This document shows positions 1 through 59,360 of a stretch of DNA of 59,360 nucleotides, in pieces. How positions within the stretch are numbered: the first letter of the stretch is position 1; each line of letters opens with the position of its first letter. The position numbers and the translations under genes were made by a program. The notes under the pieces are model-generated. The model ran no database searches and was not told where the DNA came from. It saw nothing but the letters and a program-made list of their open reading frames with translations. The stretch is from Rhodobacter sp. SGA-6-6 (GTDB lineage: Bacteria > Pseudomonadota > Alphaproteobacteria > Rhodobacterales > Rhodobacteraceae). The DNA lies in contig NZ_JAAKGP010000017.1 of the NCBI RefSeq assembly GCF_011043545.1, forward strand, positions 1-59,360, in the 5' to 3' direction.

Positions 1-18
1 TCGAAAAATCGTGCGAGG

Positions 19-408
19 TCAGCCTCTTGCGCGCAGCCTCGGGTGGATGGCGTTGGTCTTCCAGCTGAGCGCGGGGTCGTTCTCCACGATGTCCAGCGAC
101 AGAGCGAAATGCGGCTCGGCCAGCAGGGCGGCGAAATGCGCCTCGGCCGCCGCCATCACCGCGCGGCCGACACGGGCCTTGTCCTCCGGCCCGCGGCCGG
201 CACCGATGCGCAGGACCAGCGCGGCGAAGGCGTTCTGCGGCAAGAGGTCGGCCACCGCGTAATGCGGGCAGGGCAGGGCGCGGACGCGGACGGCGCCCTC
301 CTCGAAGAGGCCGGTGTCGAGCAGCGCCCTGCGCAGCGCCAGACAGAGGCCGGGCAGGTCGCCCGCAGCTTCCAGATTGGCGGAATATTCGATGGTCAGA
401 TGCGGCAT
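19..408 (-). CDS. hpaF: 5-carboxymethyl-2-hydroxymuconate isomerase-like protein
   Basis: The protein has about 129 residues and begins Met-Pro-His-Leu-Thr-Ile-Glu-Tyr. This fits the small tautomerase-like CHMI family, in which the proline exposed after Met removal is the catalytic base. I therefore chose the ATG at 408 rather than the in-frame ATG at 420. The family isomerises 5-carboxymethyl-2-hydroxymuconate in the homoprotocatechuate (4-hydroxyphenylacetate) meta-cleavage pathway. The divergent neighbour is an HpaR-like MarR regulator, which supports the assignment. The other hpa enzymes are not in the window and may lie to the left. The gene is complete; its TGA is at 19-21. Confidence 0.75.
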   Translation of the reverse strand: MPHLTIEYSANLEAAGDLPGLCLALRRALLDTGLFEEGAVRVRALPCPHYAVADLLPQNAFAALVLRIGAGRGPEDKARVGRAVMAAAEAHFAALLAEPHFALSLDIVENDPALSWKTNAIHPRLRARG

Positions 409-459
409 CGCGGCCTCCATGCTTGCCGGCCAGAAAGCCGCGGCGGCGGGGAAAGGTCA

Positions 460-494
460 ACCGGCTTGCCAAGGCCGGTCCTGCGGTGCAGGAC
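460..494. promoter_or_regulatory. Divergent hpaF/hpaR control region with two inverted repeats
   Basis: The 93-base gap between the divergent hpaF-like and hpaR-like genes holds two dyads. ACCGGC at 460-465 pairs with GCCGGT at 474-479. GTCCTGC at 478-484 pairs with GCAGGAC at 488-494, eight bases before the hpaR ATG. MarR proteins usually bind such dyads in divergent promoters and repress both sides. That this is the HpaR operator is inference. Confidence 0.4.
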
Positions 495-501
495 TGGACT
501 T

Positions 502-951
502 ATGTCCAGCGAGCCGACAGCCCCCCGTTCCACCCGCAGCGCCCTGCCGATGGCGCTGTTGCGGGCGCGCGAGGCGGTGATGGCGCGGTTCCGGCCGCTG
601 CTGGACGCCCATGGCATCAACGAGCAGCAATGGCGGGTGATCCGGGTGCTGGCGGAGGCGGGGAGCCTGGACGCCTCGGAACTGGCGGCGCGGGCGAACA
701 TCCTGGCGCCCAGCCTGACCCGGATGATCCGGGCGCTGGACCAGCGCGGGCTGATCCTCCGCGGGCGGGACCGGGCGGACGGGCGGCGGGTGATCCTGAC
801 CATCACGCCCTCCGGGCAGCGGCTGATCGAGGCGGTGACGCCGGCCGCCAACGCCGCCTATGCAAGGATCGACGCCGAATTCGGGCCCGAGCGGGTGGCG
901 GCGCTGGTCGCGCTGCTGGACGAGTTGTCGGAGTTGCCGCCGGAGGGGTAG
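502..951 (+). CDS. hpaR: MarR-family regulator, HpaR type (homoprotocatechuate degradation)
   Basis: The protein has 149 residues with a central winged helix-turn-helix. Recognisable HpaR-like segments are EQQWRVIRVLAEAG (about 40-53), LAPSLTRMIRALDQRGLI in the recognition helix region, and the wing with RADGRRVILTIT. HpaR proteins repress the meta-cleavage operon for homoprotocatechuate and respond to its aromatic substrates. I chose the ATG at 502, where similarity to the family starts; a longer reading frame upstream only overlaps the antisense of hpaF. It is transcribed divergently from the hpaF-like isomerase, so it probably controls both genes. Confidence 0.78.
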   Translation: MSSEPTAPRSTRSALPMALLRAREAVMARFRPLLDAHGINEQQWRVIRVLAEAGSLDASELAARANILAPSLTRMIRALDQRGLILRGRDRADGRRVILTITPSGQRLIEAVTPAANAAYARIDAEFGPERVAALVALLDELSELPPEG

Positions 952-1036
952 GGGCGGCGGGGACGGATCGGCGGGGTGAACCCCGCCCTACATGGACCGC
1001 GCGTAGGGGGTTACTCCACCACTCCGCCGATGCATT

Positions 1037-1245
1037 GGCGAAGGCGGGTGCCTTCGCCACAGTGCAACGGTTCCGCATAGACCGGCCGGGCCCTCAAGGC
1101 CCGGCCAGCGCCCGCCCCGCCCTCGGCGGGCGCTTCTCGCCCGCCGGGTCGGGCGCTGGCCTCATCCGGTCTCGTGCCGACATGTTTCCGGTTGACATGC
1201 TGCGCACGGGCGGAGGCGAGGCAGTGCCTCGCCTTCTCCCGCCCG
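1037..1245. repeat. Four-hairpin dispersed repeat, copy A
   Basis: This is one of four related intergenic elements in the window. Read on the plus strand it holds H1 (GGCGAAGGC / GCCTTCGCC), H2 (GGCCGGGCC / GGCCCGGCC), H3 (a 15-base arm starting GCCAGCGCCCG closing on an inner GGCGGGCG-CTTCT-CGCCCGCC hairpin) and H4 (GGCGAGGCA / TGCCTCGCC with flanking CGGGCGG / CCCGCCCG). The part between H3 and H4 has diverged from the other copies. It lies between the convergent hpaR and RND genes and fills most of the 952-1266 gap. No reading frame in it looks real. Confidence 0.9.
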
Positions 1246-1266
1246 ACCCGGGCCGTGACCGTGGTC

Positions 1267-4200
1267 CTACTCCGCCACCAGCACCGGCCGCGGCTTGCCG
1301 CCGGTTTCCAGCGCGGCGACCCGGGCCGCCACCTGCGCCAGCCCTTCCTCGCTGCGGTCGATCCGGTCGGCCAGAACATGGGCGGCGGGTTCCTCGGGCT
1401 CCTCCTCCTTCGGGCCGGTGATGCGGCCGAAGACCCAGGCCAGCAGGCGGGAGAGGTCGTCCATGATCAGGTAGAAGGACGGCACCACCACCAGCGACAG
1501 CACCGTGGAGACGATGATGCCGCCGATCACCGCCGTCGCCATCGGCGCGCGGAAGGCGCCGCCTTCGCCCACCCCGAGCGCCGAGGGCAGCATCCCCGCC
1601 GACATGGCGATCGAGGTCATCACGATCGGCTGCGCCCGTTTGTGCCCGGCCTCGACCACGGCGGCGAAGCGGTTCATCCCGCGCGCGCGCATCTCGATGG
1701 CGAAGTCGATCAGCAGGATGGCGTTCTTCGCCACGATCCCCATCAGCATCAGCATCCCGATCATCACCGGCATCGACAGCGCGTTGCGGGTCAGGATCAG
1801 CGCCGCCGCGACGCCGCCGACCGACAGCAGCAGCGAGAAGATGATGGTGATCGGCTGCAGCACCGAATGGAACAGCAGGATCAGCACCATCATCATCAGC
1901 AGCACGCCAAGGATCATCGCATTGCCGAAGCTCTGGTTCAGCTCGGCCTCGATCTCGGCATCGCCGGCCAGCGCGACCTGGACCGAGGGCGGCAGGTCCA
2001 GCCCCTCGACGATCTGCGCGAAACGCTCCGCTGCCTGGCCGACGACGATTCCGGGGGCGAGGTCGGCGCCCAGCGTGGCGACGCGCTGGCGGTTCAGCCG
2101 CTTGACCACCGAGGGCCCCTCGGCCAGTTCCACCCGCGCCACCGCCGACAGCGGCACCGCCGCGCCGGTGGCGGTCGGCACCTTCAGGGCCGAGATGCGG
2201 GCGATGTCGCCCCGCGCGGCCTGGTTCAGCTGCACCCGGATCGGCACCAGCCGGTTGTCGATGGACAGCTTGCCGAGGGCTGCATCCACGTCGCCGATGG
2301 TCGCCACCCGCACGGTGGCGGCGATGGCGGCGGAGGTGACGCCCATCCGCGCCGCCTCTTCCACCAGCGGCGTGATGTGGATCTCGGGCCGGGGCAGGGC
2401 GCTTTCGGTCGAGACGTTCTGCAGCATCGGCTCGTCCCGCACCGCCATCTCGATCATCTGCACCGCGCGGCCGAGGTCCTCCTCGTCGTTCGACAGGATG
2501 TTGTAGGAGAATTCGCGGCCGCCCGGCCCCGGCCCGCCCAGCTTGAACGAGCGGATGTCGGGGACGGCGGCGAGGCGGGCGAAAATCTCGTCCTCGATCT
2601 CGAGCTGCGGGCGGATGCGCCCCGCCAGCGGCGCCTCCGGCAGCAGCGGGCCGATCCCCGGCAGCGCCTGGCCGATGTCCGACAGCTTGCGCATCAGCCC
2701 GTTGTCCAGCCGGTCCAGCACCACGGTGACCGAGGCGCGGCGGATGTCGCGGTCGCCCAAGGGGGAGGTGCCGCCGACCACGATCACCCGGTCGATGCCC
2801 TCGATCCCCGCCATGGCCTGCCGCATCGCCTCGGTCGTCGCGGCGGTGTCGTCCAGCGAGGCGCCGGCGGGCAGTTCCACCGAGATGGCGATGCGGCTTT
2901 CGTCCTCGGGCGGGAACAGGCCGCCGGGGACCTGCAGCATCAGCATGACCGAGACGATGACGACGCCGATGGCGGCGACGACGGTGAAGTAATAGTTCGG
3001 AATCCGCAGCCAGCGCATCCCCGGCACCCGCCAGACCCGGGTGGTCTTCTTCACCGTCCAGAGATAGCCGCGCATGAAGCGGCCGTCCCGATGGCCGTCA
3101 TGGCCGGCGGCATCCTTGGCCCGCATCAGGTAGGCCGCCATCATCGGGGTGATCAGCCGCGCGACCAGCAGCGAGAACAGCACGGCGATGGCGACGGTCA
3201 GGCCGAACTGGCGGAAATACTGGCCGGGAATGCCGGGCATGAAGCTGACCGGCACGAAGACCGCGACGATGGTGGAGGTGGTGGCGATGACGGCAAGGCC
3301 GATCTCGTCCGCGGCCTCGATGGCGGCGCGGTAGGGGGTCTTGCCCATGCGGATGTGGCGGGCGATGTTCTCGATCTCGACGATGGCATCGTCGACCAGG
3401 ATGCCGGTGGCCAGCGTCAGGGCGAGGAAGCTGACGAGGTTCAGGGAGAAGCCCAGCATCTCCATCAGCCAGAAGGTCGGCACCGCGGACAGGGGCAGGG
3501 CGACGGCGGCGATCAGGGTGGCGCGCCAGTTGCGCAGGAAGGCCAGCACCACGAGAACGGCAAGGATCGCGCCCTCGATCAGCGTATGGATGGCGGATTC
3601 GTAGTTGCCGTGGGTGTAGTAGACCTGATCGTCGATCATCTCGATCTGAACTTCTGGATGATCGGCGCGCACGCGGTCCAGCTGCGCGTGGGTGATCTCG
3701 GCCACCGAGACCTCCGATGCACCCTTGGCCCGGAAGACCAGGAAGGACACCGCGGGGCGGCCGTCGACCATGGTGAAGCTTTTCAGCTCCTGATAGCTGT
3801 CCACCACCTGGCCGAGATCGGAGAGCCGGACCTGCCGGCCCGAGGGCAGGGCGATGGTGGTGGCCGCCAGTTCCTCGACCGAGCCCTTGTCGCCCAGGGT
3901 GCGGATCACCTGCTTGCCGGAGCCGAGTTCCATCTGGCCGGAGCCGAGGTTGACGTTGGTCTGGGCGATCTGGGCCGAGACCTGCTGGGCGGTGACGCCC
4001 CAGGCGGCCAGCTTCACCGGGTCCAGTTCCACCCGGATTTCCCGATCCGCCCCGCCGACGCGGGTGATGCGGCCGACGCCGGGGCGGCCCTGCAGGGCGC
4101 GGGTCACGGTGTCGTCGACGAACCAGGACAGTTCCTCGATGGTCATGCCGGGGGCGTTGACGGCGAAGGTCATGATCGCCTGGCCCTCGACGTCGATCTT

Positions 4201-4587
4201 CGACACGATGGGGGTTTCCACATCGCCCGGCAGGTCGCCGCGGATGCCGTCCACCGCGTCCTTCACGTCCTGCACCGCCTGTTCGGTCGCCACTTCCATG
4301 CGGAATTCGACCAGCGTGGTGGACAGGCCGTCGGTGACGGTGGAGGTGACGTTCTTCACGCCCGTGAGGCCCGCCACCGCATCCTCGACCTCCTTGGTCA
4401 CCTGGCTTTCCAGTTCCGCGGGCGCGGCGCCGGATTGCGCCACGGTGACCGAGACCAGCGGGAAGTCGATGTTGGGGAAGCGGGTGATCGGCAGGCTGTT
4501 GAAGCTCTGCCAGCCCATGATCATCAGAAGGAAGAAGGCCAGCAGCGGCGCGACGGGGTTGCGGATCGACCAGGCGGAGAAGTTCAT
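1267..4587 (-). CDS. RND multidrug/solute efflux permease (AcrB/HAE1 family)
   Basis: The product has 1106 residues, a normal RND length. The N-terminus is cytoplasmic and followed by a first membrane helix (about 10-30). Large periplasmic porter loops follow, then the TM2-6 cluster with GILVDDAIVEIENI near residue 400; the paired Asp residues form the proton relay. The second half repeats the fold and has the TM10 lysine motif MGIVAKNAILLIDFA. The protein should sit in the inner membrane and work with the adaptor encoded just upstream (gap of 10 bases). No outer-membrane channel gene is present, so a TolC-like partner must be elsewhere. Substrate cannot be told from sequence. A GAGGGGA ribosome site precedes the ATG. 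Confidence 0.93.
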   Translation of the reverse strand: MNFSAWSIRNPVAPLLAFFLLMIMGWQSFNSLPITRFPNIDFPLVSVTVAQSGAAPAELESQVTKEVEDAVAGLTGVKNVTSTVTDGLSTTLVEFRMEVATEQAVQDVKDAVDGIRGDLPGDVETPIVSKIDVEGQAIMTFAVNAPGMTIEELSWFVDDTVTRALQGRPGVGRITRVGGADREIRVELDPVKLAAWGVTAQQVSAQIAQTNVNLGSGQMELGSGKQVIRTLGDKGSVEELAATTIALPSGRQVRLSDLGQVVDSYQELKSFTMVDGRPAVSFLVFRAKGASEVSVAEITHAQLDRVRADHPEVQIEMIDDQVYYTHGNYESAIHTLIEGAILAVLVVLAFLRNWRATLIAAVALPLSAVPTFWLMEMLGFSLNLVSFLALTLATGILVDDAIVEIENIARHIRMGKTPYRAAIEAADEIGLAVIATTSTIVAVFVPVSFMPGIPGQYFRQFGLTVAIAVLFSLLVARLITPMMAAYLMRAKDAAGHDGHRDGRFMRGYLWTVKKTTRVWRVPGMRWLRIPNYYFTVVAAIGVVIVSVMLMLQVPGGLFPPEDESRIAISVELPAGASLDDTAATTEAMRQAMAGIEGIDRVIVVGGTSPLGDRDIRRASVTVVLDRLDNGLMRKLSDIGQALPGIGPLLPEAPLAGRIRPQLEIEDEIFARLAAVPDIRSFKLGGPGPGGREFSYNILSNDEEDLGRAVQMIEMAVRDEPMLQNVSTESALPRPEIHITPLVEEAARMGVTSAAIAATVRVATIGDVDAALGKLSIDNRLVPIRVQLNQAARGDIARISALKVPTATGAAVPLSAVARVELAEGPSVVKRLNRQRVATLGADLAPGIVVGQAAERFAQIVEGLDLPPSVQVALAGDAEIEAELNQSFGNAMILGVLLMMMVLILLFHSVLQPITIIFSLLLSVGGVAAALILTRNALSMPVMIGMLMLMGIVAKNAILLIDFAIEMRARGMNRFAAVVEAGHKRAQPIVMTSIAMSAGMLPSALGVGEGGAFRAPMATAVIGGIIVSTVLSLVVVPSFYLIMDDLSRLLAWVFGRITGPKEEEPEEPAAHVLADRIDRSEEGLAQVAARVAALETGGKPRPVLVAE

Positions 4588-4597
4588 CGCCGTCCCC

Positions 4598-5760
4598 TCA
4601 GTTGGCCGCCAGCGGCACCGGGGTGATCCGGTCGCCGGGGCGCACGAAGGAGGCGGCCTTCACCACCACCATGTCGCCGGGGTGCAGGCCGGAGACGATC
4701 TCGACAAGCCCGCCGTCGCGGATGCCGGTGGTGACGACCACCCGTTCCACCACGCCGTCCTTAACCCGCATCACCGTGCTCTGCCCGGCCTCCATGCCGA
4801 CGGCGGTGACCGGGACCGCCAGCCCCTCGCGGGCGGCAAGGGTGATCTCGGCCTCGACGAACATGCCGGACAGCAGCACGCCGGGCCGGTCCACCGAGAT
4901 GCGGGCGCGGCCGAGCCTTGTGGCCGGGTCGATGGCGGGCTCGATCAGCCGGACGGTGCCCTCCAGCGGCTCGGCCAGCCCGGCCGCGGTCAGCCGGGCG
5001 CGGTCGCCCAGCTTCAGCCGCGGCAGGTCGGCCTCGGCCAGATCGGCGCGCAGTTCCAAGGCGCCGTCGCGTTCCATCACGAACATCGGCTTTCCGGCGG
5101 CGGTGGCGATGGCGCCCAGGGTGGCGTTGCGGGCGGTGATCAGGCCGGCCACCGGCGCCTTCACCTCGGTCCTAGTCAGCTGCAGTTCCACGTTGGCCCG
5201 CTGCGCGTCCTGCAGGGCCAGCTGCGCCCGCGCCGCTTCCAGCGACTGCCGCGCCACCGTCACCCGCGCCGTCGCCGCCACCGCATTGGCATTGGCGGTG
5301 TCCGAGGCCGCCTGGCTGGCCGATCCCTGCTCGCGCAGCTTCGCCGTGCGGTCGGCCACCCGCGCGGCCTCGGCCGCCGCGGCTTCGGCCTCGACCAGCT
5401 GCGCCTCGGCCTGCGCCACCGTGGCCGCCGCCGCGGCATGGGCGGCGTTCACCTGCGCCCGTTGCAGCTCCAGCGTCGATTTCGACAGCACCGCCAGCAC
5501 CTGCCCCTCGGCCACCGTGTCGCCGACATCGGCCAGAAGCGCCTCGATCGGCTGGCCCTCGATCAGCGGCGCGACCTGCACCTCCTCGACCGGGCCGACC
5601 AGGCCCGAGGCGATGATGCGGTCCTCCAGCGGGTGCAGCGCGGCCGGGGCGACGGAGATCGCGGGCAGCACCTCGGCCGCCGGCGCCGCATCCTCGGCCG
5701 GCAGCGGCAGGGGGGCGAGGCAGAGGGCGAGCGCGGCGAGAAGCGGAAGCGGGCGCATGG

Positions 5761-5764
<4 letters not shown>
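4598..5764 (-). CDS. RND periplasmic adaptor (membrane fusion protein, HlyD/AcrA family)
   Basis: The product has about 388 residues. A signal peptide rich in Leu and Ala (about 1-22) is followed by a biotinyl-lipoyl-like half with VAPLIEGQPIEALLADVGD. A long Ala/Glu/Gln-rich alpha-helical hairpin covers about 85-190, then comes the second lipoyl half (TEVKAPVAGLITAR) and beta-barrel and membrane-proximal domains. It bridges the inner-membrane RND pump encoded downstream to an outer-membrane channel. The start at 5764 overlaps the tetR stop (ATGA), which suggests translational coupling. An internal ATG two codons in (5758) is an equally plausible start. Confidence 0.9.
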
Positions 5765-7643
<1,879 letters not shown>

Positions 7644-7667
7644 GGCTTCCCCTTCGCCGGTTTTCTT

Positions 7668-7879
7668 GGCGAAGGCGCGTGCCTTCGCCACAGCGCAACG
7701 GTTCCATCTGGACCGGCCGGGCCTTCAATGGCCCGGCCAGCGCCCGCCCCGCCCTCGGCGGGCGCTTCTCGCCCGCCGGGTCGGGCGCTGGCCTCCCGGG
7801 GTTTAGGGCTGTCACCGTTTCCGGGTGCAACCGTCCCGCACGGACGGGGGCGAGGCAATGCCTCGCCTTTTCCCGCCCG
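7668..7879. repeat. Four-hairpin dispersed repeat, copy B
   Basis: This copy has the same order of hairpins as copy A. H1 is GGCGAAGGC / GCCTTCGCC, H2 is GGCCGGGCC / GGCCCGGCC with loop TTCAAT, H3 carries the CTTCT inner loop, and H4 is GGCGAGGCA / TGCCTCGCC. The segment between H3 and H4 contains the TCCGGGTGCA block shared with copies C and D. It lies between the tgt stop (25 bases before) and the 3' end of the minus-strand BrnA-like gene (16 bases after). Confidence 0.92.
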
Positions 7880-7894
7880 GGCCAGCACAGGGGA

Positions 7895-8062
7895 TCACCT
7901 CTGTGTGGCCTTGCGTATCTTCTCGGCCAGCGTCGGAAAAACCTCGGCGAAGGGCCGGGCCTGCGCCAGTTCCTCGTCGGTCAGTTTGGGGCTGTCGACC
8001 GCTTCCCAATCCTCGCGGGTGTAACCGTGCCTGGCGGCGTGTTCGGGATCAAATTTCTTCAT
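7895..8062 (-). CDS. Small BrnA-antitoxin-like protein (orphan)
   Basis: A 55-codon frame starts at ATG 8062 with AGGGAA upstream and ends at TGA. The product begins MKKFDPEHAARHGYTREDW and contains DSPKLTDEELAQARPFAEV. That block resembles the N-terminal part of BrnA/CopG-type antitoxins, whose DNA-binding C-terminal half is absent here. No BrnT toxin gene is adjacent. It may be a stand-alone small regulator or a truncated antitoxin. It has the codon use of its neighbours, and repeat copy B follows directly at its 3' end. The family link is from memory and moderate. Confidence 0.6.
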   Translation of the reverse strand: MKKFDPEHAARHGYTREDWEAVDSPKLTDEELAQARPFAEVFPTLAEKIRKATQR

Positions 8063-8386
8063 GATGCTTTGTTCCCTCTTGCTGGCGGGTCGAAGTGAAC
8101 AAGGTGGCTTATATCCTGGAACCCGTCCCCGGCGAAGATTTCCGTATACGCGAAACCCCTTCCCGCCCCGCCATCACCCCCTTATCCACAACTCTCTGCG
8201 TTCCGCCCTTGCACGCCATCCCGTGCGGGTTCACATTGCCGCCCCAGGACGGGCGCCGCCGCGGGCGCCGGACGAGATGCTTGAATCCCGGCTCCGGGAC
8301 ACACAATTAACACTTCCGAGACGCGGAGCGGCCGGGGTTGCCGATGGTCGGGGCCCCTGCAACTGCCGCAAGACAAGGACGAACGC
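8063..8386. other. Intergenic region upstream of lon
   Basis: This 324-base gap separates the divergent BrnA-like gene and lon. I see no convincing reading frame in it. It contains a short AT-richer part (TTATCCACAA near 8180), a CTTGAA box near 8280 and the lon ribosome site AAGGA about ten bases before the ATG. Confidence 0.6.
8280..8310 (+). promoter_or_regulatory. Possible RpoH (heat-shock) promoter of lon
   Basis: CTTGAA at 8280-8285 matches the -35 consensus of RpoH promoters. A weakly matching -10 region (ACACAATTAA) follows at about the right distance. lon is a classical heat-shock gene. The -10 match is poor, so this is only a candidate. Confidence 0.3.
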
Positions 8387-10792
8387 ATGACCGACACCCT
8401 TTCCCCCAGCTACCCGGTGCTGCCGCTGCGCGACATCGTGGTCTTCCCGCACATGATCGTGCCCCTTTTCGTGGGCCGCGAGAAATCGGTGCGCGCGCTG
8501 GAAGAGGTGATGCAGGACGACAAGCAGATCCTGCTCTCCAGCCAGATCGACCCGACGGTGGACGACCCCAGGACCGACGGCATCTACCGCGTCGGCGTGC
8601 TGGCCAATGTGCTGCAACTCCTCAAGCTGCCCGACGGCACGGTGAAGGTGCTGGTCGAGGGCAAGGCCCGGGTGAAGATCACCGAATTCATCGACAACCC
8701 CGCCTTCTTCGAGGCGCGGGCCGAGATGCTGACCGAGACCATCGGCGACCAGGCCTCGGCCGATGCGCTGGTCCGTGCCGTGGGCGAGGAGTTCGAGCGC
8801 TACGCCAAGATCAAGAAGAACATCCCCGAGGAAGCCGTCGCCTCGGTCTCCGAGACGCGCGAGCCGGCGCGGCTGGCCGATCTGGTGGCCGGGCATCTGG
8901 GGGTGGAGGTCGGCCAGAAGCAGGATCTGCTGGAAACCCTGATCGTGGCCGAGCGGCTGGAGAAGGTCTACGGCCAGATGCAGGGCGAATTGTCGGTCCT
9001 GCAGGTCGAGAAGAAGATCAAGTCCCGCGTCAAGACCCAGATGGAGAAGACGCAGCGCGAGTATTACCTGAACGAGCAGATGAAGGCCATTCAGAAGGAA
9101 CTCGGCGACGGCGAGGACGGCCAGGGCGAGATCGCCGAACTGGAGGAGCGGATCAAGAAGACCCAGCTCTCCAAGGAGGCGCGCGAGAAGGCCGAGGGCG
9201 AGCTGAAGAAGCTGAAGTCGATGTCGCCGATGTCGGCCGAGGCGACGGTGGTCCGCAACTACCTCGACTGGCTGCTCGGCGTGCCCTGGGGCACCAGGTC
9301 GCGGGTGAAGAAGGACCTCGGCGCGGCGCAGAAGGTGCTGGACGCCGACCACTTCGGGCTGGAGAAGGTGAAGGAGCGCATCGTCGAATACCTGGCGGTG
9401 CAGGCGCGTTCGGCCAAGCTGAAAGGCCCGATCCTGTGCCTCGTCGGCCCGCCCGGCGTGGGCAAGACCTCGCTGGGGCGCAGCGTCGCCAAGGCCACGG
9501 GGCGCGAGTTCATCCGCATCTCGCTGGGCGGCGTGCGCGACGAATCGGAGATCCGCGGCCACCGGCGGACCTATATCGGCTCGATGCCCGGCAAGATCAT
9601 CCAGTCCCTGAAGAAGGCCAAGACCACCAACCCGCTGATCCTGCTGGATGAGATCGACAAGATGGGGCAGGATTTCCGGGGCGACCCGGCCTCGGCCCTG
9701 CTGGAGGTGCTGGACCCCGAACAGAACTCCACCTTCGTCGACCACTATCTGGAGGTGGAATACGACCTCTCGAACGTGATGTTCATCACCACGGCGAACT
9801 CCTACAACATGCCGGGGCCGCTGATGGACCGGATGGAGATCATCCCGCTGGCCGGCTACACCGAGGACGAGAAGCGCGAGATCGCGCGGCAGCACCTGCT
9901 GCCCAAGCAGATCGCGGCGAACGGCCTGAAGAAGGGCGAGTTCAGCGTCAGCGACGACGCGCTGAACCATGTCATCCGCTACTACACCCGCGAGGCGGGG
10001 GTGCGGAACCTGGAGCGCGAGATCGCCAAGCTGGCCCGCAAGGCGGTGACCGACATCCTGAAGAAGACCACCAGGTCGGTGGCCGTCGATGCGGCGAAGG
10101 TCGAGGATTACCTCGGCGTGCGCCGGCACCGCTATGGCCTGGCCGAGAAGGAGGATCAGGTCGGCGTGGTGACGGGTCTGGCCTGGACTTCGGTGGGCGG
10201 CGATCTGTTGCAGATCGAGGCGCTGAAACTGCCCGGCAAGGGGCGGATGAAGACCACCGGCAAGCTGGGCGACGTGATGAAGGAATCCATCGACGCCGCC
10301 TCCAGCTACGTCCGCTCGGTCAGCCCGCAGATCGGGGTGAAGCCGCCGAAGTTCGAGACGATGGACATCCACGTCCACGTCCCCGACGGGGCGACGCCGA
10401 AGGACGGGCCCTCCGCCGGCCTGGCGATGGTGACCGCCATCGTCTCGGTGCTGACCGGCATCCCGGTGAGGAAGGACATCGCCATGACCGGCGAGGTCTC
10501 GCTGCGGGGCAACGCCATGGCCATCGGCGGGCTGAAGGAGAAGCTCTTGGCCGCGCTGCGCGGCGGAATCAAGACCGTGTTCATCCCGGAAGAGAACGAG
10601 AAGGACCTGGCCGAGATCCCGGCCAACGTGAAGGAAGGGCTGAAGATCATCCCGGTCTCCCATGTCCGCGAGGTGCTGGCCCAGGCCCTGACCCGGCAGC
10701 CCGAGCCGGTGGACTGGGACGAGGCCGCCGAGGAAGCCGCCGCCGCCGCCCGCAAGGCCGAAGGCGAGGCCCCGGCGCAGGTCGCGCATTGA
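8387..10792 (+). CDS. lon: ATP-dependent protease Lon (LonA)
   Basis: The protein has 801 residues, a normal LonA length. The N-terminal substrate-recognition domain ([20 protein letters not shown] near residue 12) is followed by a coiled-coil segment. The AAA+ domain has Walker [10 protein letters not shown] near 350 and LLDEIDKM as Walker B. The C-terminal Ser/Lys protease has [10 protein letters not shown] with the catalytic serine near 675 and a downstream [13 protein letters not shown] lysine. It degrades misfolded and regulatory proteins in the cytoplasm. It is followed by its own terminator and an HU-like gene, an order (lon-hup) common in bacteria. Confidence 0.98.
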
Positions 10793-10818
10793 TCCCTGCC
10801 TCCGGGCAGGACAGGCAG

Positions 10819-10844
10819 GGGGCGTCCGCAAGGGCGCCCCTTTC
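10819..10844 (+). terminator. Rho-independent terminator of lon
   Basis: GGGGCGTCC pairs with GGGCGCCCC around a GCAA tetraloop (one G-U pair) and is followed by TTTCGCTTT. It lies 26 bases after the lon stop. Confidence 0.75.
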
Positions 10845-10944
10845 GCTTTGCGCCGCAGGCCGCGGCATTCCCCCTTGAATCCAGTGGAATTGTTTCCATC
10901 CCGTGGCTAGTGTGGCGGCAATACAGGGGTTTGAAGGATTAACC

Positions 10945-11340
10945 ATGGCCACGACGAAGAAGACCACCAAAAGCGCGCCCGCCGCCAAGTCCGCCGCCGC
11001 CGCGCCCGCAGCCGCTGCCCCCGATCCCGCGCCGGCCGCCGCCCCGGTGGCCAGGGTCAAGGGCCCGGTGCTGAAGATCAAGGACCTGGTCTCGCGGGTG
11101 GCCGAAGCCACCGGCGGCAAGAAGAAGGGCGTCAAGGAGATGGTCGAGGCCACGCTTGCCGTCCTCGGCGACTCGCTGGCGAAGGGCGAGGACCTGAACC
11201 TGCCGGGCCTCGGCCGCACCCGCGTCGCCCGCACCGCCGAAAAGGACGGCGCCTCGCTGATGACGCTGAAGGTCCGCCGCGGCGCGCACAAGAAGAAAGA
11301 GGAAAAAGAGCCCCTTGCGGAGGAGGAGGAGGAGGGCTAA
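10945..11340 (+). CDS. HU-like DNA-binding protein with Ala/Pro-rich N-terminus and acidic tail
   Basis: The product has 131 residues from ATG 10945, preceded by GAAGGA. Residues 1-42 are Lys/Thr- then Ala/Pro-rich, like histone H1 tails. Residues about 45-115 match the HU/IHF fold (IKDLVSRVAEATGGKKKGVK, LPGLGRTRVART). The end is a basic patch (RRGAHKKKEE) and an acidic run of glutamates. Ordinary HU is about 90 residues, so this is an extended form, seen in some alphaproteobacteria. It should bind DNA and shape the nucleoid. It stands alone between lon and a tRNA-Val gene. Confidence 0.82.
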   Translation: MATTKKTTKSAPAAKSAAAAPAAAAPDPAPAAAPVARVKGPVLKIKDLVSRVAEATGGKKKGVKEMVEATLAVLGDSLAKGEDLNLPGLGRTRVARTAEKDGASLMTLKVRRGAHKKKEEKEPLAEEEEEG

Positions 11341-11353
11341 AAGCCCCGCCATC

Positions 11354-11428
11354 GGGCGATTAGCTCAGCGGTAGAGCGCTTCGTTCACATCGAAGATGTC
11401 AGCGGTTCAAATCCGTTATCGCCCACCA
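11354..11428 (+). tRNA. tRNA-Val (anticodon CAC)
   Basis: The acceptor GGGCGAT pairs with ATCGCCC. The D-arm contains TAGCTCAGCGGTAGAGC. The anticodon stem CTTCG / CGAAG encloses loop TTCACAT, giving anticodon CAC. The T-loop is GGTTCAAATCC, and the 3' ACCA is encoded. A terminator follows at 11439. Confidence 0.96.
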
Positions 11429-11438
11429 TCCTTTCGCG

Positions 11439-11466
11439 AAGCGCCCCCGAAACGGGGCGCTTTCGT
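11439..11466 (+). terminator. Rho-independent terminator of tRNA-Val(CAC)
   Basis: AGCGCCCC pairs with GGGGCGCT around a short CGAAAC loop and is followed by TTTCGTCATTT, ten bases after the tRNA end. Confidence 0.8.
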
Positions 11467-11543
11467 CATTTCCGGGAGGCAGAGCGGGCTTCCCATCCGC
11501 CGCGCGGCGGCTATCCTGAGGGCACCCAGGCAAAGGCCCGCCC

Positions 11544-12194
11544 ATGCGCAACTTCGACTTCTCCAGCTGGCAATCCGTGCTGACCACGCTGGTCGGCCTG
11601 GCGCTTTTCGCGCTGGTGGGCATCGGCATAAGGCTGGTGCTGATGCTGACCCTGCAGCAGCGGCGCGAGCGGCTGAACCGGCAGATCAACGAGCGGCTGA
11701 AGCTGCTGATCGCCGCCTACAAGGTGCTCGGCGGGTCCTTCACCGGCACGCTGTCGGTGGACCCGCGCCACAAGCGCGACTTCGCCCGGGCCGAGGCGAA
11801 GGCGCCGGCCCATTTCGACCGCGCCCGCCAGATCCGCGACGCGGTGGAGGCGGCGCTGTCCGACATCATCCTCTTGGGCACCGAGGAGCAGGTCCGCCTC
11901 GCCGCCGCCGCCGCCCGCGACCTGGCCGCGGGCCGGCCGGTGGAGACCGCGGCGCTGGTCGCCAGCTTGCGCGACTTCATCCGGGAGGCGCTGGACCTCG
12001 ACCCGGTGCCCGCCGATGTCATCCTGCCGACGCAGGGCCCGACCCGGCCCGGGTCGGGCGGAAGGGGCCGGGAAGGCGGCAGTTCCGGCCGGGGCGGCGG
12101 TGGCGGAGGCGGCGGCGCGGGCGGCGGCGGCATGGGGATGGGCATGGGGCTCGGCCTCGGCGCCGCCGGGCGCGAAGACCCGCCGGCGGGCTGA
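11544..12194 (+). CDS. Membrane-anchored protein with Gly-rich C-terminus, unknown function
   Basis: The product has 216 residues and I do not recognise the family. One hydrophobic helix (about 13-37, VLTTLVGLALFALVGIGIRL) is followed by an Arg-rich stretch, a mostly helical cytoplasmic domain (about 45-160) and a C-terminal tail (about 170-205) of Gly runs, then alternating Gly-Met and Gly-Leu. The topology suggests an inner-membrane anchor with a soluble helical domain. It lies alone between two tRNA-Val genes. The tail is low-complexity and could be a flexible linker. Confidence 0.75.
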   Translation: MRNFDFSSWQSVLTTLVGLALFALVGIGIRLVLMLTLQQRRERLNRQINERLKLLIAAYKVLGGSFTGTLSVDPRHKRDFARAEAKAPAHFDRARQIRDAVEAALSDIILLGTEEQVRLAAAAARDLAAGRPVETAALVASLRDFIREALDLDPVPADVILPTQGPTRPGSGGRGREGGSSGRGGGGGGGGAGGGGMGMGMGLGLGAAGREDPPAG

Positions 12195-12244
12195 GCCGTC
12201 CCGCTTGCATCGCGCCTCCGGCCCGGCTAATCGGGGCGGGCTGC

Positions 12245-12320
12245 GGGTGGTTAGCTCAGTTGGTAGAGCGTCTCGCTTACACCGAGAATGTCGGGGGTTC
12301 GAGTCCCTCACCACCCACCA
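12245..12320 (+). tRNA. tRNA-Val (anticodon UAC)
   Basis: The acceptor GGGTGGT pairs with ACCACCC. The anticodon stem TCTCG / CGAGA encloses loop CTTACAC, giving anticodon TAC. T-arm GGGGGTTCGAGTCCCTC and encoded 3' ACCA are present. It is 0.8 kb from the Val-CAC gene, with one protein gene between. Confidence 0.95.
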
Positions 12321-12456
12321 GTTTCCCGTCCGCCCCGCACATCCCGGACCGATCAAGGCTGACCTGTGCAGATCCGCACCATCCCTGCCCGCGGATCGGT
12401 CTTTCCCGGGGGCCGGTTCGGTCTAGATTGGGGGAAGCCGCAGACAGGAGACCGCC

Positions 12457-13395
12457 ATGAGCTGGAACCCCATCCTCGACCCTTCCATCCCCGTCGGCGA
12501 CCAGGTGGACGCCATCGAGACCGTGATCGTGCCGCGCGCCCGCGACCTGGGCGGCTTCGAGGTCCGCCGCGCCTTGCCCTCGGCGCAGCGTCAGATGGTC
12601 GGTCCCTTCATCTTCTTCGACCAGATGGGCCCGGCCGAGTTCCTGACCGGCGAGGGCATCGACGTGCGGCCGCATCCGCATATCGGCCTCGGCACCGTGA
12701 CCTATCTGATGAAGGGCCGGCTGCATCACCGCGATTCCCTCGGCACCGACCAGTGGATCGAGCCGGGGGCGGTGAACTGGATGCTGGCGGGGCAGGGGAT
12801 CACCCATTCCGAACGGACGGACGGCGAGGCCCGCAAGGCGCCGCTGTCGATGTTCGGGCTGCAGACCTGGCTGGCGCTGCCCGAGGACCGCGAGGAGGAT
12901 GCCGCCGGCTTCATCCACGTCCCCCGCACCGCGCTGCCGGAGCTGGAGGGCGAGGGCAAAAGGGTGCGGCTGATCCTCGGCCGGGCCTGGGGCGAGACGG
13001 TGCCGCTGGAGATGCCGTCCGAGGTGTTCTACGCCGACGCCCTGCTGGCCCCCGGCGCGGCGCTGCCGCTGCCCGAGGACCACGAGGACCGCGGCATCTA
13101 TGTGCTGGAGGGCGAGGTCTCCTGCGCCGGACAGGTGTTCGAGGCCGGGCGGATGCTGGTGTTCCGGCCGGGCGACCGGGTGTCGGTGCGGGCCGGGGAC
13201 AAGGGCGCCCGGGTGATGGCGCTCGGCGGCGCCACCATGGGCGGGCCGCGGTTCATCTGGTGGAACTTCGTGGCCTCCAGCCGCGACAGGATCGAGGCGG
13301 CGAAAGAGGCCTGGCGGGCCGGGGACTGGGCGCATGGCCGCTTCCGCCTGCCGCCGGGCGACGACCGCGAACATATCCCCGCGCCGGAACGGTGA
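12457..13395 (+). CDS. Pirin family protein
   Basis: The 312-residue product is a bicupin of the pirin family. The metal-binding motif RPHPHIGLGTVTYLMKG lies near residue 68 and GQGITHSERTD near 110, the usual His and Glu ligands. The C-terminal cupin carries LEGEVSCAGQVF. Bacterial pirins bind iron, and some have quercetinase activity; the role here cannot be specified. It stands alone between tRNA genes, with a GGAG site shortly before the ATG. Confidence 0.92.
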   Translation: MSWNPILDPSIPVGDQVDAIETVIVPRARDLGGFEVRRALPSAQRQMVGPFIFFDQMGPAEFLTGEGIDVRPHPHIGLGTVTYLMKGRLHHRDSLGTDQWIEPGAVNWMLAGQGITHSERTDGEARKAPLSMFGLQTWLALPEDREEDAAGFIHVPRTALPELEGEGKRVRLILGRAWGETVPLEMPSEVFYADALLAPGAALPLPEDHEDRGIYVLEGEVSCAGQVFEAGRMLVFRPGDRVSVRAGDKGARVMALGGATMGGPRFIWWNFVASSRDRIEAAKEAWRAGDWAHGRFRLPPGDDREHIPAPER

Positions 13396-13458
13396 TTTTT
13401 CCCCCGCGGCCCCATTGACGGCGGCGCGGGGGGTCTGTATCAGGCGCCCACGGTCAGC

Positions 13459-13535
13459 GCGGTGGTAGCTCAGTCGGTTAGAGTACCGGCCTGTCACGCC
13501 GGGGGTCGCGGGTTCGAGCCCCGTCCACCGCGCCA
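13459..13535 (+). tRNA. tRNA-Asp (anticodon GUC), copy 1
   Basis: The acceptor GCGGTGG pairs with CCACCGC. The anticodon stem CCGGC / GCCGG encloses loop CTGTCAC (GTC). The 77-base gene has an encoded CCA and is identical to the copy at 13699. Confidence 0.96.
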
Positions 13536-13698
13536 CCGTTCTCCCTTCGTATCGCAAACCCTGCTTCTGATGGTCCGCCTCTCCGCGGCCAAAGAAATCA
13601 TGGGCTTGGCGGCGGAAGTTCATCTTCGCCCGACCTCTCGCCGGCGTGCTTTTCCGGCTTGACGGCCCCGGCGGGACAGACTATCCCGCCCCTCACGC

Positions 13699-13775
13699 GC
13701 GGTGGTAGCTCAGTCGGTTAGAGTACCGGCCTGTCACGCCGGGGGTCGCGGGTTCGAGCCCCGTCCACCGCGCCA
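13699..13775 (+). tRNA. tRNA-Asp (anticodon GUC), copy 2
   Basis: This is identical over 77 bases to copy 1, which starts 240 bases upstream. The sequences between and after the copies differ apart from the immediate 5' CGC. The GUC anticodon makes it a substrate for Tgt/QueA modification. Confidence 0.96.
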
Positions 13776-13872
13776 CTTCCTCCTCTTCGCAAATCCCCAT
13801 GCCCTCCGCAGGCGGCATTCCGGCCTTTCGCGGCGGCCCGGACCGCGCCATGCTGCGGCAGAAGGGGGCGGC

Positions 13873-14085
13873 ATGGCGTTTCTGGACCGGATACCGTTGA
13901 GCCTTTGCCTGATCCTGGCCCTCGGGCTGGGGCTGGCGCCCTTCGTGCCCGAGCCGCATCTGTGGGAAAGGCTGAAGGCGCTGGCGGCCGGCGAGGTGCC
14001 GTCGCCGATGGACCTGCTGGACCTTGCCCTGCACGGCGCGCCCTGGCTTCTGCTGGCGGCAAAGCTGGCGCGGCGAGCGGGGTGA
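13873..14085 (+). CDS. Small membrane protein conserved in Rhodobacteraceae, unknown function
   Basis: The product has 70 residues from ATG 13873, preceded by GAAGGGGG. It has a hydrophobic helix (about 9-25, LSLCLILALGLGLAPF), the motif PEPHLWERLKALAAGEV, and a second hydrophobic segment near the end (HGAPWLLLAAKLA). I recall near-identical small proteins in other Rhodobacteraceae, sometimes mislabelled RND transporter. Two membrane passes are likely. Function is unknown. The frame upstream of this ATG only reads through the tRNA-Asp gene and is not real. Confidence 0.7.
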   Translation: MAFLDRIPLSLCLILALGLGLAPFVPEPHLWERLKALAAGEVPSPMDLLDLALHGAPWLLLAAKLARRAG

Positions 14086-14092
14086 GCTTCCG

Positions 14093-14536
14093 CTACAGCG
14101 CCATCCGGTAGCGGATGTGGCCGTCCGTCTGCACATAGCTGTCGTAGAGCTTGCGGGCGCGGGCGTTGTCTTCCCGGGTGTGCCAGTAGAGACGGTGCCA
14201 GCCCTTGGCCCGGGCCAGCGCCACCAGGTCGTCGATCAGCGCGCGGGCGAGCCCGCGGCCGCGGGCCTCCGGCGCGACGAAGAGGTCTTCCAGATAGCAA
14301 TCCTCGCCGATCACCCAGGAGGAGGGGTGGTGCAGGTGCATGGCGAAGCCGACCACCCGCCCGTCCAGGCAGGCCAGCCGCGCCTTCAGCGTGCCGCCCG
14401 GGTCCATCATCCGGCCCCAGGTATGGGCGGTGATCCCGGGGTCCAGCGTCACGCGGTAGAAGTCGAGATAGCCGTCCCAGAGGCCGCGCCAGGCGGCCTC
14501 GTCCCCGGGCAGGGCGTCGCGGATTTCCAGCGTCAT
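14093..14536 (-). CDS. GNAT-family N-acetyltransferase
   Basis: The 147-residue protein has the full GNAT fold. Acetyl-CoA motif A reads LEDLFVAPEARGRGLARALID (about 80-100) with the R-G-R-G loop, and motif B follows with HTREDNARARKLYDSY. Similar proteins acetylate small amines or peptides; the substrate is not predictable. The start codon overlaps the stop of the M20 peptidase upstream (ATGA), so the two are probably translated together. The acyl acceptor might be related to the dipeptides the M20 enzyme handles, which is speculation. Confidence 0.9.
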   Translation of the reverse strand: MTLEIRDALPGDEAAWRGLWDGYLDFYRVTLDPGITAHTWGRMMDPGGTLKARLACLDGRVVGFAMHLHHPSSWVIGEDCYLEDLFVAPEARGRGLARALIDDLVALARAKGWHRLYWHTREDNARARKLYDSYVQTDGHIRYRMAL

Positions 14537-15906
14537 GCGATCTTCGCCAACACCCGGGCCCAGCTTCGGATGCCCTTGTGGAAGCTTTTCACGTCGTATT
14601 TCTCGTTCGGCGAGTGGATGGCGTCGTCGTCGTTGGCGAAGCCGATCAGCATCGCGTCCATGCCGAGGACGGTCTTGAAGAACCCCGCGATGGGGATCGA
14701 GCCGCCCATGCCGACGATCACCGCCTCGCGGTTCCATTCGTCCGACAGCGCCTGCCGGGCGGCCTCGAACTCCGGCCGGTCGGTGTTCATCACCGCGGCG
14801 GGGGAGCCTTCCAGGTCGCCATCCCAGGTGACGCGGGCGTCCGCGGGCAGACGCGCCTCGACATGGGCGCGCAGCTTGCGGCGCAGGTCGTCGGGGTCCA
14901 TGTCGCCGACCAGCCGGCAGGTGATCTTGCAATGCGCCTCGGCCGGGATCACCGTCTTCGACCCGGCGCCCTGATAGCCGCCCCAGAGGCCGTTGATCTC
15001 CAGCGTCGGCCGCGCCCATTGCTGTTCCAGGGTGGAATAGCCGGCCTCGCCATGCGAGCGGGTGAAGCCGACCGACTCCAGATAATCCTTCTCGTCGAAG
15101 CCGCTGGCCTCCCACTGGCGCTTCAACTCGGGCGGCACCTCATGCACGCCCTCGTAGAAGCCTTCCACCGCCACGCGGCCGCTGTCGTCGTGGAAGCTGG
15201 CGACGATCCTTGCGATCTCGCGCAAGGGGTTCAGCGCCGGGCCGCCGTAATGACCGGAGTGCAGGTCGATCCGCGGCCCGTGCAGGGTGAATTCGTCCTT
15301 CAGCATCCCGCGCAGCTGCCCGGCGATGGAGGGCACCCCGGGCGAGACCATCGAGGTGTCGCAGATCAGCGCCAGGTCGGCGGTCAGCTCGGCGGCGTTG
15401 TCGCGCATGAAGGGGATGAGGGAGGGGGAGCCGGATTCCTCCTCGCCCTCCAGGAAGACGGTGATGCGGCAGGGCAGGGCGCCGTGCTCGGCGATCCAGG
15501 CCCGGCAGGCCTCGATGAAGGTCATCAGCTGGCCCTTGTCGTCCGACGAGCCGCGGCCGCGGATGACATCGCCCCTGGCGGTGGACTCGATCACCGGGTC
15601 GAAGGGATCGCGGTGCCAGAGGTTCAGCGGATCGACCGGCTGCACGTCGTAATGGCCGTAGAACAGCAGGTGCCGGTCGCCGGTGCCGCCATGCGCCACC
15701 ACCATCGGATGGCCGGGGGTGGCGCGGCTTTCGGCGGCGAATCCCAGCGAATTCAGCTCCGCCACCAGCCAGTCGGCGGCGCGGGCGCAATCGGCCTTCC
15801 AGGCCGGATCGGTGGAGATCGAGGGGATGCGCAAGAGCTCCATCAGCCGGTCCAGCGCCAGCGGAAGGTCTCCGTCGATGCGGGCAAGGGTGGCGTCCAG
15901 GGTCAT
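14533..15906 (-). CDS. M20/M28-type metallo-dipeptidase
   Basis: The 457-residue protein is a di-zinc M20 peptidase of the carnosinase/dipeptidase type. The metal ligands are visible in order: FYGHYDVQPVDP (His, near 83), GRGSSDDKGQL (bridging Asp), LEGEEESGSP (catalytic and ligand Glu), ICDTSM (Asp) and AIHSPNEKYDV (His, near the C-terminus). The central dimerisation domain includes DLHSGHYGG. It is probably cytoplasmic, since no signal peptide is seen. I chose ATG 15906, where family similarity begins. It is co-transcribed with the overlapping GNAT gene. Confidence 0.94.
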   Translation of the reverse strand: MTLDATLARIDGDLPLALDRLMELLRIPSISTDPAWKADCARAADWLVAELNSLGFAAESRATPGHPMVVAHGGTGDRHLLFYGHYDVQPVDPLNLWHRDPFDPVIESTARGDVIRGRGSSDDKGQLMTFIEACRAWIAEHGALPCRITVFLEGEEESGSPSLIPFMRDNAAELTADLALICDTSMVSPGVPSIAGQLRGMLKDEFTLHGPRIDLHSGHYGGPALNPLREIARIVASFHDDSGRVAVEGFYEGVHEVPPELKRQWEASGFDEKDYLESVGFTRSHGEAGYSTLEQQWARPTLEINGLWGGYQGAGSKTVIPAEAHCKITCRLVGDMDPDDLRRKLRAHVEARLPADARVTWDGDLEGSPAAVMNTDRPEFEAARQALSDEWNREAVIVGMGGSIPIAGFFKTVLGMDAMLIGFANDDDAIHSPNEKYDVKSFHKGIRSWARVLAKIA

Positions 15907-16014
15907 CGTGCTCTCCGAAATGTCAGCTTTGCGGGCAGGGTAGCAGGCAGAAGGGGACTGTCCAGAGCCCGCGGGATCGGCTAGGACCGGGATATATCTG
16001 CGACGGAGGTTGGC

Positions 16015-16416
16015 ATGAAACGCTTTGCCGCAATCTTTGCGGGTCTGGCCCTGGCCGGAATGGCCGGCGCCGAGGCCGTGCCGTTCGAGAAGGCCGAACT
16101 CGGCGCGTCCGAAGTCACGCTCTACCTGCACGACTTCCTGACCGAGGAAGAGCTGTCCACCCTGCGGCTGGTGATGACGAACACCGAGGCGCTGGCGATC
16201 TTCGTGCCCGCCGGAAAGACCGACGGCTTCGCCGCGCTGGCGGTCTCGCCCGACGACGGGCTGATCCGCGACGGCAAGCCGGTTCCCTCGGCGGTGGCGC
16301 TGGCGGATTTCGACCATCCCGACACCGCCGAGACCGAGGCGAAGAAAGCCTGCGACGCCGCGAAGAAGGGGGCCGCGCCCTGCGTGCTGGTGCTGGCGGT
16401 GGGGCCGAAGACCTGA
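16015..16416 (+). CDS. Exported protein of unknown function
   Basis: The 133-residue product starts with a clear signal peptide (MKRFAAIFAGLALAGMAGAEA, cleavage likely after Ala-Glu-Ala). The mature part has no domain I recognise. It contains FLTEEELSTLRLVMTNTEAL and a pair of cysteines (about 111 and 122) that could form a disulphide in the periplasm. It precedes hemA in the same direction but is separated by 138 bases holding an FnrL-like site, so it is probably a separate transcription unit. Confidence 0.72.
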   Translation: MKRFAAIFAGLALAGMAGAEAVPFEKAELGASEVTLYLHDFLTEEELSTLRLVMTNTEALAIFVPAGKTDGFAALAVSPDDGLIRDGKPVPSAVALADFDHPDTAETEAKKACDAAKKGAAPCVLVLAVGPKT

Positions 16417-16483
16417 TCGGGGGCGGGCGGGAAAACCTGCATCCGGGGGGCGACAAATCGTCCCCTTGCGCTTTCCCCCCGGT

Positions 16484-16497
16484 TTGACGCAAGTCAA
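16484..16497 (+). promoter_or_regulatory. FnrL/Crp-type operator upstream of hemA
   Basis: TTGACGCAAGTCAA is a perfect TTGAC-N4-GTCAA dyad of the Fnr class, 57 bases before the hemA start. FnrL is known to regulate hemA in Rhodobacter species in response to low oxygen, raising tetrapyrrole synthesis. The match and its position are direct; the regulator's identity is inferred. Confidence 0.75.
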
Positions 16498-16554
16498 TGT
16501 GGGGACGCCCCCGCTGCGCTAGGCACAGGACCGAGCGGAAGCCAGGAGAATTCG

Positions 16555-17784
16555 ATGGACTACGATGCCCAGCTGACCCAAGCGCTGCAGAAGCTGCATG
16601 ACGAGGGGCGTTACCGGACCTTCATCGACATCGAGCGGCAGAAGGGGCATTTCCCCCATGCGGTCTGGACCCGGCCGGACGGGAGCACGAGGCCGATCAC
16701 CGTCTGGTGCGGCAACGACTATCTGGGCATGGGCCAGCATCCCGTGGTGCTGGCGGCGATGCACGAGGCGCTGGACGCCACCGGCGCCGGCTCGGGCGGC
16801 ACCCGCAACATCTCCGGCACCACCGTCTACCACAAGCGGCTGGAGGCTGAACTGGCCGACCTGCACCGGAAAGAGGCGGCGCTGGTCTTCACTTCGGCCT
16901 ATATCGCCAACGATGCCACGCTGTCGACGCTGCGCACCATCTTCCCCGGGCTGATCATCTATTCCGACGCGCTGAACCATGCCTCGATGATCGAGGGCGT
17001 GCGCCGCGGCGGCGGCGAGAAGCGGATCTTCCGCCACAACGACCTGGCTCACCTGCGGGCGCTGCTGGCGGCGGACGACCCCGCGGCGCCGAAGCTGATC
17101 GCCTTCGAGTCGATCTATTCGATGGACGGCGACGTGGCCCCGATCGGGGCGATCTGCGACCTGGCGCAGGAGTTCGGCGCGCTGACCTATCTGGACGAGG
17201 TCCATGCCGTCGGCATGTATGGCCCCCGCGGCGCCGGCGTGGCGGAACGCGACGGGCAGATGCACCGGGTGGACATCATCAACGCCACCCTGGCCAAGGC
17301 CTTCGGGGTTTTCGGCGGCTATATTGCTGCAACTGCGAAGATGGTGGACGCGATCCGCAGCTACGCGCCCGGCTTCATCTTCACCACCTCGCTGCCGCCC
17401 GCGGTGGCGGCCGGCGCGGCGGCTTCGGTGCGCTTCCTGAAGACGGCCGAAGGCCAGGCTTTGCGCGACAAGCAGCAGGAAAACGCCCGCATCCTGAAGA
17501 TGCGGCTGAAGGCCGTGGGCCTGCCGATCATCGACGAGGGCACGCATATTGTGCCCGTCCATGTCGGCAACCCCATCCATTGCAAGATGCTGTCCGACAT
17601 GCTGCTGGAAGAGCATGGCGTCTATGTCCAGCCGATCAACTTCCCCACCGTGCCCCGGGGGACCGAGCGGCTGCGCTTCACCCCCTCGCCGGTGCATGAC
17701 CCGAAAGAGATCGACCGGCTGGTGAAGGCGATGGATTCGCTGTGGCGGCAATGTGCGCTGAATCGTGCCGAGCTTTCCGCCTGA
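16555..17784 (+). CDS. hemA: 5-aminolevulinate synthase (Shemin pathway)
   Basis: The 409-residue PLP enzyme condenses glycine and succinyl-CoA to 5-aminolevulinate, the first step of tetrapyrrole synthesis in alphaproteobacteria. Visible marks are [24 protein letters not shown] (about 80-92), the PLP aspartate in [11 protein letters not shown], and the Schiff-base lysine in [14 protein letters not shown] near 248. It has the compact length of bacterial enzymes and no heme-regulatory Cys-Pro motifs. The ATG follows AGGAG. The FnrL-like site upstream indicates oxygen control. Confidence 0.97.
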
Positions 17785-17905
17785 GGCGCCATCTCGCATG
17801 TGCAAAGGCGCTTGCCCTGTGCTAGCGTTCCCGCAATACGAGGCCCGGTGAGTCGCAGGGGAAGCGACTCGGTTCAACAGGCCAATCCAAGGGGACAGAT
17901 CGCGG

Positions 17906-19093
17906 ATGATCGGCTGGAGGTCCAAACCTCAGGCAGCGGAGGAGGAGAAGCCGAAGGGCTTCGACGATTTCGACCTTCGCCTGGGCGACCTGATGCGCGG
18001 CGAAAGGGCCACGCTGGGCAAGTCGCTTCTGGACGTGCAGCGCGAACTCAAGATCAAGGCCACCTATATCGCCGCCATCGAGAATGCCGATGTCTCGGCC
18101 TTCGAGACCCCCGGTTTCGTGGCCGGCTACGTGCGCTCCTACGCCCGTTATCTGGGCATGGACCCGGATGACTCCTTCGCCCGCTTCTGCCGCGAGGCGA
18201 ATTTCGCCGTGGCGCACGGGCTGTCGGCCTCGGCGGCGCCGCAGCGGCTGGCGCAGGCCCGCGCCCGGGTGGAATTCGCCGATCCGCTGGCCAATCCCAA
18301 CGCCACCTTCATCCCCCGCGGCGAAAGCGTGTTCAGCCGGGTCGAACCCGGCGCCGTCGGCTCGGTCGCGGTGCTGCTGGCGCTGATCGTCGCCATCGGC
18401 TACGGCGGCTGGTCGGTGCTGCGCGAGGTGCAGCGGGTGCAACTGGCCCCGGTGGACGAGGCGCCCTCGGTGGTGGCGCAGATCGACCCGCTGGACGGCG
18501 CGCAGCCCGCCGACCCGCAGGCCGTGGTCAAGGAGCCCGAGACCGCGGTGGCGGAAAACCAGGCCGCGCCCGACCTGATGGACCGGCTCTATCGGCCGCA
18601 GGAGTTGGACGTGCCGGTGCTGGTGTCGCGCGACGGCCCCATCGCCGCCATCGACCCGCGGGCCGGCGGCCCGGTGGCCGGTCCGGCCGGAGTCGCCCTG
18701 GCCGATCCGGCTGAGGCCGAGACGGTCAAGGTGATGGCCGATGCCCGTCCCGGGGTGGAAATCCTGGCGGTGCGCCCGGCCTGGGTGCGGGTCAGCGCCG
18801 CCGACGGCACCGTGCTGTTCGAGAAGAACCTGGACGCCGGCGAACGCTATGCGGTTCCGGCGCTGGAAGAGGCGGCGGTGCTGCGCACCGGCAACTCCGG
18901 TTCGGTCTATTTCCTGGTGGACGGCGCGACCTATGGTCCCGCAGCGCCGGGGGCGAACGTGGCCAAGAACATCGCCCTGACCGCCGAGGCGCTGACGGCG
19001 AAATACACCCTCGCCGATCCCGGCGCCGACGAGGCCCTGGCCAAGGTGATGACCGCCGATGCCTCGGCCACTGTCGAGGTGGCGGTGGAGTGA
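17906..19093 (+). CDS. RodZ-like protein (HTH plus DUF4115)
   Basis: The 395-residue protein has an N-terminal helix-turn-helix of the RodZ type (about 25-95; LGKSLLDVQRELKIKATYIAAIEN, then PGFVAGYVRSYARYLGMD). A linker and one membrane helix (about 150-172, VGSVAVLLALIVAIGYGG) follow, then an acidic/Pro-rich stretch and a periplasmic DUF4115-like beta domain (RPAWVRVSAADGTVLFEKNL). RodZ couples MreB to the elongasome and so affects cell shape. No mre genes are in the window. It directly precedes ispG, as in many proteobacteria where rodZ and ispG are linked. Confidence 0.88.
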   Translation: MIGWRSKPQAAEEEKPKGFDDFDLRLGDLMRGERATLGKSLLDVQRELKIKATYIAAIENADVSAFETPGFVAGYVRSYARYLGMDPDDSFARFCREANFAVAHGLSASAAPQRLAQARARVEFADPLANPNATFIPRGESVFSRVEPGAVGSVAVLLALIVAIGYGGWSVLREVQRVQLAPVDEAPSVVAQIDPLDGAQPADPQAVVKEPETAVAENQAAPDLMDRLYRPQELDVPVLVSRDGPIAAIDPRAGGPVAGPAGVALADPAEAETVKVMADARPGVEILAVRPAWVRVSAADGTVLFEKNLDAGERYAVPALEEAAVLRTGNSGSVYFLVDGATYGPAAPGANVAKNIALTAEALTAKYTLADPGADEALAKVMTADASATVEVAVE

Positions 19094-19181
19094 CCCCTTC
19101 GTGAAGGCCGGGGCGGGCCCGGGCGGTTGCCGCCCGGTGGGCTTTTGCCTATGTTCGCCGCGAATGGCTTGAGGCATCCCC

Positions 19182-20306
19182 ATGTCGCTGAACCCGATCC
19201 GTCCCTGGCGCAACATCGAGCGGCGGAAGAGCCGCCGGATCATGGTGGGCCGCGTGCCGGTGGGCGGCGATGCGCCGATCACGGTGCAGACCATGACCAA
19301 CACCGACACTTCGGACGTGAAGGCGACGCTGGACCAGGTGATCCGCGCCGCCGAGGCGGGGGCGGACATCGTGCGGGTCTCCACCCCGGACGAGGCCTCG
19401 ACCCGCGCCCTGCGCGAGATCGTGCGCGAAAGCCCGGTGCCGATCGTGGCGGACATCCATTTCCACTATCGCCGCGCCATCGAGGCGGCGGAGGCGGGGG
19501 CGGCCTGCCTGCGGATCAACCCCGGCAACATCGGCGACGCGAAGCGGGTGGCCGAGGTGGTGCGGGCGGCGAAGGACCACGGCTGCTCGATCCGTATCGG
19601 GGTGAACGCGGGGTCGCTGGAGCGGCATCTGCTGGAGAAATACGGCGAGCCCTGCCCGGATGCGATGGTGGAAAGCGGCCTCGACCATATCAAGCTGTTG
19701 CAGGACAACGATTTCCACGAGTTCAAGATCAGCTGCAAGGCCTCGGACGTGTTCCTTTCGGCGGCGGCCTACCAGCAGCTGGCGGCGGCGACCGACGCGC
19801 CGATCCACCTCGGTATCACCGAGGCGGGCGGGCTGACCTCCGGCACGGTGAAATCGGCCATCGGCCTCGGCAGCCTGCTGTGGTTCGGCATCGGCGATAC
19901 CATCCGGGTGTCGCTGTCGGCCGACCCGGTGGAGGAGGTCAAGGTCGGCTACGAGATCCTGAAGAGCCTCGGGTTGCGCACCCGCGGCGTGCAGATCATC
20001 TCCTGCCCCAGCTGCGCGCGGCAGGGCTTCGACGTGATCCGCACCGTGGAGGCGCTGGAGAAGCGGCTGGAGCACATCAAGACACCGATGAGCCTGTCGA
20101 TCATCGGCTGCGTCGTGAACGGCCCCGGCGAGGCGCTGATGACCGACATCGGCTTCACCGGCGGCGGCGCCGGCAAGGGCATGGTCTACATGGCCGGCCG
20201 GCAGGACCACACCATGACCAACGAGAAGATGATTGACCATATCGTCGAACTGGTCGAGAAGCGCGCCGAGGAACTGGCCGCGCTGGAGGCGCAGGCGGCG
20301 GAGTAG
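19182..20306 (+). CDS. ispG: 4-hydroxy-3-methylbut-2-enyl diphosphate synthase (flavodoxin)
   Basis: The 374-residue enzyme makes HMBPP from ME-cPP in the MEP isoprenoid pathway, using a 4Fe-4S cluster. The TIM-barrel part is at the N-terminus ([30 protein letters not shown]). The cluster cysteines are visible in [11 protein letters not shown] near 272 and [10 protein letters not shown] near 307, with a conserved Glu. It lies behind the rodZ-like gene with 88 bases between. Its TAG stop contributes to the base of the terminator hairpin. As an Fe-S enzyme it depends on the suf system at 49-58 kb. Confidence 0.97.
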
Positions 20307-20352
20307 GGCGATTTCCGCGCGGAAATCGCCCCGAAAATCGCGCGATTTTCGG
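20306..20352. terminator. Double palindrome terminator between ispG and the DsbA-like gene
   Basis: GGGCGATTTCC / GGAAATCGCCC (loop GCGC) starts at the last base of the ispG stop. It is followed directly by a second, perfect 22-base palindrome (20331-20352) centred on CGCG with arms CCGAAAATCG. The genes converge here, so it can serve both strands. T-tracts are weak. Confidence 0.7.
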
Positions 20353-20354
20353 CG

Positions 20355-21098
20355 TCAGCCGTCCTGACGCTGGCCCTCGACGATCTGGCGCATCCCGTCC
20401 AGCGGCACGTAGCCGCGCACCATGGTGCGGTCGATCACGAAGGTGGGGGTGCCGTTGATCTCCAGCGCCGTCGCCAGGTCGTGGTTGGCGACGATCACCG
20501 CCTGGACCTCTTCCGAGCCCATCTTCGCCGTCACCGCCGCCGGGTCGTGCCCCAGCTCGGTCGCCAGCCGCCCCAGCGTCTCGGCATTGGCCTCGCCGCG
20601 CAGGGTGACCAGCGCGTCATGGGCCTTCTTGTAGGCCGCGTCGCCGTAGAGCATCCGCACCGAGATGGCGAATTGCGACGACAAGAGCGATTCCTCGCCG
20701 AGGATGGGGAATTCCTTCAGCACGAAGCGGATGTTGCCGTCGCTGCCGACCAGTTCCTCCACCTCCTCATAGGCCTTGCGGCAATAGCCGCAGCGGTAGT
20801 CCATGAACTCGACCACGGTGATGTCGCCGTCGGGGTTGCCGCCCACCCAGTCGTCGGGGCTGTGGTAGATGGCGTCGCGGTTCGCCTCCATCAGCTGCAG
20901 GTCGCGGTCGGCGGCGGCCATGTCCTCGCGCACCTGCAGCTCGGTCATCGCCTCGACGATCACCTCGGGGTTTTCCAGCAGATAGGCGCGGACCTCCTCG
21001 CGGAAGGCGGCGCGCTCGGCCTCGGTCATCTCTCCCAGGCCGCCGGCGAGGGCGGGGAGGGCGGTCAGCGTGGCGGCGAGGGCGAGGGGCAGGCGCAT
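20355..21098 (-). CDS. DsbA-family periplasmic thiol oxidoreductase
   Basis: The 247-residue protein has a signal peptide (about 1-18), a helical N-terminal extension (EAERAAFREEVRAYLLENPE) and a thioredoxin-like domain. The active site CGYC is in FMDYRCGYCRKAYEEV near residue 109. GTPTFVI later supplies the cis-proline loop. This layout matches the DsbA/Com1-like group common in alphaproteobacteria, which catalyses or isomerises disulphides in the periplasm. ATG 21098 is preceded by AAAGGAAG. It stands alone and converges on ispG. Confidence 0.9.
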   Translation of the reverse strand: MRLPLALAATLTALPALAGGLGEMTEAERAAFREEVRAYLLENPEVIVEAMTELQVREDMAAADRDLQLMEANRDAIYHSPDDWVGGNPDGDITVVEFMDYRCGYCRKAYEEVEELVGSDGNIRFVLKEFPILGEESLLSSQFAISVRMLYGDAAYKKAHDALVTLRGEANAETLGRLATELGHDPAAVTAKMGSEEVQAVIVANHDLATALEINGTPTFVIDRTMVRGYVPLDGMRQIVEGQRQDG

Positions 21099-21292
21099 GG
21101 GGCTTCCTTTGCAGGTTGACCCGAACCGCGGGTCGTGGAACGGCCGAACCTTAAGGGGCAGGGCGGGAGCAGCGCAAGCCGGGGATCGCCGCGGCGCGGG
21201 GCGGTCGCCGCTTTGTGATGGGCCCGGCGGCGGCAAGGTGAATTTACTTCCGCCCGCCCGCCGGGGATAATGGGGCAAGAAAAGGGCAGGCG

Positions 21293-22495
21293 ATGCGGGC
21301 GCTTCTTGCAGTTCTGGCGATGGTCTGGGCGCTGGCCTTCGGGGCGGCGGCGCAGGATCTGTCGGCGCTGGCGCGGCTGGATGCGGGGCAGAGCCACCTG
21401 CAGGGCGATGCCGGCGGGGTGGAGATCGCGCTGGCGATCAGCCAGCCGGTGCCCTGGCGGGTGCGGCTGCTGGACGATCCGCCGCGGCTGATCCTCGACA
21501 TGCGCGAGGTGGACTGGAAGGGCGTCGAGACTCTGGCGCTGCCCACGCCGGTGCGCGCCCTGCGGGCCGGGGTGTTCCGCCCGGGCTGGTCGCGGCTGGT
21601 GGTGGAGCTGGACGGGCCCTGGACGGTGGCGCGGTCCGAAATGCAGACCGGCGATCCCGGCGCGGTGGTCCGGCTGGCGCTGGAACCGGCGACGGCTGCG
21701 GCCTTCGCCGCCGAGGCCGCGCGGCCCGAGCCGGCGGAATGGGCGGCGCCGAAAGCCGCCGACCTGCCGCCGTCGCCGGTGCAGGGCAGCGGGCCGGTGG
21801 TGGTGGTGCTGGACCCCGGTCACGGCGGCATCGACCCGGGGGCCGAACGCGAGGGCCAGACCGAGGCGAAGCTGATGCTGACCTTCGCCCGCGAACTGAA
21901 GGAGGCGCTGCTGCGCGACGGCCGCTTCAAGGTGGTGATGACCCGCAACGAGGATGTCTTCGTGCCGCTGGAGACCCGCATCTCCATCGCCCGGGCGGCC
22001 GGCGCGACGGTGTTCCTGTCGCTGCACGCCGATGCGCTGGCCGAGGGCGAGGCGCAGGGGGCCACGGTCTACACCCTGGCCGAGGAGGCCACCGACGAGG
22101 CGGCGCAGGCGCTGGCCGAGCGGCACGACCGCGACGACCTGCTGGCGGGGCTGGACCTGAGCGCGCAGGACGACGTGGTGGTGACGGTGCTGATGGACAT
22201 GGCGCGGACCGAGACGCAGCCGCGGGTGGACCGGCTGGCCGGCCATCTGGTCGGCGCGATCAAGGGGGCGGAGCTGCGGATGCACCGCCACCCGCACCAG
22301 CAGGGCGGATTCTCGGTGTTGAAATCGCCCGACATCCCCTCGGCGCTGGTCGAACTGGGGTTCCTGTCCTCGGCCCGCGACCTGAAGCGGCTGGAGGACC
22401 CGGAGTGGCGGGCGAGGATGGCGGCCGCCCTGGTCGCCGGGCTGGCGGCCTGGGCAGAGGAAGACAGGGCGATCCGGGCGGTGAAGGGCGGCTAG
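21293..22495 (+). CDS. amiC: N-acetylmuramoyl-L-alanine amidase (AMIN + Amidase_3)
   Basis: The 400-residue protein has a signal peptide (about 1-20), an AMIN domain (about 30-130; RLILDMREVDWKGV) that targets septal peptidoglycan, and a zinc amidase domain (about 165-390). Zinc and catalytic residues are in VLDPGHGGIDPGA, ETRISIARAAGA, LSLHADA and the final SALVELGFLSS. It cleaves the amide bond between MurNAc and the stem peptide, releasing daughter cells. It probably forms one unit with the PBP1a gene 91 bases downstream. Confidence 0.95.
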   Translation: MRALLAVLAMVWALAFGAAAQDLSALARLDAGQSHLQGDAGGVEIALAISQPVPWRVRLLDDPPRLILDMREVDWKGVETLALPTPVRALRAGVFRPGWSRLVVELDGPWTVARSEMQTGDPGAVVRLALEPATAAAFAAEAARPEPAEWAAPKAADLPPSPVQGSGPVVVVLDPGHGGIDPGAEREGQTEAKLMLTFARELKEALLRDGRFKVVMTRNEDVFVPLETRISIARAAGATVFLSLHADALAEGEAQGATVYTLAEEATDEAAQALAERHDRDDLLAGLDLSAQDDVVVTVLMDMARTETQPRVDRLAGHLVGAIKGAELRMHRHPHQQGGFSVLKSPDIPSALVELGFLSSARDLKRLEDPEWRARMAAALVAGLAAWAEEDRAIRAVKGG

Positions 22496-22586
22496 CCGCC
22501 GGGCCGGCCGGCCAAGGTTTTGACGGGGCCGCGCGTCTGCTATAGGGAGGCGCGACATCCAAGGCAGACGGGCACGGGAGACAGGC

Positions 22587-25118
22587 GTGATACGTTTCAT
22601 CGGCTCTTTCTTCGGAGCCATCTTCACGATGATCACGCTGGGCGCCTTCTTCGGCGCCCTGACCGTCGGCGCGATCTTCTGGATGTATTCCAGCGACCTG
22701 CCCAGCCACGAAAGCCTGGCGCAATACACCCCGCCGACGATCAGCCGCATCTACACCGGCGAGGGCAAGGTGCTGGACGAATTCGCCCGCGAGCGGCGGC
22801 TGTTCGTCCCGGCCGAGGACATCCCCGACCTGGTGAAGCAGGCCTTCATCTCGGCCGAGGACCAGAACTTCTACAGCCACGAGGGCTACGACGCCCGCGG
22901 CATGATCGCGGCGCTGGTCGATGCGGTGAAGAGCAAGGGCGAGGACATCCGCGGCGCCTCGACCATCACCCAGCAGGTGGCGAAGAACATGCTGCTGGAC
23001 GGCACCCGCAAGGGCGCCAAGGGGATCGAGCGCAAGATCAAGGAGATTATCCTGGCCACAAGGCTGGAGGCGACGCTGTCCAAGGACCGCATCCTTGAAA
23101 TCTACATGAACCAGATCGACCTCGGCTACCGCAGCTTCGGGGTGGCGGCGGCGGCGCAGACCTATTTCAACAAGACCCTGGACCAGCTGACCCCGGGCGA
23201 GGCCGCCTATCTGGCGGCGCTGCCGAAATCCCCCGGCAAGGGCCTGCGGCCGGTGCAGGAATACGACCGCGCGGTCGAGCGGCGGAACTATGTCCTCGGC
23301 GAGATGCGCCAGAACGGCTACATCGACCAGGCCACCTACGAGGCGGAAAAGGCGCAGCCCCTGAAGACGGTGATGGCGGGGGATTACCCCTCCTACCGCG
23401 AGGCGCTGCCCGACCGCACCTATTTCACCGAAGAGATCGCCCGCCAGCTGTCGAAGAACTTCGGCGAGGAGGAGTTCTACAACGGCGGCCTGACCATCCG
23501 CGCCACCATCGACCCCGAGTTGCAGCGCCAGGCCGAGACCTCGCTGCGCATCGCGCTGGAGAAATACGACCGCAGCCTCGGCCGCTGGCGCGGCACCGGC
23601 GAGGTGCTGGACGCCTCGGTGCTGGACAGCGAGGCCGAATGGCGCGCGGCGCTGGCCGCCGTCGAGGTGCCGCGCGACATCGAGGGCTGGTTCCCGGCGG
23701 TGGTGCTGGAAGTGGGCGACGGCGAATTGCGGATCGGCATCGAGGGCGTCGAGGCGACCGAGGCCGAGCCGCAGGTGGTGCCGCGCGCCGACATCGAGTG
23801 GATGCGCGGCAATTTCCACGACAATTTCAAGCCGGGCGATGTGGTCCATGTCCGCCGGATGACCGACGACAAGGACGGCGGCTTCATCCGCTGGACCCTG
23901 CGGCAGGTGCCGGAGGTGCAGGGCGCCTTCATGGCGATGGACGTGACCACCGGCCGGGTGCTGGCGATGCAGGGCGGCTTCAGCTATCAGGATTCGGTGT
24001 TCAACCGCGCCACTCTGGCCAAGCGCCAGCCCGGCTCCAGCTTCAAGCCCTTCGTCTATGCCGCCGCGCTGGACAGCGGCTTCACCCCCGCCACCATCGT
24101 CGTCGACGCGCCGATCGAGGTGAACACGCCGCAGGGGCTGTGGACGCCGAAGAACGCCTCGAACAAGTATTACGGCCCGGCGCCGCTGCGGACGGGGATC
24201 GAGCAGAGCCGCAACCTGATGACCATCCGCATCGCCGAGGAGATCGGGATGCAGACGGTGGCGGGCTATGCCGAACGCTTCGGCGTCTACGACCGGATGA
24301 ACCCCTATCTCGCCAATGCGCTCGGCGCGCAGGAGACCACGCTCTACCAGATGGTCGCCGCCTATGCGATGTTCGCCAACGGCGGCGAGCGGCTGGAGCC
24401 GACGCTGGTCGACCGGGTGCAGGACCGCTACGGCCGCACCGTCTATCGCCACGACAAGCGGGTCTGCACCGATTGCACCGATCCCGGCCTGCCGAAGGGC
24501 GCGGGGCTGGAGATCACCTCGGACCGCGAGCGGGTGATGGACGCGATCACCGCCTATCAGCTGACCAGCATGATGGAGGGCGTGGTGCAGCGCGGCACCG
24601 CGCGCGGCATCAACCTGCCGGTGCCGGTGGCGGGCAAGACCGGGACGACGAACGACGCCAAGGACGTGTGGTTCATCGGCTATACCAGCACCATCGTCGC
24701 CGGCTGCTACATCGGTTACGACAACCCGAAATCGCTCGGCAACGTCTCGGGCGGCGGCTTCTGCGGCCCGGTGTTCGAGAGCTTCATGAAGGAAGCGATC
24801 AAGAAATACGGCGGGGCCAAGTTCAAGGTGCCGCCGGGGGGCTATTTCGTGAAGATCGACCGCTTCACCGGCGCCCGCCTGCCCGACGACGCCAGCGGCG
24901 AGAACGTGGTGGCGGAATATTTCCGCGAGGGCGAGGACCCGATCTTCGGCCTGGGCGCGCTGGTCGACGGCGGCTTCGAGATGGGCCAGAATCTGCCGCT
25001 CTATGCCTATGGCGAGACCGAGAGCGGCGGCAGCACCGTCACCACCGCGACGGGCGAGACCAAGGTGATCCCGAAGAAGGCCGATTTCGGCACCGTCTCC
25101 TCGGGCGGGCTCTATTGA
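22587..25118 (+). CDS. mrcA: Penicillin-binding protein 1A (bifunctional)
   Basis: The 843-residue protein has an N-terminal membrane helix (about 7-35), a glycosyltransferase-51 domain with EDQNFYSHEGYD near 92, and an OB-like insertion (about 330-450). The transpeptidase domain has SxxK in PGSSFKPFVYAAAL near 485, SxN in EQSRNLMTI and KTG in AGKTGTTNDAKD. It polymerises and cross-links peptidoglycan in the periplasm. GTG at 22587 follows GGGAGACAGGC; it is the only start near the membrane helix. It follows amiC, pairing synthesis and hydrolysis enzymes. Confidence 0.97.
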   Translation: MIRFIGSFFGAIFTMITLGAFFGALTVGAIFWMYSSDLPSHESLAQYTPPTISRIYTGEGKVLDEFARERRLFVPAEDIPDLVKQAFISAEDQNFYSHEGYDARGMIAALVDAVKSKGEDIRGASTITQQVAKNMLLDGTRKGAKGIERKIKEIILATRLEATLSKDRILEIYMNQIDLGYRSFGVAAAAQTYFNKTLDQLTPGEAAYLAALPKSPGKGLRPVQEYDRAVERRNYVLGEMRQNGYIDQATYEAEKAQPLKTVMAGDYPSYREALPDRTYFTEEIARQLSKNFGEEEFYNGGLTIRATIDPELQRQAETSLRIALEKYDRSLGRWRGTGEVLDASVLDSEAEWRAALAAVEVPRDIEGWFPAVVLEVGDGELRIGIEGVEATEAEPQVVPRADIEWMRGNFHDNFKPGDVVHVRRMTDDKDGGFIRWTLRQVPEVQGAFMAMDVTTGRVLAMQGGFSYQDSVFNRATLAKRQPGSSFKPFVYAAALDSGFTPATIVVDAPIEVNTPQGLWTPKNASNKYYGPAPLRTGIEQSRNLMTIRIAEEIGMQTVAGYAERFGVYDRMNPYLANALGAQETTLYQMVAAYAMFANGGERLEPTLVDRVQDRYGRTVYRHDKRVCTDCTDPGLPKGAGLEITSDRERVMDAITAYQLTSMMEGVVQRGTARGINLPVPVAGKTGTTNDAKDVWFIGYTSTIVAGCYIGYDNPKSLGNVSGGGFCGPVFESFMKEAIKKYGGAKFKVPPGGYFVKIDRFTGARLPDDASGENVVAEYFREGEDPIFGLGALVDGGFEMGQNLPLYAYGETESGGSTVTTATGETKVIPKKADFGTVSSGGLY

Positions 25119-25207
25119 ACCAATGGGCGGCCGGCGCGGCCCGCACCCTTGCCGGGGCGCGGCAGGGGCGTTATCAGGCCGCCGGAACCTAGGGAAAGAC
25201 GGGCATC

Positions 25208-26329
25208 ATGCGCGCAGAGACGCAAGCTCATGTTGAGGCGATCCGCAAGTCGCTGGTGCTGCTGGCGCAGCGGATGGACTGGGAGACCGCGCCGCACCGG
25301 CTGGAAGAGTTCAACGCGCTGATCGAGCAGCCCGATCTGTGGAACGACCCCGCCAAGGCGCAGAAGCTGATGCGTGAGCGGCAGTCGCTGATGGATGCGG
25401 TGAACGGCTACAAGCTGATCGAGGCCGGGCTGAACGACAACATCGGCCTGATCGAACTGGGCGAGGCCGAGGGCGAGGAAGAGGTGGTCGCCGAGGCCGA
25501 GACGGCGCTGAAGGCGCTGGCCGAGGTGGCGGCGCAGAAGGAGCTGGAGGCGCTCTTGAACGGCGAGGCCGACGGCAACGACACCTTCCTGGAGATCAAC
25601 GCCGGGGCGGGCGGGACCGAGTCGCAGGACTGGGCCGAGATGCTGGCGCGGATGTATACCCGCTGGGCCGAACGCCGCGGCTTCACCGTCGAGATGCTGT
25701 CGGAAACGCCGGGCGAAGAGGCGGGGATCAAGTCGGTGGCCTACAAGATTTCCGGCCACAATGCCTATGGCTGGCTGAAGACCGAAAGCGGCGTGCACCG
25801 GCTGGTCAGGATTTCCCCCTTCGGCTCGGGCGACAAGCGGCAGACCTCCTTCGCCAGCGTCTGGGTCTATCCGGTGGTGGACGACAACATCGAGATCGAG
25901 GTGCTGGACAAGGACATCCGCATCGACACCTTCCGGTCGTCGGGCGCCGGCGGCCAGCACGTCAACAAGACCGACTCGGCGGTGCGGATCACCCACTTCC
26001 CGACCGGGATCGTGGTGACCTCCAGCCTGAAGTCGCAGCACCAGAACCGCGAGATCGCCATGAACGCGCTGAAGGCGCGGCTCTACCAGATGGAACTGGA
26101 CCGCCGCTCGGCTGCGGTGAACGAGGCGCATGACGCCAAGGGCGATGCCGGCTGGGGCAACCAGATCCGGTCCTATGTCCTGCAGCCCTACCAGATGGTG
26201 AAGGACCTGCGCACCAGCTACGAGACCAGCGACACCCAAGGGGTGCTGGACGGCGACCTGGATGCCTTCATGGCGGCGACGCTGGCGCTGGACATGGCCG
26301 GCAAGAGCCGGGCCGACGCCGAGGGCTGA
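25208..26329 (+). CDS. prfB: Peptide chain release factor 2
   Basis: The 373-residue protein recognises UGA and UAA. The anticodon-mimic SPF is in VRISPFGSGDKRQTSF, and the catalytic GGQ is in SGAGGQHVNKTDSAV near 245. The frame is continuous from ATG 25208, so the programmed +1 frameshift known in many bacteria is absent, as expected in alphaproteobacteria. It lies 89 bases after the PBP1a gene. Confidence 0.97.
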   Translation: MRAETQAHVEAIRKSLVLLAQRMDWETAPHRLEEFNALIEQPDLWNDPAKAQKLMRERQSLMDAVNGYKLIEAGLNDNIGLIELGEAEGEEEVVAEAETALKALAEVAAQKELEALLNGEADGNDTFLEINAGAGGTESQDWAEMLARMYTRWAERRGFTVEMLSETPGEEAGIKSVAYKISGHNAYGWLKTESGVHRLVRISPFGSGDKRQTSFASVWVYPVVDDNIEIEVLDKDIRIDTFRSSGAGGQHVNKTDSAVRITHFPTGIVVTSSLKSQHQNREIAMNALKARLYQMELDRRSAAVNEAHDAKGDAGWGNQIRSYVLQPYQMVKDLRTSYETSDTQGVLDGDLDAFMAATLALDMAGKSRADAEG

Positions 26330-26340
26330 GGAGGCGGGGG

Positions 26341-26395
26341 CTCGTCGGGGTCTTCGACTCTCCTCGCCGAGGAGGAGCCGGAGGCGAAGGACGAG
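26341..26395. other. Long stem-loop after prfB
   Basis: The outer arms CTCGTC / GACGAG and TTCG / CGAA enclose a perfect inner hairpin CTCCTCG-C-CGAGGAG (26360-26374). It lies 11 bases after the prfB stop, without a T-tract. It resembles the stem-loops at 43738 and 47747 and may stabilise or terminate the transcript. Confidence 0.55.
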
Positions 26396-26477
26396 GCCGG
26401 TTAACCTGCCGCGAAAATACCTGTTTGGAAAAGCTGCATCCCGCGCATAGCCTTTCCCCGCAAGAGGGAGGGGCAGG

Positions 26478-27251
26478 ATGCATCAGGACACCGCGGGCGC
26501 GCGCCCGATGCCGGAGATACTGGAACTGGACTTCGGCGACCTGCGCGCGGCGCTGGCGGCGGGCTGGCGGGACTTCCTGCGCGCGCCGGTCTTCGGCCTG
26601 TTCTTCGCCGGGGTCTATGTCGCGGGCGGCTGGCTGATCGCCTGGGCCTCGCTGACCGAGGGGCAGATCTGGTGGACGATCTTCGCCGGCTGCGGCTTCC
26701 CGATCCTCGGTCCCTTCATCGCCTGCGGCTTCTACGAGGTCTCGCGCCGGCTGGAGGCGGGCGAGGCGCTGGACTGGGGCGGCGTCCTCGGCGCGATCTT
26801 CCGGCAGAAGGACCGGCAGATCCCGACCATGGCGGCGATCGTCGTGGTGTTCTTCCTGTTCTGGAACTTCCTCGCCCACATGATCTTCGCGCTTTTCCTC
26901 GGCACCGCCACGCTGACCAATGTCACCAGAAGCCTTGAGGTCTTCCTGACGCCGGAGGGGCTGACGATGCTGGCTTTCGGCACCGCGGTGGGGGCGGTCT
27001 TCGCCGGGGTGCTCTATGCGCTGGCGGTGGTGAGCCTGCCCATGCTGATGGACCGCGAGGTGGATTTCATCACCGCGATGATCACCAGCTGGGCGCTGGT
27101 GGCGGCCAATCCCCGGGTGATGCTGGCCTGGGGCGCGCTGATCGCGGTGTCGCTGTTCCTCGGCATGGCGACCGGGTTCCTGGGGCTGTTCGTGGCGCTG
27201 CCGCTGTTCGGGCACGCGAGCTGGCACCTGTATCGGCGGGCGCTGGAGTAG
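26478..27251 (+). CDS. DUF2189 integral membrane protein
   Basis: The 257-residue protein has a short cytoplasmic N-terminus and about six membrane helices (for example VFGLFFAGVYVAGGWLIAW, MAAIVVVFFLFWNFLA, LMLAWGALIAVSLFLGMA written from separate parts). The conserved start of the family, DLRAALAAGWRDFLRAP, and LPMLMDREVDFITAM are visible. DUF2189 proteins are widespread in Rhodobacterales and often near respiratory genes, but their function is unknown. It stands alone between prfB and repeat copy C. AGGGAGGGGCAGG precedes the ATG. Confidence 0.85.
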   Translation: MHQDTAGARPMPEILELDFGDLRAALAAGWRDFLRAPVFGLFFAGVYVAGGWLIAWASLTEGQIWWTIFAGCGFPILGPFIACGFYEVSRRLEAGEALDWGGVLGAIFRQKDRQIPTMAAIVVVFFLFWNFLAHMIFALFLGTATLTNVTRSLEVFLTPEGLTMLAFGTAVGAVFAGVLYALAVVSLPMLMDREVDFITAMITSWALVAANPRVMLAWGALIAVSLFLGMATGFLGLFVALPLFGHASWHLYRRALE

Positions 27252-27305
27252 GAGGGCGAGGGCGGGGTGAACCGGCCCTGCAGACGCTCTTCCCGCAGGT
27301 CGTCT

Positions 27306-27508
27306 GGCGAAGGCCTTCGCCACAGCGCCACGCTTCCCCTTGTCCGGCCGGGCCTCAATAGCCCGGCCAGCGCCCGCCCGCCCCTCGGCGGGCGCTTCTC
27401 GCCCGCCCGGGCGGGCGCTGGCCTCTCGGGGATTTGGGACACCACCGTCTCCGGGTGCAACGTCGCGAGCGGGCGGGGGCGAGGCAGCGCCTCGCCTTTT
27501 CCCGCCCG
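27306..27508. repeat. Four-hairpin dispersed repeat, copy C
   Basis: This is the shortest copy (203 bases). H1 is the loopless palindrome GGCGAAGGCCTTCGCC. H2 is GGCCGGGC / GCCCGGCC. The H3 arms are GCCAGCGCCCGCCCG and CGGGCGGGCGCTGGC, different from copy D at two paired positions but still fully complementary. H4 is GGCGAGGC / GCCTCGCC with CGGGCGGG / CCCGCCCG outside. It lies between the convergent DUF2189 and bactofilin genes, beyond the bactofilin terminator. Confidence 0.92.
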
Positions 27509-27521
27509 GTTCAGCGGCGAT

Positions 27522-27557
27522 GACGAAAAGCAAAAGGCGCGCCCCTCGGCGCGCCTT
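27522..27557 (-). terminator. Rho-independent terminator of the M23-bactofilin operon
   Basis: On the minus strand AAGGCGCGCC / GGCGCGCCTT form a perfect ten-pair stem with a four-base loop, followed by TTGCTTTTCG. It lies 23 bases after the bactofilin stop. It shows that repeat copy C, further downstream, is not needed to end this transcript. Confidence 0.85.
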
Positions 27558-27580
27558 GCGATCCTGCGGCGGGGGAGGGA

Positions 27581-28105
27581 TCAGACCTCGGCCGGCTTCT
27601 CCGCCGGTTCCGGCGCGGCGTTGCGCATCGGCGGCAGGGTCGCGGTGGTGACGCGGCCCGAGGCCAGCGGGTCTTCCTGCCGCTGCACCGAGCCCTCGAA
27701 ATGCGCGCCCGACTCGATGGCGATGGTCTTGTGGATGATGTCGCCTTCCACCCGCGCGGTGGCGGTCAGGCGGACCTTCAGCCCGCGGACCCGGCCGATC
27801 ACCCGGCCGTTGACCACGATGTCGTCGGCGACGATCTCGCCGCGGATGGTGGCGCTTTCGCCGACCGTCAGCAGATGGGCGCGGATGTCGCCCTCCACCG
27901 TGCCCTCGACCTGGATGTCGCCGGTGGTGCGCAGGTTGCCGACCACGGTCAGGTCCGAGGACAGGACCGAGGTCACGGCCTTGCCCTTGGGCGCCGTGGG
28001 GGTGAAGTCCATCGAGGGTTTCGTCACGGGTGCCTCCGGGGCCTTGGGTTTCTCGCCGTCGGCCTTGCTGGGCCCGGGCTCGTTGATGCGGCTCTTAGAA
28101 AACAT
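27581..28105 (-). CDS. Bactofilin
   Basis: The 174-residue protein has a disordered Pro/Lys-rich N-terminus (about 1-45), a central beta-helical bactofilin domain (about 50-140; GDIQVEGTVEGDIRAHLLTVG, VNGRVIGRVRG) and a Pro-rich tail. Bactofilins polymerise without nucleotides into membrane-associated scaffolds that position peptidoglycan enzymes. The gene starts 11 bases inside the end of an M23 peptidase gene, the classic bactofilin partner in proteobacteria. The pair probably shapes the cell wall locally. Confidence 0.93.
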   Translation of the reverse strand: MFSKSRINEPGPSKADGEKPKAPEAPVTKPSMDFTPTAPKGKAVTSVLSSDLTVVGNLRTTGDIQVEGTVEGDIRAHLLTVGESATIRGEIVADDIVVNGRVIGRVRGLKVRLTATARVEGDIIHKTIAIESGAHFEGSVQRQEDPLASGRVTTATLPPMRNAAPEPAEKPAEV

Positions 28106-29435
28106 CGCTGGCTGCCTTTATGAACTTCACCGGATTGACGGCAGAGCCGCCGATCCGGACTTCGTAGTGGAGGTGGGTGCCGGTGGACCGGCCTGAATTG
28201 CCCATATCACCGATCCGGTCCCCGCGCGAGACCCTTTGGCCGACCTCGACCCGGATCTGGGAGAGATGGGCGTAGCGGGTCTCGATCCCGAAGGCATGCT
28301 GGATCTTGATCAGGCGACCATAGCCGTTTTCCCAGCCGGCGTGGATCACGACGCCGTCAGCGGTGGCGTAGATCGGCGTGCCGTAGTCGCCGGCCAGATC
28401 CTGCCCCTCGTGCTTGCGGTAGCCGCGGCCAAGCGGGTCGTTGCGGCCGCCGAATCCGCTGGTCCAGCGCACCGAGGACTTGACCGGCATCCCCAGCGGC
28501 ACCCGGAAGGCGGCCATGCGGTAGAGGTTCATCTCCTCCAGTTCCTTCAGGATCGCATTGGCGCGCAATTCGTCGGTGCTGAGCACCGTGCTGCCCGAGG
28601 TGGAGGCGGTGATCGGCGACAGCGGCCCGCCCTGGCCGGAATAGCCCTTGCGGACCGAGGAGATCAGGTCGTCGGGGTCCAGCCCGGCGGCGCGGAACAT
28701 CTTGTCCAGCGGCTCCATCGAGACCGTCACCGCCTCTTCCAGCTTGGCGAAGATGGCGTCGTTGCGGGCCTCCAGCGCGGCCTTCTCCAGCGCCAGCGAG
28801 GCCAGCTCCTCGCGCACGGCGGCGGTCTCGACGGCATCGGCGTCGCGGGCGCGGGCGGTCTGGCCGAGCGCGCCGGTCAGGTAGTCCAGCGTGGCGGCGG
28901 TGTCGCGGATGCGGCCCATCTCGGTGGCGCCGCCGCCCTGCTGGTTCAGCGCCAGCGTCATCCGCTCGGCCTCGGCCCGGGCCTCGTCGCGTTCCTGGAT
29001 GGTGCGGCGCAGGGTGTTCTGGATCACCTCGATCCCGGTCTCCAGCTCGCGCCGGCTGTCCTCGGAGGCCAGCAGCTTCTCCTGCATCTCGCTGACCTGC
29101 GCCAGCGCGATGTTGAAGCGTTCCTGCGCGCGGACGGCTTCCTCGGCACGGGTGTCGCGGTCGGTGGAGATGAAAGCGAGGCGTTCCTCGAACAGCACGC
29201 GCTGGCGTTGGGTCTGCTCGCGGGCCGATCCGGCGCCGATGGTCTCCATCATGATGATGGCGGTGGCGACGATGGTCCAGGCCAGGCCGAGCGTGCCGAC
29301 CACCAGCGCGATGGCCTGGGTTGCGGGGCGCAGGCGGACGAAGCGGGTGCCGTGGTCGGATTTGAGGAACAGCCGCTGTTCGGGGAAATAGCGTTCCAGC
29401 TGGGTATTGATCCGGAAGGCGAGGCGGGTCAGCAC
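28095..29435 (-). CDS. M23 peptidoglycan endopeptidase with coiled coil (DUF5930-like N-terminus)
   Basis: The 446-residue protein has a cytoplasmic N-terminus (about 1-40), a membrane helix (about 42-65, AIALVVGTLGLAWTIVATAI), a long periplasmic coiled coil (about 75-240) and a C-terminal LytM domain. Zinc ligands and catalytic residues are in RKHEGQDLAGDYGTPIYA and GTHLHYEVR. The domain cuts stem-peptide cross-links. The GTG start at 29435 has no strong ribosome site; GTG CTG ACC CGC is the best start for the conserved N-terminus. It overlaps the bactofilin gene, which implies coupled expression. Confidence 0.92.
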   Translation of the reverse strand: MLTRLAFRINTQLERYFPEQRLFLKSDHGTRFVRLRPATQAIALVVGTLGLAWTIVATAIIMMETIGAGSAREQTQRQRVLFEERLAFISTDRDTRAEEAVRAQERFNIALAQVSEMQEKLLASEDSRRELETGIEVIQNTLRRTIQERDEARAEAERMTLALNQQGGGATEMGRIRDTAATLDYLTGALGQTARARDADAVETAAVREELASLALEKAALEARNDAIFAKLEEAVTVSMEPLDKMFRAAGLDPDDLISSVRKGYSGQGGPLSPITASTSGSTVLSTDELRANAILKELEEMNLYRMAAFRVPLGMPVKSSVRWTSGFGGRNDPLGRGYRKHEGQDLAGDYGTPIYATADGVVIHAGWENGYGRLIKIQHAFGIETRYAHLSQIRVEVGQRVSRGDRIGDMGNSGRSTGTHLHYEVRIGGSAVNPVKFIKAASDVF

Positions 29436-29662
29436 TGGCGGGCGCGTCCGTTCTTTGGTGTGGAAAGGGGCGGCGCCCGGGGGCCGCTCTGGTGTGCGGA
29501 TTGATTAGCGGGCGTGTTACACCGCCGCAACGATTTTGACCGGAAGGGTGCGAAACCGGCCTGCGGGGGCGGAAAGATCGGCAGAAACCCGCCGATCGGG
29601 CGGGGACGGCCCTCGGCGGGGGCTGGCTCCGCTGTTATCCCTGCGCAAGCGCCCGGCCGTCT

Positions 29663-29873
29663 AGCGAAGGCCATCGCCTTCGCCACCGCGCAACGGTTCA
29701 GCATGGACCGGCCGGGACCATAAGTCCCGGCCAGCGCCCGACCCGCCCTCGGCGGGCGCTTCTCGCCCGCCGGGTCGGGCGCTGGCCTCCCGGGGTTTAG
29801 AGTGACTGCCGTCTCCGGGTGCAGCCGCCGCGCACGGGCGGGGGCGAGGCAATGCCTCGCCTGATCCCGCCCG
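29663..29873. repeat. Four-hairpin dispersed repeat, copy D
   Basis: This copy has the most regular structure. H1 GCGAAGGC / GCCTTCGC (29664-29683). H2 GGCCGGGA / TCCCGGCC (29711-29733), where an A-T pair replaces the C-G of the other copies. H3 arms GCCAGCGCCCGACCC / GGGTCGGGCGCTGGC (29731-29787) around GGCGGGCG-CTTCT-CGCCCGCC. H4 CGGGCGGG-GGCGAGGCA / TGCCTCGCC ... CCCGCCCG (29835-29873). It lies between the 3' end of the DUF455 gene and the 5' end of the M23 gene. The 29436-29662 part of this gap has one further hairpin (GATCGGC / GCCGATC near 29577-29598) and no gene. Confidence 0.92.
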
Positions 29874-29910
29874 GTCAGACCGCGGACCGGCCCGCAGTGA
29901 CGCCGATCCG

Positions 29911-30729
29911 CTACTCATCCCCGTCCCCGGCCAGCGGCCAGTAGAAATCCGGCGGCAGGCCGGCCTCGGCGCGTTTCTCCTCGTTGAAGGGCGGTTTCAG
30001 CGCGCCGTGGAAGTAGCGGCGGACCAGGGCGTGGAACACCTCCTTCGGGTCCTCGCCGTCGCGGCCGCAGAGCCAGTTGAACCATTTAGAGCCATAGGCG
30101 ACATGGCCGACCTCCTCGGCATAGATCACCTCCAGCGCGGCGATGGCATCTTCCTCGCCCGCCTTGCGGAAGATGTCGATCATGCCCGGGGTCACGTCGA
30201 GGCCGCGCGCCTCCAGCACCATCGGCACAACGGCGAGGCGGCCCTTCAGGTCGTCCACGGTGTCCTCGGCGGCGCGCCACATGCCGGCATGGGCGGGCAG
30301 CGCGCCGTAATGGCTGCCCCTCCGCTCCAGCACGTCGCAGATCAGGTTGAAATGCTTGGCCTCCTCGTCGGCGGCCTTTACCCAGTCGTCATAGAAGCCG
30401 GCGGGCATCGACTGGTCGGCGAAGCGGGCGATGATGTCCCAGTGCAGGTCCACCGCGTTCAGCTCGATATGCGCCAGCGCGTGGAGAAGCGCGATGCGGC
30501 CCTGCGGGCTGCCCGGGCGGCGGCGCGGCACCTCGCGCGGGGGCAGGAGTTCCGGGCGCGCGGGCCTTGCGGGACGCAGCGGCGGCTCGGCCCGGCCGAT
30601 GGGCAGCGGAGTGCCTTCGGCGCGGGCGGCGAACCAGGCGGCGGCGTGGCGGCGGCCGAGCGCGGTCTTCGCGCGCCCGTCGGCGGTGGTCAGCACCTCC
30701 ACCGCCATCTCGGCCAGGGTCGCCCCCAT
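29911..30729 (-). CDS. DUF455 ferritin-like protein
   Basis: The 272-residue protein belongs to the DUF455 group with a ferritin-like four-helix fold. Metal-ligand-like Glu/His residues lie in ALAHIELNAVDLHWD (about 88-102), ADEEAKHFNLI and YAEEVGHVAYG. It may be a di-iron enzyme or structural protein; no activity is known to me. ATG 30729 overlaps the stop of the bcp gene as TGATG, so translation is coupled to the peroxiredoxin. That hints at a shared role in oxidative stress. Repeat copy D starts 38 bases after its end. Confidence 0.88.
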   Translation of the reverse strand: MGATLAEMAVEVLTTADGRAKTALGRRHAAAWFAARAEGTPLPIGRAEPPLRPARPARPELLPPREVPRRRPGSPQGRIALLHALAHIELNAVDLHWDIIARFADQSMPAGFYDDWVKAADEEAKHFNLICDVLERRGSHYGALPAHAGMWRAAEDTVDDLKGRLAVVPMVLEARGLDVTPGMIDIFRKAGEEDAIAALEVIYAEEVGHVAYGSKWFNWLCGRDGEDPKEVFHALVRRYFHGALKPPFNEEKRAEAGLPPDFYWPLAGDGDE

Positions 30730-31190
30730 CACAGCGCCCGGGCCGCGGCCAGCACCTCTTCGGCATGGCCCTTGACCTTCACCTTCGGCCAGACCCGGGC
30801 CACCCGGCCCTCGCCGTCGATCAGGAAGGTGGCGCGGGTGATGCCGAGGAACAGCCTGCCGTAAAGGCTCTTCTCGCCCCAGACCCCGTAATCCTCGCAG
30901 GTCCGCCCGGTCTCGTCGGAGGCGAGGATGACCTGCAGTCCGTGCTTGGCGCAGAACTTGTCATGCGCCTTCACCGAATCCTTGGAAATGCCGATGACGG
31001 TGGTGCCTGCGGCGGCGAACCCGGCCGCAAGGGCCGAGAAGTCCTGCGCCTCCAGCGTGCAGCCGGGGGTGTCGTCCTTGGGGTAGAAGTAGAGCACCGC
31101 CTTGCCGGGGCGAAGGGCGGAGAGGGTGACGCTGCCGCCGCCGTCGCGGGGCAGGGTGAAGTCGGGGGCGGTCTCGCCAGCGCTGATCAT
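30729..31190 (-). CDS. bcp: Peroxiredoxin, Bcp/PrxQ family
   Basis: The 153-residue thiol peroxidase has the peroxidatic Cys44 in PKDDTPGCTLEAQDF. The usual resolving Cys five residues later is Gln here. Cys80 in KFCAKHGL lies 36 residues away, the spacing of the alpha-3 type of PrxQ, so it is probably the resolving residue. The enzyme reduces hydrogen and organic peroxides in the cytoplasm using thioredoxin. AAGGAGACGCCC precedes the ATG. It is coupled to the DUF455 gene downstream and diverges from the YhdP-like gene. Confidence 0.93.
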   Translation of the reverse strand: MISAGETAPDFTLPRDGGGSVTLSALRPGKAVLYFYPKDDTPGCTLEAQDFSALAAGFAAAGTTVIGISKDSVKAHDKFCAKHGLQVILASDETGRTCEDYGVWGEKSLYGRLFLGITRATFLIDGEGRVARVWPKVKVKGHAEEVLAAARAL

Positions 31191-31302
31191 GGGCGTCTCC
31201 TTGCCAAGGCGGAAGGCCGGGCTTGGTGTTCTTGTTGCCTTCCGGCAGAGTTGAAGGCAAGGGGCAGGCGCCTGCGGCAAGACGGGCACGGAATTGAGGC
31301 AC

Positions 31303-34300
31303 ATGGCCGATCTGGCTGAGGGCATGGAAGACCGGAGCGAACCGGAGGCCGCGGCATCGCCGCGCCGCCGGCTGCCGCGGCTGCGCCGGCGCCACCGGCC
31401 CCGGCTGGGCCTGCGGCTGGTGCTGGCGCTGCTGGTGATCGCGCTGGCCCTCGGGATTTGCGGCATGGCGCTGACCGGGCGCAGCCTCGGCCTGCCGGTC
31501 TGGGCTGTGGCCGAGGCCGAGGCGCGGCTGAACCGGGCCTTGCAGGACAACAGCCACCTGCCCGAGGGCGCGGCCGTCGCGCTCGGCGATATCGAGGTGG
31601 CGCTGGACCGCGACTTCACCCCGCGCTTCCGCCTGCTGGACCTGCGGCTGATCGAGCCGGAGGGGCGGTCGATCCTCGCCCTGCCGGAACTGGCGGTGGC
31701 GCTGGACCCCGGGGCGCTGCTGCGCGGGCAACTGCGCCCGGCCTCCGTCCGCCTGCTGGGGGCGCAGCTGGAGGCGGTGCGCGACGAGGAGGGGCGGATC
31801 GGCCTGTCCATCGGCGGGATTTCCGGCGCGCAGCAGCCGCAGTCGCTGGCCGCGGTGCTGGACGCGCTGGACCGGATGTTCTCCACCCCCGCGCTGGAGG
31901 GGCTGCGGCTGATCGAGGCCGAGGCGCTGACGCTGACGCTGAAGGACGCCCGCGCCGGGCGGGAATGGCAGCTGGGGGACGGCCGGCTGATCCTGGAGAA
32001 CCGGCCCGAGGGGCTGGCGGCGGAACTGGGGGTGACACTCTTGGACGGCGAGACCCCGGCTTCGGCCCGGATGACGATCGAGACCGAGAAGGCGACCTCG
32101 GCCGCGCGGCTGCTGGCCAACCTGGACCAGATGGCGGCGGCCGACCTTGCCGCGCAGGCGCCGCCGCTGGCGGTGCTGGGGCTCCTGGAGGCGCCGATCT
32201 CCGGCCGGATGATCGGCGAGCTGGACGCGGAGGGGCGGCTGAAGGGATTCGAGGGCGCGCTGTCGCTGGGGGCCGGCGTGGTGCGGCCCGCGCCCGAGGC
32301 GGCGCCGGTGGCCTTCGACCGCGCCGGCATCGCGCTGCGCTACGACCCGGCGCGACAGCGGATCACGCTGGGCAGCCTGCGGGTGGAAAGCGCCTCGCTG
32401 CGGCTGCGCGCGCGGGGATCGGCCGAGTTGCAGGACGGCAAGGGCGGGCTGGCGGCGCCGGGGCAGATGCCGGCGGCGGTGGTGGGGCAGCTGGCCTTCT
32501 CCGAGGTGATGGTGGACCCGGAGGGGCTGTTCGAGGAACCCGTCCGCTTCGACACCGGCGCGCTGGCGATGCGGGTCACGCTGTCGCCGTTCCGGGCCGA
32601 GATCGGCCAGCTGTCGCTGGGCGAGGGCGAGGGCCAGTTGCGGCTGACCGGCGACATGGCGGCGGGGCAGGGCGGCTGGCGCGGCGGCGTGGACGTGGGG
32701 CTGGACCGGATCGACGCCGACCGGCTGCTGAAACTCTGGCCGGTCTCGGTGGTGCCGAAGACCCGCAGATGGCTGGCCGCCAACGTCGGCCAGGCCGAGT
32801 TCCGCGATTTCGACGCCAGCCTGCGGCTGGAACCGGGGCAGGAGCCGCGTTTCGCGCTGGACTACAGCTTCGACGGCGCCGAGGTCCGCTTCATCCGCAC
32901 CCTGCCGCCGGTGCAGGACGGCACCGGGCGGGCGGTGATCTTCGGCAATGCCTATACCGTGGCGCTGGAAAGCGGCCATGTCACCGCGCCGGACGGCGGC
33001 CGGATCGACGCCGCCGGCTCGGTCATGCTGGTGCCGGACATCACCCATATCCCGGCGCAGGCGGAGGTGACGCTGGTCACCCGGTCGTCGCTGACCGCGG
33101 CGCTGTCGCTCCTGGATCAGGAGCCGTTCCGCTTCCTGACCAAGGCCGGGCGGCCGGTGGACCTGGGCGAGGGGCGGGCGGAGATCACCTCGCGGCTGAA
33201 CTTCCCGCTGAAGGAGAAGATCGGCGTCGGCGACGTGTCCTATACGGTGACGGGCCTCGTCCGCGATTTCCGGTCGACCGTGCTGGTGCCGGGCAAGGCG
33301 CTGGCGCTGCCGGAGATGGCGGTGAAGGTGACGCCCGCCGGAATGGAACTGGCGGGCAGGGGCAAGCTGGACGAACTGCCCTTCGACGCGACCTTCCGCC
33401 AGCCTTTCGGCGCCGAGGCCGGGGGGCGGGCGACGGCCAGCGCGAAGGTCTGGCTGACCGATGCAAGACTGCGCGGCTTCGGCATCGCCCTGCCCGAAGG
33501 GTGGCTGTCGGGCGAGGCGGTGGCCGAGGTGGAGATGGACATCCCCAAGGGCGCGCCGCTGTCGCTGGAGCTGACCTCCGCGCTGGCGGGGGCGGGGCTG
33601 AAGGTGCCCCCCTTGGGCTGGTCGAAGCCGGCCAAGGCCAAGGCCAGCCTGACGCTGTCGGCCCGGCTGGGCGAGCGGCCGGAAGTGACCGCGCTGCGGC
33701 TGGATGCGCCGGGGCTCTTGGCCGAGGGGCGGCTGACCACCGCCCCGGGCGGCGGGCTGGAACGGGCCAGCTTCTCGCGGCTGGAGGCGGGCAACTGGCT
33801 GGCGGCCCGGGTCGATCTGGTCGGCCGCGGCAAGGCCCGGGCGCCGGCGGTGGAGATCGGCGGCGGCACCCTGAACCTGCCGCTGATGCCGAAGACCGCC
33901 GGCGGCGGCGAGGGCGACGGGGCCGAGATGAAGGTGGCGCTGGACCGGCTGGTGGTCTCCTCCTCCGTCGCGCTGACCGATTTCCGCGGCGCCTTCAAGG
34001 CGCTGAAGGGCGGGCTGGACGGCCGCTTCACCGCAGCGGTCAACGGCCGCGGCGGGGTTGAGGGCGCGGTGGTGCCCGACCGCGGGCGCACGGCGGTGCG
34101 GATCACCTCGGGCAATGCCGGCACGGTGATGGCGGCGGCGGGGGTGTTCAGGAACGGCCGCGGCGGCACGCTGGACCTGACGCTTTCCCCGCGCGGGCCC
34201 GAGGGGCAATATGTCGGCAACGCCAGCTTCACCCGGCTGTCGGTGCAGGAGGCCCCGGCGCTGGCGGCGCTGCTGTCGGCGATCTCGGTCGTCGGCCTCC

Positions 34301-34677
34301 TGGAGCAGATGAACGGGCAGGGGCTGATGTTCGACGAGGGCGACGTGGAATTCGTGCTGTCCTCGGCCGGGGTGCAGATCACCCGCGGCGCGGCGGTCGG
34401 CGCCTCGCTTGGCATTTCCTTCGAGGGCGCCTATTCCAGCGCCTCGGACAAGCTGGACCTGCAAGGCGTGATCTCTCCGGTCTATATCCTCAACGGCATC
34501 GGCCAGATCTTCGCGCCGCGGAAGGGCGAGGGGCTGTTCGGCTTTTCCTACCGGCTCAGCGGCCCGGCGGCGAATCCCTCGGTCAGCGTCAACCCGCTGT
34601 CGATCCTGACGCCCGGCATGTTCCGCGAGATCTTCCGCCGCCCGGCCCCGGTGGTGCGCAGGGCGCCGGGGGGATGA
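31303..34677 (+). CDS. Giant YhdP/AsmA-like envelope protein (DUF3971)
   Basis: The product has 1124 residues from ATG 31303; a TTG three codons earlier is also in frame. An Arg-rich cytoplasmic N-terminus and one membrane helix (about 37-58, [20 protein letters not shown]) precede a very long periplasmic region of repeated beta strands typical of the AsmA/YhdP group. The C-terminal part has the AsmA-like 2 block (SISAVVG-type [19 protein letters not shown] and the final [19 protein letters not shown]). Such proteins form bridges that move phospholipids to the outer membrane. Next to queA, 14 bases apart. Confidence 0.87.
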
Positions 34678-34690
34678 GGGCGGGAATGAG

Positions 34691-35734
34691 ATGAAGCTGT
34701 CCGATTTCGACTTCGACCTGCCGGAGGCGCTGATCGCCACCCGCCCCGCCCGGCCACGGACGGCAGCGCGGCTGCTGCTGGCCGAGGGCGACGCGATCCG
34801 CGACCTGCATGTGCGCGATCTGGTGGAGGTGTTCCGGCCCGGCGATCTGCTGGTGCTGAACAACACCAGGGTGATCCCGGCGCGGCTGTTCGGCACCCGT
34901 GCGCGCGGCGAGGCGGTGGCGAAGGTGGAGGTCACGCTGCTGGAACCCGCGGCCGCGGGCGGCTGGCGGGCGCTGGCGAAGCCCCTGCGCAAGGTGAAGG
35001 AGGGCGAGGTGATCGTCTTCTCCGATCACCTCTCGGCCAGCGTGGCGGAAAAGGGCGAGGCCGACCTGCGGCTGGTGTTCGACCGCGAAGGCGAGGCCTT
35101 CGACGCGGCGCTGGCCGAGGCCGGCGCCATGCCGCTGCCGCCCTATATCGCCGCCAAGCGCCCGGCGGATGCGCAGGACCGGCAGGACTACCAGACCGTC
35201 TTCGCCCGCCATTCCGGCGCGGTGGCGGCCCCCACCGCCAGCCTGCACTTCGACCGCGACCTGCTGGAGGCGCTGGCGGCGAAGGGCGTGCGTTTCGCCG
35301 AAGTGACGCTGCATGTCGGCGCCGGCACCTTCCTGCCGGTGAAGGTGGAGGACGTGACCACCCACCGGATGCACGCCGAATGGGGGCAGGTGACGGCCGA
35401 GGCCGCCGCGCAGATCGACGCGGCGAAGCGGGCAGGGGGGCGGGTGATCCCCATCGGCACCACGGCGCTGCGGCTGATCGAATCGGCGGCGCGCGCCACC
35501 GGGCGGGTGGAGCCCTGGGAGGGGCCGACCGACATCTTCATCTACCCGGGCTTCGCCTTCCGGGTGACCGATGCGCTGATGACCAACTTCCACCTGCCGC
35601 GCTCGACGCTGCTGATGCTGGTCTCGGCGCTGATGGGCAAGGCGCGGGTCGACCGGATATACCGACATGCGGTGGAATCGGGCTATCGTTTCTTCAGCTA
35701 CGGCGATGCCTCGCTGCTGATTCCGGAAGGGTGA
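34691..35734 (+). CDS. queA: S-adenosylmethionine:tRNA ribosyltransferase-isomerase
   Basis: The 347-residue protein transfers and isomerises the ribose of SAM onto preQ1-tRNA to give epoxyqueuosine. Family marks are [18 protein letters not shown] at the start, [40 protein letters not shown] (seen in parts), [14 protein letters not shown] and [17 protein letters not shown] near the end. It is the step after Tgt (6513). It is followed after one base by an MFS gene, so those two are probably co-transcribed. Confidence 0.97.
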
Positions 35735-35735
35735 G

Positions 35736-37061
35736 ATGCTGAAAGTCTTCGTCCATGCCTGGCCGCTTCTGACCGGCGTCCTGCTTCTGATGGTCGGCAA
35801 CGGGGTGCAGGGCTCGCTGCTCGGCATCCGCGGCACGCTGGAGGCCTTCAGCACGCTGGAACTGTCGGTCGTCATGTCGGCCTATTTCCTCGGCTTCCTG
35901 ATCGGGTCGCGGCTGGCGCCGGGGATGATCCGGCGGGTCGGCCATGTGCGGGTCTTCGCCGCCCTCGGCTCGCTGATCTCCGCCGTTCTGGTGCTTTATC
36001 CGATGCTGGTGGAATGGCAGATCTGGGCCTTGATGCGGGTGATCATCGGCTTCGGCTTCGCCGGCATCTACATCACCGCCGAAAGCTGGCTGAACAACAC
36101 CGCCACCAACGAGACCCGGGGGCAGGCGCTGTCGCTTTACATGATCGTGCAGATGCTGGGGATCGTGGCGTCGCAGGCGCTGCTGGCGGCGGGCGATCCC
36201 TTCGGCTACGACATGTTCCTGATCCCCTCGGTGCTGGTCTCGCTGGCCTTCCTGCCGATCCTGCTGGCCGACAGCCCCGCACCCACCTTCGATTCCACCG
36301 CCCGGCTCGGCTTCCGCGAGTTGTTCCAGATCTCGCCGCTCGGCTGCGTCGGGATGCTGATCTCGGGCGGCGTGTTCTCGGCGATGTTCGGCATGGCGGC
36401 GGTCTGGGGCACGCTGAGCCTGTTGAGCGTGAAGCAGATCGCGCTCTTCACCTCGGCGCTCTATGTCGGCGGGCTGTTGCTGCAATATCCGGTGGGCTGG
36501 TTCTCCGACCGCATCGACCGCCGCAAGATCATGCTCTGGCTGGCGGTGGCGGCCTCGGTCGTGCTGCTGGTGGCGACGGTCTTCGCGCTGCCGTTCTGGG
36601 CGCATCTGATCGTGGCGGCGCTTCTGGGCGGCGTCACCTATCCGATGTATTCGCTGCTGATCGCCTATACCAACGACTTCCTGTCGAAAGAGCAGATGGC
36701 CGCCGCCTCGGCCGGGCTGATCTTCCTGAACGGCTTCGGGGCGATCTTCGGGCCGCTGGTCACCGGCTGGCTGATGGGCGTGGTGGGGACGCGGGGGTTC
36801 TTCCTGTTCATCCTCCTGCTCTACGCTGCGCAGGTCGGCTATACCGTCTGGCGGATGGGCCGACGGGCGGCGCCCTCGGTCACCGGCGGCTTCCGCGGCG
36901 TGGCGCCGACCGCCTCGTCGCTGGCCACCGTCGCCGTGCTGGAAAGCGCGCCGGAGATCGGCCCCTCGCCCGAAACGCCGGAGGCGGCGGCCGAGGCGGC
37001 CGAGGCGCTGGCGATCCAGCCCGCTGCGCCGGCAGAAAACCCGCCCGGCGACAAAGCCTGA
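35736..37061 (+). CDS. MFS transporter (YcaD-like)
   Basis: The 441-residue protein has 12 predicted membrane helices in two halves. The typical loop 2-3 signature is FLIGSRLAPGMIRRVGHVRVFA, and WFSDRIDRRKIMLWLA is the matching loop of the second half. ESWLNNTATNETRGQ resembles the YcaD/TsgA type. The C-terminal 60 residues are an Ala/Glu/Pro-rich cytoplasmic tail. Substrate is unknown. It begins one base after the queA stop. Confidence 0.88.
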   Translation: MLKVFVHAWPLLTGVLLLMVGNGVQGSLLGIRGTLEAFSTLELSVVMSAYFLGFLIGSRLAPGMIRRVGHVRVFAALGSLISAVLVLYPMLVEWQIWALMRVIIGFGFAGIYITAESWLNNTATNETRGQALSLYMIVQMLGIVASQALLAAGDPFGYDMFLIPSVLVSLAFLPILLADSPAPTFDSTARLGFRELFQISPLGCVGMLISGGVFSAMFGMAAVWGTLSLLSVKQIALFTSALYVGGLLLQYPVGWFSDRIDRRKIMLWLAVAASVVLLVATVFALPFWAHLIVAALLGGVTYPMYSLLIAYTNDFLSKEQMAAASAGLIFLNGFGAIFGPLVTGWLMGVVGTRGFFLFILLLYAAQVGYTVWRMGRRAAPSVTGGFRGVAPTASSLATVAVLESAPEIGPSPETPEAAAEAAEALAIQPAAPAENPPGDKA

Positions 37062-37114
37062 GGTTGCGCAGCCCGTCCCTGCCTGCCAGTCTGCCCTGAA
37101 AGCGGGAGATGGCG

Positions 37115-37681
37115 ATGACCGATCCGGTGGCGGTTCTGGATTTCTGGCTGGACGAGATCGGCCCCGAGGGCTGGTATTCCGGCACCAAAGAAGTGGACGA
37201 GGCCTGCGCCGCGGGCTTCGCCGATCTGGTGACGGCGGCGCGCGAGGGCAATCTGGAGCACTGGATCGACGGGCCGGCGGGGACGCTGGCCTATCTGATC
37301 CTGACCGACCAGTTCCCGCGCAACATCCACCGCGGCACCGCGCTGGCCTTCGCCAGCGACATCCGTGCCCGCGCCGCCGCCCGCCGCGCGCTGGACGAGG
37401 GCTGGGACCGGCAGGTGCCGGAGCCGGAGCGGCAGTTCTTCTACATGCCGCTGGAGCATTCCGAGGACCGCGCCGACCAGGAGCTTGCGGTGAAGCTGAT
37501 GGAAGAGCGGATGACCGATCCCGAGATGGTGCTGCACGCCCGCGCGCATCAGGAGATGATCCGGCGCTACGGCCGCTTCCCCGGCCGCAACGCCGCGCTC
37601 GGGCGCGAGAACAGCCCCGAGGAGGCGGAGTTCCTGGCCGCGGGCGGCTATCCGGCGCTGGTGCAGCAGATGCGGGGATAG
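37115..37681 (+). CDS. DUF924 family protein
   Basis: The 188-residue protein has the DUF924 marks VLDFWLDEIGPEGWY at the start, LAYLILTDQFPRNIHRGTA (about 65-84), RQFFYMPLEHSED and RYGRFPGRNAALGR near the end. The all-helical fold resembles TPR-like proteins; function is unknown. I prefer ATG 37115 because GGGAG lies six bases before it; ATG 37109 is too close to that site. It precedes lpdA by 95 bases. Confidence 0.88.
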   Translation: MTDPVAVLDFWLDEIGPEGWYSGTKEVDEACAAGFADLVTAAREGNLEHWIDGPAGTLAYLILTDQFPRNIHRGTALAFASDIRARAAARRALDEGWDRQVPEPERQFFYMPLEHSEDRADQELAVKLMEERMTDPEMVLHARAHQEMIRRYGRFPGRNAALGRENSPEEAEFLAAGGYPALVQQMRG

Positions 37682-37776
37682 CCATGCAAGATGCGCATAG
37701 GCCCCCGGCGCGGGATTTGTTGCTGGATTGAACCTGATGGTTTAAGGGTAAACCACTTTTTCCGAGGGAGGGAAGA

Positions 37777-39174
37777 ATGGCCGGTCAGAGCTTCGACGTG
37801 GTGGTGGTGGGCGCGGGCCCCGGCGGTTATGTGGCGGCGATCCGCGCGGCCCAGCTTGGTCGATCCGTCGCCATCGTCGAGCGCGAGCATCTGGGCGGCA
37901 TCTGCCTGAACTGGGGCTGCATCCCGACCAAGGCGCTGCTGCGCAGTGCCGAGGTCCTGCACCTGATGCACCGCGCCAAGGAATTCGGCCTGAAGGCGGA
38001 AGGCATCGGCTACGATCTGCCGGCCGTGGTGGCGCGGTCGCGCGCGGTGGCCAAGCAGCTGTCGGGCGGCATCGGCCATCTGATGAAGAAGAACAAGGTC
38101 ACCGTCTTCATGGGCACCGCCACCCTGCCGAAAGCGGGCACGGTGGAGGTGAAGACCGACAAGGGCAGCGAGACCCTGACGGCGAAGAACGTGATCCTCG
38201 CCACCGGCGCCCGGGCGCGGGAACTGCCGGGGCTGGAGGCCGACGGCGATCTGGTCTGGTCCTACAAGCACGCGCTGGTGGCGTCGCGGATGCCGAAGAA
38301 GCTGCTGGTGATCGGCTCCGGCGCCATCGGCATCGAATTCGCCTCCTTCTTCAACACCCTCGGCGCCGAGACCACCGTGGTGGAAGTAATGGACCGCATC
38401 CTGCCGGTGGAGGATGCCGAGATTTCCGCCTTTGCGAAGAAGAGCTTTGTCAAGCAGGGGATGAAGATCCTCGAAAAGGCGGCGGTGAAGAAGCTGGACC
38501 GACACCCCGGCAAGGGCGTGACCGCGCATATCGAGGTGGGCGGCAAGGTCGAGACCCAGGAGTTCGACACCGTGATCTCGGCCGTCGGCATCGTCGGCAA
38601 TGTCGAGGACCTCGGGCTGGAGGCTCTGGGGGTGAAGATCGACCGCACCCATGTGGTGACCGACGAATTCTGCCGCACCGGCGTGCCCGGGCTTTACGCC
38701 ATCGGCGACATCGCCGGCGCGCCCTGGCTGGCGCACAAGGCCAGCCACGAGGGCGTCATGGTGGCCGAGCTGATCGCCGGCGGCCACCCGCATCCGATCA
38801 AGCCCGGCTCCATCGCCGGCTGCACCTATTGCCACCCGCAGGTCGCCAGCGTCGGCATGACCGAGGCCAAGGCCAAGGAGGCCGGGCATGAGGTCAAGGT
38901 CGGCCGCTTCCCCTTCATCGGCAACGGCAAGGCCATCGCCATGGGCGAGGCCGAGGGACTGGTGAAGACCGTCTTCGACGCCAAGACCGGGGAACTGCTG
39001 GGCGCCCACATGATCGGCGCCGAGGTCACCGAGATGATCCAGGGCTATATCGTCGGCCGCACGCTGGAGACCACCGAGGCGGAATTGATGGAAACCGTCT
39101 TCCCGCATCCCACCATGTCGGAGATGATGCACGAGGCGGTGCTGGACGCCTATGGCCGCGCGCTGCACATCTGA
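37777..39174 (+). CDS. lpdA: Dihydrolipoyl dehydrogenase (E3)
   Basis: The 465-residue flavoprotein reoxidises dihydrolipoamide of 2-oxoacid dehydrogenase complexes, reducing NAD. It shows the FAD fold VVVVGAGPGGYVAAIRAAQ, the redox disulphide GGICLNWGCIPTKALL (Cys near 43 and 48), the NAD fold VIGSGAIGIEFASFF, YAIGDIAGAPWLAHKASHEG and the C-terminal HPTMSEMMHEAVLDAYG with the catalytic His-Glu. No E1/E2 genes are in the window, so the complex served cannot be stated. GAGGGAGGGAAG precedes the ATG. Confidence 0.96.
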   Translation: MAGQSFDVVVVGAGPGGYVAAIRAAQLGRSVAIVEREHLGGICLNWGCIPTKALLRSAEVLHLMHRAKEFGLKAEGIGYDLPAVVARSRAVAKQLSGGIGHLMKKNKVTVFMGTATLPKAGTVEVKTDKGSETLTAKNVILATGARARELPGLEADGDLVWSYKHALVASRMPKKLLVIGSGAIGIEFASFFNTLGAETTVVEVMDRILPVEDAEISAFAKKSFVKQGMKILEKAAVKKLDRHPGKGVTAHIEVGGKVETQEFDTVISAVGIVGNVEDLGLEALGVKIDRTHVVTDEFCRTGVPGLYAIGDIAGAPWLAHKASHEGVMVAELIAGGHPHPIKPGSIAGCTYCHPQVASVGMTEAKAKEAGHEVKVGRFPFIGNGKAIAMGEAEGLVKTVFDAKTGELLGAHMIGAEVTEMIQGYIVGRTLETTEAELMETVFPHPTMSEMMHEAVLDAYGRALHI

Positions 39175-39228
39175 CGGGAGGGCGTGACGGGACTGGCGCG
39201 CAAGGGCCGCCTCGGCTAGCACTGGCGG

Positions 39229-40401
39229 ATGCGCGCCTTGCCCCCCATGATCCTTGTCGTCCTGCTCTGGTGCGCCGGCCTTGGCGCCGCGGCGCAATTC
39301 GGCAAGATCTCGGTGATCTACGAGGATCTGCGCGCGCTTTACGGCGGGCAGGGCGAGATGGCGCTCGGCCTCGTCGTCTCGGTCGTCGGCATCGTCGGGC
39401 TGGTCTTCGGCACCACCGCCGGGCTGATCGTCGCCCGCATCGGCCCGAAACGCGCCATCGTTTCCGCCATGGCGCTCGGCGCGCTGGTCTCGGCGGTGGA
39501 GGCCATGCTGCCCGGCTGGCCGCTGATGATCCTGGCCCGGGTGGCGGAGGGGGTGTCGCACCTGACCATCGTCGTGGTCGGCCCGGTGATGATCGCCGGC
39601 CTCGCGCCCGAGCCGAAGCGGCCCTTCGCCATGACGCTGTGGTCCTCGTTCTTCGGCGTCACCTATGCGGTGCTGGCGCTGGTCGCCCCGCCGGTGCTGG
39701 CCTGGGGCGGAATCCCCGGCCTGTTCCTGGGCCATGCCGTCTGGATGGCGGTTCTGGCCGCGGTGCTGGCGCTGGTGCTGCCCGCGGATGATGCGGCCAT
39801 ACCCCGGCGTATCCACAATATCCTGTCCGAACACCTGCGCATCTATGCCTCGCCGCGGCTGGCCGCCCCCGCCATGGGCTTCTGCTTCTACACCTTCCTC
39901 TACGTCGCCTGCCTGACCCTGCTGCCGCCGGAGACGCCCCTGGCGCAGCGGGCGCTGATGGCGACCGGGATGCCGCTGATCTCCATCGCGGTCTCGCTGA
40001 CCCTCGGCGTCCGCCTGCTCGGCCGGATGTCGGCGGTGCGGCTGGTGCAATGGGGCTATGCCGCCGCCATCCCCGGCTTCCTGCTGCTCTGGCTGGGATG
40101 GGGGCAGGGAATGGCGATGCTGGCCGGCGGGCTCTGGCTCTCCGCCGCGCTCGGCATCGTGCAGGGCGCCAGCTTCGCCTCGATCCCCGAGCTGAACGCC
40201 GCCGCCGAGGACCGCGCCGCGGCGGCCGGGGCCATCGCCCAGCTGGGCAACCTCGGCACCACCACCGGCACGCCGGTGCTGGCCGCGGTGCTGGCGGGGG
40301 CCGGGCCGGGGGTGATGGCGGTTCTCGCCGCGCTGTTCTGCGGGCTCGGCATCGCCGTCCACCGCCTGCAGGCGCGCCGCCGTCAGATCCTTTCGACCTG
40401 A
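39229..40401 (+). CDS. MFS transporter (CynX/NimT-like)
   Basis: The 390-residue protein has about 12 membrane helices. The MFS loop is visible as GTTAGLIVARIGPKRAIVSAMALGALVSAVEA (in parts), with LARVAEGVSHLTIVVVGPVMIAGLAPEPKRPFAMTLWSSF (in parts) in helices 4-5. No substrate can be assigned. It ends 19 bases inside the end of the convergent rhodanese gene. Only 54 bases separate it from lpdA. Confidence 0.86.
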   Translation: MRALPPMILVVLLWCAGLGAAAQFGKISVIYEDLRALYGGQGEMALGLVVSVVGIVGLVFGTTAGLIVARIGPKRAIVSAMALGALVSAVEAMLPGWPLMILARVAEGVSHLTIVVVGPVMIAGLAPEPKRPFAMTLWSSFFGVTYAVLALVAPPVLAWGGIPGLFLGHAVWMAVLAAVLALVLPADDAAIPRRIHNILSEHLRIYASPRLAAPAMGFCFYTFLYVACLTLLPPETPLAQRALMATGMPLISIAVSLTLGVRLLGRMSAVRLVQWGYAAAIPGFLLLWLGWGQGMAMLAGGLWLSAALGIVQGASFASIPELNAAAEDRAAAAGAIAQLGNLGTTTGTPVLAAVLAGAGPGVMAVLAALFCGLGIAVHRLQARRRQILST

Positions 40402-40739
40402 CCGCCGGCGGCCTGCCAGTCGCGCAGCCCGCCGATGTTCCAGACCGTCTCGTAGCCCATCCGCCGCAGCACCTGTGCCGCCATGCCCGACCGCCCGCCC
40501 GAGGCGCAATAGACCGCGACCGGCCGCCCCGGCGCCAGCAGCGCATCCGGCGCCAGCGGGTCGGCCTTCACCGGCAGGACCGCCAGCGGAATCGCCAGCG
40601 CGCCGCTGGCCTTGCCGGTGGCGCGGATTTCCCCGGCCTCGCGCACGTCGACCAGCGCGATCCGGCCCGCGGCGACGCCGGCCACGATCTCGGCCAGCGG
40701 CGGGGTCTGGCCCTGCGCCCTGCGAAGGAAGTTGAACAT
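40383..40739 (-). CDS. Single-domain rhodanese (sulfurtransferase)
   Basis: The 118-residue protein has one rhodanese domain. [17 protein letters not shown] is the CH2A-like part and [18 protein letters not shown] carries the active-site cysteine in C-A-S-G-G-R. It can carry persulphide sulphur in the cytoplasm. The start at 40739 follows GGAGGTCTCG. An inverted repeat ATATTC-TG-GAATAT lies about 35 bases upstream. It diverges from uvrA and its end overlaps the end of the MFS gene by 19 bases. Confidence 0.92.
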
Positions 40740-40773
40740 CGAGACCTCCGTTGCTGTCGGGCGATTCATATCT

Positions 40774-40787
40774 ATATTCTGGAATAT
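40774..40787. promoter_or_regulatory. Inverted repeat in the rhodanese promoter
   Basis: ATATTC-TG-GAATAT is a perfect dyad in the AT-rich promoter zone of the rhodanese gene. AT-rich ATTC/GAAT dyads are used by ArsR-family persulphide sensors (BigR/SqrR), which often control rhodaneses. No such regulator gene is in the window, so the link is a guess. Confidence 0.4.
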
Positions 40788-40802
40788 GTAAAGCACTTGC
40801 GT

Positions 40803-40817
40803 GTTCCCGCTGTGTTC
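40803..40817 (+). promoter_or_regulatory. LexA (SOS) box of uvrA
   Basis: GTTC-CCGCTGT-GTTC fits the alphaproteobacterial SOS box GTTC-N7-GTTC exactly. It lies between a -35-like TTGCGT (40797) and a -10-like AATATC (40820), with 17 bases between these, and 65 bases before the uvrA start. It marks uvrA as LexA-controlled. Confidence 0.85.
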
Positions 40818-40882
40818 TCAATATCCGGTTGGATACGGCAGCGAATTGCCCTATCTGTAGGGCGTATGTCGCGGGGCGGACC

Positions 40883-43735
40883 ATGGCGGAACAGAAGTTC
40901 ATCGAAGTGCGCGGCGCGCGCGAACACAATCTGAAGAATGTCGACCTGGACATCCCGCGCGACCGGCTGGTGGTGATCACCGGGCTTTCCGGCAGCGGCA
41001 AGTCCAGCCTCGCCTTCGACACCATCTATGCCGAGGGGCAGCGCCGCTATGTGGAATCGCTGTCGGCCTATGCCCGGCAGTTCCTCGACATGATGGGCAA
41101 GCCGGACGTGGACCATATCTCCGGCCTGTCGCCGGCGATCTCCATCGAGCAGAAGACCACCTCGAAGAACCCGCGCTCGACCGTCGGCACGGTGACCGAG
41201 ATCTACGACTACCTGCGGCTGCTTTTCGCCCGCACCGGCACGCCCTATTCGCCGGCGACCGGGCTACCGATCACCGCGATGCAGGTGCAGGACATGGTGG
41301 ATGCGGTGATGGCGATGCCGGAAGGCACCCGCGCCTATCTGCTGGCTCCCATCGTCCGCGACCGCAAGGGCGAATACAAGAAGGAATTTCTTGAGCTCAG
41401 GAAGCAGGGCTTCCAGCGGGTGAAGGTCAACGGCACCTTCTATGAGCTGGAAGAGCCGCCGACCCTCGACAAAAAATTCCGCCACAACATCGACGTGGTG
41501 GTGGACCGGATCGTGGTGCGCGACGGCATCCAGACCCGGCTGGCCGACAGCTTCCGCACCGCGCTGAACCTGGCCGACGGCATCGCGGTGATCGAGACCG
41601 CCGACGAAGGGGCGGAGCGCACCACCTATTCCGAGAAATTCGCCTGCCCGGTCAGCGGCTTCACCATCGCCGAGATCGAGCCGCGGCTCTTTTCCTTCAA
41701 CGCCCCCTTCGGCGCCTGCCCGGAGTGCGACGGGCTGGGGGTGGAGCTCTTCTTCGACGAGCGGCTGATCGTCCCCGACCAGGGCCTGTCGATCGCGCAG
41801 GGCGCGCTGGCCCCCTGGGCCAAGTCGAAATCGCCCTACCTGACCCAGACGATGGACGCGCTGGCGCGGCACTACGGCTTCGACAAGAAGACCAAATGGC
41901 GCGACCTGCCGGAAAGCGTGCACGAGCTTTTCCTTTACGGATCGAAGGGCCAGGAGATCGACTTCGCCTATGACGAGGGCGGCCGCAGCTACAAGGTCCG
42001 CCGCGTCTTCGAGGGCATCATCCCCAACATGGAGCGCCGCTACCGCGAGACCGACAGCGCCTGGAGCCGCGAGGACATGGAGCGCTTCCAGGGCCACCGC
42101 GACTGCCACGCCTGCGGCGGCTATCGCCTGCGGCCCGAAGCGCTGGCGGTGAAGATCGGCGGGCTGCACATCGGCCAGGTGGTGCGGATGTCGATCCGCG
42201 AGGCGCATGACTGGGTGGGAACCGTCCCCGCCGCGCTGACCGGCCAGCAGAACGAGATCGCCCGCGCGATCCTGAAGGAAATCCGCGAAAGGCTTGGATT
42301 CCTTGTCAATGTCGGCCTCGACTACCTGACGATGAGCCGCAATGCCGGCACGCTTTCCGGTGGCGAGAGCCAGCGCATCCGGCTGGCGTCGCAGATCGGC
42401 TCCGGCCTGACCGGGGTGCTTTACGTGCTGGACGAGCCCTCCATCGGCCTGCACCAGCGCGACAACGACCGGCTCCTGACCACGCTGAAGAACCTGCGCG
42501 ACCAGGGCAACACCGTGCTGGTGGTGGAGCATGACGAGGATGCGATCCGCGAGGCGGATTATGTCTTCGACATCGGCCCGGGCGCCGGGGTGCATGGCGG
42601 CCAGATCATCTCCCGCGGCACCCCGGGCGAGATCGCCGCCGATCCGGCCAGCCTGACCGGGCAATACCTGTCCGGCCGGCGCGAGATTCCGGTGCCGAAG
42701 GTCCGGCGCAGCGGCAGCGGAAAAAAGCTCACGGTAGTGGGGGCTTCGGGGAACAACCTCAAGCAGGTGACGGCGGAGTTCCCGCTGGGAAAATTCGTCT
42801 GCGTCACCGGGGTGTCGGGCGGCGGCAAGTCGACGCTGACCATCGAGACGCTCTACAAGACCGCCGCCATGCGGCTGAACGGCGCCCATGAGACGCCGGC
42901 GCCCTGCGAGACCATCAAGGGCTTCGAGCATCTGGACAAGGTGATCGACATCGACCAGCGCCCCATCGGCCGGACTCCGCGTTCGAACCCGGCCACTTAC
43001 ACCGGGGCCTTCACGCCGATCCGCGACTGGTTCGCCGGCCTGCCGGAAAGCAAGGCGCGCGGCTACGGGCCGGGGCGGTTCTCCTTCAACGTCAAGGGCG
43101 GGCGCTGCGAGGCCTGCCAGGGCGATGGCGTCATCAAGATCGAGATGCACTTCCTGCCCGACGTCTATGTCACCTGCGAGACCTGCAAGGGCCATCGCTA
43201 CAACCGCGAGACGCTGGAAATCAGGTTCAAGAACAAGAGCATCGCCGATGTTCTTGACATGACCTGCGAGGATGCGCGCGACTTCTTCTCCGCCGTGCCC
43301 GGCATCCGCGAGAAGATGGATGCGCTCTGCGAGGTGGGCCTGGGCTACATCAAGGTCGGCCAGCAGGCGACCACGCTGTCGGGCGGCGAGGCGCAGAGGG
43401 TGAAGCTGTCGAAGGAACTGTCGCGCCGGGCGACGGGCCGCACGCTTTACATCCTGGACGAGCCGACCACCGGCCTGCATTTCGAGGACGTGAGGAAACT
43501 TCTGGAAGTGCTTCATTCCCTTGTCGATCAGGGGAATACCGTGGTGGTGATCGAGCACAATCTGGACGTGATCAAGACCGCGGACTGGATCATCGACATC
43601 GGGCCGGAGGGCGGCGACGGCGGCGGGCGGATCGTGGCGGCGGGCACGCCGGAAGAGATTGCCCGGGTCGAGGCCAGCCATACCGGGCGCTATCTGGGGC
43701 CGATGCTGAAGGCGAAGAAGGTGGCGGCGGAATAG
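40883..43735 (+). CDS. uvrA: Excinuclease ABC subunit A
   Basis: The 950-residue protein starts at ATG 40883 ([17 protein letters not shown]). It carries two ABC ATPase units with Walker [13 protein letters not shown] and [12 protein letters not shown] and signatures [14 protein letters not shown] and [15 protein letters not shown]. The C-terminal zinc finger is intact (CEACQGDG ... CETCKGHR). In the N-terminal zinc module the first pair reads CPVS instead of CPxC while the second is CPEC, so one ligand is lost. It detects bulky DNA lesions with UvrB. A LexA box lies in its promoter. Confidence 0.98.
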
Positions 43736-43737
43736 GC

Positions 43738-43805
43738 GGCTCTTCGGCGCCTTCGGCCCTCATCGCGGGATGCCGCGACGACAAGCCGAAGGCGCCGGAG
43801 GAGCC
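43738..43805. terminator. Bidirectional long stem-loop between uvrA and typA
   Basis: The perfect 12-pair stem GGCGCCTTCGGC (43746-43757) / GCCGAAGGCGCC (43785-43796) is extended outward by GGCTC / GAGCC. It encloses a small hairpin TCGCGG-GATG-CCGCGA. The two genes converge on it, and it fills the whole gap between their stops. No T-tract is present, so factor-assisted termination or 3'-end protection is likely. Confidence 0.7.
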
Positions 43806-45623
<1,818 letters not shown>

Positions 45624-45701
45624 GGGTGTCCGGTTCGGAAAAGGGATGGCGCGCCTTACAGGGTTTTCCGGGCCGTGGCCAGAGGGGCTTGGCGGCGGGC
45701 G

Positions 45702-46304
45702 TCAGGCGGCGATGTAGCGGTCGCGGCGGTGGTTGACGGCGATGACCAGGTTCACCACCACCGCGCCGAGGAAGCTGACCGCCACGGTCTTCGCCGGCAC
45801 CAGCAGGAAGGAGGCCGCGAACAGCACCGCGTCGAAGGCCAGCTGCACCCAGCCCGCCCGCCAGCCGAGCCGGTCCTGCAGCAGCAGCGCGACGATGCCG
45901 ATGCCGCCGAGGCTGGCGCCGTGGCGGAACAGCGCCAGGAGGGCGGAGCCGGAGAGGAAGCCGAAGAGGACGGCGCCCACCCAGGGGTTCAGCGTGGCGA
46001 AGGAGACCTGTCCGGGCAGCCAGATGGACAGCAGCGACAACAGCGCCACGGCGAGGAAGGTCTTGACGGTGAAGCGCGCGCCCATCCGCAGCCAGCCGAG
46101 GATGTAGAAGGGCAGGTTGACCGCGAAGAACACCGGGCCGAAGCCCCATCCGGTGGCGTATGCGATCAGCACCGCAAGACCCGCGGTCTGGCCGGTGACC
46201 AGGCCGAGATGGGTCAGGATGGTGATGCCGAAGGCGGCCATGGTGGCGCCGTAGACCAGCCCCTGGGCATCCTCGGTCAGGCTGTGGCGGTCGGGCTCGG
46301 TCAT
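45702..46304 (-). CDS. YitT-family membrane protein
   Basis: The 200-residue protein has five or six membrane helices and the YitT (DUF161) mark GQTAGLAVLIAYATGWGFGPVFFAVN in parts, near 40-65. HGASLGGIGIVALLLQDRLGWRAGW (in parts) is the family's second conserved block. The C-terminal DUF2179 domain of longer members is absent. Function is unknown. It lies 78 bases after the typA start, on the same strand, upstream of typA. ATG 46304 is the first start before the first helix. Confidence 0.85.
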   Translation of the reverse strand: MTEPDRHSLTEDAQGLVYGATMAAFGITILTHLGLVTGQTAGLAVLIAYATGWGFGPVFFAVNLPFYILGWLRMGARFTVKTFLAVALLSLLSIWLPGQVSFATLNPWVGAVLFGFLSGSALLALFRHGASLGGIGIVALLLQDRLGWRAGWVQLAFDAVLFAASFLLVPAKTVAVSFLGAVVVNLVIAVNHRRDRYIAA

Positions 46305-46377
46305 GGCCCGGCGATTATCGCGCGGGACGAGCGGGCGGAAGGGGCAGGGGCTGCGACATAGCGGCCCGGAAAGGGAA

Positions 46378-46403
46378 GGGGCCGGAGGTTTCCCCCCGGC
46401 CCC
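46378..46403 (-). terminator. Terminator after icd
   Basis: GGGGCCGG / CCGGCCCC form the stem, with loop AGGTTTCCCC in plus-strand terms. On the minus strand it is followed by TTCCCTTTCC, 24 bases after the icd stop. Confidence 0.65.
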
Positions 46404-46426
46404 CTTTTCCATACGGCGGCGCAGGG

Positions 46427-47641
46427 TCAGCCCGCCAGCGCCTTGTTCAGGTATTCGTCGACCTTTTCCAGATAGCCCATGGTGGTCAGCCATTTCTGGT
46501 CTGGCCCGACCAGCAGCGCCAGGTCCTTGGTCATGTAGCCGTCCTCCACCGTCTGGACGCAGACCCGCTCCAGCGTGGTGGCGAAGTTCAGCAGCGCCTC
46601 GTTGCCGTCCAGCTTGGCGCGGTGCTTCAGCCCGCCGGTCCAGGCGTAGATCGAGGCGATGGAGTTGGTCGAGGTCTCCTTGCCCTTCTGGTGCTCGCGG
46701 TAGTGGCGGGTGACGGTGCCGTGGGCAGCCTCGGCCTCCACCACCTTGCCGTCGGGCGTCATCAGCACCGAGGTCATCAGGCCGAGCGAACCGAAACCCT
46801 GCGCCACGGTGTCGGACTGCACGTCGCCGTCGTAGTTCTTGCAGGCCCAGATGTAGCCGCCCGACCATTTCAGCGCCGAGGCCACCATGTCGTCGATCAG
46901 CCGGTGTTCGTAATGGATGCCGGCCTTCTTGAACTGATCGGCGAATTCCTCGTCGTAGACCTGCTGGAACAGGTCCTTGAAGCGGCCGTCATAGGCCTTG
47001 AGGATGGTGTTCTTGGTCGACAGATACACCGGCCAGCCCTTGACCAGCCCGTAGTTGAACGAGGACCGGGCGAAGTCGATGATCGACTGGTCGAGGTTAT
47101 ACATCCCCATCGCCACGCCCGAGGCCGGGGCGTCGAACACGTCCTTCTCGATCACCGTGCCGTCCTCGCCGACGAATTTCATCGTCAGCTTGCCCTTGCC
47201 GGGGAAGCGGAAGTCGGTGGCGCGATACTGGTCGCCGAAGGCGTGGCGGCCGACGACGATGGGCTGGGTCCAGCCCGGCACCAGCCGGGGCACGTTGCGG
47301 CAGATGATCGGCTCGCGGAAGATCACCCCGCCGAGGATGTTGCGGATGGTGCCGTTGGGCGACTTCCACATCTGTTTCAGGCCGAACTCCTCCACCCGGG
47401 CTTCGTCCGGGGTGATGGTGGCGCATTTCACCGCGACGCCGACTTCTTTCGTCTTCTCGGCCGAGTCGATGGTGATCCGGTCGTTGGTGGCGTCGCGGGA
47501 TTCGATGCCGAGATCGTAGTAGAGCAGGTCCACATCGAGATAGGGCAGGATCAGCTTCTTCTTGATGAAGTCCCAGATGATCCGGGTCATCTCGTCGCCG
47601 TCCATCTCGACGATGGGGTTGGCCACCTTGATCTTGGTCAT
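46427..47641 (-). CDS. icd: Isocitrate dehydrogenase, NADP-dependent
   Basis: The 404-residue protein is the homodimeric (eukaryote-like) NADP isocitrate dehydrogenase typical of alphaproteobacteria. It starts [20 protein letters not shown], with the metal/substrate segment [20 protein letters not shown] near 95, KYDDMVA-type [30 protein letters not shown] (in parts) and the cofactor loop [17 protein letters not shown]. It converts isocitrate to 2-oxoglutarate in the citric acid cycle. An imperfect dyad (GGTATGCGAAGGTATACC, 47710-47727) lies in its promoter zone. Confidence 0.97.
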
Positions 47642-47746
47642 GGGTCCGCCTTTCGGGTTCGGGATTCGCTGAGGGGGGTTCTAGCGGAAAGGTCGGCGCC
47701 GGGGAAGATGGTATGCGAAGGTATACCGAATTTGCCGCAGTGCTCC

Positions 47747-47775
47747 TCGTCGGCTTCGCCGCTCGTCGCCGACGA
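47747..47775. other. Stem-loop between the HD-domain gene and icd
   Basis: TCGTCGGC (47747-47754) pairs with GCCGACGA (47768-47775). It lies after the HD-domain gene stop and before icd on the minus strand. It resembles the stem-loops after prfB and uvrA in composition. It probably ends or protects the HD-gene transcript. Confidence 0.5.
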
Positions 47776-47799
47776 AAAGCCGGAGACGCTTGAGGGGGA

Positions 47800-48390
47800 T
47801 CAGCCGAACCAGGGCCGGGCCTTTTCCTTCACCCAGTCCCACAGCGCCGGGGCGCCGCGGGCGATCTTGGTGCCGACGCGCGACTCGAGCTGGTCGAAGG
47901 TCACGTCATAGGTCGCCCAGGTGCCGCCGCCGGAAGCGAGGTTGGCCATCACCGGCTGCACCCGGTCGAGGCTCTTGGCGAAGCGGGCGTCGGGGGTCTC
48001 GGCCGCCTCGAACTCGTCCCAGAGGGCGCGGAAGCCGTCGCGCAGGTCGGGCGGCAGCAGGCCGAAGATGCGGTCGGCGGCGCGTTGCTCGGCGGCCACC
48101 GTCTCGGCGCTGGCATGGGCATGGCCGTTGGCCGAATGGATCGGCACGTCGCCGACGTCGATCTCGACCAGATCGTGCAGGAGCAGCATCCGGATCACCC
48201 GGTCGATCGAAACATCCGGGGGCGCATGGTCGGCCAGCACCAGGGCATAAAGCGCCAGATGCCAGGAATGCTCGCCCGAATTCTCGCGCCGCGACCCGTC
48301 GCAGAGCGTGGTGGCGCGGAGGACGGATTTCAGCCGGTCGGCCTCGTTCAGGAAGGCGAACTGGGCGTCGAGTCGGGCGCTTGCGCTCAT
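47800..48390 (-). CDS. HD-domain hydrolase (YfbR/HDDC2-like)
   Basis: The 196-residue protein has HD-domain metal ligands in order: ENSGEHSWHLALYALVLAD (His, near 41), MLLLHDLVEIDVGDVP (His-Asp, near 72) and a later Asp in FAKSLDRVQPV. Relatives are 5'-deoxynucleotidases acting on nucleoside monophosphates. Substrate here is unproven. It ends a minus-strand cluster with a small protein and an alpha/beta hydrolase gene upstream. Confidence 0.9.
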   Translation of the reverse strand: MSASARLDAQFAFLNEADRLKSVLRATTLCDGSRRENSGEHSWHLALYALVLADHAPPDVSIDRVIRMLLLHDLVEIDVGDVPIHSANGHAHASAETVAAEQRAADRIFGLLPPDLRDGFRALWDEFEAAETPDARFAKSLDRVQPVMANLASGGGTWATYDVTFDQLESRVGTKIARGAPALWDWVKEKARPWFG

Positions 48391-48391
48391 C

Positions 48392-48655
48392 TCAATGGCC
48401 GGCGCTCAGGTCCCGCGGGGCATCCGGGGCCTTGGCGCCCTCGCGTTTGGCCTTCAGCGCCTTCACCAGGAAGTCGCGCCCGCGGCGTTCGGCCAGACGG
48501 ATGCGGATGGAGGTCATGTAGGCCTCCTGCAGGGTGGGCGAGGCGGCCAGCAGCACCCGGCCGACCTGTTCGTAGAAAGTGTCGTCGCCAAGCTCCTGCT
48601 GGCTGTCCAGCACATCCTTCGCCAGCTGGTCGGCGAGGTCCTGGATGAAGGACAT
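48392..48655 (-). CDS. Small conserved protein of unknown function
   Basis: The 87-residue product starts at ATG 48655, overlapping the hydrolase stop as TGATG. It is mostly helical and charged (MSFIQDLADQLAKDVLDSQ, VLLAASPTLQEAYMTSIRIR). It has no signal peptide and no domain I recognise. It ends one base before the HD-domain gene's start. Coupled placement suggests that hydrolase, small protein and HD hydrolase are expressed together. Confidence 0.72.
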   Translation of the reverse strand: MSFIQDLADQLAKDVLDSQQELGDDTFYEQVGRVLLAASPTLQEAYMTSIRIRLAERRGRDFLVKALKAKREGAKAPDAPRDLSAGH

Positions 48656-49314
48656 CAGCGGGTCCCTTCGCCCATGCGCCGGCGCACGTAGTCGCTGACG
48701 GTCTGGATCATCGGCTGCATATGGGCCTCTTCGTCCTTGAAGAAGTGGTCCGCGCCCTCGATCTCGGTATGGGTGATGGTGATGCCCTTCTGCTCGTGCA
48801 GCTTCGACACCAGCGTGCGGGTGTCCTTCGGCGGCGCCACCTTGTCCGCCGTGCCGTTGATGATCAGGCCGGAGGAGGGGCAGGGGGCGAGGAAGCTGAA
48901 ATCGTAGATGTTGGCCGGAGGCGCGACGGAGACGAAGCCGGTGATCTCGGGCCGCCGCATCAGGAGCTGCATCCCGATCCAGGCGCCGAAGGAGAAGCCG
49001 GCGACCCAGCAATGCTTGGCGTTCTGGTTCATGCTTTGCAGGTAGTCCAGCGCCGAGGCCGCGTCCGACAATTCGCCGATCCCCTGGTCATATTCGCCCT
49101 GCGACCTTCCGACGCCGCGGAAGTTGAAGCGCAGCACGGTAAAGCCAAGGTTGTAGAAGGCGTAGTGCAGGTTGTAGACGACCTTGTTGTTCATCGTGCC
49201 GCCATAGGCGGGATGCGGATGCAGCACGATGGCGATGGGGGCGTCGCGGTCCTTCTGCGGGTGGTAGCGGCCTTCGAGACGGCCGTCGGGGCCGGCAAAG
49301 ATGACTTCGGGCAT
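48655..49314 (-). CDS. Alpha/beta hydrolase (dienelactone-hydrolase-like)
   Basis: The 219-residue protein has an alpha/beta hydrolase fold. The oxyanion segment is LHPHPAYGGTMNN (about 31-43), the nucleophile elbow GFSFGAWIG has Ser near 108, and the acid/His pair is likely in NGTADKV and EGADHFFKDEE. FNFRGVGRSQGEYDQGIGE is the conserved block between. No signal peptide is seen. Activity and substrate are unknown. The 5' side has a perfect 12-base tandem repeat (49321-49344). Confidence 0.88.
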   Translation of the reverse strand: MPEVIFAGPDGRLEGRYHPQKDRDAPIAIVLHPHPAYGGTMNNKVVYNLHYAFYNLGFTVLRFNFRGVGRSQGEYDQGIGELSDAASALDYLQSMNQNAKHCWVAGFSFGAWIGMQLLMRRPEITGFVSVAPPANIYDFSFLAPCPSSGLIINGTADKVAPPKDTRTLVSKLHEQKGITITHTEIEGADHFFKDEEAHMQPMIQTVSDYVRRRMGEGTR

Positions 49315-49361
49315 GGGCCTCGCCTGTGTGTTCGCCTGTGTGTTCCGGGATCGGGCGTTTC

Positions 49362-49390
49362 TTGACGGTTTCGCCCGGCCAACTTAGAAT
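49362..49390 (+). promoter_or_regulatory. Sigma-70 promoter of the iscR-suf operon
   Basis: TTGACG (49362-49367), 17 bases, TAGAAT (49385-49390) is the best housekeeping promoter in the window. It would give an RNA start near 49397 and a leader of about 100 bases before iscR. An IscR site would be expected to overlap it; I cannot define one with confidence. Confidence 0.7.
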
Positions 49391-49497
49391 GGTTCCAAAG
49401 TCCGCGTGCGGCCTTCGGGATCGGGGTTTGAGGTAATGGCCGGAATGTCCGGCGTCAATCGGTTTGCGCCCATACGGGGGCGGAGGGTGAGGCGGAG

Positions 49498-49959
49498 ATG
49501 AAGCTTTCCACGAAGGGCCGCTATGCAATGGTCGCGCTGGCCGACCTTGCGATGGCGAAGGGCGACGACCTGGTCTCGCTGGCGGCGATCTCGAAGCGGC
49601 AGGACATATCGCTGCCCTATCTGGAGCAGCTGTTCGTCAAGCTGCGCCGGGCCGGGCTGGTCGAGGCGGTGCGCGGCCCGGGCGGCGGCTACAAGCTGGC
49701 GCGCAGCCCGGAGAGCATCCGGGTGTCGGAGGTGATGGAGGCGGTCGAGGAGACGGTCGACGCGATGCATTCCGGGGCAGGGGCCACCGGGGGCGTGTCG
49801 GGGTCGCGGGCGCAGAGCCTGACCAACCGGCTGTGGGAAAGCCTGTCGGCCAATGTCTATGTCTTCCTGCACCAGGTGCGGCTGTCGGATGTGGTGAAGA
49901 ACGACCTGACCCCCTGCCCGGCGGTACCGAGCCTGTTCCGGGTGGTGGACGAGGACTGA
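49498..49959 (+). CDS. iscR: Rrf2-family regulator IscR (single-cysteine type)
   Basis: The 153-residue protein has the Rrf2 winged helix (MKLSTKGRYAMVALADLA, ISLPYLEQLFVKLRRAGLV, RGPGGGYKLAR). In E. coli IscR three cysteines near 92-104 hold a 2Fe-2S cluster. That segment here (AMHSGAGATGGVSGSRAQS) has none, and the only cysteine is near 140 (LTPCPAV). A similar Rhodobacter sphaeroides IscR has been described as an unusual Fe-S-binding repressor of iron-sulphur genes. It heads the suf operon and should control it by cluster status. Confidence 0.92.
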   Translation: MKLSTKGRYAMVALADLAMAKGDDLVSLAAISKRQDISLPYLEQLFVKLRRAGLVEAVRGPGGGYKLARSPESIRVSEVMEAVEETVDAMHSGAGATGGVSGSRAQSLTNRLWESLSANVYVFLHQVRLSDVVKNDLTPCPAVPSLFRVVDED

Positions 49960-49968
49960 AACGCGGCG

Positions 49969-50013
49969 CCTGCGGGCAGCGCCGGGGGTTTTGCACCCCC
50001 GGACCCCCGCAGG
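49969..50013 (+). other. Nested hairpin between iscR and iscS
   Basis: The outer arms CCTGCGGG (49969-49976) / CCCGCAGG (50006-50013) enclose CCGGGGGT-TTTGC-ACCCCCGG (49982-50002). They occupy most of the 68-base gap. The hairpin is followed by ATATTTATGGACAGATGAAA, in which the iscS start lies. I recall similar GGGGGTTTTGCACCCCC...AGGATATTT sequences between genes in other Rhodobacterales. Confidence 0.75.
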
Positions 50014-50027
50014 ATATTTATGGACAG

Positions 50028-51089
50028 ATGAAAGGGTTCCGGGTGTCGGAGCGGCTTTATCTCGACTGGAATGCCACCGCACCGCTGCGGCCCGAGGCAA
50101 GGGCGGCGATGGCGGCGGCGATGGATGTCGTCGGCAATCCGTCCTCGGTCCATGCCGAGGGGCGGGCCGCGAAGGCCCTGCTTGAGAAGGCGCGGGGGCA
50201 GGTGGCGGCGGCCCTTGGCGCCGAGGGGGCGGATGTCGTCTTCACCTCCGGCGCCACCGAGGCGGCGGCGCTGGCCTGCGCCGGGCGCGGGCTGGAATGC
50301 GCGGCGGTGGAGCACGAGGCGGTGGCGGCCTGGTGCGATCCGATGCTGGAGGCGGACCCTGCGGGGGCGGTGGCCGTCGCCATACCGGGGCGCACGGCGC
50401 TGCAATTGGCAAATTCCGAGACCGGGGTGGTGCAGGACCTGCCGCAGGGGCTGGCGGTGTCGGACCTGACCCAGGGCTTCGGCAAGCTGCCGCTGGCCTT
50501 CAACTGGCTGGGGTGCGACATGGGGCTGGTCTCGGCGCACAAGCTGGGCGGGCCGAAGGGCATCGGCGCGCTGGTGCTGCGGCAAGGCCTTGACGTGGCG
50601 GCACAATTGCGCGGCGGCGGGCAGGAGATGGGGCGGCGCGCCGGCACCGAGAACCTGATCGGCATCGCCGGTTTCGCCGCCGCGGCCGAGGCGGCGGCGC
50701 GGGATCTGGCGAACGGGGTCTGGGACGAAGTGTCCCAGATTAGAAATATTCTAGAATCAGCATTGTCGGCGCAGGCAAAGGGGACTATTTCGGTCGGGAA
50801 AGGTGCCCGGCGGCTGCCCAACACCCTGTGCCTGATCGCCCCCGGCTGGCGCGGCGAGACGCAGGTGATGGCGATGGATCTGGCGGGGTTCGCGGTCTCC
50901 GCGGGCTCGGCCTGCTCCAGCGGCAAGGTCCGCGCTTCGAAGGTGCTGCGGGCGATGGGGTTCGACGAGGCGCAGGCGGCCCAGGCCATCCGCATCTCGA
51001 TCGGGCCGGGCGTGACGGAAGAAGATGTGCTGCGGTTCGCCGATGCGTGGTCCAAGGCCTATGGCCGGGCCCTGTCGCGGGCGGCGTGA
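50028..51089 (+). CDS. iscS: Cysteine desulfurase, IscS/NifS type
   Basis: The 353-residue PLP enzyme takes sulphur from cysteine as an enzyme persulphide. Visible are [13 protein letters not shown] at the start, [25 protein letters not shown], the PLP lysine in [16 protein letters not shown] and the reactive cysteine in [17 protein letters not shown]. It is shorter than E. coli IscS (about 404). The start is uncertain: ATG 50028 lies just after the hairpin, and GTG 50043 is also in frame. It is the first of two desulfurases in this operon (see sufS). Confidence 0.9.
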
Positions 51090-51105
51090 GACGGAGGAAA
51101 CGACG

Positions 51106-52623
51106 ATGAAGGCTGCCGTGGTCGAGGAAGTGGACATCCGCGAAGGCGTGGACCGCGAGACGATCGAAACCGTCCAGGCCATGGCCGGGAAATACAAGTA
51201 TGGCTGGGAAACCGCCATCGAGACCGAATATGCGCCGAAGGGGCTGAACGAGGACATCGTCCGCCTGATCAGCCAGAAGAACGGCGAGCCGGAATGGATG
51301 ACGGACTGGCGGCTGGCCGCCTATCGCCGCTGGGTGCAGATGGAAGAGCCCCGCTGGGCGATGCTGCATTACCCCGAGATCGACTATCAGGACCAGTATT
51401 ACTACGCCAAGCCCAAGAGCATGGCGGTGAAGCCGAAGTCCTTGGACGAAGTGGACCCGAAGCTGCTGGCCACCTACGAGAAGCTGGGCATCCCGCTGAA
51501 GGAGCAGGCTTTGCTGGCCGGGGTGGAGGCGCCCGAGGGCGAGCGGAAGGTCGCCGTGGACGCGGTGTTCGATTCCGTCTCGGTCGGCACCACCTTCAAG
51601 GAAGAGCTGAAGAAGGCCGGCGTGATCTTCTGCCCGATCTCGGAGGCGATCCGCGACTATCCCGAACTGGTGAAGAAATACCTCGGCACCGTGGTGCCGC
51701 AGTCGGACAACTTCTTCGCCACGCTGAACTCGGCGGTCTTCTCGGACGGCAGCTTCGTCTACATCCCCGAGGGCGTGCGCTGCCCGATGGAATTGAGCAC
51801 CTATTTCCGCATCAACGCCGAGAACACCGGCCAGTTCGAGCGGACGCTGATCATCGCCGACAAGAAGTCCTACGTCAGCTATCTGGAAGGCTGCACCGCG
51901 CCGAAGCGCGACACCCACCAGCTGCACGCGGCGGTGGTGGAGATCGTGGTGCTGGAGGACGCCGAGGTGAAATATTCCACGGTGCAGAACTGGTATCCGG
52001 GCGACGAGGAGGGCCGGGGCGGCATCTACAACTTCGTCACCAAGCGCGCCGATTGCCGCGGCGACCGGGCCAAGGTGATGTGGACCCAGGTCGAGACCGG
52101 GTCGGCGATCACCTGGAAATACCCCTCCTGCATCCTGCGCGGCGACGACAGCCAGGGCGAGTTCTATTCCATCGCCATCGCCAACAACGCCCAGCAGGCC
52201 GACACCGGGACGAAGATGGTGCACCTCGGCAAGCGGACCAAATCGCGGATCGTGTCGAAGGGCATCTCGGCGGGCCGGGCGCAGAACACCTATCGCGGCC
52301 TGGTGTCGATGCACCCGAAGGCCAAGGACAGCCGCAACTACACCCAATGCGACAGCCTGCTGATCGGCGACAAATGCGGCGCCCATACGGTGCCGTATAT
52401 CGAGGTGCGCAACAACTCCTCGCGGGTGGAGCACGAGGCGACCACCTCGAAGGTGGACGAGGACCAGCTGTTCTACTGCCGCTCGCGCGGGATGGACGAG
52501 GAAGAGGCGGTGGCGCTGGTGGTGAACGGCTTCTGCAAGGAGGTGCTGCAGGCCCTGCCGATGGAATTCGCCATGGAGGCGCAGAGCCTGGTCGCCATCA
52601 GCCTGGAAGGCAGCGTGGGCTGA
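51106..52623 (+). CDS. sufB: Fe-S cluster assembly scaffold SufB
   Basis: The 505-residue protein is the core of the SufBC2D scaffold. Conserved blocks are [39 protein letters not shown] (in parts), [20 protein letters not shown], the functional cysteine in [12 protein letters not shown] near 415, and [20 protein letters not shown]. New clusters are built at the SufB-SufD interface. GGAGGAAACGACG precedes ATG 51106. It follows iscS by 16 bases. Confidence 0.97.
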
Positions 52624-52737
52624 GGTTCATGGCACAGGCTGGCCGCATTCATCCTGCAAAGGCTCCAATTCCACCATATTGGCGCCATGCGGAGGGCTAT
52701 GCTCGGACCCCGGGAAACCATCGGGGGCCGGGCCGCC

Positions 52738-53274
52738 ATGTCTGCCACGTCCGCACATCAGGCCGCGTTCCAGGCGCGTCTCGCCCGCATCCAGGCGGGC
52801 AAGGGCTTCACCAAGTCCACGGTCTATGTGGGCATCGACACCGCCTTCACCTATCTGCCGCAGGGACGGCGCAAGGCCGGGATGGGGCAGGTCGCCCGCA
52901 ACGCGGGCTTCGCGCTCAGCTTTCCGCTGGCGCTGCTGGCGGGCTTCCTGAGCTTCGGGCTGGAGCGCTATGCGGCCTTCATCTTCGCCGGCCGGCCGGA
53001 CCCGCAGGCCAATCCCGACCTGGAGATGGTGAAGATGGCCGCCACGGCCTTCGGAATCGCGGTGGTCGCCACCCATCTGATGGGGCTGCGCGACCGCGGG
53101 CTGCTGGTCGCCAAGGCGCTTGGCGTGGCGGGCGGGATGCTGTTCTTCCACAACCTCGTCCATGCCTGGCCGCAGGTCTTCGAGCATGTCTTCTCGCCGA
53201 TCTGGGTGGCCCGGGTGCTGGCCGAGACCGAGCCGCAGTCGCTGCTCTGGCGCGGGATCAGCTTCCCGTTCTGA
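52738..53274 (+). CDS. Membrane protein of unknown function in the suf operon
   Basis: The 178-residue product has an N-terminal soluble part (SATSAHQAAFQARLARIQAG) and about three hydrophobic helices (about 63-80, 95-112, 120-140), with FHNLVHAWPQVFEHVFS near the end. I do not recognise the family. ATG 52738 has no strong ribosome site; ATG 52699, with GGAGG three bases before it, would add 13 residues. It lies between sufB and sufC, where sufC normally follows sufB directly. Association with cluster assembly is only by position. Confidence 0.72.
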   Translation: MSATSAHQAAFQARLARIQAGKGFTKSTVYVGIDTAFTYLPQGRRKAGMGQVARNAGFALSFPLALLAGFLSFGLERYAAFIFAGRPDPQANPDLEMVKMAATAFGIAVVATHLMGLRDRGLLVAKALGVAGGMLFFHNLVHAWPQVFEHVFSPIWVARVLAETEPQSLLWRGISFPF

Positions 53275-53349
53275 CCCGTATGGAGCCGGCCATGCGCCCC
53301 CGTATGGCGGCGCATTCCGCGACCATGCGCCTGCGGATGGGGGCCTCCG

Positions 53350-53943
53350 ATGGCTGAGACTCTCCTCACGCGTCCCGAACTGACCCTGCCGCCGGCCGAG
53401 GCCGCGGCCTATGCCGAGGCGCTGGCCGGGGCGGGCGCGGTGCTGGAATACGGCTCCGGCGGGTCCACCCTGCTGGCGGCCGAGGCCGGGGCCGAGGTCT
53501 GGTCGGTGGAAAGCGATGCCGCCTGGGCGGCACGGATGCGCGGCTGGCTCGCCGGCCATCCGGCGCCGGGCAGGGTGCACCTCCTGCACGCCGACATCGG
53601 CCCCACCCGCGACTGGGGCCATCCCGTAGACGACGCCGCCTTCCGCCGCTGGCCCGACTATGCGCTGAAGGTCTGGGACGCGCCCGGCTTCCGCCACCCC
53701 GAGGTGGTGCTGGTCGACGGCCGCTTCCGGCTGGCCTGCTTCCTGACCGTGGCCTATCGCATCGCCCGCCCGGTCACGCTCTTCTTCGACGATTACGCGC
53801 CGCGCCCCGCCTATCACAAGGCGGCGGAGCTGGTGGCGCCCGCCGCACTCATCGGCCGCATGGCGCGCTTCGATCTGACACCGCAAATCCTGACCCCCGA
53901 CCGCCTTCGCGCCTATGTCAGGGCGCTGCATCAGCCGGTCTGA
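53350..53943 (+). CDS. Methyltransferase-like protein in the suf operon
   Basis: The 197-residue protein has a Rossmann-like start resembling class I methyltransferases: VLEYGSGGSTLLAAEAGAEV (about 31-50) as SAM loop and VWSVESDAAWAARM with the acidic residue after strand 2. VVLVDGRFRLACFLTV and LFFDDYAPRPAYHKAAEL follow. Substrate is unknown, and SAM binding is inferred. It ends 15 bases before sufC. I recall homologues near suf genes in other Rhodobacteraceae but cannot confirm it. Confidence 0.75.
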   Translation: MAETLLTRPELTLPPAEAAAYAEALAGAGAVLEYGSGGSTLLAAEAGAEVWSVESDAAWAARMRGWLAGHPAPGRVHLLHADIGPTRDWGHPVDDAAFRRWPDYALKVWDAPGFRHPEVVLVDGRFRLACFLTVAYRIARPVTLFFDDYAPRPAYHKAAELVAPAALIGRMARFDLTPQILTPDRLRAYVRALHQPV

Positions 53944-53958
53944 ACATCCGAGGAAATC

Positions 53959-54713
<755 letters not shown>

Positions 54714-54714
<1 letters not shown>

Positions 54715-56000
54715 TGGCTGTGCTGCAGGCGAAACAGGATGCGCTGGCGGCGCGGATCGCGGCGCTGTCCTTTGCCGACAAGGGCTGGCTGGGCGCGGCG
54801 CGCAAGGCGGCGCTGGACCGGCTGGCGGCCATGGGTCTGCCCGGGCGGCGCGACGAATACTGGCGCTACACCGATCCGGCCGGGCTGAACGCGGCCGAGC
54901 CGGCTCCGGCGGCGCTGTTCGACCCGGGCGCCGAGCCGCAGCTGTTCGACCACATGGACCGGGTGAAGCTGGTCTTCGTCGACGGCGTCTTCGACCCGCG
55001 CGCCTCGGACGATCCGCGGCTGGCCGGGGTGGAGATCGAGCGGCTGACCGAGGCCGGCGGCCGCGATGCTCATTGGGCGCGCGGGCTTTACGGCGTGCTG
55101 GAGGCGCAGGGGCAGCAGCCGGTGGCCCGGCCCCATGCCGCGCTGAACTCGGCCTTCGCCACCGAGGGCGTGCTGATCCGGGTGACCGGCAGGGCGAAGA
55201 AGCCGGTCTCTCTGATTTATCAGCGCACATCAGAGGGTTCCGACGCGATCCTCCACCATTGCATCAAGCTGGAGCCGGGGGCGGAACTGACGCTCTTGGA
55301 GAACGGCCCGGCGGCGGCGCGTTTCAACAAGGTGATGGAGGTCGAGGTCGCCGACGGCGCCCGCTTCCACCACATCCGCGGCCAGGGCCGCGACCATCAA
55401 CGTCAGGCGGTGACCCATATCTTCGCCCGTCTCGGCAGGGAATCGCTGTTCAAGTCCTTCACGCTGACGGCGAACGGCCGGCTGACCCGCAACGAATGCG
55501 TGATCGAGCTGACCGGCGACGATGCCGTCGCCCATGTCGCCTGCGCGGCGGTGGGGGATGGCGATTTCCATCACGATGACACTGTGTTCATCACCCATGG
55601 CGCCGAGCGCTGCGAAAGCCGGCAGGTGTTCAAGAAGGTGCTGATGAACGGCGCCACCGGCGTGTTCCAGGGCAAGATCCTGGTGCAGCCCGGCGCGCAG
55701 AAGACCGACGGCTATCAGCTGTCGCAGTCGCTGCTCCTGGACGAGGACAGCCAGTTCCTCGCCAAGCCCGAGCTGGAGATCTATGCCGACGACGTGAAAT
55801 GCTCGCATGGCTCGACCTCGGGCGCGATCGACGACACCGCGCTCTTCTACCTGCAATCGCGCGGGGTGCCGAAGCGGGTGGCGCAGTCGCTGCTGGTGCT
55901 GGCCTTCCTGGCCGAATCCATCGCCGAGATCGAAAGCGAGGACCTGGCCGAGGAAATCCGCCTGCGGCTGGAAAGCTGGCTGCACCGGCACGAGCATTGA
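54714..56000 (+). CDS. sufD: Fe-S assembly protein SufD
   Basis: The 428-residue paralogue of SufB has a helical N-terminus (GLPGRRDEYWRYTDP, with the WRYT block) and a beta-helix core (RFHHIRGQGRDHQRQAV). The C-terminal block has the functional histidine in DDVKCSHGSTSGAIDDTALFYL, written here in part, near 362. It completes the scaffold and is needed for iron entry. ATG 54714 overlaps the sufC TGA, so the two are coupled. Confidence 0.96.
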
Positions 56001-56001
56001 G

Positions 56002-56481
56002 ATGGCCGTCACCACCGACATCCTGTCCGCCTGGCGTGCCCCCCGCGCCTCGATCCGCCGCCACCTGGCGCGCGGGGTGTCGGAGCCCTTCGCCTTCGCG
56101 CTGCTGGTGGTGTTCCTGATCCTGGCCTTCACCGGCCAATGGCCGGTGGCGGCACGCGAGGCCTGGCTGGCGCAGGAGCCTTCGGCGCTGCCGCGGCTGC
56201 TGGCGCGCGGGCTGGCGGCGCTGGCGACGATTCCGTTCTGGTATGGGCTGGCCGCGCTCAGCCGGCTGACGGCGCGCGCCTTCGGCGGGCAGGGCAGCTG
56301 GTATGGCGCCCGGCTGGCGCTGTTCTGGGCGCTGGCGGTGACCGGGCCGCTGATGCTGCTGCTCGGGCTGGTGGAGGCGATGATCGGGCCGGGGCCGCAG
56401 CTCCTGGCGACAAGGGTCGTGGTCGGGGCGGTCTTCCTGCTGCTCTGGCTGGTGATGCTGCATGAGGAAGAGCGCGGATGA
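56002..56481 (+). CDS. YIP1-like membrane protein 1
   Basis: The 159-residue protein has four or five hydrophobic helices (SEPFAFALLVVFLILAF, LARGLAALATIPFWYGLAAL, LALFWALAVTGPLMLLLGLV, VVVGAVFLLLWLVML). The start overlaps nothing but follows the sufD stop by one base. It resembles, weakly, the Yip1 domain of its neighbour. Its function is unknown. The stop overlaps the next gene's start (ATGA). Confidence 0.75.
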   Translation: MAVTTDILSAWRAPRASIRRHLARGVSEPFAFALLVVFLILAFTGQWPVAAREAWLAQEPSALPRLLARGLAALATIPFWYGLAALSRLTARAFGGQGSWYGARLALFWALAVTGPLMLLLGLVEAMIGPGPQLLATRVVVGAVFLLLWLVMLHEEERG

Positions 56482-57077
56482 GCTTGCGTTTCCAGGATAT
56501 TCCGGCGCTGATGCAGTTCACGCTGATGAACCCGCGGCGGGGCCTGCGGGCGGTGCTGGACCTTGGCCTGCCGATGGGCGCGCGGCTGGCGGCGCTGCTG
56601 CTGATGGCGGTGGTCTCGGCGCTGCTGACCCAAGCCTCGGCGATGCTGGCGCCGGTGGTGGAAAACCCTCTGTTCGAGTTCCTGACCGGCTCGCCCTTCC
56701 GCACCGCGCTGATCCAGGCCGCGGGGATGCTGCTGACCGCGGTGCTGGTGAATGTCCTCGGCCGGGCCTGGGGCGGTCAGGGCCGGCTGGAGGATGCGGT
56801 GCTGGCGGTGGCCTGGCTGCAGCTGTTCATGGTGGCGCTGCAACTGGCCGAGATGGCGGCGATCGTGATCCTGCTGCCGCAGCTGGCGCTGCTGGTGGCG
56901 CTGGTCAGCATCGCGGCTTTTCCCTGGCTTCTCACCATGTTCGTGGCCGAAGTTCACGGGTTTTCCTCGCCGGTCAAGGTGTTCTTTGGCATCCTGCTCT
57001 GCACCGTCGGCCTGTCCTTCCTGCTGAGCTTCCTGCTGGTCGCCCTTCTGGGGCCGGAGACATTCGCCAATGTATGA
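56478..57077 (+). CDS. YIP1-family membrane protein 2
   Basis: The 199-residue protein has a short N-terminal cytoplasmic part (PALMQFTLMNPRRGLRAVLD) and about five hydrophobic helices. The block RAWGGQGRLEDAVLAVAWLQ is typical of Yip1-domain proteins. It overlaps YIP1-like 1 by four bases (ATGA) and sufS by eight bases, so all three are translated in series. Bacterial Yip1 proteins have no defined role. Confidence 0.8.
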   Translation: MSLRFQDIPALMQFTLMNPRRGLRAVLDLGLPMGARLAALLLMAVVSALLTQASAMLAPVVENPLFEFLTGSPFRTALIQAAGMLLTAVLVNVLGRAWGGQGRLEDAVLAVAWLQLFMVALQLAEMAAIVILLPQLALLVALVSIAAFPWLLTMFVAEVHGFSSPVKVFFGILLCTVGLSFLLSFLLVALLGPETFANV

Positions 57078-58290
57078 CGTGACGCGCATCCGCGAGGACT
57101 TCCCGATCCTGTCGCGACAGGTGAACGGCAAGCCGCTGGTCTATCTGGACAACGGCGCCAGCGCGCAGAAGCCGCGCGCGGTGATCGAGGCGGTGACGCA
57201 GGCCTATTCGATGGAATATGCCAATGTCCACCGTGGCTTGCACTACCTTTCCAATGTGGCGACCGAGAAATACGAAGCCGTCCGCGGCATCGTGAAACGC
57301 TTCCTGAACGCGCCCTCGGAAGAGGAGATCGTCTTCACCACCGGCACCACCGAGGGGATCAACCTGGTCTCCTACGCCTGGGCCGCGCCGCGGCTGCAAC
57401 CCGGCGACGAGATCGTGCTGTCGATCATGGAGCACCACGCCAACATCGTGCCCTGGCATTTCCTGCGCGAACGGCAGGGGGTGGTGCTGAAATGGGTGGA
57501 CTGCGACGCCAACGGCGACCTCGACCCGCAGGCGGTGATCGACGCCATCGGCCCGCGCACGAAGCTGGTGGCGATCACCCAGATGTCGAACGTCCTCGGC
57601 ACCGTGGTGGATGTCGCCGCGATCTGCCGGGCGGCGCGCGAGAAGGGGGTGCCGGTGCTGGTCGACGGCTCGCAGGGCGCGGTCCACATGCCGGTGGACG
57701 TGCAGGCCATGGGCTGCGATTTCTATGCCATCACTGGCCATAAGCTTTACGGGCCAAGCGGTTCCGGCGCGATCTTCATCAGCCGCGAGAGGATGGAGGA
57801 GATGCGCCCCTTCCTCGGCGGCGGCGACATGATCCGCGAGGTCTCGCGCGATCTGGTGACCTATGCCGACCCGCCGATGCGCTTCGAGGCCGGCACGCCC
57901 TCCATCGTGGCGCAGATCGGTCTCGGCGTGGCCCTGGAGTATCTGACCGGCCTCGGCATGGAGAATGTCGCGGCGCATGAACAGTCCTTGCGCGACTATG
58001 CCCGCCACCGGCTGGCCGGGCTGAACTGGCTGAACGTGCAGGGCAATTCGGCCGGGAAGGGGGCGATCTTCTCCTTCACCCTGCAAGGCGCCGCCCATGC
58101 CCACGACATCTCCACCGTGCTGGACAAGCGCGGCATCGCGGTGCGGGCCGGGACGCATTGCGCCATGCCGCTGATGACCCACATGGGGGTGACGGCGACC
58201 TGCCGCGCCTCCTTCGGGCTTTACAACACCGTGGAGGAGGTCGACGCGCTGGTCTCGGCGCTGGAGCTGTGCCACGATCTCTTTGCCTGA
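57070..58290 (+). CDS. sufS: Cysteine desulfurase SufS
   Basis: The 406-residue group II desulfurase starts MYDVTRIREDFPILSRQVNG. It has YLDNGASAQKPRAVIEAV, VHRGLHYLS, EHHANIVPW, the PLP lysine in YAITGHKLYGPSGSGAIF near 226 and the reactive cysteine in RAGTHCAMPLM near 360. It delivers sulphur to SufB, usually via a SufE or SufU partner. No such gene, nor sufA or sufT, follows; tRNA genes and an IS element do. Start overlaps the YIP1 gene. Confidence 0.96.
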   Translation: MYDVTRIREDFPILSRQVNGKPLVYLDNGASAQKPRAVIEAVTQAYSMEYANVHRGLHYLSNVATEKYEAVRGIVKRFLNAPSEEEIVFTTGTTEGINLVSYAWAAPRLQPGDEIVLSIMEHHANIVPWHFLRERQGVVLKWVDCDANGDLDPQAVIDAIGPRTKLVAITQMSNVLGTVVDVAAICRAAREKGVPVLVDGSQGAVHMPVDVQAMGCDFYAITGHKLYGPSGSGAIFISRERMEEMRPFLGGGDMIREVSRDLVTYADPPMRFEAGTPSIVAQIGLGVALEYLTGLGMENVAAHEQSLRDYARHRLAGLNWLNVQGNSAGKGAIFSFTLQGAAHAHDISTVLDKRGIAVRAGTHCAMPLMTHMGVTATCRASFGLYNTVEEVDALVSALELCHDLFA

Positions 58291-58306
58291 CACACCCGGG
58301 CGCATC

Positions 58307-58326
58307 GCGGTGCCATACGGCACCGC
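58307..58326 (+). other. Hairpin after sufS
   Basis: GCGGTGCC-ATAC-GGCACCGC is a perfect eight-pair stem 17 bases after the sufS stop, with no T-tract. It may be the end of the suf transcript. Confidence 0.5.
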
Positions 58327-58365
58327 ATGGGGCAAGGGATACGCCCCCGCATGGCCGATTTGCCG

Positions 58366-58394
58366 TTGCGGCCCGCACACCGAGCCGCTATAGA
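58366..58394 (+). promoter_or_regulatory. Promoter of the tRNA-Arg locus
   Basis: TTGCGG (58366-58371), 17 bases, TATAGA (58389-58394) forms a sigma-70-like promoter ten bases before the broken tRNA-Arg. No comparable promoter precedes the intact tRNA-Arg, which may be read from here. Confidence 0.55.
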
Positions 58395-58403
58395 CGCGCC
58401 GAG

Positions 58404-58479
58404 GCACCCATAGCTCAGCTGGATAGAGTGCTGCCCTCCGAAGGCAGAAGTCAACTGTTCCAGTGTCGCAATGAGTGCG
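58404..58479 (+). pseudogene. Degenerate tRNA-Arg (CCG)
   Basis: The 5' half is tRNA-like: GCACCCA, a normal D-arm (TAGCTCAGCTGGATAGAGTG) and a perfectly paired anticodon stem CTGCC / GGCAG with loop CTCCGAA (CCG). After 58452 it stops matching the intact tRNA-Arg. The T-arm is lost; ACTG-TTC-CAGT is the only stem there. TGAGTGC at 58472-58478 could pair six of seven with the 5' acceptor. No CCA is encoded. Confidence 0.7.
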
Positions 58480-58568
58480 AAAAGAGTCGAGAGAACAGTA
58501 ACTTAAAAGGCCGGGAATCCGGTCTTCCAACGCGCAGGAAAATCGCGTAAGCAACGCGTAAGCAGTAC

Positions 58569-58645
58569 GCACCCGTAGCTCAGCTGGATAGAGTGTCGCC
58601 CTCCGAAGGCGAAGGTCGCAGGTTCGAATCCTGCCGGGTGCGCCA
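58569..58645 (+). tRNA. tRNA-Arg (anticodon CCG)
   Basis: The acceptor GCACCCG pairs with CGGGTGC. The anticodon stem TCGCC / GGCGA encloses CTCCGAA (CCG). The T-arm GCAGG-TTCGAAT-CCTGC is normal and GCCA ends it. Its anticodon stem differs from the broken copy in both arms, so the two did not come from a simple tandem duplication. Confidence 0.95.
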
Positions 58646-58882
58646 TTTCCTTTTATTTTGAACTGGTTGTCGGAAGCTTCTCATGTCCCGTGTGAGGAGG
58701 CTTAGGCGACGTTCCTAATCTAATACTAGAGGTGCACCATAGCTGCGCGCAGCGGCTGGTTTGCGGTGTCTTGGACAAGGCGATTCTGCTGCTGTCAGTG
58801 TCGATGTGCGCTAGCCTTGAAGAATTCTGGGTGATGTCTTCGGAGATGACCAGGGAAGAGGGTGTCTTTGCCATGATGAGAT
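58646..58882. other. AT-richer stretch between tRNA-Arg and the IS element
   Basis: About 237 bases are less GC-rich than the rest of the window. A minus-strand frame (58653-58874) could encode 73 Ser/Thr-rich residues starting MAKTPSSLVISEDITQ, but I do not recognise it. It looks like remnant or foreign DNA downstream of a tRNA gene. Confidence 0.5.
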
Positions 58883-59360
58883 GTAAGCGTCTGGCCTGAC
58901 TGCTATCCGTTCCAGCGCCAGGGGAGCAGATCGTCGACCTTGGTGATCTTGTAGTCCGGGATACGGGCGATGGTATCGGCGAGCCAGGCGTGGGGATCGA
59001 CGGCATTGAGCTTGGCGGTTTCGATCAGGGTGTAGGCGATGGCGGCGGCCTTGCCGCCCGCCTCCGAGCCGACGAAGAGGTAGTTCTTCCGCCCGAGGGC
59101 GATGGCGCGCATGCTGCGTTCGGCAGCATTGTTGTCCAATTCCAGGATGCCGTGGTCGAGGTAGGGGCGCAGGCGTTCCATCCGCGACAGCGCGTAGCGG
59201 ATTGCCGCCGCGAGCGGAGATTTTCCCGAGATTGTGGTGAGTTGCATGGCCAGCCGGGCCTCGAGATCATCGAAGACAGGGGCGGCATGGGCCTTTCGCA
59301 ACTCTGCGCGACGATCAGGTAGCGCCCCTCGAGCTTCCTTTTCGACGGCATATAGCTGGG
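58883..59360 (-). mobile_element. IS66-family insertion sequence, right-hand part, cut by the window edge
   Basis: The element contains the C-terminal part of an IS66 transposase. Its terminal repeat probably starts at GTAAGCGTCTGGCCTGACTG (58883-58902), typical of IS66 ends. GATGAGAT just outside (58875-58882) would be the eight-base target duplication if the same octamer occurs at the other, unseen end. Confidence 0.8.
58903..59360 (-). CDS. IS66-family transposase (TnpC), C-terminal part
   Basis: About 152 residues are present; the N-terminus lies beyond the right edge, and reading continues in frame to base 59360 (QLYAVEKEARGALPDRRAEL). It carries the end of the DDE domain with the glutamate motif in LELDNNAAERSMRAIALG and the family-specific tail KNYLFVGSEAGGKAAAIAYT (in part) and DLLPWRW. 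A shorter start inside the window (TTG 59301) would be artificial. The frame is intact up to the edge. Confidence 0.93.
   Translation of the reverse strand, partial: QLYAVEKEARGALPDRRAELRKAHAAPVFDDLEARLAMQLTTISGKSPLAAAIRYALSRMERLRPYLDHGILELDNNAAERSMRAIALGRKNYLFVGSEAGGKAAAIAYTLIETAKLNAVDPHAWLADTIARIPDYKITKVDDLLPWRWNG

Follow-up and report, generated by a model that had tools for sequence, protein, structure and literature searches.

The window, by which we mean the whole 59,360-nt stretch of DNA that was analysed, holds four copies of a four-hairpin element, all on the + strand and each lying between called genes. Copy A occupies positions 1037..1245 (H1 1037-1058, H2 1084-1106, H3 1103-1161, H4 1207-1245), copy B 7668..7879 (H1 7668-7689, H2 7715-7738, H3 7735-7793, H4 7841-7879), copy C 27306..27508 (H1 27306-27321, H2 27346-27368, H3 27365-27423, H4 27470-27508) and copy D 29663..29873 (H1 29663-29684, H2 29710-29732, H3 29729-29787, H4 29835-29873). 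These coordinates and the order H1-H2-H3-spacer-H4, proposed in the preliminary description of this DNA, have been verified, as have its statements that every copy is intergenic and that TCCGGGTGCA is missing from copy A only. The element is about 203-212 bp long, with weak sequence conservation continuing for about 10 bp beyond each of the ends given above, and the alignment of the four copies (A1), flanks included, has a mean column identity of 80%. The H1 of copy C is shorter, at 16 bp; in copy A, H2 and H3 have a GGCC in common; and the H4 of copy C (27470..27508, +) is a hairpin of GGCGAGGC..GCCTCGCC within CGGGCGG/CCCGCCCG. The stems of H4 are conserved across the 108 copies that we collected, and three further loci (L033, L035, L235) keep the architecture of this hairpin by eye with altered stem letters. 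To the right of copy B lies a short uncalled ORF on the minus strand (7895-8062).

The part of the element common to the bacterial family lies at 7713..7795 (+) on copy B and comprises H2 and H3; it was modelled by a covariance model of H2+H3 (R1) and by a broader model (R2), and it is this segment of about 82 nt that both covariation and distribution identify as the evolutionary core. All four copies were in the training set of R1 and match it on the + strand, copy A with 87.3 bits (1082-1163), copy B with 88.6, copy C with 81.3 and copy D with 96.8. When compared with dinucleotide shuffles, the fold of copy B has a z of -6.0 on the + strand and -6.9 on the - strand; its best overall fold is computed at -64.9 kcal/mol. 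Within H3 of the same copy, a nested arrangement (a:d+b:c, -63.8 kcal/mol) and a side-by-side arrangement (a:b+c:d, -57.2 kcal/mol) can both form, and it is possible that H3 switches between the two predicted folds. A scan around copy B, the sole copy scanned, found no intrinsic terminator (at least 5 T in 8); H4 is followed only by TTTT or similar, and a terminator composed of a GC stem and a T-run is therefore not supported at this copy. None of the copies is matched in Rfam: at the gathering score the window yields only tRNAs and 20 loci of relatives yield only the serC leader, elsewhere than the element, while a permissive search of Rfam returned sub-threshold matches only.

The number of four copies stands for the window but not as a total, since the genome from which the window comes (the source genome) holds at least 157. 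A 59-base pattern of H3, allowing up to 3 mismatches, matches 157 places genome-wide (69 forward, 88 reverse), as against 0 and 0 for the reversed control, which rules out the possibility, raised earlier, that a genome search would show merely random GC-rich similarity. Other counts of copies in the source genome are at least 150 matches to R1; about 140 hairpins, as extrapolated from 13 H3 hairpins per 400 kb in twenty 20-kb stretches picked regardless of copies; and, in a DNA search with copy B that scored 40 of 426 candidates, at least 48 matches, namely 40 full-length (87-92% identity, besides copy B itself at 100%) and 8 partial. The 108 collected copies come from the loci of listed matches, chiefly those with an H3 of zero mismatches, so that the mean pairwise identity of 0.97 in H3 is partly due to ascertainment; it is 0.94 in H4, 0.90 in H1, 0.87 in H2, 0.66 in the link and 0.70 in the spacer. 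Private variants per site number 0.28, 0.56 and 0.59 in the stems of H1, H2 and H4, 0.39 in the spacer and 0.44 in the link, with a value for the ascertained H3 (0.14) that is lower than in the other parts. Shared variants per site are 0, 0.28 and 0.19 in the same three stems versus 1.9 to 2.0 in the spacers. Because private variants are alike in stems and spacers while shared ones are rare in stems, constraint seems to act during copying and not after insertion; we read this as copied lineages under constraint that drift in a nearly neutral way once inserted, the alternative being homogenisation by gene conversion. Two loci (L223, L228) have lost internal hairpins by deletion and retain H1 and H4, so that these two hairpins mark the ends of the element.

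Compensatory changes preserve the folding of the element. In an alignment of 42 rows fitted to the model (A3), 93.5% of the cells pair and both sides change in 11 of 25 pairs, with a covariation of 0.226, where shuffles reach 0.056 and slid partners 0.016-0.035; in another alignment, A5, also fitted to the structure and built from 20 sites upstream of cimA, 19 of the 25 pairs are compensated. The slid-partner controls for both-side changes give 2 to 6 pairs over the two alignments. At one inner pair, C-A or A-A is frequent. Four bases are common to H2 and H3, and in Leisingera these change together with both of their partners, as judged by eye; in the four-hairpin form, the stems of H1 and H4 are likewise rewritten by paired changes, for example between L033 and L035. 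Mismatches of C-A on the top strand (G-U on the bottom strand) outnumber G-U by 36 to 12 in A3, by 24 to 6 among copies of the source genome (helix sum) and by 21 to 10 in A5; a few columns dominate these counts, and we have not adopted the reading of a strand-specific RNA from wobble pairs, since the excess of C-A is driven by them.

Genes around the copies were called with our own codon-usage caller, which classified 107 of the 108 copies (one was dropped for a short flank). Not one of the 107 lies inside a called gene. In the orientation of the element the neighbours to left and right are +/- for 43 copies, +/+ for 36, -/- for 19 and -/+ for 9, so that a gene 3' end adjoins 98 of the 107. 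Convergent gaps hold 43 of the copies and divergent ones 9; background gaps of at least 40 bp in 20 sampled stretches number 211, of which 36 are convergent, 50 divergent and 125 tandem. At two sites of the window relatives lack the element: it is missing from the orthologous gap in all four aligned relatives both at site C (L106, L107, L108, L109) and at site D (L106, L108, L109, L111), and an R1 search (E<=1) of the loci of these relatives found no match. Next to the element, site C has about 54 bp of further sequence that is likewise extra relative to the aligned relatives. The nearest relative available has about 84-87% DNA identity over these regions, and no insertion with clean edges was caught in the comparison. 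Around the neighbouring M23-peptidase gene, whose best matches are in Xinfangfangia sp. CPCC 101601 (86% identity), a Fuscovulum MAG (85%) and Rhodobacter sp. Har01 (82%), the 80 named loci contain five R1 matches at E<=1, two in L148 and one each in L147, L134 and L114.

The preliminary description had suggested a covariance-model search of the genome and of other Rhodobacteraceae; carried out here, it finds the repeat widespread in the family, understood as Rhodobacteraceae in the broad sense, a name that rests on named relatives. Of the genomes sampled, R1 matches 4 of the 13 from the genus and 60 of the 394 from the family, and R2 matches 160 of these 394, corresponding to 159 of 393 genera; the copy numbers per genome from both surveys are lower bounds. 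A search over a sample of the class, its copy numbers again being lower bounds, matched only 3 of 289 genomes, all three of the same family, the other 286 having no match (266 of them reported as a count only). Within the genus, the other 12 sampled genomes have 0 to 3 R1 matches each, as lower bounds, and the close H3 pattern was not found in 11 of them; among 60 genomes, this pattern with up to 3 mismatches occurs in two, including the source genome, the other (G011) having two. Elsewhere in the family the element may be abundant, with at least 51 matches in G283 and at least 25 in G241 at E<=1e-5. Two forms can be told apart by eye, the four-hairpin form and a short form of H2+H3, and H1 and H4 are found in only part of the carriers. 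Among carriers with a name, the long form is found in two Rhodobacter sp. MAGs (L147, L148) and one Rhodobacteraceae MAG (L134), the short one by two Leisingera aquaemixtae plasmids. Searches of plasmid and phage collections returned two Leisingera plasmids with an H2+H3-like stretch, and no match to the element in the phage collection. Tandem clusters occur in L237 (G310) and around L147 and L148. What is widespread in Rhodobacteraceae is the H2+H3 core; the four-hairpin form with H1 and H4 has expanded beyond 150 copies in the source genome.

In some low-copy genomes the element sits in gaps between operon-like genes: between genes read from their translations as serC and serA (L255) or as kynU and kynA (L251) and, according to the plasmid annotation, between a TAXI-TRAP binding protein and its permease on the two Leisingera plasmids. 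A recurrent site of this sort lies upstream of cimA, where the flanking genes read as cysS and cimA, again from their translations. The CimA search matched 198 of 198 genomes, and among the 30 loci retained around its best matches in them (L313-L342, the only ones counted; G187 and G115, which had been picked for a known match, are outside the count) R2 at E<=1e-4 finds the core upstream of cimA in 14, each of a different genus, or in 13 of 29 minus the query genome. Since some cimA-upstream sites went into the building of R2, this figure is not wholly independent; R1, which had no such site in its training, finds 11 of the 30 at E<0.01, all among the 14 of R2. The 14 copies lie 9-236 nt from the start of cimA, with 9 antisense to it and 5 sense. 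In 10 of them the element is preceded, at a distance of 12-43 nt, by the end of a CysS-like C-terminal tail, and in four (L317, L325, L326, L340) the loop of H3 is about 50-75 nt larger.

These sites raise a question of function: Is the element kept by its host or does it spread for its own sake? A host function explains no less well than selfish spread why 14 of the 30 genera have the core upstream of cimA. It could be that the element is a cis-acting RNA of the host, an intercistronic or 3'-UTR stem-loop that serves as stabiliser, attenuator or processing site, is selected site by site and is rarely copied. The gaps of serC-serA, kynU-kynA and TAXI-TRAP, the cimA sites with their frequent CysS-like tails and the compensated pairing over the cimA-type sites all speak for this. 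However, the orientation at cimA differs between genera, which suggests separate arrivals; private mutations in the source genome are equal in stems and spacers, which argues for little selection on its resident copies; and close copies are missing from nearly all the other genomes of the genus. We regard this explanation as possible, though on the tentative side. A further reading would have the element move with the replication fork by means of a type of mobilizer that is new to repeats and be repeatedly adopted by the host family as orientation-tolerant RNA punctuation (cysS-cimA, serC-serA, kynU-kynA); this we consider unlikely.

If the element does move, one may think of a MITE or a remnant of an insertion sequence displaced by an ordinary DDE transposase, as its length of about 205 bp, its many similar copies and the empty orthologous gaps of relatives would suggest. 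At the ends of the copies, however, the marks of such a process were not detected: over 107 copies, flank k-mers (3-8 nt) do not match in convincing excess, as expected of a target-site duplication, nor do the flanks show convincing complementary covariation, as expected of terminal inverted repeats. This origin is improbable, and the earlier reading of a real, intergenic and apparently undescribed four-hairpin repeat that has no transposase, target duplication or terminal inverted repeats is supported.

The orientation of the copies follows a different pattern from that of the genes. Strand analysis used 148 places among the listed R1 matches of the source genome (at least 150 in all). On contig C1 all 23 listed copies are minus, and among 96 listed copies on the five contigs for which GC skew was sampled, 81 run from H1 to H4 on the G-rich strand, the sampled skew being opposite to the sign assigned to the contig in 2 of 5 samples of C12 (slightly positive) and 1 of 3 of C65. 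As a general rule, the G-rich strand is the leading strand of replication. For rows with gene calls, of which 70 of the 107 classified fall on these five contigs, 59 of 70 copies lie on the G-rich strand versus 202 of 388 genes, and the figure for convergent gaps is 23 of 26. Adjacent copies share a strand in 98 of 131 cases, whereas 10,000 shuffles give a mean of 66.5 and a maximum of 86. Within the source genome this bias suggests that insertion is coupled to the replication fork, with the top strand on the lagging-strand template. It could also mean that the element is a polar DNA site marking chromosome direction, of the FtsK, gyrase or recombination type, with an orientation selected relative to replication; the coherence along contigs would agree with this, and the bias in convergent gaps is inexplicable by gene direction. 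Yet local skew is positive at 16 of 32 copies in G283 (32 of its 51 matches entered the strand test) and at 4 of 21 in G241 (21 of 25), so that the former has no bias and the latter the opposite one. The strand bias is hence not a fixed property of the repeat family, a conserved leading-strand orientation is contradicted, and the few R1 matches per genome in the rest of the genus (0 to 3, as lower bounds, n=12) also sit badly with a chromosomal signal, which we hold to be decidedly improbable.

We looked for possible mobilizers among transposase-like proteins (PF01797) and reverse transcriptases (PF00078). The Y1/RAYT family PF01797 is found in none of 13 genomes of the genus; it is present in 8 of 60 element-bearing genomes and absent from 52, including G000, G011, G241, G310 and G231, while G283 has one match, at the cut-off, and 5 of 14 control genomes are positive. 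Mobilization by RAYT or IS200-type enzymes is rejected on this distribution. The source genome has one PF00078 match, with Drt2 as best PADLOC family; since its sole reverse transcriptase is DRT2-like, we also reject a group II reverse transcriptase or group II remnant. In its numbers (157 matches) and its position outside called genes the element is a high-copy extragenic palindrome, but the consensus of the 108 copies, about 205-210 bp, is not a 20-40 bp unit with a terminal GTAG: only 14 of 108 copies contain GTAG or CTAC at any position, and CGTC/GACG, present in 62, lies in the consensus inside the spacer and not at an end. A classical REP or BIME moved by RAYT or an IS200-type Y1 transposase, to which these high-copy extragenic palindromes and their tandem clusters might be likened, therefore merits next to no credence given the missing PF01797, a length several-fold that of REPs and the scarcity of the tag.

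The element is a real, structured, family-restricted palindromic repeat, greatly expanded in the source genome. The best explanation, to which we assign a probability of roughly 0.55, is that it represents a new REP-like family of non-autonomous palindromes, mobilized in trans and tolerated or used by the host as intercistronic and 3'-end hairpins. Its mobility would account for at least 157 dispersed copies in the source genome, few in the other genomes of the genus and empty orthologous gaps; against it count the fact that no mobilizing enzyme was identified within PF01797 and PF00078 and the strand bias that is not general. The element is seen in intergenic DNA, chiefly next to the 3' ends of genes, and compensatory changes preserve its folding; in the mechanism that we envisage, the GC-rich hairpins, once transcribed, would cap or separate segments of mRNA, as an exonuclease barrier or a site of processing or attenuation. 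Such a role in RNA would make the sites tolerated and sometimes useful. The same element would spread as non-autonomous DNA that requires its hairpins in cis in order to be copied, by a putative trans-acting factor that would be distinct from Y1/RAYT transposases and from the reverse transcriptases of group II introns. What is added here is a structured repeat family that Rfam 15 lacks and that 159 of the 393 genera sampled from a large bacterial family carry. Copies per genome range within the genus from none found to more than 150, which opens mobility, strand choice and effects on mRNA to comparison of strains, and a genus in which no RAYT was found is a good case for finding other spreaders of palindromic repeats.

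REPINs are composite palindromic miniature elements that have multiplied within genomes, and REPIN/RAYT systems depend on RAYT, unlike the present element, in the genus of which no RAYT was found (13 genomes). No published description of the element was among the literature matches listed, which lie outside most subscription journals, and its core strings had no match in the literature searched. The available portion of RepRanger (PMC12306157) has 0 occurrences of Rhodobacter or Paracoccus, and in passages of PMC2864571 SAM/SAH is the only Rhodobacterales motif. The ERIC, RU-1 and RU-2 units, intergenic repeats of 127-168 bp at multiple sites, come from enterobacteria (PMC2759123). Super-families of REPs with and without transposases are described in the accessible part of PMC3733652, the main text of which has 0 occurrences of Rhodobacter, Paracoccus, Ruegeria, Roseo or alphaproteobacteria; its GTAG- and CGTC-tagged REPs resemble the element in being palindromic and of high copy number, but they are 20-40 bp long with a terminal tag, whereas the element has about 205 bp, four hairpins and no constant tag. 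The element is hence most like REPs and REPINs, yet since it fails on RAYT and on the tag we do not file it among them. According to the sections of PMC5082802 at hand, Br-REP1 of Bradyrhizobium is an intergenic repeat of three palindromes at about 200 sites, found under 3'-UTRs and at a convergent gene pair, with strong differences in abundance between related species. It differs from our element in its sequence (CCGGAATCTCGAGATTCCGG, a consensus that by eye is not in that of the element), in its three palindromes and in belonging to another bacterial order, but as an alphaproteobacterial intergenic multi-palindrome repeat it is, on the same sections (PMC5082802), the closest in kind.

The element is found in clusters in L147 and L148, two loci of Rhodobacter sp. 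MAGs carrying its long form, and in L237, a locus of another genome. Two element matches lie in L237 at a distance of 241 bp. In both L147 and L148 remnants of a preceding unit adjoin the element matches, and L148 is without the inner hairpin at 184-243. In the copies upstream of cimA in L317, L325, L326 and L340, loci retained for their best CimA matches, the H3 loop is larger by about 50-75 nt and the stems are intact. Along the 674-kb contig C1 of the own genome, the last 234 kb, past about 440 kb, have no element copy among the matches listed.

To the right of copy B (window 7668-7879) there is a short ORF of 55 aa on the minus strand (7895-8062), the tail of which we take to be similar to BrnA-type antitoxins; if this ORF is real, the gap holding copy B would be convergent. 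The Rfam search also identified two tRNA genes in the window (13459-13532 and 13699-13772), which have the same score and a spacing of 240 bp. Elsewhere in the genome, contig C13 carries a Drt2-like defence reverse transcriptase (L272, 1174-2469, minus strand), near which lies an ORF whose product resembles a single-strand-binding protein.

A shorter palindrome of the type GGCGGGGTTCACCCCGCC, distinct from the element, occurs at 970-987 of the window and in many element flanks. It has 12 sites at up to one mismatch in the 400 kb of sampled stretches of the own genome (L215-L234). Of 214 element flanks, 17 (a raw count) contain it no more than 60 bp from the element. This palindrome looks like another REP-like family.
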